From Candidatus Phycosocius bacilliformis (lineage in GTDB: Bacteria > Pseudomonadota > Alphaproteobacteria > Caulobacterales > Aquidulcibacteraceae), in contig NZ_BFBR01000006.1 in NCBI RefSeq assembly GCF_003112735.1, forward strand, positions 1 through 64,000: 64,000 bases of DNA. Direction: 5' to 3'. The notes below the pieces were generated by a model. It was not told the DNA's origin. It searched no databases and saw nothing but the letters and a program-made list of their open reading frames with translations. Shown one piece after another: positions 1 to 64,000 of the stretch. The translations under genes and the position numbers were made by a program. The first letter of the stretch is position 1, and each line of letters starts with the position of its first letter.

Positions 1-2
1 AA

Positions 3-227
3 ATTGATGAAAAAATGCAACCAATTTATCGAGTTGAACTCAATTTATGGAATCGATTGACTTCGTTGAGCGCTCAAGAAAGAGAGCGGATATTATCTTG
101 GTCTCAAATCTTGCAATCACTTATTGAAAACAAGAATCAACGTCATGCAGCACTAAAGCAACATTCGCCAGATTTCAAAGGTTTATTCGGTGGCCGTGAC
201 CGACCGAACTCATGGATGGGAAGATAA
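3..227 (+). CDS. C-terminal fragment of an unknown protein (left edge)
   Basis: The reading frame is open from the left edge and ends at a TAA at 225-227, so this is probably the tail of a longer gene beginning outside the window. An internal ATG at 15 could alternatively start a 70-residue protein, but no clear ribosome binding site precedes it. The visible residues are polar and helix-prone, rich in Gln, Asn and Arg, and end in a Gly-Arg-Asp-Arg-Pro-rich stretch. I do not recognise the family. The DNA is clearly more AT-rich than the rest of the window, which suggests acquired DNA at this border. A hairpin suited to termination lies 57 bases downstream. Confidence 0.4.
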   Translation: MDEKMQPIYRVELNLWNRLTSLSAQERERILSWSQILQSLIENKNQRHAALKQHSPDFKGLFGGRDRPNSWMGR

Positions 228-283
228 GGGCAAGCCACATCTATTCAAATTACACCCCCAAATTTGGCAGTCTTCCTCTCAAA

Positions 284-308
284 AAATACCACTCATACGG
301 TGGTATTT
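284..308. terminator. Perfect 9-bp hairpin, possible bidirectional terminator
   Basis: The arms AAATACCAC (284-292) and GTGGTATTT (300-308) pair perfectly around a 7-base loop. A-rich sequence precedes the hairpin and T-rich sequence follows about 10 bases later, so it could work on either strand. It lies downstream of the truncated gene at the left edge. The rest of 228-383 is AT-rich with no gene that I can support. Confidence 0.45.
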
Positions 309-383
309 CAAAAAGTTTTCATATTTATTTTTGCAAAAACAGATCACTAATTCGACAGCCAGAGAACTACACGACCCACCAGC

Positions 384-540
384 CTTGATTTCAGGGGTGT
401 GTTTGGAAATTTGCCTTTATCCGTGAAGTCGAAGGCAATTGAGACGCGGTTTGCTGCGTCAAGTCCAGACTTCCGTTGGCAATCTGCCGAACCGGCGTAG
501 CACGGCGGCGGACTTGACCCGTCAAAATCGCCCTCAAACA
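384..540. repeat. Nested palindromic element, divergent family B member (B4)
   Basis: GTCAAGTCC at 458-466 pairs with GGACTTGAC at 511-519 around an inner segment with its own short inverted repeats. The left side carries a TTTGCTGCGTC core like the one in the other family B elements of this window. It is more divergent than the copies at 1199 and 32255, so membership is tentative. ORFs crossing it on either strand are low-complexity products of the palindromes and are not called. Confidence 0.4.
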
Positions 541-710
541 ATCATCACAGGCCTGCGGTGTTTCAGAGCCCATATCAAGGGCCATCCCAAAAGAAGGGCA
601 TCCTGACGCTGTCATCCCGGACGGCGTCAGCCGATCCGGGACCTTGTGCCGCACATGCGTGATGAGGTCCCCGCTCTGCGCTGCGCTTCGGCGGGGATGA
701 CGCCCTAATG

Positions 711-836
711 TCCTCCCCCGTTTACGGGGGAGGTGGCAGCGAAGCTGACGGAGGGGGGCGTTAGCGTGGCTGAGCTTCCACAACACCCCCTCCACCCTGC
801 TACGCAGGGTCCCCCTCCCCCGCACGCGGGGGAGGA
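711..836. repeat. C-family GGGGGAGG palindromic repeat
   Basis: The element starts TCCTCCCCCGTTTACGGGGG and ends CCCCCGCACGCGGGGGAGGA, so each end is a CCCCCG/CGGGGG hairpin and the two ends are complementary. The interior is also partly palindromic, with GGTGGCAGCGAAGCTGACGG on the left. This type of CTCCCCCG element is a common intergenic repeat in alphaproteobacterial genomes. Only one copy is seen in the window. Confidence 0.65.
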
Positions 837-1198
837 GATCAACCCACCCACATCACGCAGGCATCCCGGACGGCGTCAGCCGATCCGGGACCTTGTGCCG
901 CACTGTCGCATGGAGGTCCCCGCTCTCCGCTGCGCTTCGGCGGGGATGACATCGTTTAGTTAGGTCAGCCAATAAAACGCGGTGTCATCCCGGACGGCGT
1001 CAGCCGATCCGGGATCTTGTGCCGCATATGCGTGGTGAGGTCCCCGCTCTTCGCTTCGCTGCGGCGGGGATGACATCGTTTAGTTAAGTCAGCCAATAAA
1101 ACGCGGTGTCATCCCGGACGGCACCAGCCGATCCGGGATCTTGTGCCGCACATGCGTGGTGAGGTCCCCGCTCTTCGCTTCGCTCCGGCGGGGATGAC

Positions 1199-1432
1199 AT
1201 CGTTTATCTAAGGTTTTTGTCTGGAAGCGCTGGTGATCCCTATGGTCCACCAAACCGCAAACTCAATTGTTCTTGCGACATCTGGGTGGTCAAGTGCGCA
1301 GCTTTGCTGCGTCGCGACGCGATCGGTTTTCAGAGAAAACCGACACTTGACGACCCAGATGTCGCGCTCAAACTCGATGAGCCGGTTTGGTGAAACAGGG
1401 ATTTCACCAAAGCGGTTCCAAGTGGAAATGAA
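1199..1432 (+). repeat. Family B nested-hairpin element, copy B1
   Basis: A unit of about 235 bp made of three palindromic modules. Module one is the GGTG...CACC hairpin near 1230-1255. Module two has long arms (1275-1296 and 1344-1365, GCGACATCTGGG... pairing with ...CCCAGATGTCGC) around a 47-bp core at 1297-1343. Module three is a TTTGGTGAAA...TTTCACCAAA hairpin at 1385-1411. The core itself holds two small hairpins, CGCAGC-TTT-GCTGCG and CGGTTTTC...GAAAACCG. The reverse complement of the unit recurs at 32255-32489, except that the core is flipped. A-family repeats abut both sides. No ORF within it looks genuine. Confidence 0.8.
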
Positions 1433-1738
1433 CATCCACACCACGCTGTCATCCCGGACGGCGTCAGCCGATCCGGGACCTTGTGCCGCACTGTCGCATG
1501 GAGGTCCCCGCTCTCCGCTTCGCTCCGGCGGGGATGACACGTGGTTAGAAACATCAACTTATACAACAACTTGTCATCCCGGACGGCGGTAGCCGATCCG
1601 GGATCTCATGACGCTAATACACAAGCTCTCCGCTTCGCTCCGGCGGGGGTGACATCGTTTTTGGAAGGAGTCTTATCTGGAAGCCCTTTTGACCTCAAAC
1701 CGACTTGCCTCGATGGCCGAGGGCCGATGTCTCGCACC

Positions 1739-2905
1739 CTAGCCCTTCATCCCCCACAGCCCCGCGAGGTTGTTTTTCTGCATATCGCTGGACCCGCCCA
1801 CGATGCGCATGCCCAGAAGATCGCGGACGTGGCGTTCCATGTCGAAGGCGTCTGACAAGGCATAGGCCCCAAGTACGCGCTGACAGATCAGGGCGATTTC
1901 TGCCGCGGTATCGGCGACAAACAGCTTAGCCATGCTCGATTCAATCCCGCAGGGCAGGTTTTGGGTGGCAAGCCAAGCGGCGTGATAGAGCATATGTCGA
2001 CAGGCTTCGAGCTTGGTGCGGGCTTCCACCAGAGCGTGGCGAATGGCCTGATGGCCCGAGATGACTTTGCCGAATTGCACCCGCTCTTGTGCATAGGCCC
2101 AGGCCTCTTCAACAGCGGCTTGTGCGATACCAAAGGTGACCGCGGTGATTTCAAGCTTTTCCACATCCAGCGCCCGACCCGCCAGCATGCCCCAGCCCTT
2201 GCCCCATTTTTCAGGCCCCCCGACGATGTGCGAGACAGGAATGCGCGCATTGTCGAAATAAACATCGCTCGACAACGTATAGCGCAGATTGACATGCTCA
2301 ATCGGCTGTAAGGTCACACCCGGCGTATCTTTGGGGATCAGAACAAAGGCGAGGTTCTTGCGCTTCTCATCGCTTTCGGTGCGGATCAGGCAATAGATAT
2401 AATCGGCAAAATCGGCCCCGGTGCACCAACGCTTGGCCCCATTGATGACCACATGATCGCCCTCAATCACCCCGCGCGTGGTAACACTGGACAAATCCCC
2501 CCCCACATCGGGTTCCGACAGGCCATAACAGAACATCAATTCGCCCTTGGCCAAGGCCGGCAGATAGGCCGCCTTTTGGGCCTCATTGCCATTTTCAGAA
2601 ATGTTCATCCCACCATAGAAGGCGCAATGGATGAAGGGCCCAGCCAGAAAGGCCCCTGCCCGGCACAATTCTTCAATCACGGCCACGGCGGCGTAAATGT
2701 CTTGGCCCACCCCGCCATAGGCCTCGTCCACCGTCAGGCCGCAAATGCCCATGTCTGCCAGTTCAGCGAATAGATCGCGCGGCCAGGTGTGAGTACGGTC
2801 CCACAGCTGACGCTTTTCGCGCGGGGCTTTGGTGTCCACAAAGCGGCGCAATTGCTGGCGCAGCGCCACCACATGATCAGGCTCTGCGGCAAAACTCGTC
2901 CCCAT
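1739..2905 (-). CDS. Acyl-CoA dehydrogenase family protein
   Basis: Predicted FAD-dependent alpha,beta-dehydrogenation of an acyl-CoA thioester in the cytoplasm. The 388 residues match the usual family length. The FAD/substrate-binding segment FCYGLSEPDVGGDLSS is at about 125-140, followed by the beta domain and the C-terminal helical domain. Near the C-terminus, RIVGGSSDMQ occupies the place where many family members carry the catalytic Glu in an I-Y-E-G-T type motif. That Glu is not evident, as in some heteromeric or atypical members. It is the last gene of an operon: it starts 2 bases after the crotonase stop, with GGGGAG upstream of its ATG. The substrate cannot be read from sequence. Confidence 0.9.
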   Translation of the reverse strand: MGTSFAAEPDHVVALRQQLRRFVDTKAPREKRQLWDRTHTWPRDLFAELADMGICGLTVDEAYGGVGQDIYAAVAVIEELCRAGAFLAGPFIHCAFYGGMNISENGNEAQKAAYLPALAKGELMFCYGLSEPDVGGDLSSVTTRGVIEGDHVVINGAKRWCTGADFADYIYCLIRTESDEKRKNLAFVLIPKDTPGVTLQPIEHVNLRYTLSSDVYFDNARIPVSHIVGGPEKWGKGWGMLAGRALDVEKLEITAVTFGIAQAAVEEAWAYAQERVQFGKVISGHQAIRHALVEARTKLEACRHMLYHAAWLATQNLPCGIESSMAKLFVADTAAEIALICQRVLGAYALSDAFDMERHVRDLLGMRIVGGSSDMQKNNLAGLWGMKG

Positions 2906-2907
2906 GA

Positions 2908-3714
2908 TTACTCCCCGCTCAATGTCATCGGCCGCTTTTCCTTGACGGCGGCAACAGCTTCGGCCCGGTCGGCCATCATATTGGACAAGGTTTCATACGC
3001 CACGGCCGCATCCATGGTCAGATTGGCGGCTTGGCGCAATTGCTGGTTCATCACGACTTTGGTCCAACGGACTGCCCAGCGCGGATTGCCGAGGATTTTT
3101 TGGGCAAGTTCTGCCACTTTGCCATCAAGCTCTGCGGTGGGAACGGCATAATTGACAAGGCCGATGCGGGCGGCTTCGGCCCCTGAGATGAGGTCACCTG
3201 TCAGCAGCATTTCCTTGGCGCGCGCCATGCCGATCAAAGCGGGCCAAATCACAGCCCCGCCATCGCCAGCCACAAGACCAACTTTCACATGCGGATCGCC
3301 AATCTTGGCGGTGTCCTCGGCAATGATCACATCGCACATCAACGCAATTGTTGCCCCCAGACCTGCCGCGGCACCATTAAGGCGGCAGATGATGGGCTTT
3401 TCAAGTTCAAGGAGTGACAGCACGATCCGCTTGGCATCGGGTGCAATGGCACGAAAGCTGGCGGGATTGCTGATTTGCTCGTCAAACCAATCCAAATCGC
3501 CACCGGCACAGAAGACGCGGCCCTTGCCGGTCAGCACGATCAGGTCGCTATCAGGGTCCCGCTGGCAGTCTGTGAAAACGCGGGCCAATTCCTCATGCAT
3601 GGCCTCATCCACGCCATTGACGGGATTGTTGCCGCTGATGGTAACGACCAGAACACGTGGGCCATAGCCTTGATCATAGGCAAATTGGATGCGGGAATAG
3701 TGCTGAAACGCCAT
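2908..3714 (-). CDS. Enoyl-CoA hydratase/isomerase family (crotonase) protein
   Basis: A 268-residue crotonase-fold protein. I chose the ATG at 3714 because GGGAGG lies just upstream and the family N-terminus aligns there; the frame remains open further upstream. The oxyanion-hole regions are FCAGGDL (about 68-74) and NGAAAGLGA (about 113-121). The two Glu residues used by classical hydratases are not seen: the first site reads GLGAT and the second reads DPHVKVG. The protein may therefore be an isomerase, hydrolase or lyase variant, with Asp of AGDGG (about 149-153) as a candidate acid/base. It is the middle gene of a three-gene operon with an oxidoreductase upstream and an acyl-CoA dehydrogenase downstream. 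Confidence 0.88.
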   Translation of the reverse strand: MAFQHYSRIQFAYDQGYGPRVLVVTISGNNPVNGVDEAMHEELARVFTDCQRDPDSDLIVLTGKGRVFCAGGDLDWFDEQISNPASFRAIAPDAKRIVLSLLELEKPIICRLNGAAAGLGATIALMCDVIIAEDTAKIGDPHVKVGLVAGDGGAVIWPALIGMARAKEMLLTGDLISGAEAARIGLVNYAVPTAELDGKVAELAQKILGNPRWAVRWTKVVMNQQLRQAANLTMDAAVAYETLSNMMADRAEAVAAVKEKRPMTLSGE

Positions 3715-3728
3715 TGCGCCCTCCCGGC

Positions 3729-4739
3729 CTAGATGCGTGCAAGTCGGCGGCCAAAAGTGGCACCGGGTTGGAACAGGGCACAAAAGGCCGCAGGCAGGCT
3801 GTCGATGCCCTCAGAGATGACTTCCTTCAGCTTCAATTGGCCGCTGTTGATCATGGCGGCGGCTTCGGCCTGCGCCTCGGGGAAAGCACGCAAATCGTCA
3901 AACACAACAAGGCCTTCCATCTTCAAGCGATGGGTGATGAAGCGGTCGGTATTGCGAATACCATGCCGGTCTGCCGGGGCGACATTATAGTCTGCCACTT
4001 GGCCTGAGACCACGATCCGGCCAAAGGGCCGCATGAGGGGCAGAATGGTGTCAATCATCTTGTTGCCGACATTATCGAACAAGATGTCGGCCCCTTCGGG
4101 CATGGCTGCCGCCAAGTCTGCCGCAAAGGTGGGTGAGCGATAATCAATCACCGCATCAAAGCCTGCTTCCTGCAAAAGCCAGTCAGATTTGGCCCCGGCA
4201 CTGGCAACACCCACAACCCGCGACGCCCCCCAGGCTTTAGCCAATTGACCGGCTGTGGCCCCCACAGGCCCCGCCGCCGAGGTGACGATCACCCGGTCTC
4301 CCGGCTTGATCTGACCAACCCGCTTCAGGCCGAACCAAGCCGTCATGCCCGGCACACCCAACACCCCAATCCACGCCGACAGTGGCACACCAAGGTCTGG
4401 CAGTTTGGCGCAATAACCCCGGCCATTGGAAATCGTCTGGTCCGCCCAGCCAGAGCCTAAAGTCACCAATTGGCCAATCTCGAAGGCGGGGTTGAGGCTT
4501 TCAACCACATGGCCGACAGCAAAGCCGTCAATCACATCGCCAATCTGCAAGGCCCCTGCGTAGGAAGCCGTCCCCGAGAGGCGCGAGCGTGTACCCGGAT
4601 CAGCCGAGACAAAAGCATTGGCGACGCGGAATTGCCCCTCTTTCAAAGCAGGCGGGTCAAGCGCTTCAAGTTTGAAGTCCTCCAAGCTGGGGGTTCCGGT
4701 GATGTGGCGGGCCAGGGTGATGCGGTGAATCTGTGTCAT
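3729..4739 (-). CDS. NADP-dependent medium-chain reductase (zinc-independent, CurA/PTGR-like)
   Basis: A 336-residue member of the medium-chain dehydrogenase/reductase superfamily of the zinc-independent type that reduces C=C bonds of enones using NADPH. The N-terminus resembles CurA and prostaglandin reductase (ITLARHITGTPSLEDF). The Rossmann motif VTSAAGPVGATAGQLAK is near residue 160. No zinc-binding Cys cluster is seen. The ATG at 4739 was preferred over the upstream extension because the extension has no homologous character. It is the first gene of the leftward operon with the crotonase and acyl-CoA dehydrogenase. It is divergent from the ThDP enzyme gene, so the 131-bp gap should hold both promoters. 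Confidence 0.88.
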   Translation of the reverse strand: MTQIHRITLARHITGTPSLEDFKLEALDPPALKEGQFRVANAFVSADPGTRSRLSGTASYAGALQIGDVIDGFAVGHVVESLNPAFEIGQLVTLGSGWADQTISNGRGYCAKLPDLGVPLSAWIGVLGVPGMTAWFGLKRVGQIKPGDRVIVTSAAGPVGATAGQLAKAWGASRVVGVASAGAKSDWLLQEAGFDAVIDYRSPTFAADLAAAMPEGADILFDNVGNKMIDTILPLMRPFGRIVVSGQVADYNVAPADRHGIRNTDRFITHRLKMEGLVVFDDLRAFPEAQAEAAAMINSGQLKLKEVISEGIDSLPAAFCALFQPGATFGRRLARI

Positions 4740-4870
4740 GATCCTAGCTTGGCCCGCATTCAGGCCCCTGTCAGCAAACATCTGCATCTGATGTGTCAGC
4801 CCGCCGTGACAGCCCACGCCACCTCAGGCAAGGATGGGACACGACATGTGTGATGAAACAGAGGCAAGTC

Positions 4871-6433
4871 ATGGGCGAAGAAGCACAACAGCGGACTGGG
4901 GCTGATCAATTAGTCGCAACCCTTGCCGAACATGGGGTGAGCGCCTGTTTTGCTAATCCTGGCACCAGCGAGATGCATTTGGTGCAGGCCCTGGATCGAG
5001 AGCCGCGCATTCGCTCGGTCTTGTGCTTGTTTGAAGGTGTGGCAACCGGGGCCGCCGATGGCTTTGCCCGCATGGCGGGAAAGCCTGCCATGACGCTTCT
5101 TCACCTCGGGCCGGGTTATGCCAATGGTGCGGCCAATATCCATAATGCGCGGCGCGCCTATGCGCCCATGGTCAATGTGGTTGGCGATCATGCCACCTAT
5201 CACCGCACTTTGGATGCGCCCTTGGCGTCTGATATTGAAACCCTCGTCAAGCCCAACTCGCGTTGGGTCGGGGTGGTGGAACAGGCCAGCGAGGCCGGCG
5301 AAAAGGCCGCAAAAGCCTTTATCGAGACCATGGGCCCACCGGCAGGGCCGGTAAGTCTGATTCTGCCAGCCGACAGTGCCTGGAACCCTGCAGGCCCAGA
5401 CGCGCCCCGTGTTACGTTACCAGGTCTATCCCTTGTTGACCCCACCCAAATCGAGGCGGTGGCCGATGCGATTGCTCTGGCCCAGAAGCCGGTAATCCTG
5501 GTCAATGGCCCTGCCCTGTACGACGAGGCGGCGCTGACAACCATGTCGCGCTTAAAGGCTGCTGGCGTCCGGGTGTTATGCGACACATTTGTTGGTCGTC
5601 TGGCGCGCGGTGCAGGCCGCTTTGGACCCGACCGCATGGCCTATTTTGCCGAAATGGCGATGGAGGATTTGGCCGGCGTTGATCTGATGATTCTGGCAGG
5701 CACGGGCGTGCCGTGCGCTTTCTTTGCCTATCCCGGCAAACCGAGCATTTTGGTGCCAGAAGGCTGCACCACCATCGAGCTTTCAGCCCGCAGTGAAGAT
5801 ACGGCTGAAGCTTTGGCCGCCCTTGCTGATGCTTTGGATGCGCCCGACGCCCCACCGGCCCCAACCCGTACCCAACACCCGATGCCAACCGGCAAGATCA
5901 CGCCTTACACATGCGCCACGTCCCTAGCACGCCATATGCCCGATCAAGCCATTATTTCCGATGATGCGGTGACCGCAGGCCTGCCCCATTTCATGGCCAC
6001 CCAAACTGCCGCCCCTCATGATTGGTTGTTCCTGACCGGTGGGGCGATTGGCCAAGGCCTGCCTTTGGCGGTTGGGGCCGCCGTGGCCGCGCCCGACCGC
6101 AAAGTCATTGCACTAACCGGCGATGGCGCGGGCATGTATACGCTGCAAGCTTTGTGGACGATGGCGCGCGAACGCCTGCCTATCGTAACCGTGGTGTTTG
6201 CCAACCGCTCCTATCGCATTTTGAATATTGAGATGGGCCGCACCGGTGCGGGCCAGCCAGGACCCGCCGCCAGTTCCATGCTGTCGCTTGATAAACCTGC
6301 CCTCGACTGGGTAAAATTGGCCGAAGGTCAAGGGGTTGAGGCGGTATCTTGCGACACCGCCGAAGCCTTCGACACTGCCCTCGCCCGCGCGATTGCCGCC
6401 GATGTGCCAGTCCTGATCGAAGCGGTGATGTGA
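4871..6433 (+). CDS. Thiamine-diphosphate enzyme, acetolactate synthase large subunit-like
   Basis: A 520-residue ThDP-dependent enzyme with the three-domain layout of acetolactate synthase and benzoylformate decarboxylase. The catalytic Glu that activates ThDP is Glu55 in FEGVATGAADG. The C-terminal ThDP/Mg site shows GDGAGMYTLQALW, then the Asn of FANRSYRI. The ATG at 4871 was chosen because AGAGG lies 6 bases before it; frames further upstream are open but poorly supported. No regulatory small subunit lies nearby, so a catabolic decarboxylase or lyase role is as likely as branched-chain amino acid synthesis. It is a single gene, divergent from the reductase operon, followed by a palindromic element. 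Confidence 0.88.
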   Translation: MGEEAQQRTGADQLVATLAEHGVSACFANPGTSEMHLVQALDREPRIRSVLCLFEGVATGAADGFARMAGKPAMTLLHLGPGYANGAANIHNARRAYAPMVNVVGDHATYHRTLDAPLASDIETLVKPNSRWVGVVEQASEAGEKAAKAFIETMGPPAGPVSLILPADSAWNPAGPDAPRVTLPGLSLVDPTQIEAVADAIALAQKPVILVNGPALYDEAALTTMSRLKAAGVRVLCDTFVGRLARGAGRFGPDRMAYFAEMAMEDLAGVDLMILAGTGVPCAFFAYPGKPSILVPEGCTTIELSARSEDTAEALAALADALDAPDAPPAPTRTQHPMPTGKITPYTCATSLARHMPDQAIISDDAVTAGLPHFMATQTAAPHDWLFLTGGAIGQGLPLAVGAAVAAPDRKVIALTGDGAGMYTLQALWTMARERLPIVTVVFANRSYRILNIEMGRTGAGQPGPAASSMLSLDKPALDWVKLAEGQGVEAVSCDTAEAFDTALARAIAADVPVLIEAVM

Positions 6434-6457
6434 GGCATTCTCATTTTATGACTTTGA

Positions 6458-6600
6458 CATGGTTTTGGTGACCCTTTTGGCCACCAAAACCATGTCGCTT
6501 ATTGTCTTAGGGAGATTTAGCGCGTCAAGGTCAGATTTCCTTTGGAAATCTGTCGCAGAGCGACGCAGCAAAGCTGCGACCTTGACCCGAAAAATCTCCC
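6458..6600. repeat. Family B nested-hairpin element, copy B3
   Basis: Two modules are seen. A hairpin at 6458-6494 has arms CATGGTTTTGGTG and CACCAAAACCATG. A long palindrome at 6510-6600 has outer arms GGGAGATTT / AAATCTCCC and inner arms GTCAAGGTC / GACCTTGAC. It encloses the hairpins AGATTTCC-TTT-GGAAATCT and CGCAGC-AAA-GCTGCG. The GCGACGCAGCAAAGCTGCG core also occurs inside B1 and B2. Further right, GCCTTTGCC...GGCAAAGGC (about 6619-6650) forms another hairpin. The whole 6434-6789 gap therefore holds palindromes and no supported gene. It may also terminate the upstream ThDP gene. Confidence 0.65.
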
Positions 6601-6789
6601 AAGCAAACTATTAACAGGCCTTTGCCTAGGCAGAGCCTGCGGCAAAGGCGATCTAAGTAAAAATGATTCAGAAACAGCAATACTTACTCGGTGCTTCGCT
6701 TTCGGAATGCACCCTACGCCACCACCGTCCAAAGCTCGGTCATTTTGGGGCCCCGCAACTTTGATCCAAAAGCGATCATAGCGCGGTCC

Positions 6790-8322
6790 TTACAACGGTA
6801 TATTGTCGTGTTTCTTCCATGGGTTCTCAAGCTTCTTGTGCTTGAGGGCGCGCAGAGCCTTGGCGACTCGGCGACGGGTTGAGTGGGGCATGATGACATC
6901 ATCAATATAGCCGCGCTGGGCTGCCACAAACGGATTGGCGAAGCGGTCTTGATATTCAGCCGTGCGGGCCGCAATCGCATCCGGATCGCCCATATCGGCT
7001 CGGAAGATGATTTCCACCGCCCCTTTGGCCCCCATCACGGCGATTTCTGCCGTGGGCCATGCATAATTGACGTCGCCGCGCAAATGCTTGGAACTCATCA
7101 CATCATAAGCCCCACCGTAGGCTTTGCGGGTGATGACGGTCACTTTCGGCACGGTGGCTTCAGCAAACGCAAACAACAGCTTTGCGCCATGTTTGATCAA
7201 GCCGCCATATTCTTGCTTGGTGCCCGGCATAAAGCCAGGCACATCAACAAAGGTCACAATGGGGATATTGAAGCAATCACAGAAGCGGACAAAGCGGGCG
7301 GCCTTGCGGCTGGCATCAATATCCAAAACGCCCGCCAGACTCATGGGCTGGTTGGCAACCACGCCAACGGTTGCCCCCTCGATCCGAGCAAAAGCGGTAA
7401 TGATATTCTTGCCGAAGTCCTTGGCGATCTCGAAATAATCGCCTTCATCGACGACCTTCTCGATCAATTCCTTCATGTCATAGGGCTTGTTGGGATTGGC
7501 CGGTACAAGGCTATCGAGACTCATGTCAACCCGTTCCGGGTCATCATGGGTCGGCCGGGTGGGCGGCTTTTCGCGGTTTGAGAGTGGCAAGAAATCAACC
7601 AAGCGGCGCATTTGGAACAAAGTGTCGAAATCATTGTCAAAGCTGCCGTCGATCACGCCAGACTTTGCACCATGCACACTTGCCCCACCCAATTCTTCAG
7701 CCGTAACGACTTCATTGGTGACGGTTTTGACCACGTCAGGCCCCGTCACAAACATATAGCTTGTGTCCTTCACCATGAAAATGAAATCGGTCAAAGCTGG
7801 CGAATAGACGTCACCACCCGCGCAAGGCCCCATGATGACGCTGATTTGCGGGATCACACCGGAAGACATGACGTTTTCCATGAAGATGTCAGCATAACCC
7901 GCCAAAGAATCAACGCCTTCTTGAATACGTGCCCCACCCGCATCAAACAGCCCGATAACGGGCGCGCCATTGCGGGCCGCCATTTGCTGAACCTTGACGA
8001 TCTTAGCCGCATGGGTCAGCGATAAGGACCCGCCAAACACGGTGAAGTCTTTTGAAAACAGATAGACAAGGCGGCCATTGATCGTGCCTTGGCCGGTGAT
8101 CACGCCATCGCCGGGAAACTTCTGGGCATCCATCCCAAACTCAGTACAGCGATGCTCGACGAACATATCAAATTCTTCAAAGCTACCCTCGTCGAGCAAG
8201 ATCTCAATGCGCTCGCGCGCGGTCAGCTTGCCCTTGGCATGCTGGGCATCAACGCGACGCTGACCACCACCGGCACGCGCTTTGGCGCGCTTGTCCTCAA
8301 GGGCTTGAAGAATGTCTTGCAT
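6790..8322 (-). CDS. pccB: Propionyl-CoA carboxylase beta subunit (acyl-CoA carboxyltransferase)
   Basis: The carboxyltransferase subunit moves CO2 from carboxybiotin to propionyl-CoA (or a related acyl-CoA) to give methylmalonyl-CoA. The 510-residue length and the whole sequence match PccB. The N-terminus has the [18 protein letters not shown] signature, [13 protein letters not shown] lies at about 89-101 and [15 protein letters not shown] at about 124-138. The C-terminal carboxyltransferase domain shows [15 protein letters not shown] and [12 protein letters not shown]. The biotin carboxylase/BCCP partner (PccA) is not in the window. Propionyl-CoA handling fits a neighbourhood rich in acyl-CoA enzymes. 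Confidence 0.93.
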
Positions 8323-8421
8323 GGGCCTGTTCCCCGATCCTGTGACGTCAGCAGGTCCGTCGCCCGCCGCGCAATCGGGTTAGCGGCACATAGCCGCGCT
8401 TGCAAGCCGTCCTGGCGGCGA

Positions 8422-9012
8422 TCACGCCAGGGCGGGCAAATCCAAAATGCTCTCACACCGCTTAATCCACCTCTGGATCGCGGGATAACGCATAAGCTCA
8501 AATCCGCCTTGATCGGCAAACCGGGTGTAAGGCAATAGGGCAATGTCGGCGAGCGTAAGGTCTGCCCCAACAAAGAAGGCATGCTGGCTCAAATGCTCCT
8601 GCATTCGGGTCAGGACTTTTGCCCCACGTGGCAGGAGTGAAGGATCAATTTCGGCCTCCGACAGGCCCAAGAGATGAACTTTGGCACGGCGCACCGCGAT
8701 GACGGGTTCATGGCTATATTGCTCCCAAAACAGCCATTCGAACATTTTTGCCCGCAAAAAGCGGTCCTGTGGGATGAGCCGACTGCCTTCTGCCAGATAG
8801 AGGATTATGGCATTGGACTGGGCTAGGGTGTTGCCGTCAGCCAGACGAACCACAGGCACCTCACCAAAGGGATTGAGGGCACGAAAGCCAGGTTCTGCAG
8901 TTTGCCCGGTCAAAGCCAAAACCTCGTGCCAGACATAGGGCAAGCCCAATAGGTCGGACGTCCAGCGCACCTTCAAACAATTGCCAGAGCGATCATCACC
9001 ATAAATCTCCAT
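8422..9012 (-). CDS. Glutathione S-transferase family protein
   Basis: A 196-residue cytosolic GST. The N-terminal thioredoxin-like domain (about 1-75) contains NPFGEVPVVRL and the Glu/Gln-Ser turn as AQSNAIILYLAEG. The C-terminal all-helical domain includes GADLTLADIALLPYTR, the usual N-capping motif. The start at 9012 gives the normal compact N-terminus (MEIYGDDRSGNCLKV); an in-frame upstream extension is not typical. It is transcribed leftward, upstream of pccB. The substrate is unknown. Non-catalytic or dehalogenase-like roles remain possible. Confidence 0.85.
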   Translation of the reverse strand: MEIYGDDRSGNCLKVRWTSDLLGLPYVWHEVLALTGQTAEPGFRALNPFGEVPVVRLADGNTLAQSNAIILYLAEGSRLIPQDRFLRAKMFEWLFWEQYSHEPVIAVRRAKVHLLGLSEAEIDPSLLPRGAKVLTRMQEHLSQHAFFVGADLTLADIALLPYTRFADQGGFELMRYPAIQRWIKRCESILDLPALA

Positions 9013-9250
9013 GCCTGACCGCCCCTTCTCAATGTTCAAGATCACGCGAGGCCTAACACAACTATGCGATAGTTTGTTTCAAGAGTGCGGCTAAACACTG
9101 CAAAATCGTCCGCTGTGTGGTCCAGCCTCGACGTGTTGATCCAGTCGGTTTAAGGCAGACACGCTGGCGGGGATGCCGACATCCCCCGCTTAGGTGCCGG
9201 ATGCTGGCCCTATTCTGGTAACCATGGAAGACCGCAAGGAAAGACCGACT

Positions 9251-10390
9251 GTGAGCGTTTCGATCAAACCCGTCATCACCGCGACTGGCCTTTACACCCC
9301 GCCCCATTCCATCACCAACGAAGAATTGGTCGATAGTTTCAACCGCTATGTCGCGCTGTTCAATGACGAACATGCCGAGGCAATCGCGGCGGGTGAGATT
9401 GTCGCCCTTGTGCCCTCGTCGGTTGAGTTCATCGAGAAGGCCTCAGGCATCAAAGCGCGCTATGTCGTGGATAAGGACGGCATTCTTGATCCCACAATCA
9501 TGACCCCGCGTATCCCAGAACGGCCCAATGAGGAATTGTCGATTCTGGCTGAGCTGGCAGTCCGCGCCGCCCATCAGGCCTTGGAACGCGCCGGCCGCGA
9601 TGCGGCCGAGGTTGATGCTGTAATCTGTGCCGCATCCAACATGCAGCGGGCCTATCCGGCTATGGCCATCGAAATCCAAGCCGCACTGGGCTGTAATCCA
9701 GAAGGGTTTGCATTTGACATGAATGTGGCTTGTTCATCGGCCACGTTCGGAATCCAGACCGCGGCAGATTTTGTCCGCGCCGGCCATGCCCGCAGTGTGC
9801 TGGTGGTCAATCCTGAAATCTGTTCGGGCCATCTTAATTTCCGCGACCGCGACAGCCATTTCATCTTCGGCGATGTCGGCACAGCCATTTTGATCGAAGC
9901 CGAAGACAAAGCGGCGGGCAAGCCGCATTGGGAAATCCTTGGCACCAAGCTTAAAACCCAATTCTCCAACAATATCCGCAATAATTTTGGCTTCCTGAAC
10001 CGTACCGCGCCCGAAGGTATTGGCGCGCGCGACAAATTGTTCGTGCAAGAAGGCCGCAAGGTGTTCAAGGAAGTGGTGCCGATGGTGGCAGCCATGATTA
10101 TCGAGCATCTTGACACGCTGTCGCTGCAACCAACGGATTTGCGGCGGATGTGGCTGCATCAGGCCAATGCCAATATGAACCGGCTGATCGCCAGCAAAGT
10201 TCTGGGCCACGATGCCAATGATGATGAAAGCCCAACTGTGCTGGATACCTATGCCAATACATCATCGGCAGGTTCGATAATTGCTTTCCACAAACACCAA
10301 GATGATTTGGTGGCTGGCGACACCGGCCTCATTTGTTCCTTCGGGGCGGGATATTCAGCTGGCTCAGTTTTTGTCCGCAAGGTGGGCTGA
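9251..10390 (+). CDS. Beta-ketoacyl-ACP synthase III-like enzyme
   Basis: A 379-residue thiolase-fold enzyme of the FabH/KAS III group, expected to condense an acyl-CoA with malonyl-ACP or to act in a related acyl transfer. The triad is complete: Cys161 in ACSSATFG, His303 in [11 protein letters not shown] and Asn336 in YANTSSAG. I start at the GTG at 9251 because AAGGAAAG lies about 7 bases upstream; an ATG at 9224 and an earlier start at 9194 are alternatives. The inserted loop around residues 28-65 ([19 protein letters not shown]) is longer than in FabH of fatty acid synthesis. That points to an accessory rather than housekeeping enzyme. Confidence 0.9.
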
Positions 10391-10490
10391 ACGACTTTAC
10401 TTTGGGCAAGCATCTTATTTCAGCCTAACCTTACGACAGTTTCACTCGACAATTGACGTGGACATTGTCACCACATGTCGGGTGCATTGC
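10391..10490. other. Intergenic segment with a small palindrome
   Basis: Between the KAS III-like gene and the next ORF lies GACAAT (10448-10453) pairing with ATTGTC (10464-10469) across 10 bases. It could be an operator or an mRNA hairpin. No other feature is seen here. Confidence 0.25.
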
Positions 10491-10886
10491 ATGTCGGGGT
10501 TTGAGTACATGTTGATCTTCGCCATTTTGGCCGCAGGTTTTGGTGCCTCTGGGGCAGAATCAAAACCCGAGGCAGAGCTTCTTTTGCCAGCACCGGCCAA
10601 TGTCACACTCAATGAGCCACCAAATCACCTTGAGCATCCATTTGAGCAATCCCCGCCAGAGCGGGGCTATATGGTGGTTGTTCAGCCTTCAGGAGAATCG
10701 ACGGATGGCGAGGCGGCAATGCGCCAAGATGGCGGCCCGCGCTGGCTTGAACCTCCCGGTGGCTGGGTGAGCCCGTCCTTGAAATCAAGGCCCCATAAAG
10801 TCCACCCGCTGACCCGCCCTGCCTTGCAGCCCGACGTGCCGACCCACCCTGCTGAGGACATGCGGCGCGAAGGCCAGCAGCGATAG
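10491..10886 (+). CDS. Possible small exported Pro-rich protein
   Basis: An open frame of 131 codons fills most of the 544-bp gap between two confident genes. The start at 10491 gives a plausible signal peptide (MLIFAILAAGFGASGA, about 7-22). It is followed by a hydrophilic, Pro- and Glu-rich region with no recognisable domain. The frame continues upstream into the preceding gene, and an alternative ATG at 10509 gives a shorter signal peptide. No strong ribosome binding site is visible. Codon use is GC-rich like the neighbours, so chance opening cannot be excluded. Function unknown. Confidence 0.35.
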   Translation: MSGFEYMLIFAILAAGFGASGAESKPEAELLLPAPANVTLNEPPNHLEHPFEQSPPERGYMVVVQPSGESTDGEAAMRQDGGPRWLEPPGGWVSPSLKSRPHKVHPLTRPALQPDVPTHPAEDMRREGQQR

Positions 10887-10934
10887 CAGTCTTGCCCTGA
10901 TGCAAAGGCCGCAGGTCTGGTTTAGTCTTCGACC

Positions 10935-12752
10935 ATGCGTGAAGCCCCCTATGTGACCCCGGTCCGGATTGACCTTGTTCGACGTGACGATGGTGCGATC
11001 CTTCTGTCCAATCCCCACCCCCTGCGCCCTGCTTTTGCGAATGTGGTTGAGCCCTTGGCCTATTGGGCCCAACAGGCGCCTGATCGCTTATGGCTGGCAG
11101 GCCATGAAGGCGGGGCGTGGCGACATCTGACCTATCGCGATGGATGGACACTGGTGCGATCCTTGGCGACCGGCCTGTTTGGGCGCTTTCCCCGTGGCAG
11201 TGTTATTGCCATCGCTTCGTTCAATTCGATCAGCCACGCACTTTTGACCTATGCAGCGCCCTTGGCCGGCTTGGCGGTTGCTGCGATCACACCAGCCTAC
11301 AGTCTCAAAGCACGTGATCCGCGCCGCCTACATGAAGCCCTCAAAACCGTGCGGGCAGCAGCAGTTTTCATGGAAGGGCTGGCCTTTGCCACGCCTGCCC
11401 TGTGGGCCGAGGAAGCTGGTGTCCCCGTTATTGCGCCCGGGGACGGTTTTGGGACTGAGGGCGCTGTGTCCCTCGACAGCCTTTTTGGCGATCCTGAGGC
11501 GGCCCCCGACCCCGCAAGCCTCGACCCCCGCGATGCGTGCAAATATCTTCTGACCTCAGGCTCAACCGGGGCACCCAAAGCGGTGACGGTCACGCATGCC
11601 AATTTGGCGATCAATGCGGCCCAGATCCGATCGACCTTTGATCCCGCGCGCGAGGCCACCATGTGGCCAGACGGCATCATCATGGCCAATCATTTGCCGT
11701 GGAGTCATTCGCTGGGCGGCAATGCGGTCCTGCACATGTTGCTGCATGCCGGGGGCAGTTTATGGATTGATCCAGGTACGCCAACCGCCGAGGGACTCGC
11801 AGCCAGCATAGCCACCATCAAGCACGTCCGGCCCAATTATCACATCACCGTCCCCTTGGGCTGGAGCCTGTTGGCCGGGGCGTTGGAACAGGATGAGGAA
11901 CTGGCAGGGGCGCTGTTTTCCAATTTGCGCATCATGCAATATGGCGGGGCGGCTTTGACCCAGGATGTGTATCGTCGGCTTCAAGAGGTCGCAGTCCGAG
12001 TGACCGGGCAAGAAATCACCTTGGCAGCAGGCTATGGGGCGACTGAAACCGCCCCGACAGTGTGCAATGTGCATTGGCCCAATGAGGTGATGGGCTTGGT
12101 AGGCCTGCCTGTTCCTGGCCTCAGCCTGAAACTTATCCCCCAAGGTGGCAAGCTTGAAGCCCGCGTCAAAGGCCCCGGCATCACCCCGGCCTATCTTGAT
12201 GCGCCGGAAAAGACAGCCCAAGCATTCGATGAAGAAGGCTATTATAAGCTCGGCGATGCTTTGCGCTTTGTCGATCCAGAAAGACCCGAAGCTGGCCTCG
12301 CCTTCGATGGCCGGCTGTCTGAAGAGTTCAAACTCGATAATGGCAGCTTTGTGCCTGCAGGTTTGGTTCGCCCGTCACTTGTCCAAGCCTCTGACGGTCT
12401 GTTCTCCGATGCGGTCATCTGTGGGGAAGGCCAGCCCTTCGTGGCAGCCCTCGCCTTTGTAAATCTCACCACAGCACGCACGCTCGCCGGCCTCGATGAA
12501 GATCTGGAGACTTTGGTCTGGCATGGGCGCGTCAGGGATCACGCGCTTTTAGCCCTTGAACGGGCCGGGGCAGGTCAACCCGCGACCCGCCGCGTCAGGC
12601 GTCTCATTCTATTGACCACGCCGCCGAGCCTTGAAGACGGTGAGATCACTGATAAGGGCTATCTCAACCAGGGGGCCTGTCGCACCTGCCGGGCCACACA
12701 GGTTCAAGCCCTGTTCGCAGCCGAACCTGGGCCTGAGGTGATTTTGCTCTGA
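10935..12752 (+). CDS. AMP-forming acyl-CoA ligase, feruloyl-CoA synthase-like
   Basis: A 605-residue adenylate-forming enzyme that would activate a carboxylic acid to its CoA thioester via an acyl-AMP. The P-loop LTSGSTGAPKAVTVTH lies at about 200-215, the GYGATETAPTV adenylate-binding motif follows in the middle, and GDALRFVDPERP is near 440. The N-terminus and spacing resemble feruloyl-CoA synthases from aromatic-acid catabolism. The C-terminal subdomain is divergent: the usual catalytic Lys motif is replaced by a region ending EDGEITDKGYLNQ. No vanillin dehydrogenase or feruloyl-CoA hydratase-lyase is adjacent, so the true substrate is uncertain. It is convergent with the acyltransferase gene 11 bp downstream. 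Confidence 0.87.
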   Translation: MREAPYVTPVRIDLVRRDDGAILLSNPHPLRPAFANVVEPLAYWAQQAPDRLWLAGHEGGAWRHLTYRDGWTLVRSLATGLFGRFPRGSVIAIASFNSISHALLTYAAPLAGLAVAAITPAYSLKARDPRRLHEALKTVRAAAVFMEGLAFATPALWAEEAGVPVIAPGDGFGTEGAVSLDSLFGDPEAAPDPASLDPRDACKYLLTSGSTGAPKAVTVTHANLAINAAQIRSTFDPAREATMWPDGIIMANHLPWSHSLGGNAVLHMLLHAGGSLWIDPGTPTAEGLAASIATIKHVRPNYHITVPLGWSLLAGALEQDEELAGALFSNLRIMQYGGAALTQDVYRRLQEVAVRVTGQEITLAAGYGATETAPTVCNVHWPNEVMGLVGLPVPGLSLKLIPQGGKLEARVKGPGITPAYLDAPEKTAQAFDEEGYYKLGDALRFVDPERPEAGLAFDGRLSEEFKLDNGSFVPAGLVRPSLVQASDGLFSDAVICGEGQPFVAALAFVNLTTARTLAGLDEDLETLVWHGRVRDHALLALERAGAGQPATRRVRRLILLTTPPSLEDGEITDKGYLNQGACRTCRATQVQALFAAEPGPEVILL

Positions 12753-12763
12753 TCAAGCCCCGC

Positions 12764-13390
12764 TCACCCCGGCAGAGCGAAATTAGCCGGATGCTTGCCG
12801 GTGGCCGCCACATAATGGCTGCGGATCAATTGCCAATCAGCCTCATAATCACCTGTGGGCTTCAACACGCCACTGATGCGCACGGTCTTGGTCGCAAAGT
12901 CCATGACAGCAAAAATAATTGGCACAACAGCGGCTTGGGCGATCAGATAATAGCCTTTTTTCCATTCCTCGACGCGCCCGCGCGTCCCTTCTGGCGGGAT
13001 TGCCAAAAAGAAGTCACGCGCCTGATCAAAAGCAGATGTCATGCTGGCCACCAGCCCATTGGGTGTTGAGCGATCAACCGGAACACAGCCTAACCATGTC
13101 ATGATCTTGCCAAACGGGCCTTCGGTCAGGCTCTTCTTGCCCATGAAGCGCAAGGTGACACGGTATTGGCCAGCCGTTGCCAGCATCAAGATACCATCCC
13201 AATTTGATGTGTGGGGTGCGGCCAGAATCACAGCTTTGCGAATATCGGGCCAATCCCCCTGTAAGCGCCACCCGCTGAGCTTGAGATAAAGAGCACACAG
13301 ATAACGCCAGATTTCTGGGATAAAGCCGCGATAAGGGGCGGGCCGATGGGTGCTAGGGTCAAAGACTTCGTGGCTTTGCATGTCGGGCAC
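12764..13390 (-). CDS. Lysophospholipid acyltransferase family protein (PlsC-like)
   Basis: A 208-residue membrane-associated acyltransferase. The family motif H-x4-D is present as His60-TSNW-Asp65 (APHTSNWDG). The second and third blocks follow as GCVPVDRSTP and AIPPEGTRGR. One hydrophobic N-terminal segment (about 28-42) probably anchors it to the membrane. Such enzymes acylate lysophosphatidate or related lipids; this compact version is often annotated as a 1-acyl-glycerol-3-phosphate acyltransferase family protein. It is transcribed leftward, divergent from the DEAD-box gene. Confidence 0.85.
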   Translation of the reverse strand: MPDMQSHEVFDPSTHRPAPYRGFIPEIWRYLCALYLKLSGWRLQGDWPDIRKAVILAAPHTSNWDGILMLATAGQYRVTLRFMGKKSLTEGPFGKIMTWLGCVPVDRSTPNGLVASMTSAFDQARDFFLAIPPEGTRGRVEEWKKGYYLIAQAAVVPIIFAVMDFATKTVRISGVLKPTGDYEADWQLIRSHYVAATGKHPANFALPG

Positions 13391-13676
13391 CTGTTCCTCC
13401 GCGTCCTGTATTCAGGCAAGTCACAAGTCTCGGGCATCTGTGTGACTCGGCCAATGCACAAAAGCAGTCAAACACTGACACAACCTTACCCGCGACACAT
13501 GCCTTGTCGTGTCGGATCGGTCACATCGGCCGATGAAATACCCCGCCAAGACGTGCGCTTGATTGACTTTACAGGCGATTGCGCCCACGGGAGGACCACG
13601 GAGCCTGCCATCCAGGGGGATTGCAGGTAAGTCGCGCCAGATTCGGCGCCACGCCGCACGATATGGTGAGACAAAT

Positions 13677-15407
13677 ATGACCGATGCCAACGGGACCGGA
13701 GATACCGGCCCGATTAGCGAGACTCCAGTTGGCGTAACCTTCGCCGACCTGGGCTTCTCGCCCCCGCTTCTCGAGGCTATTGCCGAGACTGGCTATACCA
13801 AACCAACTCCGATCCAGTGGAAAGCAATTCCTGAAGTCCTCAATGGGCGCGACGTGTTGGGCATCGCCCAGACGGGTACAGGAAAGACGGCGGCCTTTGT
13901 GTTGCCCATGATCGAGCGTCTGGCCCAAGGCCGGGCTCGAGCCCGTATGCCCCGCACACTGATTCTGGAGCCGACGCGCGAATTGGCCGACCAGGTCGCC
14001 GAGAATTTCCGCAAATATGGCCGCAATCATAAGCTGACCATGGCCCTGCTGATCGGCGGGGTGTCGTTTGGCGACCAAGACGCGCTGTTGACCAAGGGCG
14101 TTGACGTGTTGATCGCCACCCCTGGTCGTCTGCTCGATCACTTCGAGCGCGGCAAGCTACTCTTGACCGGGGTCAATATGCTGGTCATCGATGAAGCCGA
14201 CCGCATGTTGGATATGGGCTTCATCCCGGATATCGAGCGGATTGTGAAGCTGACGCCTTTCACCCGTCAGACGCTGTTTTTTTCGGCAACCATGCCGCCT
14301 GAAATCAAGCGGCTGACCGAACAATTCCTGCAAGGCCCGGCACGCGTTGAAGTGGCCCGCCAATCCCAAACCGCTGCCACCATCACCCAGCGCCTTCTCA
14401 AAAGCCCAGCATCTGATCCCAAGACCAAGCGCACGGTGTTGCGGGTTGCCATTGAAGCGGCCATGCCGACGATGAAAAATGGCATCGTGTTCTGCAACCG
14501 CAAAACCGATGTGGATATTGTTGCAAAGTCTCTGTCCAAGCATGGCTTTAACGCAGCCCCCATCCATGGCGACCTGCAGCAAAGTCAGCGCATGGCGACC
14601 TTAGAGCGCTTCCGCAACAATGATCTGCAAATCTTGGTGGCCTCGGATGTGGCCGCGCGCGGCCTCGATATTCCCGACGTCAGCCATGTGTTCAATTATG
14701 ATGTGCCCCGCCATGCCGAAGATTATGTGCACCGCATCGGCCGCACCGGGCGGGCTGGGCGGCTGGGCGAAGCCTTTATGATCGTGACACCGGCTGATTC
14801 AAAGGCACTTGATGCGGTTGAAAGCCTGATTAAGTCCCCCATCGCTTTTGCTGAACTTGAGGGCCTGCCCCGCGACCGGGTTGAGGATCGCCGCCCTGCC
14901 CCGGCGCGTGAGGCAGGCAAATCTGCTGGCCGGACGCGCCGCGGTCGCCGACCTGACAGTGAGTCTGAAGACGTCAGCTCTGAGGCCACAAGTGACAGCC
15001 CGGCAGTCGAGAATGACAGCCCGTCCCAAAACCGCAGCAGTCGCCCAAGTCGGCGTCGGTCGCGATCTTCGCCTGCAGAGGCGTCACATTCTGCCACCGA
15101 CCCCTTGGCCGTGATCAATCTCGAGGATGGTGACGGCAGCCATCTTGGCAGCGACTTGGTGGAACATGATACAAGCGAAACCACCAGCCATGGCCATCGC
15201 GATCGTGATCGCGGGGATCGCACTGATCGGGGGCCTCGTCGCGACCGCGAACGCGGGCGTCATCGACATGAGCGGGATCGGCCACGCCAAGACCGTCGAC
15301 GGGATGAGGATCAAGACGTGTTGGCCTTTGGCGATGATGTGCCAGCCTTCATGAAAATCCCCATTCACATCAAACCGATCCAACCCGAAGACGCCGAAAG
15401 CCAGTAA
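13677..15407 (+). CDS. DEAD-box ATP-dependent RNA helicase
   Basis: A 576-residue RNA helicase of the RhlE type. The Q motif and motif I (AQTGTGKT) are near the N-terminus. PTRELADQV, the DEAD box VIDEADRMLDMGF, SAT in FFSATMPPE, ARGLDIPDV and HRIGRTGRAG follow in order. The ATG at 13677 matches the normal helicase N-terminus. The last 150 or so residues are disordered-looking, first Ser/Arg-rich, then a highly charged Arg-Asp run (about 525-555). Tails like this bind RNA and favour condensate formation in related helicases. Likely roles are ribosome assembly or RNA decay. Confidence 0.93.
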   Translation: MTDANGTGDTGPISETPVGVTFADLGFSPPLLEAIAETGYTKPTPIQWKAIPEVLNGRDVLGIAQTGTGKTAAFVLPMIERLAQGRARARMPRTLILEPTRELADQVAENFRKYGRNHKLTMALLIGGVSFGDQDALLTKGVDVLIATPGRLLDHFERGKLLLTGVNMLVIDEADRMLDMGFIPDIERIVKLTPFTRQTLFFSATMPPEIKRLTEQFLQGPARVEVARQSQTAATITQRLLKSPASDPKTKRTVLRVAIEAAMPTMKNGIVFCNRKTDVDIVAKSLSKHGFNAAPIHGDLQQSQRMATLERFRNNDLQILVASDVAARGLDIPDVSHVFNYDVPRHAEDYVHRIGRTGRAGRLGEAFMIVTPADSKALDAVESLIKSPIAFAELEGLPRDRVEDRRPAPAREAGKSAGRTRRGRRPDSESEDVSSEATSDSPAVENDSPSQNRSSRPSRRRSRSSPAEASHSATDPLAVINLEDGDGSHLGSDLVEHDTSETTSHGHRDRDRGDRTDRGPRRDRERGRHRHERDRPRQDRRRDEDQDVLAFGDDVPAFMKIPIHIKPIQPEDAESQ

Positions 15408-15550
15408 AGCCGCCATTGCCGGGAGCTTTGGTGCCAGCTTGTGTGTGCCTTCCCCCATGCAAGGCGCGACTTTGTGCCGCGCGCACAGGGCGGAATCGGG
15501 TGCGCGTTTGGCTTGCAGGTTGGGGCTGGCTGTGACAATACCAGTTGATC

Positions 15551-16636
15551 ATGCGAACCATTCTCAAAAACGCCCGCCCACGCTCTTTGTTTACGCTTGC
15601 AGCCTCATTGGGCGCGCTGATGGTGATTGCCGGTTGTCAGCAAGACAAGTCGGCCACCGCCAACCAAGGCGAAGTCAATATCTATTCTGCCCGTCATTAT
15701 GACGCGGACGAACAGCTCTATGATTTGTTTGAGAAGAAGACGGGCATCACCCTCAACCGGATTGAGATGAAGGGTGACCTCCTGCTTGAGCGCCTCAAGG
15801 CCGAAGGCGATCAAAGCCCGGCAGATATTATTCTATTGGTCGACGCGGGCAATTTTTGGCGGGCTGAAACCGCTGGTCTGTTTCAGCCAGTCGATTCCCC
15901 CATTCTCAATCAGATTGTGCCGGCAAAGCTGCAAGGGACGAAAAAAGATTGGTTTGGTTTTGCTAAACGGGCGCGGGTGATTGCCTATGATCCGGCCCGC
16001 ATCAAGCCAGAGCAAGTCGCCAGCTATAGCCAATTGACCGACCCTGGTCTGAAAGGCTTGGTGTGTGTGCGCCCGTCCAGCAATGTCTATAATTTGTCGC
16101 TGATGTCGGCCTTGATGGATAGCTGGGGCAAGGAGCGCGCCGAGTCGTGGGCCAAAGGGGTTGTCGCCAATTTTGCCCGCCAACCTGAGGGCGCAGACAC
16201 AGACCAACTCAAAGCCATTGCTGAAGGCAAATGCGCGGTCGCGATTGTCAATCATTATTATGCGGTCCGGCTGAAGCGCTCAAGCGACCCGGTTGAACAG
16301 GCTGTCGGGGCCAAAATCGCCCTATCTTTCCCGGACGAAGCCGACCCCGGCAAAGCCGCCATCGGTACGCATGTGAACATTTCCGGAGGTGCCCTGGCCG
16401 CCCATGCACCAAACAAAGCCAATGCGATCAAATTCTTGGAGTTTCTCGCCAGTCCTGAAGCGCAAGCCATTTTCGCGCGCGCCAATGATGAATTCCCGAT
16501 TGTGTCCAGTGCACTGGATGACAATAGCGAGCTAAAGGCCATGGCGGGCTTCAAAGAGGCTGAGACCCCAATGTCTGTTCTGGGCACAAACCAGCCAGAA
16601 GCCCAGAAGATTTTTGACCGCGCAGGCTGGAAGTGA
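15551..16636 (+). CDS. Ferric iron ABC transporter, substrate-binding lipoprotein
   Basis: A 361-residue periplasmic binding protein of the FbpA/FutA family. The N-terminus is a lipoprotein signal with lipobox VIAGC (Cys near 28). YSARHYDADEQLYDLFEKKT follows, typical for the family. Two adjacent tyrosines in NHYYAVRLKR (about residue 236) match the iron-ligand Tyr pair. The ATG at 15551 was chosen over a TTG two codons upstream. The stop overlaps the GTG of the permease gene (GTGA), so the two are translationally coupled. It should capture Fe(III) for uptake into the cytoplasm. Confidence 0.92.
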   Translation: MRTILKNARPRSLFTLAASLGALMVIAGCQQDKSATANQGEVNIYSARHYDADEQLYDLFEKKTGITLNRIEMKGDLLLERLKAEGDQSPADIILLVDAGNFWRAETAGLFQPVDSPILNQIVPAKLQGTKKDWFGFAKRARVIAYDPARIKPEQVASYSQLTDPGLKGLVCVRPSSNVYNLSLMSALMDSWGKERAESWAKGVVANFARQPEGADTDQLKAIAEGKCAVAIVNHYYAVRLKRSSDPVEQAVGAKIALSFPDEADPGKAAIGTHVNISGGALAAHAPNKANAIKFLEFLASPEAQAIFARANDEFPIVSSALDDNSELKAMAGFKEAETPMSVLGTNQPEAQKIFDRAGWK

Positions 16637-18225
16637 GCATTCTTGATCCCGGGGCAAAGTTTGCGCCGCTGCAGGCTTGGCAAGGCGCACGATTGAGTGC
16701 GTCAAAGCTGAAAACGTGGCTCGTTGCTTTGCTGATTGGTGCTGTGATTGTGGCTGTCCCCGGCCTGCCTGTTGCCTTCACACTTATGGCAGCTTGGCAA
16801 CCCAGCAGCAGCTTTGAGCACATCGCGGATGTCTTGCTCTGGGACATGGCTTGGACAAGTCTTGGCTTACTCGTCTTGGCAACCACTTTGGCCACTGTGG
16901 TTGGCGTCCAGACGGCTTGGGTCGTGACAGCCTATCATTTCTGGGGACGGCAAACCTTAAGCTGGGCGCTTGCGTTGCCTTTGGCGATGCCTGCTTATGT
17001 TGCGGCTTATGCGTGGGGTGATTTGATCGGGGCGCGTGGCTTTTGGGTTGCGCTATTGGTCTATGCCAGCACACTCTATCCTTATGTCTATCTGGCGGCC
17101 CGCAGTGCATTTGAAGCCCAATCTGTGTGTGCACTTGAGGCCGCACGCCTGTTAGGGGCAACACCGTGGCGCCGATTTGCAAAGGTTGCGCTACCACTCG
17201 CCCGACCCGCTATTGCCGCCGGTGCGGCCCTTACCGGATTGGAGATTGCCGCCGATTACGGCGCAGCTGATCACCTCGGCGTGTCGACCTTGACCATTGG
17301 TGTCTTTAGGGCTTGGTTTTCGATGGGCGATTTGGCTGGGGCAGCGCGATTGGCCAGCCTCCTGCTTCTGGGCGTACTCATCTTAGTTTGGCTGGAGCGA
17401 CATGCGCGCAAGGGGTTGATTGCCGGTGGCTCCACCCGCTGGCGCACCCCGCCGCGCGCCCAGCTGTCCTTCGCCAAACAGGCCTTGATGTTTGGCGCGT
17501 GTTTGATCGTTCTTGGCATTGGTCTGGTGATCCCGGTCAGCCATCTTGCATGGTTGGCCATTGCCAATGGTGTGCCGGAGCGAGCCCTTGGCCAGCCCAT
17601 CATCGCGACTGCTTCATTATGTGCGCTCGGTGCGCTGGTGACCCTCGCCTTGGCCGGGATCAGTGCGTTTGTTGGCCAAAGCGGCCGCCGCGCCAGCCAG
17701 TTCGTGCATGCCGCCAGTCTGGCTGGCTATGCCACACCCGGTGCCGTCACCGCGCTCGGGATACTCGCAGCCTTAAGCCTCAGCGGCCATCAGATTGCTG
17801 CGGCATTAAGTGGACCATTAGCCATTGTGGCTTTGTGCTATGCCTATGCTGCCCGCTTTAGTGCGGCAGGCCTTGAACCCTTGAGCGCAGGATTGGAGAA
17901 ATCCACCCGATCCATGCGCGAATCGGCGTCCACATTGGGGGCGAGCCGCTGGTCGCGCTTCCTGCGCTTGGAAGCCCCATTGGCTGCACCATCAGCCTTT
18001 GCAGCGGCCCTGATTGTGGCGGTTGAAATTGCTAAGGAATTACCGGCCACCACCATCTTGCGACCGTTTGGCTTCGACACTTTGGCGGTACGGGCGCATG
18101 CCTATGCTGCCGATGAACGTTTGGGCGCTGCTGCGTGGCCTGCCTTGACCATCGTGGCTTTGGCGCTCATCCCGACGTTGATTTTTTCCCACGGACTGTC
18201 CAAGTCTCGCGCAGGGCAATCATGA
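16633..18225 (+). CDS. Ferric iron ABC transporter permease (fused, two-unit)
   Basis: A 530-residue inner-membrane permease of the FbpB type, made of two tandem permease halves with about twelve hydrophobic segments in all. Two EAA-like loops that contact the ATPase are seen: EAARLLGATPWRRFAKVALPLARP in the first half (shown from about residue 173) and ESASTLGASRWSRFLRLEAP in the second half (about 429). It begins at a GTG that overlaps the upstream stop. Its own stop overlaps the ATG of the ATPase gene (ATGA). It forms the channel of the iron importer. Confidence 0.92.
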   Translation: MSILDPGAKFAPLQAWQGARLSASKLKTWLVALLIGAVIVAVPGLPVAFTLMAAWQPSSSFEHIADVLLWDMAWTSLGLLVLATTLATVVGVQTAWVVTAYHFWGRQTLSWALALPLAMPAYVAAYAWGDLIGARGFWVALLVYASTLYPYVYLAARSAFEAQSVCALEAARLLGATPWRRFAKVALPLARPAIAAGAALTGLEIAADYGAADHLGVSTLTIGVFRAWFSMGDLAGAARLASLLLLGVLILVWLERHARKGLIAGGSTRWRTPPRAQLSFAKQALMFGACLIVLGIGLVIPVSHLAWLAIANGVPERALGQPIIATASLCALGALVTLALAGISAFVGQSGRRASQFVHAASLAGYATPGAVTALGILAALSLSGHQIAAALSGPLAIVALCYAYAARFSAAGLEPLSAGLEKSTRSMRESASTLGASRWSRFLRLEAPLAAPSAFAAALIVAVEIAKELPATTILRPFGFDTLAVRAHAYAADERLGAAAWPALTIVALALIPTLIFSHGLSKSRAGQS

Positions 18226-19271
18226 CCCAATTTGCCCTTGAAGCCCGCGCAATCAGCCGCGCCTTTGGTGCCGTCAAGGCCCTTGATGGGGTCAGCCTTT
18301 CTGTGCCCGCTGGCAAAGTTGTGGCCCTATTGGGTCAATCAGGTTCAGGCAAAAGCACATTGCTGCGGGTGTTGGCTGGCTTGGAAGGGATTGATGCCGG
18401 TCAGGTTCTGGCCGACGGCCACGTGGTCAGTGACGCCCAGCTAATTGTCCCACCAGAACAACGGCCTCTGGGTATGGTGTTTCAAGATTATGCCTTGTTT
18501 CCCCATCTGACCGCCTTGGGCAATGTTGCCTTTGGCTTGGGGAAGCAGCCAAAGGCTGCCCGCTTGGCCTTGGCAGAAAATTGGCTTGACCGGGTCGGGT
18601 TGAGCCACCGGGCCAATGCCTATCCGCACCAGCTCTCAGGGGGCGAACAACAACGTGTGGCTTTGGCCCGTGCACTGGCTCCCAGCCCCCGGGCAGTGTT
18701 GATGGACGAACCCTTCAGTGGTCTCGATCCCCATTTGCGGGCCGAACTGCAGGCGCGAACTTTGGCAACTTTGGCAGATGCCGGTGTCGCCGCCCTAATC
18801 GTCAGCCACGACACAGAAGAGGCTTTGGCCGTGGCCGATGAAGTCGCCATTATCGAGGCAGGCCGCATCCTGCAAAGTGGGCTACCCCATGAAGTCTATA
18901 ACCAACCCGCATCCTTGGCCGCCGCGCGCGCCTTGGGTGCTGTTTGGGCGTTGGAAGCCACAAGCCAGCATGGCCGTGTCGAAACCCCGTTCGGCACCTT
19001 CCCCTGCCCCCATGTTGGTCAGGTTCTGCTATGTGCTCGCCCCGAGGCTACGCAGGTCACTTTAGCGCCAGACGGCATGTTTGGCGTGACAGACCGGCGT
19101 GGAGTTGGTCGCTTCCGCATGCTGCGCCTGAAGACGCACGCAAGCCCGATAGGAACGGTGATGGCCCAGGTGGAGGCCAATAAGGCCCCAGAGATCGGGA
19201 GCGCAGTCCATATTGAGATCAGCCCAGAAGATGTGTTTATCTTCCCCCATCAGCCGACCCCAGCGACGTGA
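18222..19271 (+). CDS. Ferric iron ABC transporter ATP-binding protein
   Basis: A 349-residue ATPase of the FbpC/PotA class. Walker A is GQSGSGKST, the signature is QLSGGEQQRVALARAL, Walker B is VLMDEPFSGLDP and the H-loop is VSHDTEEAL. The C-terminal region of about 110 residues (after residue 240) looks like a TOBE-type regulatory domain. The ATG at 18222 overlaps the permease stop by 4 bases. No Fur box could be pointed to with confidence in the 143-bp region before the first gene of this operon. Confidence 0.92.
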   Translation: MTQFALEARAISRAFGAVKALDGVSLSVPAGKVVALLGQSGSGKSTLLRVLAGLEGIDAGQVLADGHVVSDAQLIVPPEQRPLGMVFQDYALFPHLTALGNVAFGLGKQPKAARLALAENWLDRVGLSHRANAYPHQLSGGEQQRVALARALAPSPRAVLMDEPFSGLDPHLRAELQARTLATLADAGVAALIVSHDTEEALAVADEVAIIEAGRILQSGLPHEVYNQPASLAAARALGAVWALEATSQHGRVETPFGTFPCPHVGQVLLCARPEATQVTLAPDGMFGVTDRRGVGRFRMLRLKTHASPIGTVMAQVEANKAPEIGSAVHIEISPEDVFIFPHQPTPAT

Positions 19272-19307
19272 CTTGAAAATCATCCTAAGCTTGGTCAAGG
19301 TGGGCCG

Positions 19308-20306
19308 ATGAATGCGCTGCTCGCCCCGCTCAGTCGGTTGATAAAGGCCCGCCTTGATCCGGGTGCAGAGATCAGCGACCTCAGTCGACTATCGGGCGGG
19401 GCAAGCCAGGAAACATGGTCCTTTGTCATCCAGTCTGAAGGATGTGAACCTCGCAAGCTGGTTCTGCGACGCGCCCCATTTGCCCGCGACGGCGGCAGCG
19501 AAGCCATTGGTCTAGCCCTAGAGGCAGAGATTATGGCTGCCGCCGGGCGCGCCAAAACACCTGTCGCACCCATCGTTTATGTCTGCCAACCCGAAGATGG
19601 ATTGGGCGAGGCCTTCATCATGGCCCATGTTCCAGGCCAGACGATTGCGCGCAAAATTCTGCGCGATGAGCAGTTTGCCGACGCGCGAACCAAATTGGCC
19701 CGCCAATGCGGTGCGGCTATGGCGCGCATCCATGCCATTGACCTCGACAGCCTGCCAAAAGGCTTGCCGCTTAGTCACGGCCTTGACCAGCTTGACCGTT
19801 ATGAAGCCATTTATCGCAGCTTTGGCATGGACAGGCCGGTATTCGAACTTGGCTTTGCCTGGTTACGTCGCCACGCACCTGCCCCCCGTCCAACCACGCT
19901 GGTTCATGGCGATTTCCGAAATGGCAATCTGATGGTCAATGCCGAGGGCCTAGCCGCGGTGCTGGACTGGGAATTAGCCCATTTGGGTGACCCGCGCGAA
20001 GATTTGGCCTGGATTTGCGTCAATTCCTGGCGATTTGGCGAACGGTCACGCCACGTTGGTGGCTTTGGCGACCTCACGGATTTGCTTGCCGGTTATGCAC
20101 AGGCAGGTGGCCCACAGATCACAGCCGATGAACTGGTCTGGTTTCAGGCTCTGGGCAGCTTGAAATGGGGCGTCATGTGCTTGATCATGTATCAGGCCTA
20201 TGTCACCGGCGCAGACCGTTCTATTGAGCGGGCCATGATCGGGCGGCGTGCGTCGGAGGCAGAAATCGACCTCCTCAATCTGATTGAAGGCCGTCCCCAT
20301 GCATGA
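19308..20306 (+). CDS. APH-fold phosphotransferase, LvaA-like acyl-CoA kinase candidate
   Basis: A 332-residue aminoglycoside-phosphotransferase-fold kinase. The catalytic loop is HGDFRNGN (His200-Gly-Asp202) and the metal-binding motif is DWELAHLGDPREDLAW at about 219. The N-terminal LSGGASQETW and the overall plan match the group found with acyl-CoA dehydrogenases (the ACAD10/11 N-terminal kinase and bacterial LvaA), rather than antibiotic kinases. LvaA phosphorylates 4-hydroxyacyl-CoAs together with a small partner, LvaB. The next gene overlaps by 8 bp and encodes such a small DUF6285 protein, which supports this role. AAGGTGGG precedes the ATG. Confidence 0.88.
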   Translation: MNALLAPLSRLIKARLDPGAEISDLSRLSGGASQETWSFVIQSEGCEPRKLVLRRAPFARDGGSEAIGLALEAEIMAAAGRAKTPVAPIVYVCQPEDGLGEAFIMAHVPGQTIARKILRDEQFADARTKLARQCGAAMARIHAIDLDSLPKGLPLSHGLDQLDRYEAIYRSFGMDRPVFELGFAWLRRHAPAPRPTTLVHGDFRNGNLMVNAEGLAAVLDWELAHLGDPREDLAWICVNSWRFGERSRHVGGFGDLTDLLAGYAQAGGPQITADELVWFQALGSLKWGVMCLIMYQAYVTGADRSIERAMIGRRASEAEIDLLNLIEGRPHA

Positions 20307-20661
20307 AGCTCCGTCGTCGCAGGAATTGCTGAGCTCGGTCATCGGGTTTTTGCATGATGTGGCAGCCCCGCAATTAAGTGGTCAGGCCGGCTTTCATGCC
20401 CGTGTTGCGGCCAATGCCTTGGCGCTGATCGGCCGTGACATGGCCCTGCGACCAGAGGCCGAGGCCCGCGAGCGCAGCCTCTATGCGCAGCTTCTGCAGG
20501 CCGATGATCGCGACCTGCCAGCCCTGCGACAACAGCTCTGTGGCGCGATCCAGCGCGGCGATTTTGACCTCGATGATCCGGCACTCCTGGCGGCCTTGCG
20601 CGCTGTCACCGAGGCTCAGCTGGCCATCGACCAACCCGGCTACAGTGGATTGACGCCATGA
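20299..20661 (+). CDS. DUF6285 protein, LvaB-like kinase partner candidate
   Basis: A 120-residue helical protein with a conserved central segment (HARVAANALALIGRDMAL) typical of DUF6285. The start at 20299 overlaps the kinase gene by 8 bp, and the stop overlaps the next gene's ATG (ATGA). This points to coupled translation and a stoichiometric complex. In the levulinate pathway of Pseudomonas putida a small protein, LvaB, is needed for the activity of the kinase LvaA; I infer the same partnership here. No catalytic motif is seen in the protein itself. Confidence 0.8.
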   Translation: MHEAPSSQELLSSVIGFLHDVAAPQLSGQAGFHARVAANALALIGRDMALRPEAEARERSLYAQLLQADDRDLPALRQQLCGAIQRGDFDLDDPALLAALRAVTEAQLAIDQPGYSGLTP

Positions 20662-21758
20662 AACCGAACTGGCGACGATGGATCTTTGGGGCCATAATTG
20701 GCGTCAATATGCTGATCGGGCTAACGGCCTATCTGATGCGCGACAATTTGTTCCGCGAATTAATCCAGCCCGCGGTACCCTTCCAAGTCGACGAGCCACC
20801 CCCCCTACCCGATTACAGCGATGCGGCAGCGTGGGCCCTAAGGCCACAGGAATCCTCGCCCGATCAGGGCAAGGCCGATGTCTTCATTGTTCACCCCACC
20901 ACTGCTTGGAGCGGCTCGACGGGCTGGAATATGGACATTGCCGACAATGTTGCCCGCACGCGGCTGGAAACCATTGCCTTGCCTAATCACGCCGAGCCTT
21001 TTGCCGGAGCAGGTCCCCTCTGGGTACCACGCTATCGCCAAGCTGTCTTATTTGCCCTGTTATCTCAGCGCGATGATAGCCGTGAGGCCCTAAACCTGGC
21101 CTATGAGGATGTGGAGCGCGCTTTTGAGGCTTTCCGCGCCGCCCGCGACCCCAAGCGCCCATTTGTGCTGGTGGGACTTGGCCAAGGCGGACTGCATGTG
21201 ATGCGCTTGCTGCAGCAAAAAGGTGACCTTGGGCCGATGTTGGCGGCGACCTATTTGATCGATCAGCCGGTTCCCGAATCGCTCTATGAGGGCCCACAAG
21301 CCGTGCCAGGCTTTCCCCGACCCTGCCAAACAGCCCAGCAAACCCGGTGCTTGATCAGCTTTACCAGTCTCGATGGCGGCGACCGGCGCGGTGAACATAT
21401 TCTCACCCAACGCTCTACCATCTGGACCCAAGCACGCGGCTATCATGCCATTGAAGGGGCGCCGATTGCCTGCATCAATCCTTTGACTGGTTCGCAAGCA
21501 CAGACCCATGCAGGGCCCGGCACCAATCGCGGTTCGGCGGCAGCCAGTGGTTTGGAGCGCGGGACAGAACCTGCTTTGCTGCCCGGTGAGACCGGTGCCA
21601 TCTGCCGCAACGGTCTGTTATGGGTTGAGGTCAACCGACCGGCTGCTTTGTCGCGCGCCCGCTTTGAGCTTGGTACTTTCTATAAGATTACCGGCTATAA
21701 TTTATTCTATGCCGCTTTAGCCAATGATGTTGAGACACGGTTGGCCAATCTGAAATGA
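20658..21758 (+). CDS. DUF3089 alpha/beta-hydrolase-like protein lacking the nucleophile Ser
   Basis: A 366-residue protein with an N-terminal membrane anchor (about 8-27) and a DUF3089 domain, recognised by DVFIVHPTTAWSGSTGWN and the following family-like blocks. DUF3089 proteins usually carry a G-H-S-Q-G nucleophile elbow. Here residues 173-178 read GLGQGG, so Gly175 stands where Ser is expected. The protein may be a pseudoenzyme, or may use another residue. It overlaps the DUF6285 gene by 4 bp, so it is likely to act in the same pathway as the kinase pair. The C-terminus includes RARFELGTFYKITGYNLFY, also family-like. Confidence 0.85.
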   Translation: MKPNWRRWIFGAIIGVNMLIGLTAYLMRDNLFRELIQPAVPFQVDEPPPLPDYSDAAAWALRPQESSPDQGKADVFIVHPTTAWSGSTGWNMDIADNVARTRLETIALPNHAEPFAGAGPLWVPRYRQAVLFALLSQRDDSREALNLAYEDVERAFEAFRAARDPKRPFVLVGLGQGGLHVMRLLQQKGDLGPMLAATYLIDQPVPESLYEGPQAVPGFPRPCQTAQQTRCLISFTSLDGGDRRGEHILTQRSTIWTQARGYHAIEGAPIACINPLTGSQAQTHAGPGTNRGSAAASGLERGTEPALLPGETGAICRNGLLWVEVNRPAALSRARFELGTFYKITGYNLFYAALANDVETRLANLK

Positions 21759-21962
21759 GTTTTTGAGTGCGAGAGCAAAGGGCCCTTTGAGCGGAGATTT
21801 CGTCATCCTCGTTGTGTGGTTCCCAAAATGATCATTGCCTTATCGTTTCAATCAATCTTGGTCGTATAGCGATAACTCAAACAGGAACGGCCCGCCTGAC
21901 GCTGAGCAATAATGCCAGTCGGGTCAGGCAGGCCGCTAAAGCCCCGGTGGTGGGGTGCCTGA

Positions 21963-22607
21963 TTACATGCCGAAGCGGTTCTTCAACTCCACGGTCATTT
22001 CCTGCAGCGCCTTGGCTGACACCGCGTCTTTTTCCCGGCTTTTCCAGTATTTGGTGAGCTTCTTATAGCTCTTTAGCGGAGCCTTGACGCCAAGGATTGG
22101 CAACAAGCGGACAACGAAGAATAGGCTTGGCGTGATGGTGCAATCGGCCACTGAAAACTTGTTGCCCGCCGCATGCTTTTTGCCCGACATTACATTTTCC
22201 AGATGACCCAAAGCCGTATTGACGTCGCCAATGGCTGCTTTGACCACTTCAGGATCCTTGCCAGGCCCCAAGAGGCCGAAAATCTTGCCCATGGCAGGTC
22301 CGACATAAATATCATTCACCCGCGAAATCAAACGCACTTGTGCGCGCTCTTCAGGCTTGCGCGGACGCAGCGCAGGCTTGGGGAAAGCATCTTCAAGATA
22401 TTCAAGGATGACTTCGGACTCAGGCAGAGCCATTCCGGAATCCGTCACCAGACACGGCACTTTGCCAATCGGATTGATCGCGAGATATTCTTCACTTTTC
22501 AAGCTGCCACCGGGCGGAGACAAATATTCCACACTCAAACCCTTCGCGGCGACTTGCATCTTCACGCGTTGGACAAATGGACTGAGGTCACTTCCATATA
22601 ATTTCAT
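21963..22607 (-). CDS. Glutathione S-transferase family protein
   Basis: A 214-residue GST. The N-terminal domain opens MKLYGSDLSPFVQRVKMQ, with Ser8 placed where the catalytic Ser/Cys of related classes lies. NPIGKVPCLV and the ESEVILEYLED turn complete the thioredoxin-like fold. The C-terminal helical domain contains GNKFSVADCTITPSLFF. It is convergent with the DUF3089 gene. A GCCTGAC/GTCAGGC inverted repeat (21894-21900 and 21923-21929) lies in the gap and might help termination. The substrate is unknown. Confidence 0.87.
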   Translation of the reverse strand: MKLYGSDLSPFVQRVKMQVAAKGLSVEYLSPPGGSLKSEEYLAINPIGKVPCLVTDSGMALPESEVILEYLEDAFPKPALRPRKPEERAQVRLISRVNDIYVGPAMGKIFGLLGPGKDPEVVKAAIGDVNTALGHLENVMSGKKHAAGNKFSVADCTITPSLFFVVRLLPILGVKAPLKSYKKLTKYWKSREKDAVSAKALQEMTVELKNRFGM

Positions 22608-22855
22608 CGCGTCAACTCCCTTCTACGCACAAACGGCCCCCTCAACCGGTCAAGAGACTGGCATGCAACCACACCAGAAACCGTTCAGGAAACAGGATGG
22701 GGCGACTCGCCACCGGCACGTTTCCAATGATCATTGGTAGCCGTCTGCGACTGACAGGCCAACTATTTTGACACATTGATCGCCAATCAATGCAGTAAAG
22801 TTGCAAAGAGGCCATGCCACCTGCGGGCTATGGTTACAGCACTGTTTGCCGATTA

Positions 22856-24049
22856 CTACAGGCCGATAATGGCCACCGAACACACATTGCTCGCCGGGGC
22901 ACCGCCCAAATTATGGGTGAGGCCAATCGTCGGATTGGCCAATTGCCGATCCCCTGCCCGGCCCTGCAATTGCAGATACATTTCATAGAGCATGCGCAGA
23001 CCCGATGCCCCAATTGGATGGCCAAAGCATTTAAGGCCGCCATCAATCTGGCACGGCACCGATCCGTCAGAATCATAGAAGCCGTCCATGACATCCTTCC
23101 AGCCTTGGCCTTCCGGCGAGATGAACAAATCTTCCATGGTCACAAGCTCGGTCACCGAGAAGCAATCATGCACCTCGATCATCGAGACCTGTTCGCGTGG
23201 CCGGTCGATGCCGGCCTCATGATAGGCCTTGCGCGCTGCGATCCGGGCCGTGTGGAAATAAGAACCATCCCATGAATTATGCTGGCTTTCCATGCCGTTG
23301 GAGACCGACAATTGCAGGGCTTTGACATAGACAAGATCTTTCTTGCCCAAAGCGCGCGCGATCTCTGGCGTGGTCACGATGGCGGCTGCGGCCCCGTCAG
23401 ACACCCCGCAGCAATCAAAAAGCCCCAAAGGCTCGGCAATCATTGGCGCACCAATCACTTGTTCTTCTGTGACGATATTGCGCAAATGGGCTTTGGGGTT
23501 TTTTGAGCCATTAGCATGGCTCTTCACCGACACATGCGCGATTGCCCGCTTGAGATCCTCGCGTGAGACTTTGTGCTTGGCCCGATAGGCGCTGGCCAAT
23601 TGGGCAAAATTGCCCGGTGCTGAGCCATTTGGTGCGGTTTGCGGGATATAAGTTCCCATGGTGCCGACCGGCAGGCCGCCATAGCCAGTATCTTTCAACT
23701 TCTCCACGCCGACGGCGAGCGCAATATCAGCAGCCCCAGCCGCCACGGCATAGACCGCGCCGCGGAAGGCCTCAGACCCCGATGCACAGAAATTCTCCAC
23801 CCGGGTTACCGCAATATTGGGCAAGCGAAGGGCAATCGACAGCGGCGTGCCACCCTTGCCCGTGCCAATCTCATCAATATGGGTTGAGAACCAAGCCGCA
23901 TCCAATTGCGTGGGCTCAATGCCTGCGTCCTTGATGGCTTCCAGATAGGCCTCGACCATCAATTCTTCGGGGCCGCAATCCCACCGCTCACCAAAGCGAG
24001 AGCAGCCCATACCGATGACGGCGACTTTGTCACGAATGCCTGTAGCCAT
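22856..24049 (-). CDS. Thiolase-family protein (SCP2-thiolase / acetyl-CoA acetyltransferase-like)
   Basis: A 397-residue thiolase-fold protein of the SCP2/lipid-transfer-like branch. The nucleophile is Cys88 in NFCASGSEAF and the His-Gly-His type motif appears as CFGHPIGASG (His344). The second conserved Cys region is HNLGGAPASNVC near the C-terminus. Branch members include acetoacetyl-CoA thiolases that work with HMG-CoA synthase and DUF35 proteins, and the Ltp2-type aldolases that cleave steroid side chains with a DUF35 partner. An HMG-CoA-synthase/DUF35 fusion gene lies 1.5 kb upstream on the same strand. GGGAGG precedes the ATG at 24049. Confidence 0.9.
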   Translation of the reverse strand: MATGIRDKVAVIGMGCSRFGERWDCGPEELMVEAYLEAIKDAGIEPTQLDAAWFSTHIDEIGTGKGGTPLSIALRLPNIAVTRVENFCASGSEAFRGAVYAVAAGAADIALAVGVEKLKDTGYGGLPVGTMGTYIPQTAPNGSAPGNFAQLASAYRAKHKVSREDLKRAIAHVSVKSHANGSKNPKAHLRNIVTEEQVIGAPMIAEPLGLFDCCGVSDGAAAAIVTTPEIARALGKKDLVYVKALQLSVSNGMESQHNSWDGSYFHTARIAARKAYHEAGIDRPREQVSMIEVHDCFSVTELVTMEDLFISPEGQGWKDVMDGFYDSDGSVPCQIDGGLKCFGHPIGASGLRMLYEMYLQLQGRAGDRQLANPTIGLTHNLGGAPASNVCSVAIIGL

Positions 24050-24100
24050 GTTCTTGCCTCCCTGAGCGGCAGTATTTTGGCGGACTGTGACGCAGATTTG

Positions 24101-25447
24101 CTAGGGTTTCAAGCTTATGTTTGGGGCTGTTGGCGGCAGCTTGGGCACGGTACGGTCAAAAAAGGCCAGCGCCTGTGCCCAATCTTGCGAATGAATGCCA
24201 TGCAGACCTGGCCGCATATAAAAGGCCAATGGGCCAACCTCGGCAGGCTTCGTCAAACTGGTCTGCGCAAATCCGGGTAGGCCATAGAGGCGATAGACCG
24301 GATCTGCTCCCATCAGCGCGCGAAAACTACCATGGGGATCACCCCATTGATCACGCCGACCCGTGCCGACCAAGACGGAGCGCGGAGCCAATAATCCGAT
24401 CAATTGATGCTGGTCGAGGAGGCGGGCGTCAGGCCGGGCCGCCGTTGTGGCATAAACCGGGGCAAACCAATGGGGAAAGCTTGCTGTAATGGCACCAATC
24501 GGCTCCCCCACCTCATCCCGGTCGAGTGATGCCCCGCCCGTGCCCGATTGCAAGGCCCATACAGCAACCGGCCGGGGATCAAAGGCGGCGGCCAATAAAG
24601 CTGCTTTGCCATGACGGGAATGGCCCCAGAGGAGCATGTGCTCGGGGTCGATACGGGGGTCGGCGGCCAAAACGTCGAGCATACGCGACAGGGTCCACGC
24701 CCAGGCTGCGATCGCACCGGTGCGTTGATCAGGCGGTGTGCCGTCCGGGGTCAGCGCCGCCAAATAAGGTTCTGCGATGCCTGGCACATCGGGCACCACG
24801 TCGCCTGGATGCCAAGATGCCAAGGCATAGCCGTGCCGGGCTATGGCTTCCCACGGGGGCGAATTGGCGTTTTTGCCGAAGATTGCCTCGACCATGAACG
24901 CGGGCAGACCACCGCCACATTCAGGCGGCAAAGGCATGTTCGTGGTGCGAACCTTCAGGGTTTGAGGTTCCGGGGTTTTGGGAAACAGGGCATCATTGCC
25001 GCAGAACGTCCCCCCAGCAATGATTGGAAATGGCCCTTTGCCCTTGGGTGTGATCAAAATCATGTCCACCACGGGACGACCGCCGGGCCACGGACCGGGA
25101 CGGTCTAGGCTCACAGCAAGGGTGATGCGTTCAATCGTGCCAATGGGGCCTTTGGCAGGGGCCTGCAACACAACACGGCTCAGAATGTCCACGCGGGCGG
25201 GCGCGGGCATCGCCCCATAGATCTGGCTTTGAAACAGGGTTTTCAGGCGTGGGACGCGGCGGCTTTCCCAATCAGCCCGGCTGGCGACCGCTGCAGTGCC
25301 GTCAAGCGGGCCGAGAATGGGTGGAGTCGCGGGGCTGCCGGTAAGTGTGAGGGGAACATTGGGCAGGCGCGTGAGTGCACAACCGCCAAGGACAGTGCCA
25401 AGACCTGCAACCAGTCCAAGCATAATCGCCAGAAGCGTTCGACGCAT
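24101..25447 (-). CDS. Alpha/beta-hydrolase lipoprotein, glucuronoyl-esterase (CE15)-like
   Basis: A 448-residue predicted lipoprotein: signal peptide, then lipobox VLGGC (Cys23). The nucleophile elbow WGHSRHGK (Ser277) and the segments SGTGGASLDRD and SFPHWF follow the pattern of CE15 esterases, which cut ester links between lignin and glucuronoxylan. A C-terminal His in GLHGIHSQDW is a candidate for the triad. The Glu found before SGxGG in classical CE15 enzymes is Leu-Gln here. Close relatives also act on other esters, so the substrate is open. It lies between the thiolase and HMG-CoA-synthase-like genes on the same strand. Confidence 0.82.
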   Translation of the reverse strand: MRRTLLAIMLGLVAGLGTVLGGCALTRLPNVPLTLTGSPATPPILGPLDGTAAVASRADWESRRVPRLKTLFQSQIYGAMPAPARVDILSRVVLQAPAKGPIGTIERITLAVSLDRPGPWPGGRPVVDMILITPKGKGPFPIIAGGTFCGNDALFPKTPEPQTLKVRTTNMPLPPECGGGLPAFMVEAIFGKNANSPPWEAIARHGYALASWHPGDVVPDVPGIAEPYLAALTPDGTPPDQRTGAIAAWAWTLSRMLDVLAADPRIDPEHMLLWGHSRHGKAALLAAAFDPRPVAVWALQSGTGGASLDRDEVGEPIGAITASFPHWFAPVYATTAARPDARLLDQHQLIGLLAPRSVLVGTGRRDQWGDPHGSFRALMGADPVYRLYGLPGFAQTSLTKPAEVGPLAFYMRPGLHGIHSQDWAQALAFFDRTVPKLPPTAPNISLKP

Positions 25448-25526
25448 GAGTAAGTCCCGACCTTTCTCAGCCTTTGATACAGGCTACGACATGGTGAACC
25501 GGAAAGTTACAGACGCGCGCTTTAAA

Positions 25527-26987
25527 TCACCGAACCGGCACAGCCTTCCAGAAATAACGGGTGAAGCCGCGCCGGTCATCCCATTCTTTAACCCGGAAGG
25601 CCATGCGCACCTCTGTGCCACTGTCAATTTCGCCAGGTTCGACATCGGCAATATCCATGAAGATCCGCCCACCCCCGTCAAAATCGATCTGACCATAGTG
25701 ATTGGGTGGGTTCATGGAATAGGTCAGATAATCGGCTGAATAGGTCAGAATCCGGGCCGCCCGCTCAGCAAACTTATAGGGTTCCTGGGTATCGACTTCA
25801 GGCGCATTGGGCGCAACCGAAATCCGGGTTCTGGGATATTGAACCGTGCCGGTGACTTTGCACTTGCCGCCCACCAGACCCAGTATGCCATCATTATAGC
25901 GATAAAGCGTGGTCAGCGCGGTCTTATTGTCCTTCTCTGCCCGCATCCCCTTGTCCCACTCAACCAGACCATTGAACACAAGATATTTCATATAACTGGT
26001 TTCTTCCTTGCGGTTGGCCAACCAGCCCGACAGGCCTTTGGCTGGTTTGAAAGTGGCAATCTCGTCTGTGACCTTAAACACCAAAGCCTCACAGCCTTGG
26101 CCAAATTGGGCCACCAGAATGGTCTGGCCAGGATGGGCTTTTTCAAGAACGCCTGCCAGCATCAGGAGGCCATGGGCACAGCCTGTTTCCCCGACTTGGG
26201 CTGCGAGATTATCAACCACCGCTTCTGGTTTCAGGCCAATTTTCTTGGCAAGACCTTCAGCCACACCTTTGAATGTGCTTGGCAAAATGAAATGGTCAAT
26301 GTGGGCAGGCTCAAGCCCAGCATTGGCCAAAGCGCGCTTAAGAACCGGGGGAACGATCTTTTGAAAACCCTCGTCTCGGATCCAACGCTCTTCCCAATGA
26401 TAATCGAAATCCTCATCCGATCCCCGGAAATGGTCGACAAAATCAACCGTACTGGCTGCCCCGCCCAGCCATTCGGCCAGAATCTGGTCGCGACCAACCA
26501 CCATGGCAGCGCCCCCGTCGCCATAGTCAAACTCTTGGGCGGAAACGGCTTTGGGTACGCGCCGATCACCGGCGGCGACCAGAATGGCCGGATGGGCCCC
26601 ATTGGGTGCGGCTTGGGCCACACAGAGGGCTTGAGCCAGAGCTGTCAGTCCAGCTTTTTGTGACCCTGATATGTCAGCAGCCTGAATAGTGGCATCCAGC
26701 GTCAAAGCGGCCTGCACAATCCCCGCATTCAGACGATCTGCGAATGGAGCCGTGGTGGAGGCAAAGTAAAGCGCCTTGATGTGGGAACGGTCATCATCAT
26801 TGCCCAGCGCGTCACGGGCTGCTTCGACGGCAAACGTGATCGCATCCTCATCCCAATTGCCAAAGGAGCGCTCGCCCTTTGCCTTGCCCATCAGATTGGG
26901 TGCAAGCCACGCATTGGCCTGTGCCATGGCTTTTTTCTGCAAGCGCAAGCGGGGCACATAGGCCCCATAAGCCGTGATGCCGATCAT
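25527..26987 (-). CDS. HMG-CoA-synthase-like protein fused to a DUF35/OB-fold domain
   Basis: A 486-residue fusion. Residues 1-340 have the thiolase-like fold of 3-hydroxy-3-methylglutaryl-CoA synthase; residues 355-486 form a DUF35-type rubredoxin/OB-fold module (GGKCKVTGTVQYPRTRI, then an OB barrel). The segment that should hold the catalytic Cys reads DISGSQKAG, with Gln110 where I place the Cys by eye. The region that should supply the catalytic His reads HFILPSTFKG. The zinc ribbon keeps only one Cys. It may thus be a structural or acyl-binding partner, or a decarboxylase-like variant, instead of a true synthase. GGGAG precedes the ATG. A thiolase gene downstream is the likely partner. 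Confidence 0.85.
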   Translation of the reverse strand: MIGITAYGAYVPRLRLQKKAMAQANAWLAPNLMGKAKGERSFGNWDEDAITFAVEAARDALGNDDDRSHIKALYFASTTAPFADRLNAGIVQAALTLDATIQAADISGSQKAGLTALAQALCVAQAAPNGAHPAILVAAGDRRVPKAVSAQEFDYGDGGAAMVVGRDQILAEWLGGAASTVDFVDHFRGSDEDFDYHWEERWIRDEGFQKIVPPVLKRALANAGLEPAHIDHFILPSTFKGVAEGLAKKIGLKPEAVVDNLAAQVGETGCAHGLLMLAGVLEKAHPGQTILVAQFGQGCEALVFKVTDEIATFKPAKGLSGWLANRKEETSYMKYLVFNGLVEWDKGMRAEKDNKTALTTLYRYNDGILGLVGGKCKVTGTVQYPRTRISVAPNAPEVDTQEPYKFAERAARILTYSADYLTYSMNPPNHYGQIDFDGGGRIFMDIADVEPGEIDSGTEVRMAFRVKEWDDRRGFTRYFWKAVPVR

Positions 26988-27056
26988 GGCGCCAATCTCC
27001 CTGAAACTTGTTTTGGTTCTTGTCAGACCCCTTTGTGGCCCGAGGTCGTAACCTTT

Positions 27057-28451
27057 TCAAGATGGCGGGATCAATTTGGTTAGATTGGCCGCCGCGGGCA
27101 TGGCGAACTGGCGAAACTTCTTCAAAATGGCCATGCGGGCGCTGTCAGATGGATCGACCGAGGCGATCACTTTGCCAAACCCGTCCAGCCGGGATTCGCG
27201 GATCCAGTCGCGCAAGTGCGGGTCCTGGCTCCAGGCCATTTGGTTCATCATATTGCCCAAGACAGCACGGGGATATTGGATCAATTGGCGCGGTAACGGA
27301 ATGGAGCCGCAGAGGCTATTCTTCTTGGCATCATCATCATAATGGGCCTCAACATAGGCAGTAAGTGCGGCACTAAAGGCCGGTTGAGGAATGCGGATCA
27401 TTTGCGGCACGATCAGGCCTTCTTGAAAAACCGGCACGGGCGGGCGATCCTCAACCGCGCTGGCCGAGCAATCAATATAGAGCGTGCCGGGGCCGAAGGC
27501 TTCCGTCCCCCCTTCCAAACTCACCAGAGTGGGGGAAATGGCGCTGACCCGGCCCTTGCGGATCACTTTTTTGATCCGGGCCAATTGCGCCACCTCACCT
27601 TCTGACACGGTGGCATAGCGATGGATTGTCGGGCGCACCATGGGGTCGATCCGCAACATGACACCGCAGGCTTCCAGCCGGTCAAACAGATCATCGACAT
27701 CTTTGGCCAGTGCACAGGCCTCCATCATATCAGCTTGGCCCTTGATAGTTTCTTCAAAAAACTCAAGCCCGGGCTGGGTCTTGCGTCGATTAAGCAGCCA
27801 GGAATCCCGTGGCATGATCCAACTGATGCTGTCAGGGTCAGCCCCCGACGCCAGAAGCCAGCACACAGCATCCATGCCCGTCTTGCCTGCCCCGACAATC
27901 ACAAAATGCTTGGGCATGTCGGCCCCGCGCTTCCACAAATGCGGCAGACCATTGAGCGGCATGAAGTCCACGCCCGCCTCAATGTGGAATTTGGGCTGAT
28001 GGGTGGACGGAACCGTCGTGCCGAAATAGGTCGCATCCACCGTCTTCTTGCGGATTTGAATATGGGTTTCTTGGCCTGACAGCAGAGAAACACAAAGACC
28101 ATCGCCGCGATAATCGGTCATGGGCAGATAGCGGACGCGGCCACTGGGCAGCAGGCGCTGGTTCATCACCTTATCAAAATAGCCGCTGACCTCAGGCCCA
28201 GAAGCCAATTCATACAAACCCTTATTGATCCCGCTTTGATCAATCCGATCCTCACCAAGCCGCAGCGAATTCACCCCGTAAAAGGCTGACGGCTGGTGCA
28301 ATGTCACAAAGCTATAGGCATCATTCCAGTGCCCGCCGGGCTTGCCATGTCGGTCGACAATGGTGATGTGGGCCTTGGTTTCATCGAGCAATGTGTCGGC
28401 AAAGGCCAGACCAACGGCCCCAGCCCCCACGATCAAATAATCGGTTTCCAT
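27057..28451 (-). CDS. FAD/NAD(P)-binding oxidoreductase, flavin monooxygenase-like
   Basis: A 464-residue flavoprotein. The FAD dinucleotide motif GAGAVGLAFAD is at about 8-18, followed by GKPGGHWNDAYSFVTLHQPS, which resembles flavin-dependent monooxygenases. A second Rossmann motif, IVGAGKTGMDAVCWLL, near residue 190 suits NAD(P)H. The ATG at 28451 was chosen because AGGAAGGG precedes it; the upstream extension has no family character. No membrane segment is seen. The substrate is unknown. It is separated from the HMG-CoA-synthase-like gene by 69 bp and shares its direction, so co-transcription is plausible. Confidence 0.82.
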   Translation of the reverse strand: METDYLIVGAGAVGLAFADTLLDETKAHITIVDRHGKPGGHWNDAYSFVTLHQPSAFYGVNSLRLGEDRIDQSGINKGLYELASGPEVSGYFDKVMNQRLLPSGRVRYLPMTDYRGDGLCVSLLSGQETHIQIRKKTVDATYFGTTVPSTHQPKFHIEAGVDFMPLNGLPHLWKRGADMPKHFVIVGAGKTGMDAVCWLLASGADPDSISWIMPRDSWLLNRRKTQPGLEFFEETIKGQADMMEACALAKDVDDLFDRLEACGVMLRIDPMVRPTIHRYATVSEGEVAQLARIKKVIRKGRVSAISPTLVSLEGGTEAFGPGTLYIDCSASAVEDRPPVPVFQEGLIVPQMIRIPQPAFSAALTAYVEAHYDDDAKKNSLCGSIPLPRQLIQYPRAVLGNMMNQMAWSQDPHLRDWIRESRLDGFGKVIASVDPSDSARMAILKKFRQFAMPAAANLTKLIPPS

Positions 28452-28514
28452 CAATGACCCTTCCTGCGGCACGTCCAGTCCCAATCAGGACAGCTTAGCG
28501 ACTTGCCGGCAGGA

Positions 28515-29993
28515 TTACCACCAGGGCTTGGCCTTGGCCGTGAAGCCAGCTTGGGCTTCAAGGACGCCTGCCACCGCAAAGACGGTTTCCTCATCCAGCG
28601 CCTTGCCAATGACTTGCAGCCCCAAGGGCAGCCCTTGTGCATCCAGCGCGGCGGGGACCGAAATCCCCGGCAGTCCTGCCAAATTGGCCGTCACGGTGAA
28701 GACGTCATTGAGGTACATTTGGATCGGGTCGGCGCTCTTCTCACCCAGACCGAAAGCTGCTGACGGGGCTGTCGGGGTCAAAAGCGCATCGCATTTCTGC
28801 CAGGCTTGCCGGAAATCCTCTGCAATCCGGCTGCGGACGCGTTGGGCACGCAGATAATAGGCATCATAATAGCCAGCCGACAGCACATAGGTGCCGATCA
28901 AAATGCGCCGCTTCACTTCATTGCCGAAACCCTGCGCGCGGCTTTGCTCATAGGTCTCCGTCAATGTGTTGCCTGCCACACGCTTGCCAAAGCGCATGCC
29001 ATCATAGCGGGCCAAGTTTGAGGAGGCCTCCGCAGGGGCGACGATATAATAGCAAGGCAAGGCGTATTTGGTGTGCGGCAGCGAGACATCAACAATCTCG
29101 GCCCCGGCATCTTTAAGCCAGGCAATCCCATCGCTCCACAGCTTCTCAATTGCCTCTGGCATGCCGTCGACGCGATATTCTTTCGGCACCCCAATGCGCA
29201 GCCCCTTCACCCCGCGGCTGACGGCGGCGGCAAAATCGGGCACTGGAACCTGCAGGCTGGTGGAATCCTTCGGATCATGGCCGCACATGCTTTCCAAGAG
29301 AATGGCGCTGTCGAGCACATTCTTGGCAATCGGGCCTGCTTGATCAAGCGAGCTGGCAAAAGCGACAATGCCATAGCGGCTGGCCCGGCCATAGGTTGGC
29401 TTGATGCCAACTGTCCCAGTAAAGGAAGCGGGTTGACGGATCGAGCCACCAGTATCGGTGGCCGTGGCCCCCAAGCACAAATCAGCCGCCACCGCCGCAG
29501 CCGATCCACCCGACGAGCCGCCGGGGGTTAGCGCGGCATTGGCCCCGTCTTGGCGCTTCCACGGATTAACGACAGGACCAAAACGGCTGGTTTCATTGGA
29601 CGAGCCCATGGCAAACTCATCCATATTGAGCTTGCCCAGCATCACAGCCCCATCGCGCCAAAGCTGGCTGGTCACCGTGCTTTCATAGGTTGGCGCAAAC
29701 TCGCCCAAAATGTTGGAGCAAGCTGTCGCCCGCACACCTTGTGTGCAAAACAAATCCTTGATGCCGAGGGGAATGCCTTCAAGCTTGCCCGCATTGCCCG
29801 CTTTCAAGCGCGCATCTGAGGCGGCTGCCATGTCCAACGCCTTTTCGGGCGTGGTCAGCACATAGGCATTGAGACTGGGATTGGCGGCTTCAATCGCTTG
29901 GTTGAACGCTGTGGCCAGTTCGACCGCCGAGAAGGCCTTTTTGGCCAGGCCGTCGCGGGCGGCGGCCAATGTCAATTCGGTCAGCTTGCTCAT
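28515..29993 (-). CDS. gatA: Aspartyl/glutamyl-tRNA amidotransferase subunit A
   Basis: The amidase subunit of the GatCAB complex hydrolyses glutamine and passes ammonia to misacylated Glu-tRNA(Gln) or Asp-tRNA(Asn). The 492-residue length is normal. The Ser-cisSer-Lys triad is evident: Lys in [13 protein letters not shown] (about 79), and serines in the [17 protein letters not shown] and [11 protein letters not shown] stretches. It follows gatC directly, with the gatA ATG at 29993 abutting the gatC stop. gatB is not in the window. Presence of this system fits an organism without GlnRS, in line with alphaproteobacteria. Confidence 0.97.
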
Positions 29994-30281
29994 TTATTCC
30001 ACCACTTTCGGCACAACAAAGAAACCATCAGCGCTTGCTGGCGCATTGGCCACAATGGCAGCAGCCTGGTCACCATCACTGATGACATCCTCACGCAGTG
30101 GCAGCGTGGTTTCGACCGCCGAGGTCATGGGCTCCACCCCGTCAATATCAACCTCATTGAGCATGTCGATCCAGCCCAAAATGGTGTTCAATTCCCCTGC
30201 CAGCGCTTCCAATCGCTCTTCGGGTTCATGAATGCGCGCCAGCCTCGCGACACGACGCACGGTATTTGCATCTACTGCCAT
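29994..30281 (-). CDS. gatC: Aspartyl/glutamyl-tRNA amidotransferase subunit C
   Basis: The 95-residue GatC subunit stabilises the GatA/GatB interface. Family blocks VRRVARLARIHEPEE (about 8-22) and LNTILGWIDMLNEVDIDGVEP are clear. The C-terminus (DGFFVVPKVVE) is standard. It is the first gene of a gatC-gatA operon. AAGGA lies about 9 bases before the ATG at 30281. Confidence 0.96.
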   Translation of the reverse strand: MAVDANTVRRVARLARIHEPEERLEALAGELNTILGWIDMLNEVDIDGVEPMTSAVETTLPLREDVISDGDQAAAIVANAPASADGFFVVPKVVE

Positions 30282-30404
30282 GGAATTAGGGTCCTTGTTG
30301 TCGCCCTGTCGCTAGCGACTTAGGCGACCAAGAGCAAGGATTCTGGCCAGTTGCTGCTGGAGGTAAGCTGACACAGAAATCTGCGTGTCTGCGGTCTGAA
30401 AAGT

Positions 30405-30596
30405 TCAGGGAAGTGTGTTGGCCGAAACCACAGCTTGGTCGCGGCACACAAGGCTGCTGAGATTTGTGAGGCTGACATCACTTGGGCAGATTTTCATGTG
30501 CTGAGCGTAGGCGTCCTGCGCATCCGACATAGACGAAAACAATACCAAACTACACAGGACGACCCAAAGTGCGGCCGAATGAATTAAATCACGCAT
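30405..30596 (-). CDS. Small putative exported protein with two Cys
   Basis: A 63-residue ORF with a convincing Sec signal peptide: basic start MRDLIHSA, hydrophobic core LWVVLCSLVLFSSM, and cleavage expected near SDAQDAYA. The short mature part holds two cysteines (in MKICPSD and SLVCRDQ) about 16 residues apart, which could form a disulfide. GAGG lies 6 bases upstream of the ATG at 30596, in favour of real translation. I do not recognise a family. It is unrelated to the flanking gatC and MFS genes. Confidence 0.5.
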   Translation of the reverse strand: MRDLIHSAALWVVLCSLVLFSSMSDAQDAYAQHMKICPSDVSLTNLSSLVCRDQAVVSANTLP

Positions 30597-30899
30597 AACT
30601 AACCTCAAACCCCACTATATTTCCCGACAATCGCTTCTGCTTGGCCCTTCGTTGCAGCGCCAAGCGACGCCTTCTCATACGTCATGGCAATCATGATCTT
30701 GAGCCGACACCCACAATTCTACCCAGGGGTAAGTATGCCACCCCCGTCTGTCATTTAAGGTTAGACAAAACCTGCAAAATTGTCATCCCGCACGACTGCA
30801 TAGCACCATTGTGTGACGCTTTTTTAGGCTTAACCTATGGTCGTTGACTGCTGGATGGTCATGCGTCAGGTAAGTCAGGCTTTTTTTGAGGATGATTCT

Positions 30900-32147
30900 G
30901 TGAATTCTTCCCATCCCGCTTCAACAAAATCCGGCTTTGTCTTTGTTTTTGTGACAATCACACTCGATATGCTCGCTCTGGGCCTCATTGTGCCAGTCTT
31001 GCCCAACCTGCTCAAACAAATGACCGGTGGCGATGTTGGCGAGGCAGCCCATATGATTGGCATTTTCGGGCTCTTCTGGGCCTTTATGCAATTTGTTTCT
31101 ATGCCCATTATGGGTGGGCTCTCAGATCAGATCGGGCGCAAACCCATTCTTCTCATTTCCAACTTTGGGCAGGCAGCGGCCAATTTGATCACGGCATTTG
31201 CGCCCAGCTTCTGGGCCTTGTTGTTGGCGCGCACATTGTCCGGAGCGGTAAGCGCTGTGGGGTCGACTGCCAATGCTTATGTAGCTGACACCGAACCGCC
31301 TGAAAGCCGGGCGCAGAAATTCGGCATGCTGGGGGCTGCCTTCGGCCTGGGCTTTATTCTGGGCCCTGCGATTGGTGGCTTTCTGGGAAAGATCAACCTG
31401 CACCTGCCGTTCTTCGTGGCCGCAGGCCTGTGCACATTCAACGGCTTCTTCGGCCTAATCCTGCTCAAAGAATCGCTCAAGCCGGAACATCGGCGTCCGT
31501 TTGACTTGGTTCGGGCAAACCCAATCGGCTCGATCCATTTCCTGTGGACCAATCCACGTATCCTAACTTTGGCGATCATTCGCGGCCTGTGTGATTTTGC
31601 CCAAGTGGTTTATCCGACCACATTCGTCCTGTATGGCTTTTATCGTTACGGTTGGGGACCTGACGTGGCAGGCCTAACTTTGGGACTGGTGGGTTTAAGT
31701 TCAGCCATCGTGCAAGGTGGGTTGGTTGGCCCCATCATCCGAAAATTGGGGGAAGTCTCGACCTTGGTATTGGGACTTATTCTGGGGGCCTTGGGCTATG
31801 GCCTCTATGCGTGGGCACCCAATCAATATGTGTTGTGGATGTGCGTGCCCATTGCCTCGCTCGCGGGCATTTATGGCGCAGCCATTCAATCCTTGCTGAC
31901 CCGTCAGATTGGACCAGACGAACAAGGCCGCCTGCAAGGCGCTATCGGGGCTGTTCAAGCTGGCACAAGCATGGTTGGCCCGATTGTCTTTACTGCGATA
32001 TTTGCTTGGTCAATTGCCGCCGATCGCGCGACTACCCTGCCCGGCCTTGCATTAGGCTTGTCCTGTATTTGCCTGATCATTGCGACCCTGATCGCACTTA
32101 CCAGTGCGCGCCAATTCAGGGCCGATCAGGCCTTGGCGCAATCCTAG
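30900..32147 (+). CDS. MFS transporter, TetA-like drug/proton antiporter family
   Basis: A 415-residue inner-membrane protein with about twelve hydrophobic segments in the TCR/Tet family of the major facilitator superfamily. Motif A is in the loop after the second helix (GGLSDQIGRKPILL), and motif C-like GAAFGLGFILGPAIGG marks the antiporter group. The GTG at 30900 was chosen because GAGG lies 8 bases upstream and the family N-terminus begins there; the frame is open back to 30837. Family members export tetracyclines or other small molecules, but sequence alone cannot show drug resistance. It stands alone between a small exported-protein gene and a repeat array. Confidence 0.88.
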   Translation: MNSSHPASTKSGFVFVFVTITLDMLALGLIVPVLPNLLKQMTGGDVGEAAHMIGIFGLFWAFMQFVSMPIMGGLSDQIGRKPILLISNFGQAAANLITAFAPSFWALLLARTLSGAVSAVGSTANAYVADTEPPESRAQKFGMLGAAFGLGFILGPAIGGFLGKINLHLPFFVAAGLCTFNGFFGLILLKESLKPEHRRPFDLVRANPIGSIHFLWTNPRILTLAIIRGLCDFAQVVYPTTFVLYGFYRYGWGPDVAGLTLGLVGLSSAIVQGGLVGPIIRKLGEVSTLVLGLILGALGYGLYAWAPNQYVLWMCVPIASLAGIYGAAIQSLLTRQIGPDEQGRLQGAIGAVQAGTSMVGPIVFTAIFAWSIAADRATTLPGLALGLSCICLIIATLIALTSARQFRADQALAQS

Positions 32148-32156
32148 GCCAGATTC

Positions 32157-33071
32157 TCATCCCCGCTGGAGTGAAGCGGAGAGCGGGGACCTTTTTGTGT
32201 ATTAGCTTCATGAGATCCCGGATCGGCTACCGCCGTCCGGGATGACTGAGGTTTGTTGATTTCCATTTGGAACCGTTTGGTGAAACCTGTGTTTCACCAA
32301 AACGGCTCAGCTAGTTTGAGCGCGACATCTGGGTCGTCAAGTGCGCAGCTTTGCTGCGTCGCGGTGCGATCGGTTTTCGAAGAAAACCGACACTTGACCA
32401 CCCAGGTGTCGCAAGAACAATTGAGGTTGCGGTTTGGTGACCAGAATGGGCACCAAAGCGCTTCGAGACAAAAATCTTCTCTAAACGATGTCATCCCCGC
32501 CGAAGCGCAGCGAAGAGCGGGGACCTCCTTATGCATGTGCACCACAAGGTCCCGGATCGGCTTCGCCGTCCGGGATGACACCGCTATGTATAATTTAACT
32601 TTTTTAACAATGTCATCCCCGCCGGAGCGAAGCGCAGAGCGGGGACCTCCATGCGCATGTGCGCCACAAGGTCCCGGATCGGCTGCGCCGTCCGGGATGA
32701 CACCGCTATGTATAATTTAACTTTTTTAACAATGTCATCCCCGCCGAAGCGCAGCGAAGAGCGGGGACCTGCTTACGCTTTTGCGGCACAAGATCCCGGA
32801 TCGGCTACCGCCGTCCGGGATGACACCCATTTATAAATGCAACCAACTCCAAACGATGTCATCCCCGCCGAAGCGAAGCGAAGAGCGGGGACCTCCATGC
32901 GCACGTGCGGCACAAGGTCCCGGATCGGCTTCGCCGTCCGGGATGACACCCATTTATAAATGCAACCAACTCTAAACGATGTCATCCCCGCCGAAGCGCA
33001 GCGCAGAGCGGGGACCTCCATACGCACGTGCGCCACAAGGTCCCGGATTGGCTATCGCCGTCCGGGATGAC
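32157..33071 (-). repeat. Right array of six A-family palindromic repeats
   Basis: Copies lie at 32157-32246, 32490-32579, 32612-32701, 32734-32824, 32858-32947 and 32981-33071, all opposite in orientation to the left array. They read GTCATCCCCGC... to ...GTCCGGGATGAC on the plus strand. Copies 3 and 4 share the 32-bp spacer at 32580-32611 and 32702-32733. Copies 5 and 6 share a different 33-bp spacer at 32825-32857 and 32948-32980. So the array grew by at least two separate duplications of repeat plus spacer, with a period of about 122-123 bp. No cas genes are nearby and the spacers are not unique, so this is not a CRISPR. Confidence 0.88.
32255..32489 (-). repeat. Family B nested-hairpin element, copy B2
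   Basis: The reverse complement of this 235-bp unit matches B1 (1199-1432) nearly throughout, including both GGTG/CACC hairpin modules and the outer flanks. The arms at 32322-32343 and 32391-32412 enclose a 47-bp core at 32344-32390. On the plus strand the core reads in the same direction as in B1 (CGCAGCTTTGCTGCGTCGC...), although all the sequence around it is inverted. The core is therefore flipped relative to its flanks. A-family repeats abut both sides, as for B1. Confidence 0.82.
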
Positions 33072-33140
33072 AGCGAGGTGGGTGGGGGGGAGATCGTTCC
33101 AATCTATCCCACCGCACAACATCCCAGCCATGATGGTGTG

Positions 33141-33812
33141 ATGGCCTTCTCGCTTGCCCCCTTTGCCTTTGTGCTGTCCTTGGCCTTGCAGCTGCATAGC
33201 CATGTCTTGGCAAAGGACAATCTGTGGGAACGGCCACACTTTGTGCGCAAGGCGGTGGCCGCACGTTTGCGGGCGGGGGTGCGCGCGTTGGAGGCCTTCT
33301 TGCGCCGGATATTGATCCTGATGGCGCTTGATCTGGAGCATGAATTGGTCGCCAAGCCGCAGGTTGAAAACCTGCGCCGCAAGAAGGCGCGCAAACCTTC
33401 TGTTCGCACGCCAGGTTTTCGGGTGTTTCCGGCCCCGTTTCTGCCCCATCCGGACACGCTCTCCCAGCGGTTTGAGGCGCTGGACAGGGCCATCACAGGC
33501 CAAGCCCGGCCCTTTTACTTTGCCCCCGCCCCTGTACCCATCGGCCACTGGTTGCGGCGCTTGGACTTGCTGCAGGCCATCGCCACCGACCCCCAGGCCA
33601 AGGCCAAGCGCTTGGCCTTCTCCCTCGCACGCCGCCGTCCCGGCCCCATGCTTGCCCCTGAAGAGCGACCCCGCATCATGGCCCGACGCGGCCATGAAAT
33701 CAGCGCCACCTTCGATGCCATGGGCTTTCAGATCACCCAGAAAAGCCGAAGTCGTCCCCCGCCCTTACCCCCACCCCGCCGCTGGCCAGTACCCATGATC
33801 ACCTTATTGTAG
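33141..33812 (+). CDS. Hypothetical basic protein with hydrophobic N-terminus
   Basis: A 223-residue ORF not assigned to a family. The chosen ATG at 33141 gives a hydrophobic start (MAFSLAPFAFVLSLALQLHS), either a signal or an anchor. This precedes a strongly basic body rich in Arg, Pro and Leu, with MALDLEHELVAKP near the middle. The C-terminal third holds poly-Pro stretches (RPPPLPPPRRWPVP). The frame also runs upstream into the repeat array, but that part is repeat-derived. A long antisense ORF overlaps it; the sense frame is preferred because of its ordered N-terminus. Function unknown. Confidence 0.55.
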   Translation: MAFSLAPFAFVLSLALQLHSHVLAKDNLWERPHFVRKAVAARLRAGVRALEAFLRRILILMALDLEHELVAKPQVENLRRKKARKPSVRTPGFRVFPAPFLPHPDTLSQRFEALDRAITGQARPFYFAPAPVPIGHWLRRLDLLQAIATDPQAKAKRLAFSLARRRPGPMLAPEERPRIMARRGHEISATFDAMGFQITQKSRSRPPPLPPPRRWPVPMITLL

Positions 33813-33896
33813 CTGTGACCCTGCTTTGGTGTTCAAGCGGGGGTGGGGGTGTTGGGTTTAGGGCAACTGAGGCCGCTGGCACCAGCGGACGCGCGG

Positions 33897-34877
33897 CTAA
33901 AGCTTGATCGCCAAAGCGCGCATATACATGTCGGGGTCGACATTCCCGCCACTGGCTGTGACCGCAATCGTCTTGCCTTTGGCCGCAATCTTGCCCGTCA
34001 GCACGGCTGCCAAGGCCGCTGCACCGCCGGGCTCAATCACAATGCGCAGATGTTTAAACGCAAAGGCCATAGCATGCAGCACATCATCATCTGTAACCAC
34101 AACACCTTTTGTCCCGACCCGAGCGAGTATCTCAAACGTCAATTCCCCGGGCTGTTGGGTCATCAGGGCGTCTTGGATGCTGCGGGTGCCTGGTTCATTC
34201 GATACGCGGTGCCCAGCAGCAAGCGAGCGGGTCAGATCATCATGGGAAAAGGGCTCAGCCCCGTAAAGCTGGGTAGATGGGGTGAGTTCTTCCAACACAA
34301 GGCCGATGCCGGCAGCAAATCCGCCCCCGCTGGCACATACAACCAAACCATCAAGCTCAAGACCAAGTGCATTGACCTCACGCACAATCTCAAGCCCACA
34401 GGTTCCCTGTCCGGCAATGACATCAGGATGATCAAATGGTGGTACCAGGGTTGCTCCCGTGCGACTGGCAATTTCTTCTCCAATTGCCTCGCGGCTTTCC
34501 AGCACACGATCATAGGTCACAATGGTGCCGCCATCTGCCTCCACGGCGGCAAGTTTGCTTTTGGGAGCGTCAGACGGCACCACAATCGTGGCGGCCATGC
34601 CCAGATGGCGGGCGACATAGGCAATGCCTTGGGCGTGATTGCCGGAAGAAAATGCCACCACGCCTTTGGCGCGCTCAGCCGGAGGAATTTTGAGGAGCGC
34701 ATTGGCTGCGCCTCTGATCTTGAAGGCACCGCGCGGTTGCAGACATTCAGCTTTGACAAAAATCTGGCCGCCCGTGGCCTGATCCAGCGCATCAGCACGT
34801 AAAAGCGGGGTTTCAAGCGCCAGGGGCCTGATCCGGCGATCAGCTTCTAGCACATCAGCAAAAGTTGGAAGGTCCAT
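33897..34877 (-). CDS. Threonine/serine dehydratase (PLP-dependent, fold type II)
   Basis: A 326-residue PLP enzyme that deaminates threonine to 2-oxobutyrate, or serine to pyruvate. The Schiff-base Lys is in the PRGAFKIRGAANAL segment (about 57-70). The phosphate-binding glycine loop is CASGGGFAAGI. There is no C-terminal ACT regulatory domain, so it resembles the catabolic TdcB type more than biosynthetic IlvA; serine racemase activity is also possible. The ATG at 34877 follows GGAAGAAA closely; upstream in-frame sequence overlaps the hrpB end and is unlikely to be coding. It is the last gene of a five-gene leftward run. Confidence 0.9.
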   Translation of the reverse strand: MDLPTFADVLEADRRIRPLALETPLLRADALDQATGGQIFVKAECLQPRGAFKIRGAANALLKIPPAERAKGVVAFSSGNHAQGIAYVARHLGMAATIVVPSDAPKSKLAAVEADGGTIVTYDRVLESREAIGEEIASRTGATLVPPFDHPDVIAGQGTCGLEIVREVNALGLELDGLVVCASGGGFAAGIGLVLEELTPSTQLYGAEPFSHDDLTRSLAAGHRVSNEPGTRSIQDALMTQQPGELTFEILARVGTKGVVVTDDDVLHAMAFAFKHLRIVIEPGGAAALAAVLTGKIAAKGKTIAVTASGGNVDPDMYMRALAIKL

Positions 34878-34908
34878 GTTTCTTCCCTCTCCTGCTTGAG
34901 CCACACGG

Positions 34909-37365
34909 TCAAGTCCTTGGTTTAGCCCGGCTTGTGGGTTGCGCAGTCGCGGGATCTTCTGGCCAGACATGGCGGGGGTAGCGCGCCTTCATATCTTTGC
35001 GCACATCCAGCCAGCCCGCACGCCAGAATTGCGGCAGATTGGCAGTGACTGCGATGGGCCGATGGGCAGGCGATAACAATTGGAATACCAGCGCCACGCG
35101 GCCATTCTCCAGCATGGGATGGGTTGTCAATCCATATAATTCCTGGACGCGAACATCGACTGTCGGGCCTTGTTCGGCACTATAATCAATGCGATGGCGG
35201 GTCGCGAGCGGGGTTTCGAAATGGCTGGGCGCTGCCTTGTCAAGCGCTTGGCATCCGGCCCAGCCCAGCCACATCTCCAGCGCGGCCGCCACGTCGACCT
35301 CCCCCAAGGCGCGACAACCGACCAAAGCTGGTGCTAGCCACTGGGCAAGGTCCTCCACCAACCCGTCGGGGCGGCCTTGGGGCCAAGTGTCTGGGTCACG
35401 ATCATGCAGCCAGCTTAGGCGCTGGCGCAGGGCGCGGGCACGATCTGACCAAGGTAAAAGCTCAAGTCCATGTGTCCTTACAGCATCAAATAGACCAGCC
35501 TCAATCTCATCGGAAGCCAGCTGGATTGGCCGCTCTTCCAGCACGATGGCCCCCAATCGCCGTTGATGGCGGCCCTGCACACTGCCACGATTACGGTCAA
35601 ATTGGACCATGTTTTGGGTGGTGATCTCAGCAGCAAAAAGAGCCTCAAGATCAGCGCGGTCCAGATGGGCGGCCTCACTGATGCGGGCATTTGCCGCTTT
35701 ACCCTGCAACGTGCCGACTGCCAGAAATGCGTGAGCGGCCAGTGCCTCTTCGGCCGGGATCTCGCCGCCACTCCCATTTGCCAGAATGAAGCCACCGCGC
35801 CGGTCACGGGCTTTGGCAACCCGTTCCGGATAGGCAAGCGCCAGCGCCATCCCCACCATTGCTGGCGCTATATCCTCGGCTGCTGCGACATGGCGGGCCC
35901 AGCCCTCGGCCTGCTGACGGGCTTTTTCAGCGCGCGGGGAACGGTCGCGGGCGAGGTTTAGGAGCCGCTGCTCAAGATCAATCATCTGCCCGCCCAAACC
36001 CCGTTCACTCAAGAGGGCTGCAACATGAGCTGCAGTCCGGCCAAAACCATGTTCCGCCCCGCGCACAATCATATGGGCCAGCCTCGGAGGCAAACCGAAA
36101 CCGGCCAAAGCACGACCATGATCGGTCAGCATTGGCCGCTGCCCCTCGCTTAAGGCGTCAAGCTGGGTCAGAAGCCTTACACCCTCCTGCCAAGCAGGCC
36201 GTGGCGGGTGGTCGAGCCAGGACAGACTGGCTGGATCATGGACGCCATAAGCCGATAAGGTCAGGACCAATGGGGCAAGATCGGCTTCGAGAATTTCGGG
36301 GCGATCATAGGCCGGGAATGCACCCATTTCGGCTTCTTCCCATAACCGATAACATTGTCCGGGCGCAGTACGTCCCGCCCGTCCCCGCCTCTGGTCACTT
36401 GCTGCCCGACTGGAACGGACTGTCACCAAACGGGTCAGCCCCGATTCGGGCTCATAGGTCGGACGACGCGACAGGCCTGCATCTACGACAATCTGTACCC
36501 CATCGATGGTGAGGCTGGTCTCGGCAATCGCTGTGGACAAGATGATTTTGCGCCTCCCAGCACCAGCCCTTTTCAAGGCTTGGTCTTGGTCGGCCAGACT
36601 CAAACTGCCGTGCAGGCTGACAACCAAGGGCCCGTCGGAGCCAGTCCGGCCGGCCAAAAACTCCGCCGCCCGACTGATTTCTGCGGTGCCGGGCAGAAAA
36701 ACCAACACATCACCCGGGCCTCTTCCCAGAGCACGCAGGGCTGTTTGAGCCGCCTGCACCTCAATGGGGCTGTCGAGGTTGCGACCGACATATAGTGTCT
36801 CAATCGGGAACAAGCGCCCTAAGCTTTCGATAATGTGCGCACCGCCCAATTGCGCTGCCAGTCGACCTGCTTCAAGTGTCGCAGACATGGCCAGCAGGCG
36901 CAGATCTTCTCGCAAACCCGACTGGATATCCAGCGCCAGCGCCAAGCCAACATCGGCTTCCAAATGCCGCTCGTGGATTTCGTCAAACACGACAGCTCCG
37001 ACATCTGCCAACTCAGGGTCTGACAGCATCCGACGGGTCAAAATGCCCTCGGTGATGACTTCAATACGGGTCCGGGCTGAGACTTTCTGGTCAAGGCGTA
37101 CGCGGTAGCCCACGGTTTGTCCGACTGGCTCTCCCAAGAGCGCAGCCATCCGGCTTGCCGCAGCCCTTGCTGCCAATCGCCGCGGAGCCAAAAGAAGGAT
37201 TTTGCGCCCATCAAGCCAAGGTTGATCAAGCAGGGCCAGCGGTACGGTGGTGGTTTTCCCAGCCCCCGGCGGAGCCACCAAGACAGCCTTGTTAAATGTG
37301 GCCAGAGCAGCCATTAGCTGGCCCAAAACCGCAACAACCGGCAAGTCTTGCGGGATCACCGCCAT
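34909..37365 (-). CDS. hrpB: ATP-dependent helicase HrpB
   Basis: An 818-residue DEAH-family helicase of the HrpB type. Walker A is APPGAGKTTTVPLAL (about 31-45), the DEIH box is FDEIHERHLEADVGLALA, and SAT is in LAMSATLEA. The helicase C-domain motifs follow (STAIAETSLTIDGV and QRRGRAGRTAPGQCYRLW), then the helicase-associated and HrpB-specific C-terminal regions with LARWLAPAL-like and SPAHRPIAVTANLPQFW segments. The RNA substrate of HrpB proteins is poorly defined. It starts 10 bases after the prfB stop, so the two are co-transcribed. Confidence 0.95.
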   Translation of the reverse strand: MAVIPQDLPVVAVLGQLMAALATFNKAVLVAPPGAGKTTTVPLALLDQPWLDGRKILLLAPRRLAARAAASRMAALLGEPVGQTVGYRVRLDQKVSARTRIEVITEGILTRRMLSDPELADVGAVVFDEIHERHLEADVGLALALDIQSGLREDLRLLAMSATLEAGRLAAQLGGAHIIESLGRLFPIETLYVGRNLDSPIEVQAAQTALRALGRGPGDVLVFLPGTAEISRAAEFLAGRTGSDGPLVVSLHGSLSLADQDQALKRAGAGRRKIILSTAIAETSLTIDGVQIVVDAGLSRRPTYEPESGLTRLVTVRSSRAASDQRRGRAGRTAPGQCYRLWEEAEMGAFPAYDRPEILEADLAPLVLTLSAYGVHDPASLSWLDHPPRPAWQEGVRLLTQLDALSEGQRPMLTDHGRALAGFGLPPRLAHMIVRGAEHGFGRTAAHVAALLSERGLGGQMIDLEQRLLNLARDRSPRAEKARQQAEGWARHVAAAEDIAPAMVGMALALAYPERVAKARDRRGGFILANGSGGEIPAEEALAAHAFLAVGTLQGKAANARISEAAHLDRADLEALFAAEITTQNMVQFDRNRGSVQGRHQRRLGAIVLEERPIQLASDEIEAGLFDAVRTHGLELLPWSDRARALRQRLSWLHDRDPDTWPQGRPDGLVEDLAQWLAPALVGCRALGEVDVAAALEMWLGWAGCQALDKAAPSHFETPLATRHRIDYSAEQGPTVDVRVQELYGLTTHPMLENGRVALVFQLLSPAHRPIAVTANLPQFWRAGWLDVRKDMKARYPRHVWPEDPATAQPTSRAKPRT

Positions 37366-37374
37366 AGGACTGAC

Positions 37375-38496
37375 CTAGTCGGCGTCGGGGTCAGAAGCCA
37401 CGCCCACACGTTGGGCCAGCGAGGCTGCCATAAACATGTCTAAGTCACCATCCAGCACGCCGGATGTGTCGGAGGTTTCAACCCCGGTGCGCAAGTCTTT
37501 CACCATCTGATAGGGCTGGAGCACATAGGATCTGATTTGATGGCCCCAACCAATATCTGTCTTTTGATCTTCCAGCGCGTTGGCGGCAGCTTCGCGCTTT
37601 TGCAATTCCAGTTCATACAATCGCGCGCGCAGCATTTTCCAAGCAATGTCTCGGTTTTTGTGTTGGCTGCGCTCTTGCTGCGAGGCACACGCAATGCCGG
37701 TCGGCAAGTGGGTGATACGCACCGCAGAGTCAGTCTTGTTAACGTGCTGCCCCCCTGCCCCTGAAGCCCGATAGGTGTCGATCCGCACGTCCTTCTCGGG
37801 AATATCAATGACGATCGCATCATCCACCACCGGATAGACCCAGACGCTGGAAAAGCTGGTGTGGCGCTTGGCGGCACTGTCAAACGGGGAAATCCGGACC
37901 AAACGATGCACGCCCGATTCGGTCTTGAGCCAGCCAAAAGCATTTTCGCCCTTGATCAACAATGTCGAGGATTTGATCCCTGCTTCTTCACCCGGGCTTT
38001 CTTCGATCTCCTCAACCGTCATCCCGCGACTTTGCGCCCAACGCGCATACATACGCCTCAAGATACTTGCCCAATCCTGACTTTCGGTTCCCCCGGCCCC
38101 GGCATTGATTTCCAGATAGGCATCATTGCCATCGGCTTCACCCGAGAGCAGGGCTTCCAACTCCGCCCGGTCAGCGCGCGCTTTGGCGTCAGCCAAACCC
38201 TTGCGCGCTTCTTCAATCATATCCTCATCACCTTCGGCTTCGGCCATTTCGGCCAGCTCAACATGATCGGATAAGTCCCGTTCCAATTGCTTGACAGCTT
38301 CGACCGCTGCCTGGACGCGATTGCGCTCACGCATCAGGGTTTGGGCTTCTTGGGGATTATTCCACAGATCAGGGCTTTCACTGAGGGCATCAAGCTCATC
38401 AAGGCGGCGCAATGCAACATCCCAATCAAGTCGGCGGCGCAAGAGCGCGACCGACTTGGTAATGTCCCGACTGAGCGCTTCAAGTTCGGCGCGCAT
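37375..38496 (-). CDS. prfB: Peptide chain release factor 2
   Basis: A 373-residue RF2 that recognises UAA and UGA stop codons and triggers peptidyl-tRNA hydrolysis. The GGQ motif is in [16 protein letters not shown], and the stop-recognition tripeptide is SPF in [13 protein letters not shown]. The ATG at 38496 follows GGAG and gives the usual alphaproteobacterial N-terminus. The programmed +1 frameshift known from E. coli prfB is absent: at the equivalent site (LLRRRLDWD) the frame reads straight through CTT GAT TGG without an in-frame UGA. RF2 autoregulation by frameshifting is therefore not expected here. Confidence 0.97.
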
Positions 38497-38587
38497 CAAA
38501 TTTCTCCACATCCATTTCCGCCAAAGGCGGACATAAGCAAGCCCGATCTGTCCGTCCAGACGGGAATAAAGGGTAGTATTGAGGGTG

Positions 38588-40969
38588 TCAGCCTTCTTGG
38601 TCGGTTGGCGGGGCACCGGTTGACGGCGGCGGCGCTTCTTCAATCACCGCTGGGGCAGTGGCCGGCACACCAGCCGCCTTAACAGGCTCAATCCTTGGCA
38701 CAGCAGATGGAACAGGCGACGGCAGCGCGCTGGAAGGCTTGTTCCCCAATCCCGTCAACACATTCATCCGTGCTTCGGCTTCAATCTCACGCTTCACTTC
38801 AGGGGAGACCACAAATTCCTCCACCGGACGGCCTGCATGGGCTTGGGTCATATATTGCTTGAAGATTGGCCCGGCCACCGGCCCACCTGAGGCCCCTTCA
38901 TAAATGGTACGTGGCAGGTCATAGCCAACATAGACACCCGTGGCGATCGACGGGGAAAAGCCAACAAACCAAGCATCCTTATAGTCACTCGTGGTCCCGG
39001 TCTTTCCTGCAACCGGACGACCGATATCGGCTCCACGCCCAGTCCCGCGCAAGACCACATCTTGCAGAATACTGGTCATTTCCCACGCGGTGCGCGGCGA
39101 CACCACCTGGACGCCCCAGGGCTCCATCCGCGGCGGACCCTGTTCAAGATTTAAGGCACCCTCGCAGGCCAGACACGAACGACGGTCCGAGCGCCACACG
39201 GTTTTGCCTCGGGGGTCTTGCAACCGGTCATAGAAGACAGGAGGGATATAGCGCCCCCCGTTGGGGAAAACTGCAAAAGCCGAGGTCAGCCGCAGCACAG
39301 TGGTTTCCCCTGCCCCCAAAGCCATGGTTAAATCATTGGGTAAATCGTCATACACGCCAAAACGGCGGGCATAATCGGCCACGCGCCGCATGCCGATGCG
39401 TCGTGCGATGCGCACCGTCACCGTATTGCGCGACATCACCAAGGCCTGACGCAAAGTCATGACACCATAAAAGCGGCGGTCAGCATTTTCAGGGCTCCAC
39501 CCGCCGCCTTCGATCTTTTCGTCCGAAATCTCGGTATCGGGCGTCAAACCTTGCTCAAGCGCTGCAGCGTAAATGATCGGCTTGAAAGAAGAGCCAGGCT
39601 GGCGCTTGGCCTGGGTTGCGCGGTTAAAGCCTGAATCTTCAACATCAAGGCCGCCAGCCATGGCGATGACTGCTCCGGTATGGACATCAATCGACACCAA
39701 AGCGCCTTGGATTCCCTGATGGCGTTGCAATTGAAGTGTACCATCATCGCGGCGGCCGAGCCACACCAAAGCCCCATCACTCAAGGGTTTGGCCGAACGC
39801 AGCGCCCAATCTTTATCGGCCTGTGGAATAGCCACTTTGGTCCCATTGGTGAGACCGAAAGATTGCGCATCATCGAGCACAATCCCCAGAACGGCGCTCG
39901 GATCTGGCCGCCAATAGCGTGCCTTTGCCAGACGGCTGGCCCAGTCTCCACTGACGCGCATCATGCCCACCGGCCCAGTAAAGCCGCGAGCTCTGCGAGG
40001 ATCAAGGCGATTGAGACTGGCAGCTAAAGCCTCACGGGCATATTTCTGCTTGTCCAAATCCACCGTGGAACGAATAATGAAGCCGCGCGAATAAGGTGCG
40101 TCCTTGCCAAAACGGCGGATCAAATCGCGGCGAACTTCTTCGACAAATTCACCCGCTTCCGGATCAGTCCAACTGCCGCGAGGGTTTGGATTGACTGTCA
40201 GAGGTTCAGCCAAGGCCGCGCTGGCCTGCTGAGCGGTAATGAAGCCATTCTTGGCCATCTGGCCGATCACCCAATTGCGCCGTGCCAACGCCCGATCCAT
40301 ATGCCGCAACGGGTTGTAATTATTGGGTCCTTTGGGCAAGGCCCCCAGATAGGCGGCTTGAGCAATCGTCAGATCGCGTACATCCCTGCCAAAATAAGTC
40401 TGAGCGGCAGCTTGGACGCCGTAGGAACGGAAACCCAAAAAGATTTGATTGACATAGACTTCCATGATTTGGTCCTTGGTCAGGACCTCTTCAATGCGGA
40501 TTGACACCAGACCTTCGCGGATCTTGGCCAAAATCTTGTCTAAAGTGGAGCCCTTGGCTGCATCCAAAAGCAAGACGTTTTCGGCAACCTGCTGGGTGAT
40601 GGTCGATGCCCCCTGCATCCGACGTTCACCCAAATTGGAAATGTTGAACACAACAGCCCGAGCGACCCCCATTAAATCGACACCGGAATGGGAGTAAAAG
40701 TCCTTGTCCTCGGCTGCCATAAAGGCGGCAATCACATGGTCGGGGACCTGTTCAATCGGAATGTAGGAACGGTTTTGGCGCGCAAACAAGCCAATCTGAC
40801 GACCATCTGAAGAATAAATGGTGCTGGATACAGCTGGCTGGTAATTTGCCAGTTTCTGGTGGTCGGGCAAACCATGCAAAGCCATTTGCACCAGGATGAT
40901 CGCACCGATCACACCTGCTGCAATGCCGACCAAAACGGTCAGGGCCATGATTTTCAAATAGACACGCAT
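38588..40969 (-). CDS. mrcA: Penicillin-binding protein 1A (bifunctional)
   Basis: A 793-residue class A PBP that polymerises and cross-links peptidoglycan. One N-terminal transmembrane segment (about 7-30) leads to the GT51 glycosyltransferase domain with [12 protein letters not shown], the catalytic Glu and the GASTITQQ block. The transpeptidase domain has the SxxK nucleophile in [17 protein letters not shown] in MSRNTVTVR and KTGT in [17 protein letters not shown]. An OB-like domain lies between the two. The C-terminal tail is Pro-rich and disordered. It sits between the amidase and prfB genes, in an arrangement conserved in alphaproteobacteria. Confidence 0.96.
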
Positions 40970-41106
40970 TGTCCACTGATCCGTTATGGGCTGATGTGCC
41001 GCCGACTCCTGCCCCTTATGGCCTGCTTGGAAGCCAAGTTAAAGCGGACAAATCCAGTAGAAGTGCCACCGATATCTTACCACCCGACATCAGGCGCTTG
41101 GCTGGA

Positions 41107-42465
41107 TTATTTTGCGCCCGACCCTGTGACAACCTGTACACGGTCGAAATAATCGCTGATCGCTTTGGCGGTTGCGGCCATTTGGCGACTACGGAATTGG
41201 GGATTGGCCAATCGCGCTTCGTCCTCAGGGTGGGACATAAAGCCCATTTCAAGCAGAACCGCCGGAACCCGTGGCGAGAGCAGAACGAAGAAGCCCGCAC
41301 GCCGGTGAGACGTTTGGGTCACCGGGCCAATCCGGCGGATTTCCCCGATCAAAGACTGGCCGAAGATTGCCGATTGGTTTTTGGTGTCACGCTGGGTTAG
41401 ATCGCGCAGAATCTCGATAACGGACTTGTCACTGGTTTGATTGGGCGGCGCAATTGACCAATTGTCATTATTGAGAAGCTGGCGGGCCCTTTGCCCCCCC
41501 GCCTCAGACAATGTGTAGACGGTCGCCCCCACCGCACGGGACCCTGCCGGAGCTGAATCGGCGTGAAGCGAAATAAACAAATCCGCCCGGCGGTCGCGTG
41601 CAATTAGAATGCGGCGCTCAAGAGTTAAAAAGACATCCGTATCGCGGGTCAGTATGACATCAAACCGCCGGTCGCGTTTGAGGTAATCGCGTAACAACAG
41701 CGCGCTGGCCAAAGTGACTTCTTTCTCATACAGCGCGCCAGAAATCCCTGTCGCGCCGGGGTCTTTGCCGCCATGACCAGGATCAATCACCACCACAAAG
41801 CGGCGCCCGGCTGTTCCAGGGCGAATAGGGCTTGGAACGGTCTGCGCCTTTTCCACCACTTTGGGCTTGGGAGGTGGGGCTGCGGTAACAAAAGTCTTCG
41901 GATTGGTTGGCACCAATTCAAGCCGCAACTGGCGGCCACCCAGGACGCCAACAATCTCCTGTTTGCGAACCCGCATAGGCCCCGTGAGGTCCAGAACAAT
42001 GCGCGATTCGGTTTGAGACTTGTCGGCAAAGCGGATCTGGGAAATGCCACCTTGGCCAACCAGCACCCCAGACTTGCCATTGCCAAGGCCCCAATTCACA
42101 CGCGGCATGTCAATGACGATTCGAGGTGACGGACTTGAGAGGGCAAACAGACGATAGGTGATATTCTGGTCGAGCCTGATGCTCAACACCGTTGCATCTG
42201 TGGTTTGGCTGGTCTCGATCGCGCTCACGCGGGCCATGTTGCGATTGGCCGGGGCGTTAGAAACCTGGGCCTGAGCCTGACCATTTCTGACTGCGCTTGC
42301 ACGCTCTGAACCGGACCAGAGGCCGACATTGGCCCAACCAAGCGTGAGGGATGCCAGCACCAAGCCTAAAACAGCAACAAGCCCCCATCGATGCCAAGAA
42401 GCGGACGGGCGGCGCACTGCGCGTAAGAGGGCGGCGAACACCCTTTGATAAGACAAAATCTTCAT
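41107..42465 (-). CDS. N-acetylmuramoyl-L-alanine amidase with AMIN domain
   Basis: A 452-residue AmiC-type periplasmic amidase that cuts the stem peptide from MurNAc during septum splitting. An N-terminal signal/anchor (WGLVAVLGLVLASLTLGW, preceded by Arg-Arg) is followed by an AMIN domain (about 75-200). The Amidase_3 domain shows VIDPGHGGKDPGATG, the zinc-ligand Glu in YEKEVTLA and SLHADSAP. The ATG at 42465 gives a sensible signal peptide; the frame is open 106 codons further but without family character. No clear ribosome binding site is seen. The PBP1A gene follows 137 bp downstream. Confidence 0.93.
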   Translation of the reverse strand: MKILSYQRVFAALLRAVRRPSASWHRWGLVAVLGLVLASLTLGWANVGLWSGSERASAVRNGQAQAQVSNAPANRNMARVSAIETSQTTDATVLSIRLDQNITYRLFALSSPSPRIVIDMPRVNWGLGNGKSGVLVGQGGISQIRFADKSQTESRIVLDLTGPMRVRKQEIVGVLGGRQLRLELVPTNPKTFVTAAPPPKPKVVEKAQTVPSPIRPGTAGRRFVVVIDPGHGGKDPGATGISGALYEKEVTLASALLLRDYLKRDRRFDVILTRDTDVFLTLERRILIARDRRADLFISLHADSAPAGSRAVGATVYTLSEAGGQRARQLLNNDNWSIAPPNQTSDKSVIEILRDLTQRDTKNQSAIFGQSLIGEIRRIGPVTQTSHRRAGFFVLLSPRVPAVLLEMGFMSHPEDEARLANPQFRSRQMAATAKAISDYFDRVQVVTGSGAK

Positions 42466-42962
42466 AGAAGGTCTGGCTGCCGAATCCGTGCTGAAATAGG
42501 CCAGACTTGATACCTCTAACCCGACGGATATGTCCAATGTGGAATCAGAGAGCAAGTCGTGCTTTCTTTTCACACCGAAGTGAGGCAGTGTAGGCGGCGA
42601 TGAGAAGTGGATCGTAATGGGTCTGCATCTTATTGTCTTTTTGGAACCGGATTTGCGCGCAAGAACGCCAAATCCAGACCAGTTCACGCAATGTGCCTTC
42701 GGGCATATTCTTAAGTCGGGACGCTCTGCGGCGATGACAGTACGGGCCACTCTTGTTGAAGAGTTCTGGGTCTCCAGGCACATGATGGGGCAAGCTGCCC
42801 CCCCATGCCGGCCACTCGGAAGCGGCTTGCTGACTGCTTTTCCATCGCGCTTCGTTCAGCGCCGACGTTTACCCCTAACCCTATCATATTCGCGCTTACC
42901 AACCGGGAGACGACGCCACTGCGTTGCCCAGCGGTCGGGACTGTGCGCTGGAGCTTTTACCT
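42466..42962. promoter_or_regulatory. Divergent regulatory region and rne leader
   Basis: A 497-bp gap separates the leftward amidase gene from the rightward rne gene and must hold both promoters. A perfect GGGGCA-AGC-TGCCCC hairpin lies at 42787-42801. Long rne leaders take part in RNase E autoregulation in E. coli, and this one is long enough for that, but no specific element can be named. GGAG sits 9 bases before the rne ATG. Short ORFs in the gap are not supported. Confidence 0.45.
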
Positions 42963-45410
42963 ATGTCCAAAACAATGCTGATCGACGCGGCTCACCCGGA
43001 GGAAACCCGGGTCGTCGTGCTCGCGGGAAACCAGATCGACGACTTCGACTTTGAGTCCGCTTCCAAGAAGCAAATTCGTGGAAATATCTATCTTGCCAAA
43101 GTAACCCGGGTTGAACCCTCGCTTCAGGCCGGCTTTGTCGAATATGGTGGTAATCGTCATGGCTTTCTGGCCTTCGGCGAAATCCATCCCGACTATTATC
43201 AGATTCCAGCAGCAGACCGCGAAGCGATTCTGGCCGAAGAAGCGGCCCAAGCCGCACTGGATGAGGAAAGCGATGGCGATGACGAGCAGGTGCGCGCCCG
43301 TCGCGCGGCACAACGTCGGTATAAAATCCAGGAAGTCATTCGCCGTCGCCAAATTATGCTGGTTCAAGCCGTCAAGGAAGAACGAGGCAATAAGGGCGCG
43401 GCGCTAACCACCTATCTGTCGCTGGCCGGTCGTTACTGCGTCTTGATGCCCAACACACCTCGTGGGGGCGGCATTTCACGCAAGATTACCGCAGCCGGTG
43501 ACCGCAAGCGCTTGAAGTCCGTCATTTCGGAGTTGGAAGTCCCCAAAGGCATGGGCTTGATCATCCGCACGGCGGGGGCCAAGCGCACCAAAACCGAGAT
43601 CAAGCGCGACTATGAATATTTGCTGCGCCTTTGGGACGATATCCGCGACCGGACGATGAAGTCGATCGCCCCGGCGCTGATCCATGAAGAAGACAATTTG
43701 GTCAAGCGCGCGGTCCGAGACCTGTATGATAAGGATGTCGACGCCATCTTGGTTGAGGGCGAAGAAGCCTATCGCGAGGCCAAAGACTTCATCAAAATGC
43801 TGATGCCGAGCCACGCCAAGAAAGTGCAGCAATACAAGGCCGCCACGCCCTTGTTTTCGCGCATGAAGGTGGAAAGCCAACTTGAGAACATCCACTCACC
43901 CGTCGTGCAATTGCGTTCGGGTGGCTATATCGTGATCAATCAAACCGAAGCCTTGGTTGCGATTGACGTCAATTCGGGCCGTTCCACGCGGGAGCGGTCT
44001 ATCGAATCCACCGCACTCAAGACCAATCTGGAAGCTGCCGAGGAAGCCGCCCGCCAGATGCGTCTGCGCGATCTGGCTGGTTTGGTAGTGGTTGACTTCA
44101 TCGACATGGAAGAAAGCCGCAATGACCGTGCGGTGGAAAAGCGGATGAAGGATGCATTGCGCTTTGACCGCGCCCGCGTCCAGATGGGCAAGATTTCCGG
44201 CTTTGGCCTTTTGGAAATCTCCCGCCAGCGTCGCCGAACAGGGGTATTGGAGGGCTCCAGCCACGTCTGCCCGACCTGTGAAGGGACAGGGCGGGTCCGC
44301 TCACCCGAGTCCGCCAGCCTGCAAGCCTTGCGTGCTGTTGAAGCCGCTGTTGCCAGCCGTCAAGGCAGCGAAATTGCATTGCATGCCGACATCCAGACCG
44401 CGCTCTATTTATTGAATGAGAAGCGCGATCACTTGTCACGTTTGATGCAGGAGCGTGGCTTGGTGGTTCGGGTCTTTGCGGAATCGGACATGAATCCTGG
44501 TCAATTCCGTTTTGAAATCATCGATCTTGGCGAGGAAATGCCCGAGGATGATTTCGTGCCGGTCTATGTAAAAATCGACGAACCGGCTGACGAGGATGAG
44601 GAAATCATCAGCGAGGATGATGATGACGCTGAAGCTGAGTCAGAGTCTGACGAGGATGAGGCCGTGTCAAGTCGCGAAACCGGCGAAGCGGAGGGTGGTC
44701 GCGAAGGCGGCAAACGCCGTCGTCGTCGTCGCCGTGGTGGCCGTCGCGAAGAAGCACCAGAGACCGAAGAAGCGGCTGAGGCCAGCGAGGGCGACGAGGC
44801 TGCCGGGGATAGCGAGGATGCACCGCTGGAAGGCGAAACCCCCGCTGAAACACAAGCCCGACGTCGCCGCCGCCGCGGCCGCCGGGGTGGACGGCGTCGG
44901 CGCGAGGGTGAGGCTCAACGTATGTCTCAAGCCGACGGCGATGAGGCCGCACCGGCTGAAATTGCCGGGATGGAGACAATTGATCTGCCCGAGAGTGCGG
45001 TCGAGGTCTCGGTTCCGTTCGACGCGGTGATCGCACCGTTGCCGGAAGCTGAAGCACCAGCCAAGCGTAAGCGACCAGGCCGGAAAAAGGCAGCAGAGGC
45101 TGAAGCCACCCCTGCCCCAGAAGACGCTGCACCAGCTGCAGAAGTAATTGCGGATGTGGCTGAACCTGTGGCTGTTGAAGAAGCTCCCAAGTCGAAAAAG
45201 GCACCCGCTAAGCGGGCGACAAAGGCGGCAAAGGCAAAGTCGGAGGATTCAGCCCCCGCTCCAACCACGAGCGATGCTGCGCCCGAAGCTTTACCCCCGG
45301 AAACACCAATTGTTGAGGCGCCTGCCGCAGAACCGGTCGAAGAAGCCCCACCGGGTCCTCGCCGGACCGGCTGGTGGTCACGCAATGCCCAAAAGCTGTT
45401 CGGCAAATAG
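42963..45410 (+). CDS. rne: Ribonuclease E
   Basis: An 815-residue RNase E, the main endonuclease for mRNA decay and rRNA/tRNA processing and the scaffold of the degradosome. The N-terminal S1 domain (about 40-130) carries an alphaproteobacterial insertion of acidic and Arg-rich residues. The catalytic Asp335 is in AIDVNSGR and the second metal ligand is in VVDFIDMEE. The Zn-link is Cys436-PT-Cys439. From about residue 535 onward the tail is unstructured: acidic blocks, Arg-rich RNA-binding patches, then an Ala/Pro/Lys-rich stretch ending RRTGWWSRNAQKLFGK. The conserved tip may be a protein docking site. Confidence 0.95.
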   Translation: MSKTMLIDAAHPEETRVVVLAGNQIDDFDFESASKKQIRGNIYLAKVTRVEPSLQAGFVEYGGNRHGFLAFGEIHPDYYQIPAADREAILAEEAAQAALDEESDGDDEQVRARRAAQRRYKIQEVIRRRQIMLVQAVKEERGNKGAALTTYLSLAGRYCVLMPNTPRGGGISRKITAAGDRKRLKSVISELEVPKGMGLIIRTAGAKRTKTEIKRDYEYLLRLWDDIRDRTMKSIAPALIHEEDNLVKRAVRDLYDKDVDAILVEGEEAYREAKDFIKMLMPSHAKKVQQYKAATPLFSRMKVESQLENIHSPVVQLRSGGYIVINQTEALVAIDVNSGRSTRERSIESTALKTNLEAAEEAARQMRLRDLAGLVVVDFIDMEESRNDRAVEKRMKDALRFDRARVQMGKISGFGLLEISRQRRRTGVLEGSSHVCPTCEGTGRVRSPESASLQALRAVEAAVASRQGSEIALHADIQTALYLLNEKRDHLSRLMQERGLVVRVFAESDMNPGQFRFEIIDLGEEMPEDDFVPVYVKIDEPADEDEEIISEDDDDAEAESESDEDEAVSSRETGEAEGGREGGKRRRRRRRGGRREEAPETEEAAEASEGDEAAGDSEDAPLEGETPAETQARRRRRRGRRGGRRRREGEAQRMSQADGDEAAPAEIAGMETIDLPESAVEVSVPFDAVIAPLPEAEAPAKRKRPGRKKAAEAEATPAPEDAAPAAEVIADVAEPVAVEEAPKSKKAPAKRATKAAKAKSEDSAPAPTTSDAAPEALPPETPIVEAPAAEPVEEAPPGPRRTGWWSRNAQKLFGK

Positions 45411-45436
45411 ACCGTTCTGGAGAAGGTCATGACAGG

Positions 45437-45466
45437 CGGCCAGATTCCGGTTTCGGGGTCTGGCCG
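45437..45466 (+). terminator. Rho-independent terminator candidate after rne
   Basis: CGGCCAGA (45437-45444) pairs with TCTGGCCG (45459-45466) and is followed by TTTGTGG. Inner CCGG/CCGG-type pairing may extend the stem. It lies 27 bases after the rne stop and before the M48 protease gene. Confidence 0.55.
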
Positions 45467-45575
45467 TTTGTGGTTATGAGTGAGAGCTTGCCGCGAAATT
45501 GCCCCATTATCCTTGAAAACAATCGGACCTCAGCGACTTGAGTGCGCGACAGGATGAATAGATTGAGCAGGTAAC

Positions 45576-47153
45576 ATGACCAAGCTGAAAGAGACCCCTG
45601 CTGCGACACGCTTTATAACGCGGGCTGGAAAACCTGCGATGTCGCTCTCGCGATTGGCGTGGCAGGTCGGTTTGGCGGCGGCGCTTGCGCTGGGTTCACT
45701 TCCTGCCCAAGCTCAGTCTTTGGTGCGTGATGCTGAAATCGAGCGCACTTTGCGGGATTATTCCGATCCGATCTTTGCTGCGGCCGGGCTGGTTCCCAAT
45801 GACGTGCGCATCTATATCGTGGGTGACAAGACGCTCAATGCCTTTGTCACCAATGGTCAGAATGTCTTTATTCATACCGGCCTGATCCTAGAGACTGAAA
45901 CACCCAACCAGCTCAAAGGCGTCATTGCACACGAGACTGGCCACATTTCAGGCGGTCATCTGGCCCGCTCGGACGCCAATATCCGCGAAGCGATGCGCCC
46001 CGCCTATGTCACCATCGCACTTGGGCTTTTGGCCATTGCTGCGGGCGCACCTGATGCGGGGGCCGCCCTGCTGGCCAGTTCACAACAATTTGCCATGTTG
46101 AGCTTTTTCACCTTCACACGGGTACAAGAGAGCAGTGCGGACCAAGCCGCGGTGACTTTCCTCGAAAAGACGGGTCAATCCGGACGGGGACTTGTCGAGT
46201 TTTTTGAAAAGTTCCGCTATAATGAGATTTTGGCGGACGCGCGTCGAGACCCTTATTTCCGCTCCCACCCATTGTCGGGTGATCGCATTCAGGCGCTGCA
46301 GAACCGGGTCAATGAGCAGGTCAATCGCGATAAACGCGATACGCCCGAAGATATCGACCGGCTCAAAATGATGCAGGCAAAGATCCAAGCCTTCCTTTAC
46401 ACCCCGGCACGCACTTTTCTGAAATACCCTCAGTCAGACCAGTCGATCTATGCCCGCTATGCAAGAGCGGTAGCAGCCTTTCGCGCACCTGATCTGACGA
46501 CTGCTGTACGCGAAACTGAAAAACTCATTGCCGAACAGCCCAACAATCCTTTCTTCCATGAATTGCTGGGCCAAATCTATTATGAGAACGGCAAGGCTGA
46601 AGCCTCGATCGAGCCAAATCGGCGGGCGGTTAATCTCGCCCCCAATGAAGCTTTGCTTCATATTGGGCTTGCCCGGTCACTCCTTGCCACCGAGCGGGCG
46701 GATTTGCGCGGTGAAGCCGAAACCAGCTTGCGCACAGCTTTGAGGCTTGAACCCAACAATGCCTTCGCCTGGAACCAGCTTGCAGTTGTGGCCGATCGCA
46801 ATGGACAAGTCGGCCTTGCAAGGCTCGCTACAGCCGAAGAGGCTTATAATCTGGGCGATCTGGCGCGGGCCAACCGTTTCTCGGACTTAGCCATGCGCAA
46901 TCTGGTCCGCGCCACACCCGAATGGCGGCGGGCTTTTGATATCTCAACCATCACACGTGAAGCTGGCATCCGCGCAGGGCGCAGGCCCGGCGAAAACCGC
47001 CCGCTGACCTATTTGCCCGAGGCTGGCTTGAGCATGCAAGCCGTCACGTCGACAGCACCAAACAGGCTTTCTGGCCCGTTCTTGATGCGCAAGGTCGACA
47101 TCGCCGACCCAGAATCAGCCCATTCTCATGATCATACACACGCAAATCATTAA
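45576..47153 (+). CDS. M48 family metalloprotease with TPR region (BepA-like)
   Basis: A 525-residue exported protease. The signal peptide (about 22-47) ends near LPAQAQS. The zinc site is HETGH (about residue 113) with the second-helix Glu in the ESSADQAAVTFLEKTG segment. A hydrophobic stretch (YVTIALGLLAIAAGAPDAG) lies between them, as in BepA/YfgC. The C-terminal half contains TPR-like repeats (NPFFHELLGQIYYENGKAE and following). BepA relatives degrade or help assemble outer-membrane proteins such as LptD. The C-terminal tip is His-rich (SHDHTHANH), which may bind metal. Confidence 0.92.
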   Translation: MTKLKETPAATRFITRAGKPAMSLSRLAWQVGLAAALALGSLPAQAQSLVRDAEIERTLRDYSDPIFAAAGLVPNDVRIYIVGDKTLNAFVTNGQNVFIHTGLILETETPNQLKGVIAHETGHISGGHLARSDANIREAMRPAYVTIALGLLAIAAGAPDAGAALLASSQQFAMLSFFTFTRVQESSADQAAVTFLEKTGQSGRGLVEFFEKFRYNEILADARRDPYFRSHPLSGDRIQALQNRVNEQVNRDKRDTPEDIDRLKMMQAKIQAFLYTPARTFLKYPQSDQSIYARYARAVAAFRAPDLTTAVRETEKLIAEQPNNPFFHELLGQIYYENGKAEASIEPNRRAVNLAPNEALLHIGLARSLLATERADLRGEAETSLRTALRLEPNNAFAWNQLAVVADRNGQVGLARLATAEEAYNLGDLARANRFSDLAMRNLVRATPEWRRAFDISTITREAGIRAGRRPGENRPLTYLPEAGLSMQAVTSTAPNRLSGPFLMRKVDIADPESAHSHDHTHANH

Positions 47154-47239
47154 GAGTTACCCGCTAGAATCAGAGTGAAAGTCCGGTCGTTCTTGCCTGC
47201 GCGATGAACTCATATCCAACCGGCTATGTGGAGATGCTG

Positions 47240-48082
47240 ATGCGCCCTGTTCGTTCCATTTCGCTGTTGGCGATCAGTCTTGCAATGGGCCTTGTGGTTA
47301 GTTGCTCAAAACCTGCGGAGAAAACGGCGAGCAAGCCTGCTGAATCTCCGGCTGGCGCAACCGGCTCGACCGCCGCGGCAGACGTGCTCAAAGCCTTGAC
47401 GCCAGAACAACAGGCCGCAGTTCGTGCTCTCATCCGCGATGAATTGGTGGCCAATCCTGACATCCTCTTGGAAGCTCAACGCTCGTTTGAAAGCCGCCAA
47501 GCACGGGCACAAAATGAGCGTGTGGCAGCGGCCTTCCAGACCTTGAAGCGTGACCATGCCCAATTCAGCTTTGGCCCAGCCAATGCCAAGATCACGGTGA
47601 TTGAATTTTTCGATTACAAGTGCGGCTTTTGCCATGCTGCCCAGGGTTGGGTGGCAAATCTGATGGCCACCCGCAAAGATATTCGGTTTATCTTCAAAGA
47701 ATTGCCAATTCTGTCCGAGAACTCAACCTTGGCAGCCCGCGCAGCGATTGCAGCGCATAATCAAGGTAAGTATCTTGATATGCATAATGCGCTCATGACG
47801 GCACGGGGGGACCTCAACCAGGAACAGATTTTCGAAATCGCCAGTTCCGTTGGTCTCAATCTCGACAGACTGAAAGCAGATATGGCCAAACCCCAAGTTG
47901 ATGCGACCATTGCTGGCATGCGCGAACAGGCCACCAACCTGTCGATTGGCGGTACACCAGGCTTCATCATCAATGGCAAACTGGTTGCTGGTTTTGATCA
48001 GGAACAATTGGAAAATGCCCTGGCGACGGCCGGAGTGGACATCTCAAATCCGCCACCTGCCAAGCCGGACAAGAAGGGCTAA
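47240..48082 (+). CDS. DsbA-family thiol-disulfide lipoprotein
   Basis: A 280-residue thioredoxin-fold protein. The start at 47240 follows GGAG at 6-base spacing; upstream ATGs at 47204 and 47234 are alternatives. The signal peptide ends with a lipobox-like LVVSC. The active site is CGFC in FFDYKCGFCHAAQG, and the cis-Pro loop is in IGGTPGFIING. The N-terminal helical part (about 45-100) is of the ScsC/BcrC-like type. It probably oxidises or isomerises disulfides in the envelope; a dsbB-like gene is present at 49662. It overlaps the next gene tail to tail by 4 bp. Confidence 0.92.
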   Translation: MRPVRSISLLAISLAMGLVVSCSKPAEKTASKPAESPAGATGSTAAADVLKALTPEQQAAVRALIRDELVANPDILLEAQRSFESRQARAQNERVAAAFQTLKRDHAQFSFGPANAKITVIEFFDYKCGFCHAAQGWVANLMATRKDIRFIFKELPILSENSTLAARAAIAAHNQGKYLDMHNALMTARGDLNQEQIFEIASSVGLNLDRLKADMAKPQVDATIAGMREQATNLSIGGTPGFIINGKLVAGFDQEQLENALATAGVDISNPPPAKPDKKG

Positions 48083-48276
48083 ACCAGAATATCAATCCCG
48101 CTGACGGCTTTGGCCGCGCTGACGGCGAAGGCATCTTGGCTCTGCAGAATGGCTTGCGACAGCGTTGAGAGTGCGCGCTCTTGGCCGGGGGTTTCTTGTA
48201 CCGCGCGTAAAGCCGCCATTTGAAGCTGGGCGGTCTGAGCGGCCATTTTGGCGTTCAACAGTGAATTGACGTCCAT
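48079..48276 (-). CDS. Small YjfB-like putative motility protein
   Basis: A 65-residue Ala- and Gln-rich helical protein (MDVNSLLNAKMAAQTAQLQM...) of the small YjfB-like family often annotated as a putative motility protein. A strong GGAGG lies 5 bases before the ATG at 48276, and the gene ends in a 4-bp tail-to-tail overlap with the dsbA-like gene. The evidence for motility is only by family name; no flagellar genes are in the window. Confidence 0.7.
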   Translation of the reverse strand: MDVNSLLNAKMAAQTAQLQMAALRAVQETPGQERALSTLSQAILQSQDAFAVSAAKAVSGIDILV

Positions 48277-48457
48277 CACGCCCTCCTTTGATGGCGCAGT
48301 TTCGCATGAAGGCTTTAGCGTGAACTTGCCGGAAAAAGTGCAATTTTATCCATTAAGCAGGCTGGATCCCGCTGTCATCTTGTCGCACATCCCAGCCTCG
48401 ATTTGCAGATAATCCGATTGCATTCCGACCCTGCCGCGGCTAACAAACTCCCGCTGT

Positions 48458-48542
48458 GCCTCGGTGGTGAAACTGGTAGACGCGCTGGACTCAAAATCCA
48501 GTTCCGAGAGGAGTGTCGGTTCGAGTCCGACCCGGGGCACCA
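48458..48542 (+). tRNA. tRNA-Leu (anticodon CAA)
   Basis: An 85-nt class II tRNA. The acceptor arm GCCTCGG (48458-48464) pairs with CCGGGGC (48532-48538), allowing one G-T pair. The anticodon stem CTGGA/TCCAG encloses CTCAAAA, giving anticodon CAA, which reads UUG. A variable arm typical for leucine is present, and the T-arm GTCGG-TTCGAGT-CCGAC is intact. The CCA end is encoded (48540-48542). Confidence 0.95.
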
Positions 48543-48695
48543 TTCTTCCTGTGTCAGAATGGCTTTCTTTGATGCGCTCTGCCGCCGCTGGGGCGGGCTC
48601 GCTCAATGCTCGCATCTCGGCTGCGCCGAGCTGGTTCGAGACTAGACCAGTTCCGGGCACCCATTCTTTTCAGTCTCACGCATTTGAAAGTGGAT

Positions 48696-48863
48696 GTCAT
48701 CCCGGACGGCGAAGCCGATCCGGGACCTCAGTGCGCACATGTCCAACGGGGTCCCCGCTCTTCGCTGCGCTCCTGCGGGGATGACATCGCCAAAAAGAGC
48801 TCAAATAAACAAACCCCTGTCATCCCGGACGGCGTCAGCCGATCCGGCACCTTGTACCGCAAA
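48696..48863 (+). repeat. A-family palindromic repeats (one full, one truncated)
   Basis: A full copy at 48696-48785 has the same orientation as the left array and is followed by a half copy at 48819-48863 that stops after the first hairpin. They fill most of the gap between the tRNA and the exoD gene. Nothing else is seen in 48543-48940. Confidence 0.75.
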
Positions 48864-48940
48864 ATCCCTTCATCGCCACTGCCGCTTTCCCGTGTCAAAG
48901 CCAGATTGGCAAGCCTTGGGGTGGAGCGTATAGACCGGAC

Positions 48941-49597
48941 ATGACCGCACCAACTCAGTCCCCCGCCCAGCCCACCAGTTTCATCGACACAATCGTCAGT
49001 TTGAAGCGTTTGGCAGGCCCGGACGGAGCTAAGGTGCGCGATATTGTCGACCAATTGGATGAGCGTGCATTTGGACTATTGATCCTCTTGTTTGCCATCC
49101 CTTGCCTTGTGCCCGGCCTGCCTGGCGCACAAATCATTGCCATTCCAATCTTTCTTCTGGCCATTCAAATGGCATTTGGGGCCAGAGAGGTCTGGTTGCC
49201 CAATTGGGCCCTCAATATCCGGGTCAAATCTGCCTGGGTTCATGCAATCGCTGATTTCACCGACAAGCGCTTGCGCTGGACGACACGGCTGTCAAAGCCG
49301 CGCTTGACCTATATGACGAGTGGACTGGCTGAGCGGCTCGTCGGGCTGGTATGTGCCTTGGCGTCCGTGACCATTATGCTGCCGATCACCAATACGATCC
49401 CGTCACTTGCCATCACTTTGATCGCTGTCGGCCTGCTGCAGACTGATGGCTTGTTCACATTAGCAGGGGTCTTGTTGGGGGCGGCATGGACTGGTTTTCT
49501 CACCGGGCTGATCTGGCTTTTCGCCATCGGGGCAGATTTCGCCGTCAAATTTGTGAGTGAACATCTGCCTTGGATTGCCAAGATCATCGGACATTAA
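48941..49597 (+). CDS. ExoD family membrane protein
   Basis: A 218-residue inner-membrane protein of the ExoD family (exopolysaccharide synthesis, as first seen in rhizobia). Hydrophobic segments are at about 47-80 (LLILLFAIPCLVPGLP, then IIAIPIFLLAIQMAFG), 133-165 and 172-200. The conserved PGLPG between the first two is characteristic. The biochemical role of ExoD is not established. The ATG at 48941 was taken as the start. It is followed by dsbB in the same direction. Confidence 0.87.
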   Translation: MTAPTQSPAQPTSFIDTIVSLKRLAGPDGAKVRDIVDQLDERAFGLLILLFAIPCLVPGLPGAQIIAIPIFLLAIQMAFGAREVWLPNWALNIRVKSAWVHAIADFTDKRLRWTTRLSKPRLTYMTSGLAERLVGLVCALASVTIMLPITNTIPSLAITLIAVGLLQTDGLFTLAGVLLGAAWTGFLTGLIWLFAIGADFAVKFVSEHLPWIAKIIGH

Positions 49598-49661
49598 GCC
49601 GCATGGTCGACAAATGCAGGCTGGGCTGTTCGCAGACCCAACACAGGTCTATATCTTCACC

Positions 49662-50225
49662 ATGCGTCTGCGATCCTTATTCAGTTGGGTGTTTGCCCAA
49701 TGGCCTGCGATAGCCCTTGCCACCAGCCTGTCGATGTTGGCAATCGCCCATGGGTTTGAGCGTTTTGGCGGGTTGGCACCCTGCCCGCTCTGTCTGCATC
49801 AGCGCGAAGTCTATTGGATCGCTGCCATCGTGGCCGGCCTCGCCCTTGTGGTGCGGCGTATGCAAGATCACGTGTTCGCCAGTAGAGCGATGAACCTCCT
49901 ATTGGCCTTGGCTTTTTTGAGCGGGGCCGTGGTGGCAGGCTTTCATATGGGTGTGGAATATAAATGGTGGCCCGGCCTTGCCGAATGCGGCGGGGTTGGG
50001 GCGTCTGCCAACAAAATGCCGACAGATTTGTTGGCAGCTTTGAGCGGCCCGATGAAAGTGGTGCGCTGTGACGAACCGGCTTGGGTGTTTTTGGGACTAT
50101 CGATGGCTGGCTGGAATTTCCTTATTTCGCTCAAGCTGATGGTTTATTCGGGATTGAGTGTGCTCTTCCCGAAAGGCCTGATCGCCGCCCCGCCAGTCAT
50201 TGTGACGGAGAAAACCGATGTCTGA
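49662..50225 (+). CDS. dsbB: Disulfide bond formation protein B family
   Basis: A 187-residue four-helix membrane protein that passes electrons from DsbA to ubiquinone. The first Cys pair is in APCPLCLHQREVYW, with the conserved Arg nearby. The second periplasmic loop contains the other pair, LAECGG and VVRCDEP. The start at 49662 gives the usual short cytoplasmic N-terminus; 49614 is an alternative, and neither has a good ribosome binding site. It overlaps the coq7 gene by 8 bp, linking disulfide oxidation to ubiquinone synthesis in one transcript. Confidence 0.9.
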   Translation: MRLRSLFSWVFAQWPAIALATSLSMLAIAHGFERFGGLAPCPLCLHQREVYWIAAIVAGLALVVRRMQDHVFASRAMNLLLALAFLSGAVVAGFHMGVEYKWWPGLAECGGVGASANKMPTDLLAALSGPMKVVRCDEPAWVFLGLSMAGWNFLISLKLMVYSGLSVLFPKGLIAAPPVIVTEKTDV

Positions 50226-50784
50226 ACGCTCTAGCCGCCCCGCCGCCCCTGGCCGACGTTTTGTGCAGGATCGGTTGGCAGAGATGATCCGGGTTGATCA
50301 TGCCGGTGAATATGGTGCAACCCGGATTTATGAAGGCCAGCGCGCCGTATTTTCCCGTCTGCCGGGCGCGCGCAAGATCGCGGCGCAATTGGCCGAACAA
50401 GAGGCCGACGAGGCCGTCCATAAGGCCGCCTTCGACGAATTAATGGTGGCGCGCAAAGTGCGGCCAACGCTGCTTGGGCCGCTATGGGGGGCAGCAGGCT
50501 ATGGCTTAGGCGTGGTGACCGCGTTGATGGGGGAAAAGGCCGCCCATGCCTGCACGGCAGCTGTGGAAGAAGTGATTGAAGATCATTATCGCGAGCAATT
50601 GGAAGAATTGGGAGACAGCGAGCCTGAAATCGCAGCGATGATTGCCCGCTTCCGCGACGAAGAAATCGCCCACAAGGACCAAGCCATTGCCGAAGGTGCC
50701 AAGGAGGCGTTCGGCCATCCAGTCTTGGAAGCTGTCATCAAAGCGGGTTGCCGGGCCGCCATCGCGGTGTGCCAGAAGATTTAA
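50218..50784 (+). CDS. coq7: Demethoxyubiquinone hydroxylase (Coq7/CLK-1 type)
   Basis: A 188-residue di-iron hydroxylase for the C6 hydroxylation in ubiquinone biosynthesis. The metal ligands lie in two E-x-x-H units and flanking Glu residues: HAGEYGA, EADEAVHKA, EEVIEDHY and DEEIAHKD. Hydrophobic faces of the helices suit peripheral membrane binding. It starts within the dsbB gene after GGAG. The presence of Coq7 supports a respiratory alphaproteobacterial host. Confidence 0.95.
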   Translation: MSERSSRPAAPGRRFVQDRLAEMIRVDHAGEYGATRIYEGQRAVFSRLPGARKIAAQLAEQEADEAVHKAAFDELMVARKVRPTLLGPLWGAAGYGLGVVTALMGEKAAHACTAAVEEVIEDHYREQLEELGDSEPEIAAMIARFRDEEIAHKDQAIAEGAKEAFGHPVLEAVIKAGCRAAIAVCQKI

Positions 50785-50821
50785 TCGATTGGAGATGGTC
50801 GCCCATCACCAGGTCCAAATG

Positions 50822-50841
50822 GGACTTACTGGCGTAAGTCC
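50822..50841. terminator. Small perfect hairpin between convergent genes
   Basis: GGACTTAC pairs with GTAAGTCC around a TGGC loop, overlapping the stop codon of the leftward XpaC-like gene and lying 38 bases after the coq7 stop. No T-tract follows, so termination is only a guess. Confidence 0.3.
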
Positions 50842-51866
50842 GATTCAATCGATTGATCGAGCAAGCGCAGGTCGATGTCCAATTCCTTGCCTTCATCGGC
50901 CTTAAGCTCAAGCTCTGTGCGCTCAAATAATACTTCCAGCTTGCGCAGAACACTTTGGGTGCCGGTGATGCGCTCAACATCGGGCGCGGGATCAGCTTCA
51001 AGTTTGGCCAATGCATCGGCGACCTTGACCGTTTCAGGGCAATAATAGGTGAAGACGCGCTGGGCGATGGCAAACTTCTCAGGATTGGTGGCCACGATTT
51101 GCATGACGCGATTGCCGACGGCGATGATACGGGCAACCGAGGCAACCGAATCTGGATGACGCAGACGCGGCAAGATTTGATCGAGCGACCGCAATGCTCC
51201 GGCCACATCGCCGAGGACTTGCTGCACAAGCTCAGTCCGGCCCTGAGGCAATGTGTTTTCAGAAACGGTCGGTGTTTCAATCTCGGGGCGCTTGGGCACA
51301 GGGATAGCCGGACCCGATGCAGTCTGGGCCGGTGTGCGATTGAGAAAGAGTGAGCCGATCCACGAAATCGTCCCGCCAATCATGATGCCAAAACCGATTC
51401 CGGCAAGCGGATTGAGCGCGTCGGCAATGACAGCACCTAGGAAAATCCCAGCCCCGACCGATGCCAAGGTCCAGCCGGATTTCACACGGTTGCGTGCCCG
51501 ACGCTGTTCACGCTGCACATCGCGGGCAGCCCGGATCTCCAACTCATAGCGACGGCGGGCTTCCTCCATCTTGCGGCTGTAAGACTTGCGATCCTCATCA
51601 CTATCACTGTCACGCCAGTCGCGTCGCCGTCCCATGCTGTCACTGCCCTTTTTCATCAATGCTTCGTGCCGCCGATCGAGGGCTTCATAGGCCTCGCGCA
51701 GCACAAACCGGATCACAGTTTGAATAATTCCCGCCAAAACGCCAAGTAGGCCGAGGCCAGCCAGACGGCCTTTGCGCAGCACAGGACCCGCGTGACGCAG
51801 TCCTTCAAGCCCGCGCCGCAAACCAGCACGCGCCATGGATCCGCTGGGCCCGATAGGTCGTCTCAT
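50826..51866 (-). CDS. XpaC-like membrane protein (5-bromo-4-chloroindolyl phosphate hydrolysis family)
   Basis: A 346-residue protein. A first hydrophobic segment lies near residues 37-55 (GLGLLGVLAGIIQTVIRFVL), then a long charged coiled coil (about 75-130, Arg/Glu-rich), and a glycine-rich membrane hairpin (about 135-185). The last 90 residues match the XpaC family pattern: NPEKFAIAQRVFTYYCPETV, KLEADPAPDVERITGTQSVL, then an acidic helix. XpaC family members often accompany TelA-type toxic-anion resistance proteins, but no telA is seen here. The ATG at 51866 with AGGA upstream was chosen over one at 51899. Function uncertain. Confidence 0.72.
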   Translation of the reverse strand: MRRPIGPSGSMARAGLRRGLEGLRHAGPVLRKGRLAGLGLLGVLAGIIQTVIRFVLREAYEALDRRHEALMKKGSDSMGRRRDWRDSDSDEDRKSYSRKMEEARRRYELEIRAARDVQREQRRARNRVKSGWTLASVGAGIFLGAVIADALNPLAGIGFGIMIGGTISWIGSLFLNRTPAQTASGPAIPVPKRPEIETPTVSENTLPQGRTELVQQVLGDVAGALRSLDQILPRLRHPDSVASVARIIAVGNRVMQIVATNPEKFAIAQRVFTYYCPETVKVADALAKLEADPAPDVERITGTQSVLRKLEVLFERTELELKADEGKELDIDLRLLDQSIESDLRQ

Positions 51867-51990
51867 GCGTTCATTCCTGTCGCCGCCCCCTGACGGCATC
51901 TGAGGCAGATAAGCATGAATGAGTCATTGTGAAAGGCCTGCAAAGAGCCGATCGTTGGGCCGGACATTAAATTGCCGTCATGAAGCCGCC

Positions 51991-52590
51991 TCAGGCTTCC
52001 AATTCAACATCCCAATAAAGCCAGTCGACCCAGCTTTCATGCAGATGGTGTGGCGGGAATTTGCGCCCCATGGCTTGCAATTCATACATGCTGGGACGGC
52101 GTGGGGGCCTTCGCGGCATCATCCCGGCCTCACGCAGGCTGCGGCCCCCCTTTCTTAGATTACAGGGTGAACATGCCGCCACAATATTCTCCCATGTCGT
52201 CTTTCCGCCCTTAGACCGCGGCACGACATGGTCAAAGGTCAGATCATCGGTGGCGTGGCAATAGGCGCATTTGAAGCCATCGCGCAGGAAAACGTTGAAG
52301 CGAGTAAAGGCCGGAGCACGGTCTTGCTGTACATATTCCTTGAGCGAAATCACGCTGGGCAGACGCATTTCAAACCGCGGGCTATGCACGGCTTGATCAT
52401 ATTCGGCCACCACCTCGACCCGTTCCATATAGACGGCCTTCACCGCATCCTGCCACGACCACACCGACAATGGATAATAAGACAGCGGGCGATAGTCGGC
52501 GTTGAGGACAAGAGCTGGAAAACGGGCGAGACTGGCCTGTGTGCGCACAGGTTGATAGGCGGAGGCCAAAGCCAGTTGATCAACGTCCAT
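51991..52590 (-). CDS. HNH endonuclease family protein
   Basis: A 199-residue protein with an HNH nuclease fold. CAYCHATDDLTFDHVVPRSK carries the first zinc Cys pair and the DH of the motif; the Asn and second Cys pair follow in WENIVAACSPCNLRKG. The N-terminal domain (VLNADYRPLSYYPLSVWSW) and the C-terminal PRRPSMYELQ tail are typical of a widespread chromosomal HNH family of unknown housekeeping role. It is not a homing-type or restriction-associated gene as far as context shows. Confidence 0.88.
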   Translation of the reverse strand: MDVDQLALASAYQPVRTQASLARFPALVLNADYRPLSYYPLSVWSWQDAVKAVYMERVEVVAEYDQAVHSPRFEMRLPSVISLKEYVQQDRAPAFTRFNVFLRDGFKCAYCHATDDLTFDHVVPRSKGGKTTWENIVAACSPCNLRKGGRSLREAGMMPRRPPRRPSMYELQAMGRKFPPHHLHESWVDWLYWDVELEA

Positions 52591-52773
52591 TCTGGCCTCC
52601 CGTCATCCAGAAGGCCAATGATGGAAGCCCGGATAGACCGGGGGCGAGACGGATGTGATCGGGCCTCTTGAAGACGGCTTCCTCCTGCTCTGGGCATAGG
52701 AGTAACCGATTCACCCCAAAGTCACTATGACAGAAGCAAATAGCTCGTCTGCCAATGCAGTGGCATGCAGTTT

Positions 52774-53430
52774 TTAGCTTGGGTCGGGCTTTAGGACACG
52801 GGCCAAAAAAGCGCCACCGACTTGCAATCCATCCAAGGCAATCGTGTGGCCAGTGCGGGGGCTGATGTGCAAGTTTACCCCGATACCGGCCGCTCTCAAA
52901 AAGTCTTGGGTCATTTGGCTGGCCGCCAAAGGAACAGTCGGATCCTCGTCGCCATGGACCAATTGGATTTCGGGCTTGCTGGCAAGCTTTGGATTGCCAA
53001 CCAACCCTCCTGAATAGCCCAAAATGCCAGCAAAGGCTGATGACGCAGACAGGCCGACCTGTAAGGCCATCATCGTGCCTTGACTGAATCCCACCAGCGC
53101 GGTCTGCCGTGGCCCAACCTCAAAGCGGGCCATTTCAGCTTGGATGAAGGCTTCAAGGATCGGGGCGGCCGTACGGGCACCTTCGGCCAGATGGGATGGG
53201 TCCATCGACTCGATGGGAAACCATTGGTGCGCCCCCGCAAATCCCGGCAGTGGGGTGATCGCATGGGGGGCTGAAAACTGCACATCGGGCAACAGCCTTT
53301 CCCAATAGGGTGCGAGCCCGATCAAATCATCACCATTGGAGCCATAGCCATGCAAGGCGATCACCAGGCCCTTTGGCTTGCCCCCTGAGGCCGGAGGACG
53401 GCGGGGACCTGAGAGCATCATGTTTGTCAT
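52774..53430 (-). CDS. Phospholipase/carboxylesterase family alpha/beta hydrolase
   Basis: A 218-residue serine esterase. HGYGSNGDDLIGLAP at about 28-42 supplies the oxyanion hole. The nucleophile elbow is GFSQG (Ser near 115), the triad Asp is in HGDEDPTVPL and the His in RTGHTI. Family members hydrolyse lysophospholipids or short acyl esters. There is no signal peptide, so it acts in the cytoplasm. It is divergent from the gluQ gene, with about 60 bp between the starts. Confidence 0.9.
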   Translation of the reverse strand: MTNMMLSGPRRPPASGGKPKGLVIALHGYGSNGDDLIGLAPYWERLLPDVQFSAPHAITPLPGFAGAHQWFPIESMDPSHLAEGARTAAPILEAFIQAEMARFEVGPRQTALVGFSQGTMMALQVGLSASSAFAGILGYSGGLVGNPKLASKPEIQLVHGDEDPTVPLAASQMTQDFLRAAGIGVNLHISPRTGHTIALDGLQVGGAFLARVLKPDPS

Positions 53431-53489
53431 GACCGGTTATTAGCAAAAGCTGATTGCCAAGCCCAGCGCCTGCGCGGCATAGAGGCGCG

Positions 53490-54323
53490 ATGTTTGCCAC
53501 CCGCTTTGCCCCCTCACCCACCGGCTATCTGCATATGGGGCATGCCTTTTCAGCTTGGACGGCGTTTGAAGCTGCGCAAGCCGCACACGGCCGTTTTGTG
53601 CTGCGGATCGAAGATACTGACCAAACCCGTTGTCGGCCTGAATATGAAGCGGCCATTTATGAGGATCTGGCGTGGTTGGGGCTGGAATGGGAAAAGCCCG
53701 TGCGTCGCCAAAGCGCGCATATGGACGATTATGGTGCTGCGCTTGCCCGCTTGCATGAGATGGGGGTGCTGTATCGCTGCTTTCGGACACGAAAAGACTT
53801 GCTGGACGGTTTGGCGGCGGCCCCGCACGGCTTTTCAGCCCCAGATATCGTGGCCCCGATCAGCGCTGCCGAAGAAGAAGACCTGCTGGCCCAGAACAAG
53901 CCCTATGCGTGGCGGCTGTCACTGTCGCGCGCGCGGGCAAGATTGGGGGCTGAGTGGGAACACTTGGGTTTTGAGGCCAATGGCATATGGATAAAAGCGG
54001 AGCCTGAACGGCTGGGTGACATCGTGCTGGCCCGAAAGGAATTTCCCGCCAGCTATCATCTGGCCAGCGTGCTGGATGATGGCCTGCAGGCGATCACCCA
54101 TGTCATCCGCGGCGAAGACCTTGCCGAAGCCGCCCATATTCACGTTGTGCTGCAAGCACTTTTGGGCCTTCCAACACCCGTCTATCACCACCATCGCCTG
54201 ATCCTCGATGCGCAGGGCAAGCGCTTTGCCAAGCGCAATCAGTCGGTCACATTGCGCAGCTTGCGCGAAAGCGGCACAAGTCTCGACCAGATTCGGGCGC
54301 GTCTTGGTCTGAGTGTGGCGTAA
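53490..54323 (+). CDS. gluQ: Glutamyl-Q tRNA(Asp) synthetase
   Basis: A 277-residue GluRS paralogue lacking the anticodon-binding domain. It attaches glutamate to queuosine at the wobble position of tRNA(Asp). The N-terminus FAPSPTGYLHMGHAFSAW holds the HIGH-like signature (HMGH); IEDTDQTRCRPEY follows, and the KMSKS loop is degenerate as KRFAKRN near residue 254, as usual for this group. The Cys ligands for zinc seen in some homologues are not evident. GAGG precedes the ATG at 53490. Confidence 0.93.
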   Translation: MFATRFAPSPTGYLHMGHAFSAWTAFEAAQAAHGRFVLRIEDTDQTRCRPEYEAAIYEDLAWLGLEWEKPVRRQSAHMDDYGAALARLHEMGVLYRCFRTRKDLLDGLAAAPHGFSAPDIVAPISAAEEEDLLAQNKPYAWRLSLSRARARLGAEWEHLGFEANGIWIKAEPERLGDIVLARKEFPASYHLASVLDDGLQAITHVIRGEDLAEAAHIHVVLQALLGLPTPVYHHHRLILDAQGKRFAKRNQSVTLRSLRESGTSLDQIRARLGLSVA

Positions 54324-54333
54324 GGAAAGCAAG

Positions 54334-55245
54334 ATGCAGGGAACAACAGCGCAAGCACCCGCCAATGGCGTGTTCCTGGGTACGCTCGCCTTGGCTTTGG
54401 GGGCCTCTTGCATTGCTCTGGCCCCAATCATGGTCAAGCTGTCCCCGCTTGGGCCGCAAGCCAGTGCGTTTTGGCGGCTCATGTTTGCCCTGCCACTCTT
54501 GGCGCTGTGGGCGCGGCTGGAAGCCAAGCCTGTCACCGAGGCCGGCACGCGCCAAACTCTACCCTTGGGCCTATTGGCCTTGGCAGGCCTGTTGTTTGCG
54601 GGTGATTTGGCGACCTGGCATGCGGGCATTGTGCGCACCAGTGCCGCCAATGCCACCTTCCTGTCCAACCTGACTCCCATCGTTGTGGTGGCCTTCACTT
54701 GGCTAACCACACGGGCCCTGCCGAAACGGGCCTATTGGGTGGCGGTGGTGATTGCCCTAACAGGCTCACTTCTCTTGTCGGGTGGGGCACCAGCCACCAA
54801 TCCTGACCGCTTGGTTGGTGACGGGCTCTCCGTGCTCACCTCCCTTTGGTACGGGCTCTATCTTTTGACGGTGGCGCGCATGCGCAGCCAATGGGGCGCG
54901 GGAACCATCATGTTCTACTCCTCCGCCTTTGCCATGGTATTTTGTCTGATCGTGACATTGATCAGCGGGGAACCACTTTTCCCTCCAGATACGGGCCAGT
55001 CTTTTATTGCCCAATGGTGGCCATTGTTGGTGTTGGGCGTATTGGCGCAGGTCGCCGGCCAAGGCCTGCTGGCAGTTGGATTTGGATTGGTGCCGACACA
55101 TATCGCCTCAGTCCTCATTTTGTTGCAGCCGGTTCTGGTGGCCTTTTTGGGCTATGCCTGGCTGCATGAAAGCCTAACCCCGATCCAAATGGGGGGCGGC
55201 GTTTTGGTGCTGATTGGTGTGTGGCTGGCCCGCCGGGCCGGTTAG
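54334..55245 (+). CDS. DMT-superfamily transporter (EamA)
   Basis: A 303-residue inner-membrane protein with about ten hydrophobic segments in two EamA halves. The start at 54334 follows AAGGAAAG closely. The first half shows LAPIMVKLSPLGPQASAFWR and the second ends HESLTPIQMGGGVLVLIGVW, both typical. EamA proteins export amino acids, metabolites or drugs; the substrate cannot be told. It begins 10 bases after the gluQ stop and probably shares its transcript. Confidence 0.9.
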   Translation: MQGTTAQAPANGVFLGTLALALGASCIALAPIMVKLSPLGPQASAFWRLMFALPLLALWARLEAKPVTEAGTRQTLPLGLLALAGLLFAGDLATWHAGIVRTSAANATFLSNLTPIVVVAFTWLTTRALPKRAYWVAVVIALTGSLLLSGGAPATNPDRLVGDGLSVLTSLWYGLYLLTVARMRSQWGAGTIMFYSSAFAMVFCLIVTLISGEPLFPPDTGQSFIAQWWPLLVLGVLAQVAGQGLLAVGFGLVPTHIASVLILLQPVLVAFLGYAWLHESLTPIQMGGGVLVLIGVWLARRAG

Positions 55246-55319
55246 CCCCACCCAAGCCCCCCTTGCCAGAACCCAAAAGTCGGGCGAACCTCCATCAAAC
55301 GCGACAGGGAGGCGACCAC

Positions 55320-55931
55320 ATGGCAGACGGCCATCATCATGATCTGCACGACGATCAGGCCCGCTTTAAGGCGATGACCGAAGGCACCGCCGAGGATTGG
55401 GCGATTATTGCGAACCATGCCAAGGGCTTCAACAAGGGTCTTGCCGATCGTGTGCTGGCCCATCTCAAGCTGCTTGATGGCGATTATGGCGGCTTCCCGA
55501 TCGACCGGCTTACCCATTCCCTCCAATCAGCCACATTGGCCCATCGGGACGGTATGGACGAGGAATATGTCGTCTGTGCGCTTCTGCATGACATTGGCGA
55601 CACTTTGGGCAGTTACAATCACCCCGATATTGCTGCGGCCATCCTCAAGCCCTTTGTCAGCGAAGCCAATCATTGGATGGTCGCCAATCACGGGATTTTC
55701 CAGGGCTATTATTTTTTCCATCATCTGGGGTTGGACCGGAATCTCCGCGACCAGTTTCGTGGCCATCCCTATTTTGAGCACACCGCACGCTTCTGCCACC
55801 GCCATGATCAAAATGCCTTTGATCCAGCCTATGACACCCTGCCTCTCAGCTTTTTTGAGCCCCTGGTTCAGCGCCTGTTCGCAACCCCGAAAAATTCAAT
55901 TTATCTCAAGGCATTGCGCGAGGAGGCTTAA
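55320..55931 (+). CDS. HD-domain phosphohydrolase family protein
   Basis: A 203-residue protein with a compact HD domain. Metal ligands appear as His in THSLQSATLAH (about 62-72), HD in ALLHDIGDTLG, and later His/Asp in SEANHWMVANHG and FCHRHDQNAF. This is the group of small HD proteins that includes the mixed-valent di-iron oxygenase PhnZ, so either hydrolysis or oxygenation is possible. GGAGG lies 8 bases before the ATG. The N-terminus MADGHHHDLHDD is His-rich. Confidence 0.83.
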   Translation: MADGHHHDLHDDQARFKAMTEGTAEDWAIIANHAKGFNKGLADRVLAHLKLLDGDYGGFPIDRLTHSLQSATLAHRDGMDEEYVVCALLHDIGDTLGSYNHPDIAAAILKPFVSEANHWMVANHGIFQGYYFFHHLGLDRNLRDQFRGHPYFEHTARFCHRHDQNAFDPAYDTLPLSFFEPLVQRLFATPKNSIYLKALREEA

Positions 55932-55950
55932 GGCATTTTGCCTGCCTTAA
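55928..55950. terminator. Hairpin between convergent genes, possible bidirectional terminator
   Basis: TTAAGGCA (55928-55935) pairs with TGCCTTAA (55943-55950) around TTTTGCC. The stem spans the stop codons of both the HD gene and the leftward TPM gene. No long T-tract is present. Confidence 0.4.
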
Positions 55951-56669
55951 ATCACCACAATTCGGTTGGGCAATTCGTCTTTGTCATCGGCAGAACGGGG
56001 GAAGTGATTGCCCAATAACGTGCCGCATTCCTCGATCGAAATGACCAGACCGGCAACAAGATTTCCCTCGCGAGCGGCCAGAACCAATCGGCCTAAAACA
56101 TGCGACCACGTCTGTGCAGCGACCTTGGCATGAATTGCCTTATCAGCAATGATTTCAGCCTGTTGTTCAGCAAGGCTGACATAGATCAGCACCCCGGTTT
56201 TCCCGCTGGTGTGATGAAGGCCATGCGCCAGAAACTGGTCACAAGCCGCCTGGTGCACGCGCTGACGCTTGATCCAGCTTGGCACCAGGATTCTGCGGAG
56301 GTTGGCCGACAGCCCAAGCGCAGAGATCGCCGACATGATCAGTGCTTGCAGGGTTACAATCATCAAGAGACCGGCTGTGGCTTCGTCCCTGGGCGTTGCG
56401 CCAAGGCCAATCTCCCAGCCGCCGGCCTGCAGGCGGTCCAGACTGGCCCCAAGGCTGACCGGGTCGAGACCCAAAAACAAGACGAGAGCTGTGGGAATGA
56501 GCAATGCCGCCAGCGCAGCATAAATGCCGAACACCCACACATAGTCAGCAGAGCGTCGCGATACCACGACAAAGATTTCGCCTGAGGTGTGTGCCTCGGC
56601 ACGGGTAATCGCCTGCCCAATTGTGGCCCGATCCTCATCGGTGATACCCAAAACAGCGGACTTCACCAT
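55947..56669 (-). CDS. TPM-domain membrane protein
   Basis: A 240-residue protein: an N-terminal TPM half (TDEDRATIGQAITRAEAHTSGEIFVVVSRRS), two hydrophobic regions (about 42-70 and 100-125), then the rest of the TPM fold (SGKTGVLIYVSLAEQQAEIIADKAIH). It is the short, membrane-inserted partner commonly found next to a YgcG-type TPM protein and LemA. The ATG lies 7 bp inside the end of the upstream TPM gene, so the two are translationally coupled. TPM domains have been linked to phosphatase activity and to photosystem II repair, but the role here is not known. Confidence 0.85.
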   Translation of the reverse strand: MVKSAVLGITDEDRATIGQAITRAEAHTSGEIFVVVSRRSADYVWVFGIYAALAALLIPTALVLFLGLDPVSLGASLDRLQAGGWEIGLGATPRDEATAGLLMIVTLQALIMSAISALGLSANLRRILVPSWIKRQRVHQAACDQFLAHGLHHTSGKTGVLIYVSLAEQQAEIIADKAIHAKVAAQTWSHVLGRLVLAAREGNLVAGLVISIEECGTLLGNHFPRSADDKDELPNRIVVI

Positions 56670-57529
56670 GATCCCGACGCGCCTCCCCCGCCAAAACTGC
56701 CGCCGCCGCCAGAAAAGCCACCGCCAAAGCCACCGCCGCCGAAGCCCCCACCACCCCAGCCGCCGCCGCCACGCCGGTCGTCATCATCCCAATCATGGAG
56801 AATAATGGGTAGGTTTTGCCACAAAGCACTGCGCCGGAACCGGGCTGCCCGGGTTCTGGTTGTCATCAACCACACCCAGAAGATCAAAAAGGCGAGGAAG
56901 AAAAGCATGGGCACAAGATCGCTGCTGGATTGGCTTGTTTCAGCCTTCAGGCCACGTGCCGCCCGCGCTTGAAGTTCAGCCGGGTCGGCGGTCAGGACAG
57001 CTTCAATTTCGTTGACCCCATTGCGGATGCCACCTGTCATGTCGCCTGCCTTGAAGGCAGGTACAATGGCATCGCGAATGATTTGGCTGTTCAAATAGTC
57101 GGTCAACACCCCTTCCAAGCCATAGCCCACTTCGATGCGGACGCGCCGCTCTGTGGGGGCGACCAGAAGGATCACGCCATTATTGAGCTTCTCACCCTGC
57201 CCAATCTGCCAGAACCGGCCGAGCTGATAGCCATATTCGTCAATCTCATAGCCTTGCAGACTGGGGACAGTGGCAACCACTAGCTGATCAGACGACTTGG
57301 CTTCAAGCGCCTCTAGCTGGCCGATCAGCTCAAGCTCAACTTCTTCTGGGATGATATTGGCTGCATCGACGACCCGGCCGGAGAGGGCTGGGAAACTGGG
57401 CCCCGCTGCCGAGGCCGGTGCCGCAAGGGCGACCATCAGCATCAAGCCTATAAGCTGCACAGCGCGCAAAAGCCGCGCCGTCAGGCCGGAGGGCTTGGCC
57501 GCAAAATGGGCAGACAGACTGGCGCTCAC
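56663..57529 (-). CDS. TPM-domain protein with Gly-rich tail (YgcG-like)
   Basis: A 288-residue exported membrane protein. The signal peptide ends near APASAAGPS (about 42), followed by a TPM domain (about 50-185, with GRVVDAANIIPEEV and NNGVILLVAPTERRVRIEVGYG). A transmembrane helix follows (MLFFLAFLIFWVWLM, about 209-223), and the cytoplasmic tail ends in a Gly/Phe-rich run (about 254-285), a hallmark of YgcG proteins. It starts at a GTG 3 bases after the LemA stop. The middle gene of the lemA-ygcG-TPM operon. Confidence 0.88.
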   Translation of the reverse strand: MSASLSAHFAAKPSGLTARLLRAVQLIGLMLMVALAAPASAAGPSFPALSGRVVDAANIIPEEVELELIGQLEALEAKSSDQLVVATVPSLQGYEIDEYGYQLGRFWQIGQGEKLNNGVILLVAPTERRVRIEVGYGLEGVLTDYLNSQIIRDAIVPAFKAGDMTGGIRNGVNEIEAVLTADPAELQARAARGLKAETSQSSSDLVPMLFFLAFLIFWVWLMTTRTRAARFRRSALWQNLPIILHDWDDDDRRGGGGWGGGGFGGGGFGGGFSGGGGSFGGGGASGSW

Positions 57530-57531
57530 GC

Positions 57532-58128
57532 TTAGAATTTCACTTCCGGCGACTTGTCAGCCCCCGCTGTGGCCTGGAACATCTGCATCGGTTGGGAAGA
57601 GGCAAATGCCGTCTTGGCCCAAATCACACTGGGGAAGGTGCGCAGCGTTGTATTATAGGTCTGCACCGCCTGATTATAATCACGCCGCGCGATCGCAATC
57701 CGGTTTTCGGTGCCTTCCAACTGCGACTGCAGAGCGGTAAAGCCCTCAAGTGAGCGCAATTCGGGATAGCTTTCCTGAATTCTCATCAAACGGCCCAATG
57801 CCATTCCCAATTCACCTTGTGCGGCCTGGAATTCTTGAAACTTTTGTGGATCCGTGATGGTCGACGCATCAAACTTGGGCTGAGTGGCCGACGCCCGCGC
57901 CTTGGTAACTTCGGTCAAGACTGTCTGTTCCTGTGCGGCAGCCCCTTTGACGGTCGCCACAAGATTGGGCACCAGATCGGCGCGGCGCTGGTATTGGGTC
58001 TGGACTTCGGCCCAGGCGGCACGCGCGGCCTCTTCCTGAGTGGGGATGGTATTATAGCCACAGCCTGAGACGGTGGTTGCCGCCACCCCAAGCATCGCAA
58101 CAGCTGCCATACGCGCACGCAAAGCCAT
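57532..58128 (-). CDS. LemA family protein
   Basis: A 198-residue LemA. A lipoprotein-like signal ends VSGCGYNT (about 21-28). The family segment RRADLVPNLVATVKG (about 49-63) and a four-helix body follow. The N-terminus of LemA proteins lies in the membrane and the helices face the periplasm. AGGAGG sits before the ATG at 58128. It is the first gene of the lemA-ygcG-TPM operon. Its cellular function is not established in proteobacteria. Confidence 0.92.
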   Translation of the reverse strand: MALRARMAAVAMLGVAATTVSGCGYNTIPTQEEAARAAWAEVQTQYQRRADLVPNLVATVKGAAAQEQTVLTEVTKARASATQPKFDASTITDPQKFQEFQAAQGELGMALGRLMRIQESYPELRSLEGFTALQSQLEGTENRIAIARRDYNQAVQTYNTTLRTFPSVIWAKTAFASSQPMQMFQATAGADKSPEVKF

Positions 58129-58214
58129 TCAAGCCTCCTACCTGTCTCGCCCAATTCCGGGCCTTATTATGTGAGGGGTGGTGAACGCGACTGCAAGATC
58201 AAGGACGGGAAATC

Positions 58215-58267
58215 TTTTGGGCCTAAAGCGCGCTTGGTTCGTTTAGAACCACCTCGCGCGCCCAAAA
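58215..58267 (-). terminator. Large hairpin at the end of the suf-GNAT transcript
   Basis: TTTTGGGC (58215-58222) and GCGCGC (58228-58233) pair with GCGCG and CCCAAAA (58256-58267). A second small hairpin, GGTTC-GTTTA-GAACC, sits in the loop. It lies directly after the leftward GNAT gene, so it may end the suf transcript; the flanking A/T runs suit either strand. Confidence 0.5.
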
Positions 58268-58270
58268 ATC

Positions 58271-59020
58271 TCAGGTTGGGCCAAGCCGCCACGTATGATA
58301 GCGATAGACTTCCTCAAAGCCCTCCCCCTCATACAGATGGCGGGCGGGGCCATTATTGGTTTCCACTTGCAACCAGAATAAGCGATAGTCGGCCTCATAG
58401 GCCCGCCCAGCAATCGCCCGGAAGACCGAGCGCGCAAGGCCTTGGTTGCGGTAATCAGCATGTGTGCGCATTGCAGCAATTCCCGCACTGTCGCCTGCAA
58501 AGCTGCAGAGGCCTGCGGCCACCGGCTTTGCGTCCAGAATAATCGTGCCAAAGGCGGAGGGATTGGGCAGGCGCTCAAAAATCTCTGCCCGTTCTTGCCC
58601 ATCGCCTGCAGTGGCCCCTGTACCCATCACAAGTGCTTTGAACGCGGCGGTGACGCTGGGGCTGATCTCGACACGATGGATGGGTTCTGCTGGCTTACCG
58701 GTGGAGGCCATGACCGCCACTTCACTGACCACGCGATAGCCCCGGCTGGCAAGCTGGTCAGCCAGATGCGGATGAGAACAAACCGGCTGAGCAATCTTGA
58801 ACTGGGGGGCCAAGCCCAGGCCGTGATAATGGGCCTCAACAGCGTCAATTGAGGCCTCCAATGGGCTGCCATCATGGTTGAGTGGCCAACATGAATTGGT
58901 GCGCCCGACATAACCTCTGCCGCTATGAACCTGCCAGCCATGGATTTGTGTCGTGTGGGCGGCAGGCCAACCGCGTGCTGTGGCGGCCTCAAGTTGTCGG
59001 ATCAGATCAAGATGGGCCAT
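58271..59020 (-). CDS. GNAT family N-acetyltransferase
   Basis: A 249-residue acetyltransferase. The acetyl-CoA-binding segment is MRTHADYRNQGLARSVFRAI (about 188-207), with the R/Q-x-x-G-x-G/A variant as RNQGLA. WLQVETNNGPARHLYEGEGF near the C-terminus is the usual motif for the last strand and helix. The N-terminal half is divergent and may set substrate choice, which is unknown. It is the last gene of the suf transcript, 6 bases after the TfoX-like gene. Confidence 0.87.
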   Translation of the reverse strand: MAHLDLIRQLEAATARGWPAAHTTQIHGWQVHSGRGYVGRTNSCWPLNHDGSPLEASIDAVEAHYHGLGLAPQFKIAQPVCSHPHLADQLASRGYRVVSEVAVMASTGKPAEPIHRVEISPSVTAAFKALVMGTGATAGDGQERAEIFERLPNPSAFGTIILDAKPVAAGLCSFAGDSAGIAAMRTHADYRNQGLARSVFRAIAGRAYEADYRLFWLQVETNNGPARHLYEGEGFEEVYRYHTWRLGPT

Positions 59021-59026
59021 TGCTTG

Positions 59027-59383
59027 TCACGGCTTAGCCCGCTGGGCGGCTGCGATCCCACGTCGCGCCCAGTGCAAGGCTTCCTCGGGATCATCAAGCC
59101 CGATGAGTGGCATCGCCCGATACGACATGGTCATCACCTCGCCACTGCCCTTGTCATAATGGAAATAGGGGCAGTCATGGGCATCAAAATCGGCCTGATT
59201 GTGCCGGTCGGCCTTAAGATAGATTTCGGTGTCGGCGATCAAGGCAAACATGCGGCCTGAATAATAGACCCCTGCCCCACCAAACATTTTGCGGACTTGA
59301 ATGTCGCCCAAACCGGCAAATAACTCACGCGCAAGGGCGATACTGGCTTCCAGCGCCGGATTTGACTTACTCGGCCGCGGCAA
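59027..59383 (-). CDS. TfoX/Sxy N-terminal domain protein
   Basis: A 118-residue protein with only the TfoX N-terminal domain: IQVRKMFGGAGVYYSGRMFALIADTEIYLK (in part) and YRAMPLIGLDDPEEAL. Full TfoX proteins control competence in gamma-proteobacteria, but the stand-alone N-domain is widespread and its role is not known. It begins 3 bases after the sufA stop and precedes the GNAT gene, so it is expressed with Fe-S assembly genes. No competence genes are nearby. Confidence 0.85.
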   Translation of the reverse strand: MPRPSKSNPALEASIALARELFAGLGDIQVRKMFGGAGVYYSGRMFALIADTEIYLKADRHNQADFDAHDCPYFHYDKGSGEVMTMSYRAMPLIGLDDPEEALHWARRGIAAAQRAKP

Positions 59384-59386
59384 ACC

Positions 59387-59776
59387 TCAGTTGTCCTGTG
59401 CGGCTGGTACGATGGTGACGCTTTCTCCACAGCCGCAGGCATCGGTCTCATTGGGATTATTGAACACAAATCGTGTGTGCAGCTTTGTGGCCTCAACATC
59501 AACAACCGAGCCCAAGAGAAACAGGATGGCATTCGAGGCCACGAGGATTTTGACGCCCTTGTCCTCGACAATTTCATCCAGCGGGTCTGGGGCATCGGCA
59601 TAGGCCATGACATATTCCATACCCGCACAGCCACCATTCTTCACCCCGACACGCAAATAGGGCTTGTCAGTCTTGGCCATGACAGCACGCACGCGGTCTG
59701 CTGCGGCCTCTGTCAAGCTGACAACTTGCGGGCGCGGGCGGCGCGGGCGGGTCGATAGGGTGTCGGTCGTGGTCAT
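59387..59776 (-). CDS. sufA: Iron-sulfur cluster assembly scaffold/carrier (HesB/IscA, SufA type)
   Basis: A-type Fe-S carrier of about 129 residues. The three conserved cysteines are present: one in NGGCAGMEYVMAYAD and two in the C-terminal CGCGESVTI. An N-terminal extension rich in Thr/Arg precedes the domain. Three ATGs stand in a row (59782, 59779, 59776); AGGGG is best spaced for the last. It lies 9 bases after sufT in the suf operon and should pass clusters to target proteins. Confidence 0.92.
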   Translation of the reverse strand: MTTTDTLSTRPRRPRPQVVSLTEAAADRVRAVMAKTDKPYLRVGVKNGGCAGMEYVMAYADAPDPLDEIVEDKGVKILVASNAILFLLGSVVDVEATKLHTRFVFNNPNETDACGCGESVTIVPAAQDN

Positions 59777-59785
59777 CATCATCCC

Positions 59786-60190
59786 CTATAGCATATTCAG
59801 CGCCAAACGGGCTTCATCACTCATTCGCGCTTGAGTCCAAGGCGGATCGAAGGTCACGATGGCCTTGGCCGAATTGATCCCTTTGACTGTCTTGGCCGCA
59901 TCTTCCACCATGATAGGCAATTCACCTGCCACCGGGCAAGCCGGAGCGGTTAACGTCATGTCGATGTCGACATGGCCGCCGGCTTTAAGATCAACCTTGT
60001 AGATGAGGCCCAATTCATAGACATCAACCGGGATTTCAGGATCATAGACGGTCTTGAAAGCTTCGATCAGATCGTCGGTCAGGCGGGCGATCTCCTCTGG
60101 CGGCAGATCGGATGGCTCACGGTCGGGCTGGACAATCGGGGGGGCGGACACATCGAGCATGTCGCGGGCGGGGGTGGTTTCGTCGGTCAT
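59786..60190 (-). CDS. sufT: SUF system Fe-S assembly protein SufT (DUF59/MIP18-like)
   Basis: A 134-residue protein. A short variable N-terminus is followed by the DUF59 domain: TVYDPEIPVDVYELGLIYKV (about 48-67), then LTAPACPVAGELP with the conserved Cys, and TFDPPWTQARMSDEARLAL at the C-terminus. SufT assists maturation of Fe-S proteins, mostly under iron limitation. It sits between sufS and sufA. Confidence 0.93.
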   Translation of the reverse strand: MTDETTPARDMLDVSAPPIVQPDREPSDLPPEEIARLTDDLIEAFKTVYDPEIPVDVYELGLIYKVDLKAGGHVDIDMTLTAPACPVAGELPIMVEDAAKTVKGINSAKAIVTFDPPWTQARMSDEARLALNML

Positions 60191-60199
60191 CTTCAGGCC

Positions 60200-61444
60200 T
60201 CAGAGCAAAAAGTCACGCGCTTTTTCAAGCGCTTGAACAAACTGGTCGATATCCTCACGGCTGGTATAGGCCGCCAAACTGGCCCGTGCCGTTGCCGTAA
60301 CACCCAGCGCGGTCATCAAGGGTTGAGCACAATGATGGCCAGCCCGTACCGCCACGCCATAGCGGTCGAGCACTTGGGCCACGTCATGGGGATGGGCCCC
60401 GGCGATATTGAAAGCAATGATGCCACCTTTGCCCGGGGCGGTGCCATAAAGCGTGATGCCATTGACCCCGCGCAGGGCGGCCATGGCATGGGTCAGCAAC
60501 TCATGTTCATGCGCCCGCAGCGCCGCGCGGTCTTGGGCCTGCACCCAGTCAATCGCCGCACTGAGGCCGACGGCCTCCGTAATGGCTGGGGTCCCAGCCT
60601 CAAATCGGAACGGGGGCACATTATAGGTGATCTTCTCTTTCGAGACGATCTCAATCATTTCCCCACCACCCTGCCATGGTGGCAGACGATGAAGCGCCTC
60701 GGGCTTGCCGTGAAGGACACCAATCCCGGTTGGCCCATAAAGTTTGTGGGGTGCGAACACATAAAAATCGGCCCCCAAAGCCTGCACATCGACATCCAAA
60801 TGGACGACACCCTGACAACCATCAATCAGGACTTGGGCACCGACGTCGCGGGCCATGGCAACGATGGCTGCCACATCCTGTACGCATCCGAGCACATTGG
60901 ACATATGCGAGATGGCCACCATTTTTGTGCGCGGGCCGATCAAGGCGGCCAGCGACTTCATATCCAGGCTGCCCTCAGGATTGATCGCGGCCCATTTCAA
61001 CACAGCCCCAGAGCGTTCGGCTGCCATATGCCACGGCACGATATTGGCGTGATGCTCGAGCTCTGAGATGAGGATTTCATCACCCGGCTTCAGGCTTTGA
61101 CTGATGCCCGCAGCCACCAGATTGATCGCCTCGGTCGCGCTTTTGGTAAAAATGATCTCATCTGCGCTCCCGGCATTGAGAAAGGCGGCCACTTTGGCAC
61201 GTGCGGCTTCAAAGGCTTCGGTGGCTTCATTGGCCAAAGTATGCAGCCCCCGGTGCACATTGGCATAAGAGGTGCGCTGAAAATTGGCCATGGCCGAGAT
61301 CACGCTTTCAGGCTTCTGCGCGCTTGCGGCACTGTCGAGATAGGCCAAAGGCCGGCCATGTATGGTGCGCGCCAGAATGGGAAATTGTGCCCGGATGGCG
61401 GCCAGATCAAGTTCTGTTGCCGGGGTTATGGTCGCAACACTCAT
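60200..61444 (-). CDS. sufS: Cysteine desulfurase SufS
   Basis: A 414-residue PLP enzyme supplying sulfur for Fe-S assembly. The PLP Lys is in FAPHKLYGPTGIGVLHG (about 226), and the active-site Cys in RAGHHCAQPLMTALG (about 367). The N-terminal substrate segment RPLAYLDSAASAQKP is standard. The ATG at 61444 overlaps the sufD stop (ATGA). No sufE gene is seen in the window, so the sulfur acceptor must be encoded elsewhere or be replaced by SufU-like activity. Confidence 0.95.
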   Translation of the reverse strand: MSVATITPATELDLAAIRAQFPILARTIHGRPLAYLDSAASAQKPESVISAMANFQRTSYANVHRGLHTLANEATEAFEAARAKVAAFLNAGSADEIIFTKSATEAINLVAAGISQSLKPGDEILISELEHHANIVPWHMAAERSGAVLKWAAINPEGSLDMKSLAALIGPRTKMVAISHMSNVLGCVQDVAAIVAMARDVGAQVLIDGCQGVVHLDVDVQALGADFYVFAPHKLYGPTGIGVLHGKPEALHRLPPWQGGGEMIEIVSKEKITYNVPPFRFEAGTPAITEAVGLSAAIDWVQAQDRAALRAHEHELLTHAMAALRGVNGITLYGTAPGKGGIIAFNIAGAHPHDVAQVLDRYGVAVRAGHHCAQPLMTALGVTATARASLAAYTSREDIDQFVQALEKARDFLL

Positions 61445-62625
61445 GCTCTCACCTCCGCAAGCCAGTCCCGGGCAAGACCCACAAACCAGTCCCGCAGGCC
61501 GGGATCTGTCATGGCGTCAAATACCTCGGTGACAAAAGCTTCCACCAAAAGGGCGCGCGCGGTGACCGCATCAATGCCGCGCTGGCGCATATAGAAAAGT
61601 GCCTGATCATCCAGCGCCCCAATCGTATTGCCATGGGCGCACTGGACATCATCAGCATAGATTTCAAGTTCGGGTTTGACGTCGATTTCAGCCCCTTCGC
61701 TCAACATCAAGGCGTGATGGTTCTGGCGCGCATCGGTTTGTTGGGCAGCCCGCTCAACCAGAATTTTGCCCTGAAACACCCCGCGTGCGCGGTCTTGAAC
61801 CGCCCCTTTGAACACTTCGCGGGTCTCTGACCCCGGTGCACGATGCACAACGCGTATGGTCATGTCTGCATGCGATTGTCCGGCCAGCAAATAGGCCCCT
61901 GACAAGTCACAGCGCGCGGTCGAGCCTGCCAAACACACAGTGGTTTCAGCGCGCGCCAGTTTGGCCCCAAACATCAAAGAGACAGCCGCATAGCTGCCCC
62001 CATTGGCAACCTCAACGCTGGTGTGGGTGAGATCGATAGCCTGCGCACCGCCACGCTGCACGCTATAGCGGATCAGGCGGGCACCAGCACCGACATCGGC
62101 CTCGATCAGGCCTGTTGCAAGCCCTGCCGCCGCAAGCCCCATGTCAATCAAGGTCAGCTCGGCCTTGTCGGCCAGCTCGATTCGCAGCCGCATGGGCGCA
62201 CCCGGGTGACGACGCAGAACGATCGGTCGGGTCTGCGGACTGGTGACACGCAAAACCACCGCGCGGGGGGCGCGCCCGGCTGCGAGGACAGCCACAGGCC
62301 CCGCCCCGTCCATGGGCAGACTGTGCTCGGTCTCGATGATGAGGCCCTCATCCTTATCGCCTTCAAGACCAAAACCGTCAGGGGCGAAGTCCAGCACCAA
62401 TGCTTCTTGCAGGCAGGCCGGGATGAGGCCTGCTGATCCATCAGGATCAGCGACAGGCTCGCTCAACGCAGCGCGCAGATCGGTCCATTTGAAAGCCTCC
62501 ACCCGGCGGTTGGGCAAGCCTGAAGCCTTTAGACTGTCGCGGGCAGCATCGCCTGCTTCCGTCATTGGCAATCCAGCCAGTACCATAGCCTCACCGGGAG
62601 AAAGCGTCGGGGTGTCCAGCACCAT
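61441..62625 (-). CDS. sufD: Fe-S cluster assembly protein SufD
   Basis: A SufD of about 394 residues, the partner of SufB in the SufBC2D scaffold. The C-terminal beta-helix region includes EIDVKPELEIYADDVQCAHG and GALDDQALFYMRQRGI, family signatures with the His and Cys positions involved in cluster formation. The N-terminal half is divergent, as is usual. Either ATG at 62625 or a GTG at 62628 could serve; the ATG overlaps the sufC stop (TGATG), implying tight coupling. Confidence 0.93.
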   Translation of the reverse strand: MVLDTPTLSPGEAMVLAGLPMTEAGDAARDSLKASGLPNRRVEAFKWTDLRAALSEPVADPDGSAGLIPACLQEALVLDFAPDGFGLEGDKDEGLIIETEHSLPMDGAGPVAVLAAGRAPRAVVLRVTSPQTRPIVLRRHPGAPMRLRIELADKAELTLIDMGLAAAGLATGLIEADVGAGARLIRYSVQRGGAQAIDLTHTSVEVANGGSYAAVSLMFGAKLARAETTVCLAGSTARCDLSGAYLLAGQSHADMTIRVVHRAPGSETREVFKGAVQDRARGVFQGKILVERAAQQTDARQNHHALMLSEGAEIDVKPELEIYADDVQCAHGNTIGALDDQALFYMRQRGIDAVTARALLVEAFVTEVFDAMTDPGLRDWFVGLARDWLAEVRA

Positions 62626-63371
62626 CACGCGGCATCCTTATAGCGGTCATAACCGCCCTTTTCGAGCGCCAAGGCCAAATCTGGCCCGCCACTGTCAACG
62701 ATCCGGCCACCGGCCAGCACATGCACCCGGTCTGGTTTGATATGGTCAAGCAAGCGTTGGTAATGGGTGATCACCAGCATGGCTTTATCCGGACCCCGCA
62801 GTGCATTGACCCCCTCTGACACCACTTTGAGGGCATCAATGTCCAACCCGGAATCGGTTTCATCCAAAATCATGAAGCGGGGATCAAGCAGCGCCATCTG
62901 ATAGATTTCCATGCGCTTTTTCTCCCCACCCGAGAAACCGACATTGAGTGGCCGCTTCAGCATGTCCTGTGTCACACCCAGTTTCTTGGCCACATCGCGG
63001 GACAGCTTCATGAAGTCCGGCACACTGACCTCGCCCTCGCCACGGGCCTTGCGCTGGGCGTTGAGTGCGGTTCGCAGAAAGGTCAGCGTGGGTACACCGG
63101 GGATTTCGAGGGGATATTGGAATGATAGGAACAAGCCCTTGGCAGCCCGCTCCTCGGGCGCAAGCGACACCAAATCCTCGCCATTGAGCGTGGCCGTGCC
63201 TTGGGTGACCTCATAGCCATCGCGGCCCGTCAGCGCATAGGACAATGTCGACTTGCCCGCCCCATTGGGTCCCATGATGGCATGAACTTCACCTGCGGGG
63301 ACTTCCAAGGTCAGGCCCTTGATGATCGGCGTACCGCCAACGTCGACATGAAGATTGTGGATTTTCAGCAT
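62625..63371 (-). CDS. sufC: Fe-S cluster assembly ATPase SufC
   Basis: A 248-residue ABC-type ATPase of the SufBC2D complex. Walker A is GPNGAGKST (about 35-43), the Q-loop is in LSFQYPLEIPGV, the signature is FSGGEKKRMEI, Walker B is FMILDETDSGLD, and the His switch is in VITHYQRLL. It drives the structural change in SufB-SufD on which clusters are built. It is coupled to sufD by overlap and follows the VOC gene by about 90 bp. Confidence 0.96.
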   Translation of the reverse strand: MLKIHNLHVDVGGTPIIKGLTLEVPAGEVHAIMGPNGAGKSTLSYALTGRDGYEVTQGTATLNGEDLVSLAPEERAAKGLFLSFQYPLEIPGVPTLTFLRTALNAQRKARGEGEVSVPDFMKLSRDVAKKLGVTQDMLKRPLNVGFSGGEKKRMEIYQMALLDPRFMILDETDSGLDIDALKVVSEGVNALRGPDKAMLVITHYQRLLDHIKPDRVHVLAGGRIVDSGGPDLALALEKGGYDRYKDAA

Positions 63372-63462
63372 GGGAAGGTCTTTCGAATTCGTGATGAGCT
63401 TGCGGCAGGATGTGGGATCGTGATTGGATTATGTTTGGCGTGGGTATTTCGATCGGGAAACA

Positions 63463-63840
63463 TCATGCACCCGCCTCAATCGGCTTGAGGATTTCGATGC
63501 GATTGCCAAACGGGTCATAGAGAAAAGCCCGCACATGGCCCGGTAATTCTGTGTCATGCTTGACGCGAAAGCCGCGCTCTCTGGCCTGCTCGGCAAGTTC
63601 GGCAACATCGGCAACCAAGAAGGCAACATGGGCCTTGTCATTGGCGCGGAAGTCCTGCTCCACACCCAAATGCACCTTAACCAAGCCAGCCTGATACCAA
63701 GCCCCGCCACGCGTGGCCATACTGGCTGGCTTGGGCACTTCGATCAGCCCCAATAGGTCGGCATAAAAGCCGCGCGCGACCGCTTCACCCCCCTCAGGGA
63801 TGGCGATCTGAACATGGTCAATGGCAGCAATTGGGGTCAC
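63463..63840 (-). CDS. VOC/glyoxalase family protein within the suf operon
   Basis: A 125-residue vicinal-oxygen-chelate protein: AAIDHVQIAIPEGGEAVARG begins the first beta-alpha-beta-beta-beta unit, and VAFLVADVAELAEQARERGF the second. The end, FLYDPFGNRIEILKP, carries the usual Glu metal ligand. The GTG at 63840 places the start just before the domain; a GTG at 63927 would overlap the end of sufB. It lies between sufB and sufC, which normally adjoin. The substrate is unknown; glyoxalase or bleomycin-type binding cannot be told apart. Confidence 0.82.
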   Translation of the reverse strand: MTPIAAIDHVQIAIPEGGEAVARGFYADLLGLIEVPKPASMATRGGAWYQAGLVKVHLGVEQDFRANDKAHVAFLVADVAELAEQARERGFRVKHDTELPGHVRAFLYDPFGNRIEILKPIEAGA

Positions 63841-63916
63841 GGGCGATATGCTCGCTGTAAAGGGGCTTTGTGCAAAGCCATTAAGGCAAACGGGCAGATC
63901 TGAGGGTAGGACACTG

Positions 63917-64000
63917 TCATCCCACACTCCCCTCTAGGCTGATGGCAACAAGCTTTTGGGCCTCAACGGCAAATTCCATCGGCAATTCCTGCAGGACTTC
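63917..64000 (-). CDS. sufB: SufB, C-terminal fragment (right edge)
   Basis: The last 27 codons of an open frame entering from the right edge encode EVLQELPMEFAVEAQKLVAI followed by SLEGSVG and a TGA at 63919-63917. This matches the conserved C-terminus of SufB, the main scaffold of the SufBC2D complex. The gene begins outside the window. Position and direction agree with an order sufB, VOC, sufC, sufD, sufS, sufT, sufA. Confidence 0.9.
   Translation of the reverse strand, partial: EVLQELPMEFAVEAQKLVAISLEGSVG

What the first reader, a model, noticed from the sequence alone, without database searches (positions are those of the whole stretch)
1275..32412. A 47-bp core is flipped inside two otherwise matching nested palindromes
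B1 (1199-1432) and the reverse complement of B2 (32255-32489) match across both flanks and both long arms. The segment between the arms (1297-1343 and 32344-32390) is in the opposite orientation relative to those flanks. On the plus strand both cores begin CGCAGCTTTGCTGCGTCGC, although the surrounding sequence is inverted. The 22-bp arms end in CAAGTG and CACTTG. An inversion between the arms (site-specific, or by repair of a cruciform) would explain this. The same core in B3 suggests a module that can turn or be exchanged within a mobile palindrome.
Basis: seen in the sequence. Interest (0 to 1): 0.7.

Follow-up and report, generated by a model that had tools for sequence, protein, structure and literature searches.

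The report
Intergenic palindromes whose heads turn around
In this freshwater bacterium and its close relatives, scattered hairpin-shaped DNA repeats carry a small central piece that points either way in different copies, most simply because DNA copying or repair now and then flips what lies between two short mirror-image arms and recombination between copies then spreads both versions.

Summary
The flip is real. B1 and reversed B2 match at 82% and 85% in their two flanks, but their 47-nt cores match (91.5%) only when B2's core is left unreversed (51% otherwise). Of 94 scored copies in 8 of 9 same-genus (Aquidulcibacter) genomes, 52 have one orientation and 42 the other. The element folds as one long imperfect palindrome with a three-hairpin head. 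In 9 of 19 probable orthologous loci species differ in head orientation. Flank sequence does not predict orientation in five genomes tested; in the window's genome neither does core sequence, and five identical cores occur both ways round. A marker base in the arm shows at least two inversion boundaries. A sister family (7 of 31 classifiable copies) and the three-copy B3 family also turn. Best explanation: rare arm-bounded inversion (template switching or cruciform repair), with both states spread by gene conversion. Serine recombinases were not detected in 6 of 9 genomes, Y1 (RAYT) transposases in 0 of 9. The mechanism is known from yeast and chloroplasts; whole bacterial repeat families that keep both states appear new. 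Coexistence of both states in one culture is untested.

The parts
1225..1274 (+). B1, outer half A (TTTGGTG-like hairpin sequence, CAATTGTT spacer)
1275..1296 (+). B1, A-side arm; marker mismatch base at 1288; inner GTCAAGTG 1289-1296
1297..1343 (+). B1, core (head): hairpin 1 at 1297-1311, middle hairpin 1312-1322, hairpin 2 at 1323-1343; AB orientation
1344..1365 (+). B1, B-side arm; marker base at 1352
1366..1425 (+). B1, outer half B (GTTTGAGC-type spacer on the reverse strand, TTTGGTGAAAC hairpin sequence)
32262..32321 (-). B2, outer half B (element lies reversed relative to B1)
32322..32343 (-). B2, B-side arm; marker base at 32335
32344..32390 (+). B2, core: same strand sense as the B1 core although the flanks are reversed, i.e. 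BA orientation
32391..32412 (-). B2, A-side arm; marker base at 32399
32413..32475 (-). B2, outer half A
6524..6586 (-). B3, head and inner arms (GTCAAGGTC...GACCTTGAC) of a sister family; head and inner arms reversed relative to the G003 and G004 copies
458..518 (-). Diverged copy of sister family C (GTCAAGTCC...GGACTTGAC); its orientation could not be classified

Best explanation
B1 and B2 are copies of a genus-specific intergenic palindrome: outer halves A and B, 22-nt arms with a retained mismatch, and a three-hairpin head. Shown by sequence: the head occurs in both orientations relative to A/B, flank sequence does not predict which, probable orthologs in different species differ, and the inversion boundary lies in the arms at two or more positions. 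Inferred: the head inverts in place when the two arms pair, by inter-strand template switching during replication or by processing of an extruded cruciform; where the switch falls relative to the marker base decides whether that base stays, swaps or is homogenised. Inferred: gene conversion among copies then overwrites neighbours and spreads either orientation, so the two states behave like alleles of a repeat. No dedicated enzyme is needed.
For: Both states common: 52 AB and 42 BA of 94. 9 of 19 ortholog groups mixed, with 0 of 58 flank pairs reversed A-for-B. Flank sequence unlinked to orientation in 5 of 5 genomes tested (p 0.116-0.997); G000 flank tree needs 7 changes, shuffles 8.0. Five exact cores in both orientations in G000. 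Marker base kept in 36 of 42 BA copies, swapped in 6 of 42, swapped in 0 of 52 AB copies (p 0.0064). Sister family C: 7 of 31 flipped, with swapped or homogenised/altered arms in 6 of the 7 against 2 of 24 (p 0.00025). A copy of the B3 family is turned too. Conversion: A flank closer to a paralog than to the ortholog in 37 of 40 pairs, B flank 27 of 31, core 35 of 41. No A-core-A or B-core-B among 85 copies. Very stable fold, z -12.2. Known precedent for spacer inversion by template switching (PMC8604942, passages) and for 5-50 bp inversions between 11-24 bp repeats in chloroplasts (PMC12928735, passages).
Against: In G003, G006 and G008 core sequence is linked to orientation (p 0.0045, 0.035, 0.005), and outside G000 a 46-nt core is found only in BA among scored copies (24 of 32 BA, 0 of 34 AB), as expected if old oriented heads are copied rather than freshly turned; one dropped contig-end copy (G008 C167) breaks this link. 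The arm mismatch persists in 90 of 92 copies, so switching in the arms is rare. Counting every non-standard marker pair gives no difference between orientations (7 of 42, 4 of 52, p 0.21). No case shows an inversion with everything else unchanged. Most orthology calls rest on one flank. Spacer inversions in PMC8604942 involved 2-5 bp changes, far shorter than 47 nt.
Confidence: 0.6

Rival explanations
1. Gene conversion only: two or three inversions happened long ago and oriented versions have since been copied between loci. In the window's genome, AB cores overwrote BA cores by pairing upside down over the roughly 91 nt of arm-core-arm.
For: Strong concerted evolution; core length tied to orientation outside G000; in G006 the hairpin-1 loop TAT occurs in both orientations with different middle loops, as a partial exchange would give.
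Against: Needs repeated upside-down exchange over a short stretch in G000 to put five exact cores in both orientations, yet crossovers through the head, which would give A-core-A or B-core-B, are 0 of 85. Does not by itself explain homogenised arms in family C.
Confidence: 0.27
2. A site-specific recombinase acts on the arms and turns the core.
For: Inverted arms flank the core; tyrosine recombinases occur in 9 of 9 genomes.
Against: Serine recombinases not detected in 6 of 9 genomes, among them G000, G003, G006, G007 and G008, which hold most flips. Boundaries differ between copies and arms differ between three families.
Confidence: 0.04
3. Rolling-hairpin or hairpin-opening step during spread of the element, as in flip/flop viral termini, randomises head orientation.
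For: Stem topped by several hairpins; dispersed copies; both orientations frequent.
Against: No Y1 transposase in 9 of 9 genomes; elements are internal, not terminal; other HUH or hairpin nucleases were not searched.
Confidence: 0.08
4. Assembly artefact.
For: Most genomes are drafts; 15 of 94 copies have under 100 nt of flank on one side.
Against: Mis-joining would yield A-core-A and B-core-B copies: 0 of 85. The single-contig genome G003 has 6 AB and 11 BA.
Confidence: 0.01

Closest known systems
Spacer inversion and arm homogenisation by template switching between short inverted repeats (PMC8604942; abstract and passages seen)
   Same: Spacer between inverted arms turns, arms may be homogenised, reversible, arms longer than 9 bp
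   Different: Described there at single yeast genes with changes of 2-5 bp; here a 46/47-nt three-hairpin head in a dispersed bacterial repeat, spread by exchange between copies
Small hairpin-associated inversions of chloroplast DNA (PMC12928735 and PMC3631202, passages seen; Kelchner and Wendel 1996 only as cited there)
   Same: 5-50 bp inversions between 11-24 bp inverted repeats, recurrent; 22-nt arms and a 47-nt core fall in that range
   Different: Single plastid sites, not a multi-copy bacterial repeat family
REP/BIME elements with RAYT transposases (PMC3733652, passages seen)
   Same: Intergenic, palindromic, multi-copy, genus-level range; REP-like arrays lie beside B1 and B2
   Different: REPs are 20-40 bp single hairpins; this is a ~200-nt nested palindrome and 0 of 9 genomes hold a Y1 transposase
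Parvovirus terminal hairpins with flip/flop orientation (recalled; a listing seen)
   Same: A stem topped by more than one hairpin whose order exists in two orientations
   Different: Terminal, viral and enzyme-driven there; internal and chromosomal here

Membership tests
Template-switch / hairpin spacer inversion | Spacer inverted between inverted-repeat arms, flanks unchanged in orientation | tested here: met
   52 AB and 42 BA of 94; 9 of 19 ortholog groups mixed; 0 of 58 pairs with flanks reversed
Template-switch / hairpin spacer inversion | Boundaries anywhere in the arms; arm differences kept, swapped or homogenised | tested here: met
   Kept 36, swapped 6 of 42 BA copies; family C: kept 1, swapped 2, homogenised or altered 4 of 7
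Template-switch / hairpin spacer inversion | Clean inversion between near-identical relatives | tested here: inconclusive
   No such pair among the fetched genomes; copies are overwritten by conversion
REP/BIME | 20-40 bp single hairpin unit | tested here: not met
   ~200-nt nested palindrome
REP/BIME | Cognate RAYT (Y1) transposase in the genome | tested here: not met
   0 of 9 genomes, while 5 of 14 control genomes ring
MITE | Target-site duplication at the ends | not tested
   Empty and filled sites were not compared
Serine-recombinase invertible element | Serine recombinase present | tested here: not met
   3 of 9 genomes only; not detected in G000, G003, G005, G006, G007, G008
Tyrosine-recombinase invertible element | Recombinase present and fixed crossover site | tested here: inconclusive
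   Genes in 9 of 9; crossover site not fixed
Known structured RNA (Rfam) | Match above the family's gathering score | tested here: not met
   Only a tRNA in the window

The most novel reading that the evidence does not exclude
These palindromes are a superfamily of bistable, head-turning elements: cruciform-forming repeats whose three-hairpin head switches orientation continually in living cells, possibly through a hairpin-opening step linked to their spread, giving each genome dozens of independent two-state sites.
Probability: 0.12. Interest if true: 0.85.

Novelty: new variant of a known kind. Interest (0 to 1): 0.5.

Why it matters
Inversions between short mirror-image repeats are usually seen one site at a time. 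Here one bacterial genus offers 94 scored copies of one palindrome and about 30 of a sister family, with a built-in marker base that records where each inversion began. That makes the relative rates of template switching and of gene conversion between repeats measurable in natural bacteria. It also warns that repeat orientation and paired changes in such hairpins need not reflect selection.

Tried and rejected
Self-similarity of the core as cause of the apparent flip: rejected (54.5% self-match against 91.5%). One fixed orientation: rejected (52 and 42 of 94). Two subfamilies with their own flanks: not supported by the shuffle tests or the G000 flank tree; a genus-wide flank tree of 81 copies needs 22 orientation changes, for which no shuffles were printed. 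Assembly artefact: rejected (0 A-core-A or B-core-B of 85). Known RNA: no Rfam match but a tRNA. Phage carriage: no hit for one exact pattern in viral contigs. Gene context by longest open frames was uninformative: of 45 copies, 14 fell inside short, probably spurious frames and 4 at an edge. Orthology of family C from short flanks was swamped by REP-like matches. Covariation in a chosen 20-row alignment rests almost wholly on one C-G/G-C pair of hairpin 2: weak evidence for selection on structure.

Rows left out: 106 pattern hits became 95 and then 94. The 12 dropped: 3 of the B3 family, 1 of family C (window 458-518), 1 unrelated, and 7 with truncated, deleted or contig-end cores. Of those 7, 6 have the A side and 1 the B side next to hairpin 1. 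Of the 94, 9 have only one side called. Family C: 34 of 41 stretches gave a unit and 31 were classifiable.
Full report
OBSERVATION. B1 and B2 were read on both strands. The flanks of B1 match those of reversed B2 (82.1% and 85.3%), but the cores match only when B2's core is not reversed (43 of 47 against 14 of 47 ungapped; 91.5% against 51.0% gapped). B1's core against its own reverse complement gives 54.5%, so palindromic self-similarity is not the cause. The arms are 22 nt with one mismatch in B1 and two in B2. The mismatch base GGGT-N-GTC keeps its flank identity in both elements: G on the A side and C on the B side.

ANATOMY. Each element has two outer halves, A (with CAATTGTT) and B (with GAGTTTGAGC), each carrying a TTTGGTG...CACCAAA stretch. 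Then come the arms, then a head of three hairpins; in B1 CGCAGC-TTT-GCTGCG, TCGC-GAC-GCGA and TCGGTTTTC-AGA-GAAAACCGA. Single-stranded DNA of 1212-1425 folds as one long stem with the head on top (-74.1 kcal/mol; 0 of 200 shuffles as stable; z -12.2); as RNA z is -9.1. The only Rfam match in the window is a tRNA.

DISTRIBUTION. The exact arm-spacer-arm pattern occurs in 8 of 61 genomes searched, all of the window's genus, and in none of the other 24 genera. An exact head pattern scanned against one genome for each of 84,980 species gave 58 stretches. The genus name is inferred from these titles. With BLAST, 8 of 9 genomes of the genus have copies. G005 has none of this family but has family C.

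ORIENTATION CENSUS. Among 94 scored copies 52 are AB and 42 BA: G000 18/10, G003 6/11, G006 5/6, G007 11/3, G008 10/8, G001 1/2, G002 0/1, G004 1/1. All 85 copies with both sides called have one A and one B side. That argues against mis-assembly and against crossovers through inverted heads. G003 is a single contig.

SAME LOCUS, DIFFERENT HEAD. Flanks of up to about 3.9 kb were compared between genomes. One search lists 58 pairs; 0 of 58 show A matching B in reverse, which a turned element would give; 5 show A matching B without reversal and 1 shows A matching A in reverse, which I read as neighbouring copies or other repeats. With filters on position and length, which by construction keep same-side, same-strand matches, there are 19 groups, 9 of them mixed in head orientation. 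Two mixed groups are anchored on both sides: G000 C6:234207 (AB) with G002 and G003 (BA), and G001/G003 (BA) with G008 (AB; both sides, the B side alone). Most of the other mixed groups rest on one side because contigs end at the repeats. Independent insertion at the same site cannot be ruled out for those.

WHAT TRAVELS WITH ORIENTATION. Flank sequence does not: shuffle tests for A and B flanks in five genomes give p 0.116 to 0.997, and in G000 a flank tree of 25 copies needs 7 changes where shuffles need 8.0 (152 of 500 as low). Core sequence does in G003, G006 and G008 (p 0.0045, 0.035, 0.005) but not in G007 (0.479) or G000 (0.457). Five exact cores occur in both orientations in G000, and none in the other genomes. 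Outside G000 a one-base-shorter core (46 nt) occurs in 24 of 32 BA and 0 of 34 AB copies; a dropped contig-end copy (G008 C167) has such a core in AB sense. This is evidence against free turning everywhere: outside G000, ready-made oriented heads seem to be copied between loci. One search shows copying: the A flank is closer to a paralog than to the ortholog in 37 of 40 pairs, the B flank in 27 of 31, the core in 35 of 41 (4 ties, 2 closer to the ortholog).

WHERE THE INVERSION STARTS. The marker base splits BA copies into those where it kept its side (36 of 42; boundary inside GTCAAGTG) and those where it moved with the head (6 of 42; boundary further out). No AB copy of 52 is swapped (p 0.0064), though counting every non-standard pair gives no significant difference (7 of 42 against 4 of 52, p 0.21). 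So at least two inversions with different boundaries occurred. The mismatch persists in 90 of 92 copies, so boundary events are rare compared with copying.

SISTER FAMILIES. Family C (arms GTCAAGTCC) has a similar plan and matches in 9 of 9 genomes. I examined 41 stretches; 34 gave a unit and 31 were classifiable: 24 one way and 7 the other. Of the flipped copies 1 has unchanged arms, 2 swapped arms and 4 homogenised or altered arms; 2 of 24 unflipped copies have homogenised arms (Fisher p 0.00025; classes were set after seeing the data and copies are related). In the B3 family (three close copies) the window's copy has head and inner arms reversed relative to those of G003 and G004 (by eye). 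The same behaviour in three families argues for a property of the palindrome and not of one sequence.

MECHANISM. Template switching between inverted-repeat arms is known to invert spacers and homogenise arms (PMC8604942, passages), and loop inversions occur in bacterial rRNA stems (PMC8794818, passages). Chloroplasts show inversions of 5-50 bp between 11-24 bp repeats (PMC12928735, passages; small ones also in PMC3631202, passages); the first of these papers attributes them to recombination in stem-loops. The 22-nt arms and 47-nt spacer here fall in that range. Serine recombinases were not detected in 6 of 9 genomes, Y1 transposases in none of 9; tyrosine recombinases are in 9 of 9 and cannot be excluded. 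I therefore favour rare arm-bounded inversion plus frequent gene conversion; how much of the present pattern each explains is open.

NOVELTY. I found no paper on this repeat or its turning head. The searches were for the genus name (20 papers hold it, 10 listed, none read) and for palindrome and inversion terms; most subscription papers are not held, so this is weak evidence of absence. The process is of a known kind. The new part is a group of bacterial repeat families in which both states persist at many loci and across species.

Noticed in passing
611-1587, 32565-33071 and 48696-48833: REP-like arrays (GTCATCCCGGACGGC; 15 matches with up to 2 mismatches in the window against 0.29 expected), with many copies spaced about 122-125 nt, beside B1 and B2.
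   Followed up: partly
G000 C6:234207 locus with its counterparts in G002 and G003: REP-like pairs flank the element in G000 but are absent at the matching site in G002 and G003 (by eye), so the REP arrays seem to have arrived independently of the element.
   Followed up: no
1288/1352 and the matching base of other copies: A mismatch is kept in the otherwise well-matched arm in 90 of 92 copies; it may limit perfect pairing or be passive hitch-hiking.
   Followed up: partly
hairpin 2, fourth pair from... alignment A1 columns 51 and 67: A C-G to G-C exchange across the stem (12 and 7 of 20 rows, 1 unpaired), mostly in G000 and G007.
   Followed up: partly
G000 C8:173572 and 174033; G006 C53:103817 and 104145: Pairs of copies about 460 and 330 nt apart with the same head orientation, possibly local duplications.
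   Followed up: no
G003 C1:2287764: A copy with the second part of the head and one arm missing; the junction lies at a shared TCGCAAG stretch (by eye), as a short-homology deletion would leave.
   Followed up: no
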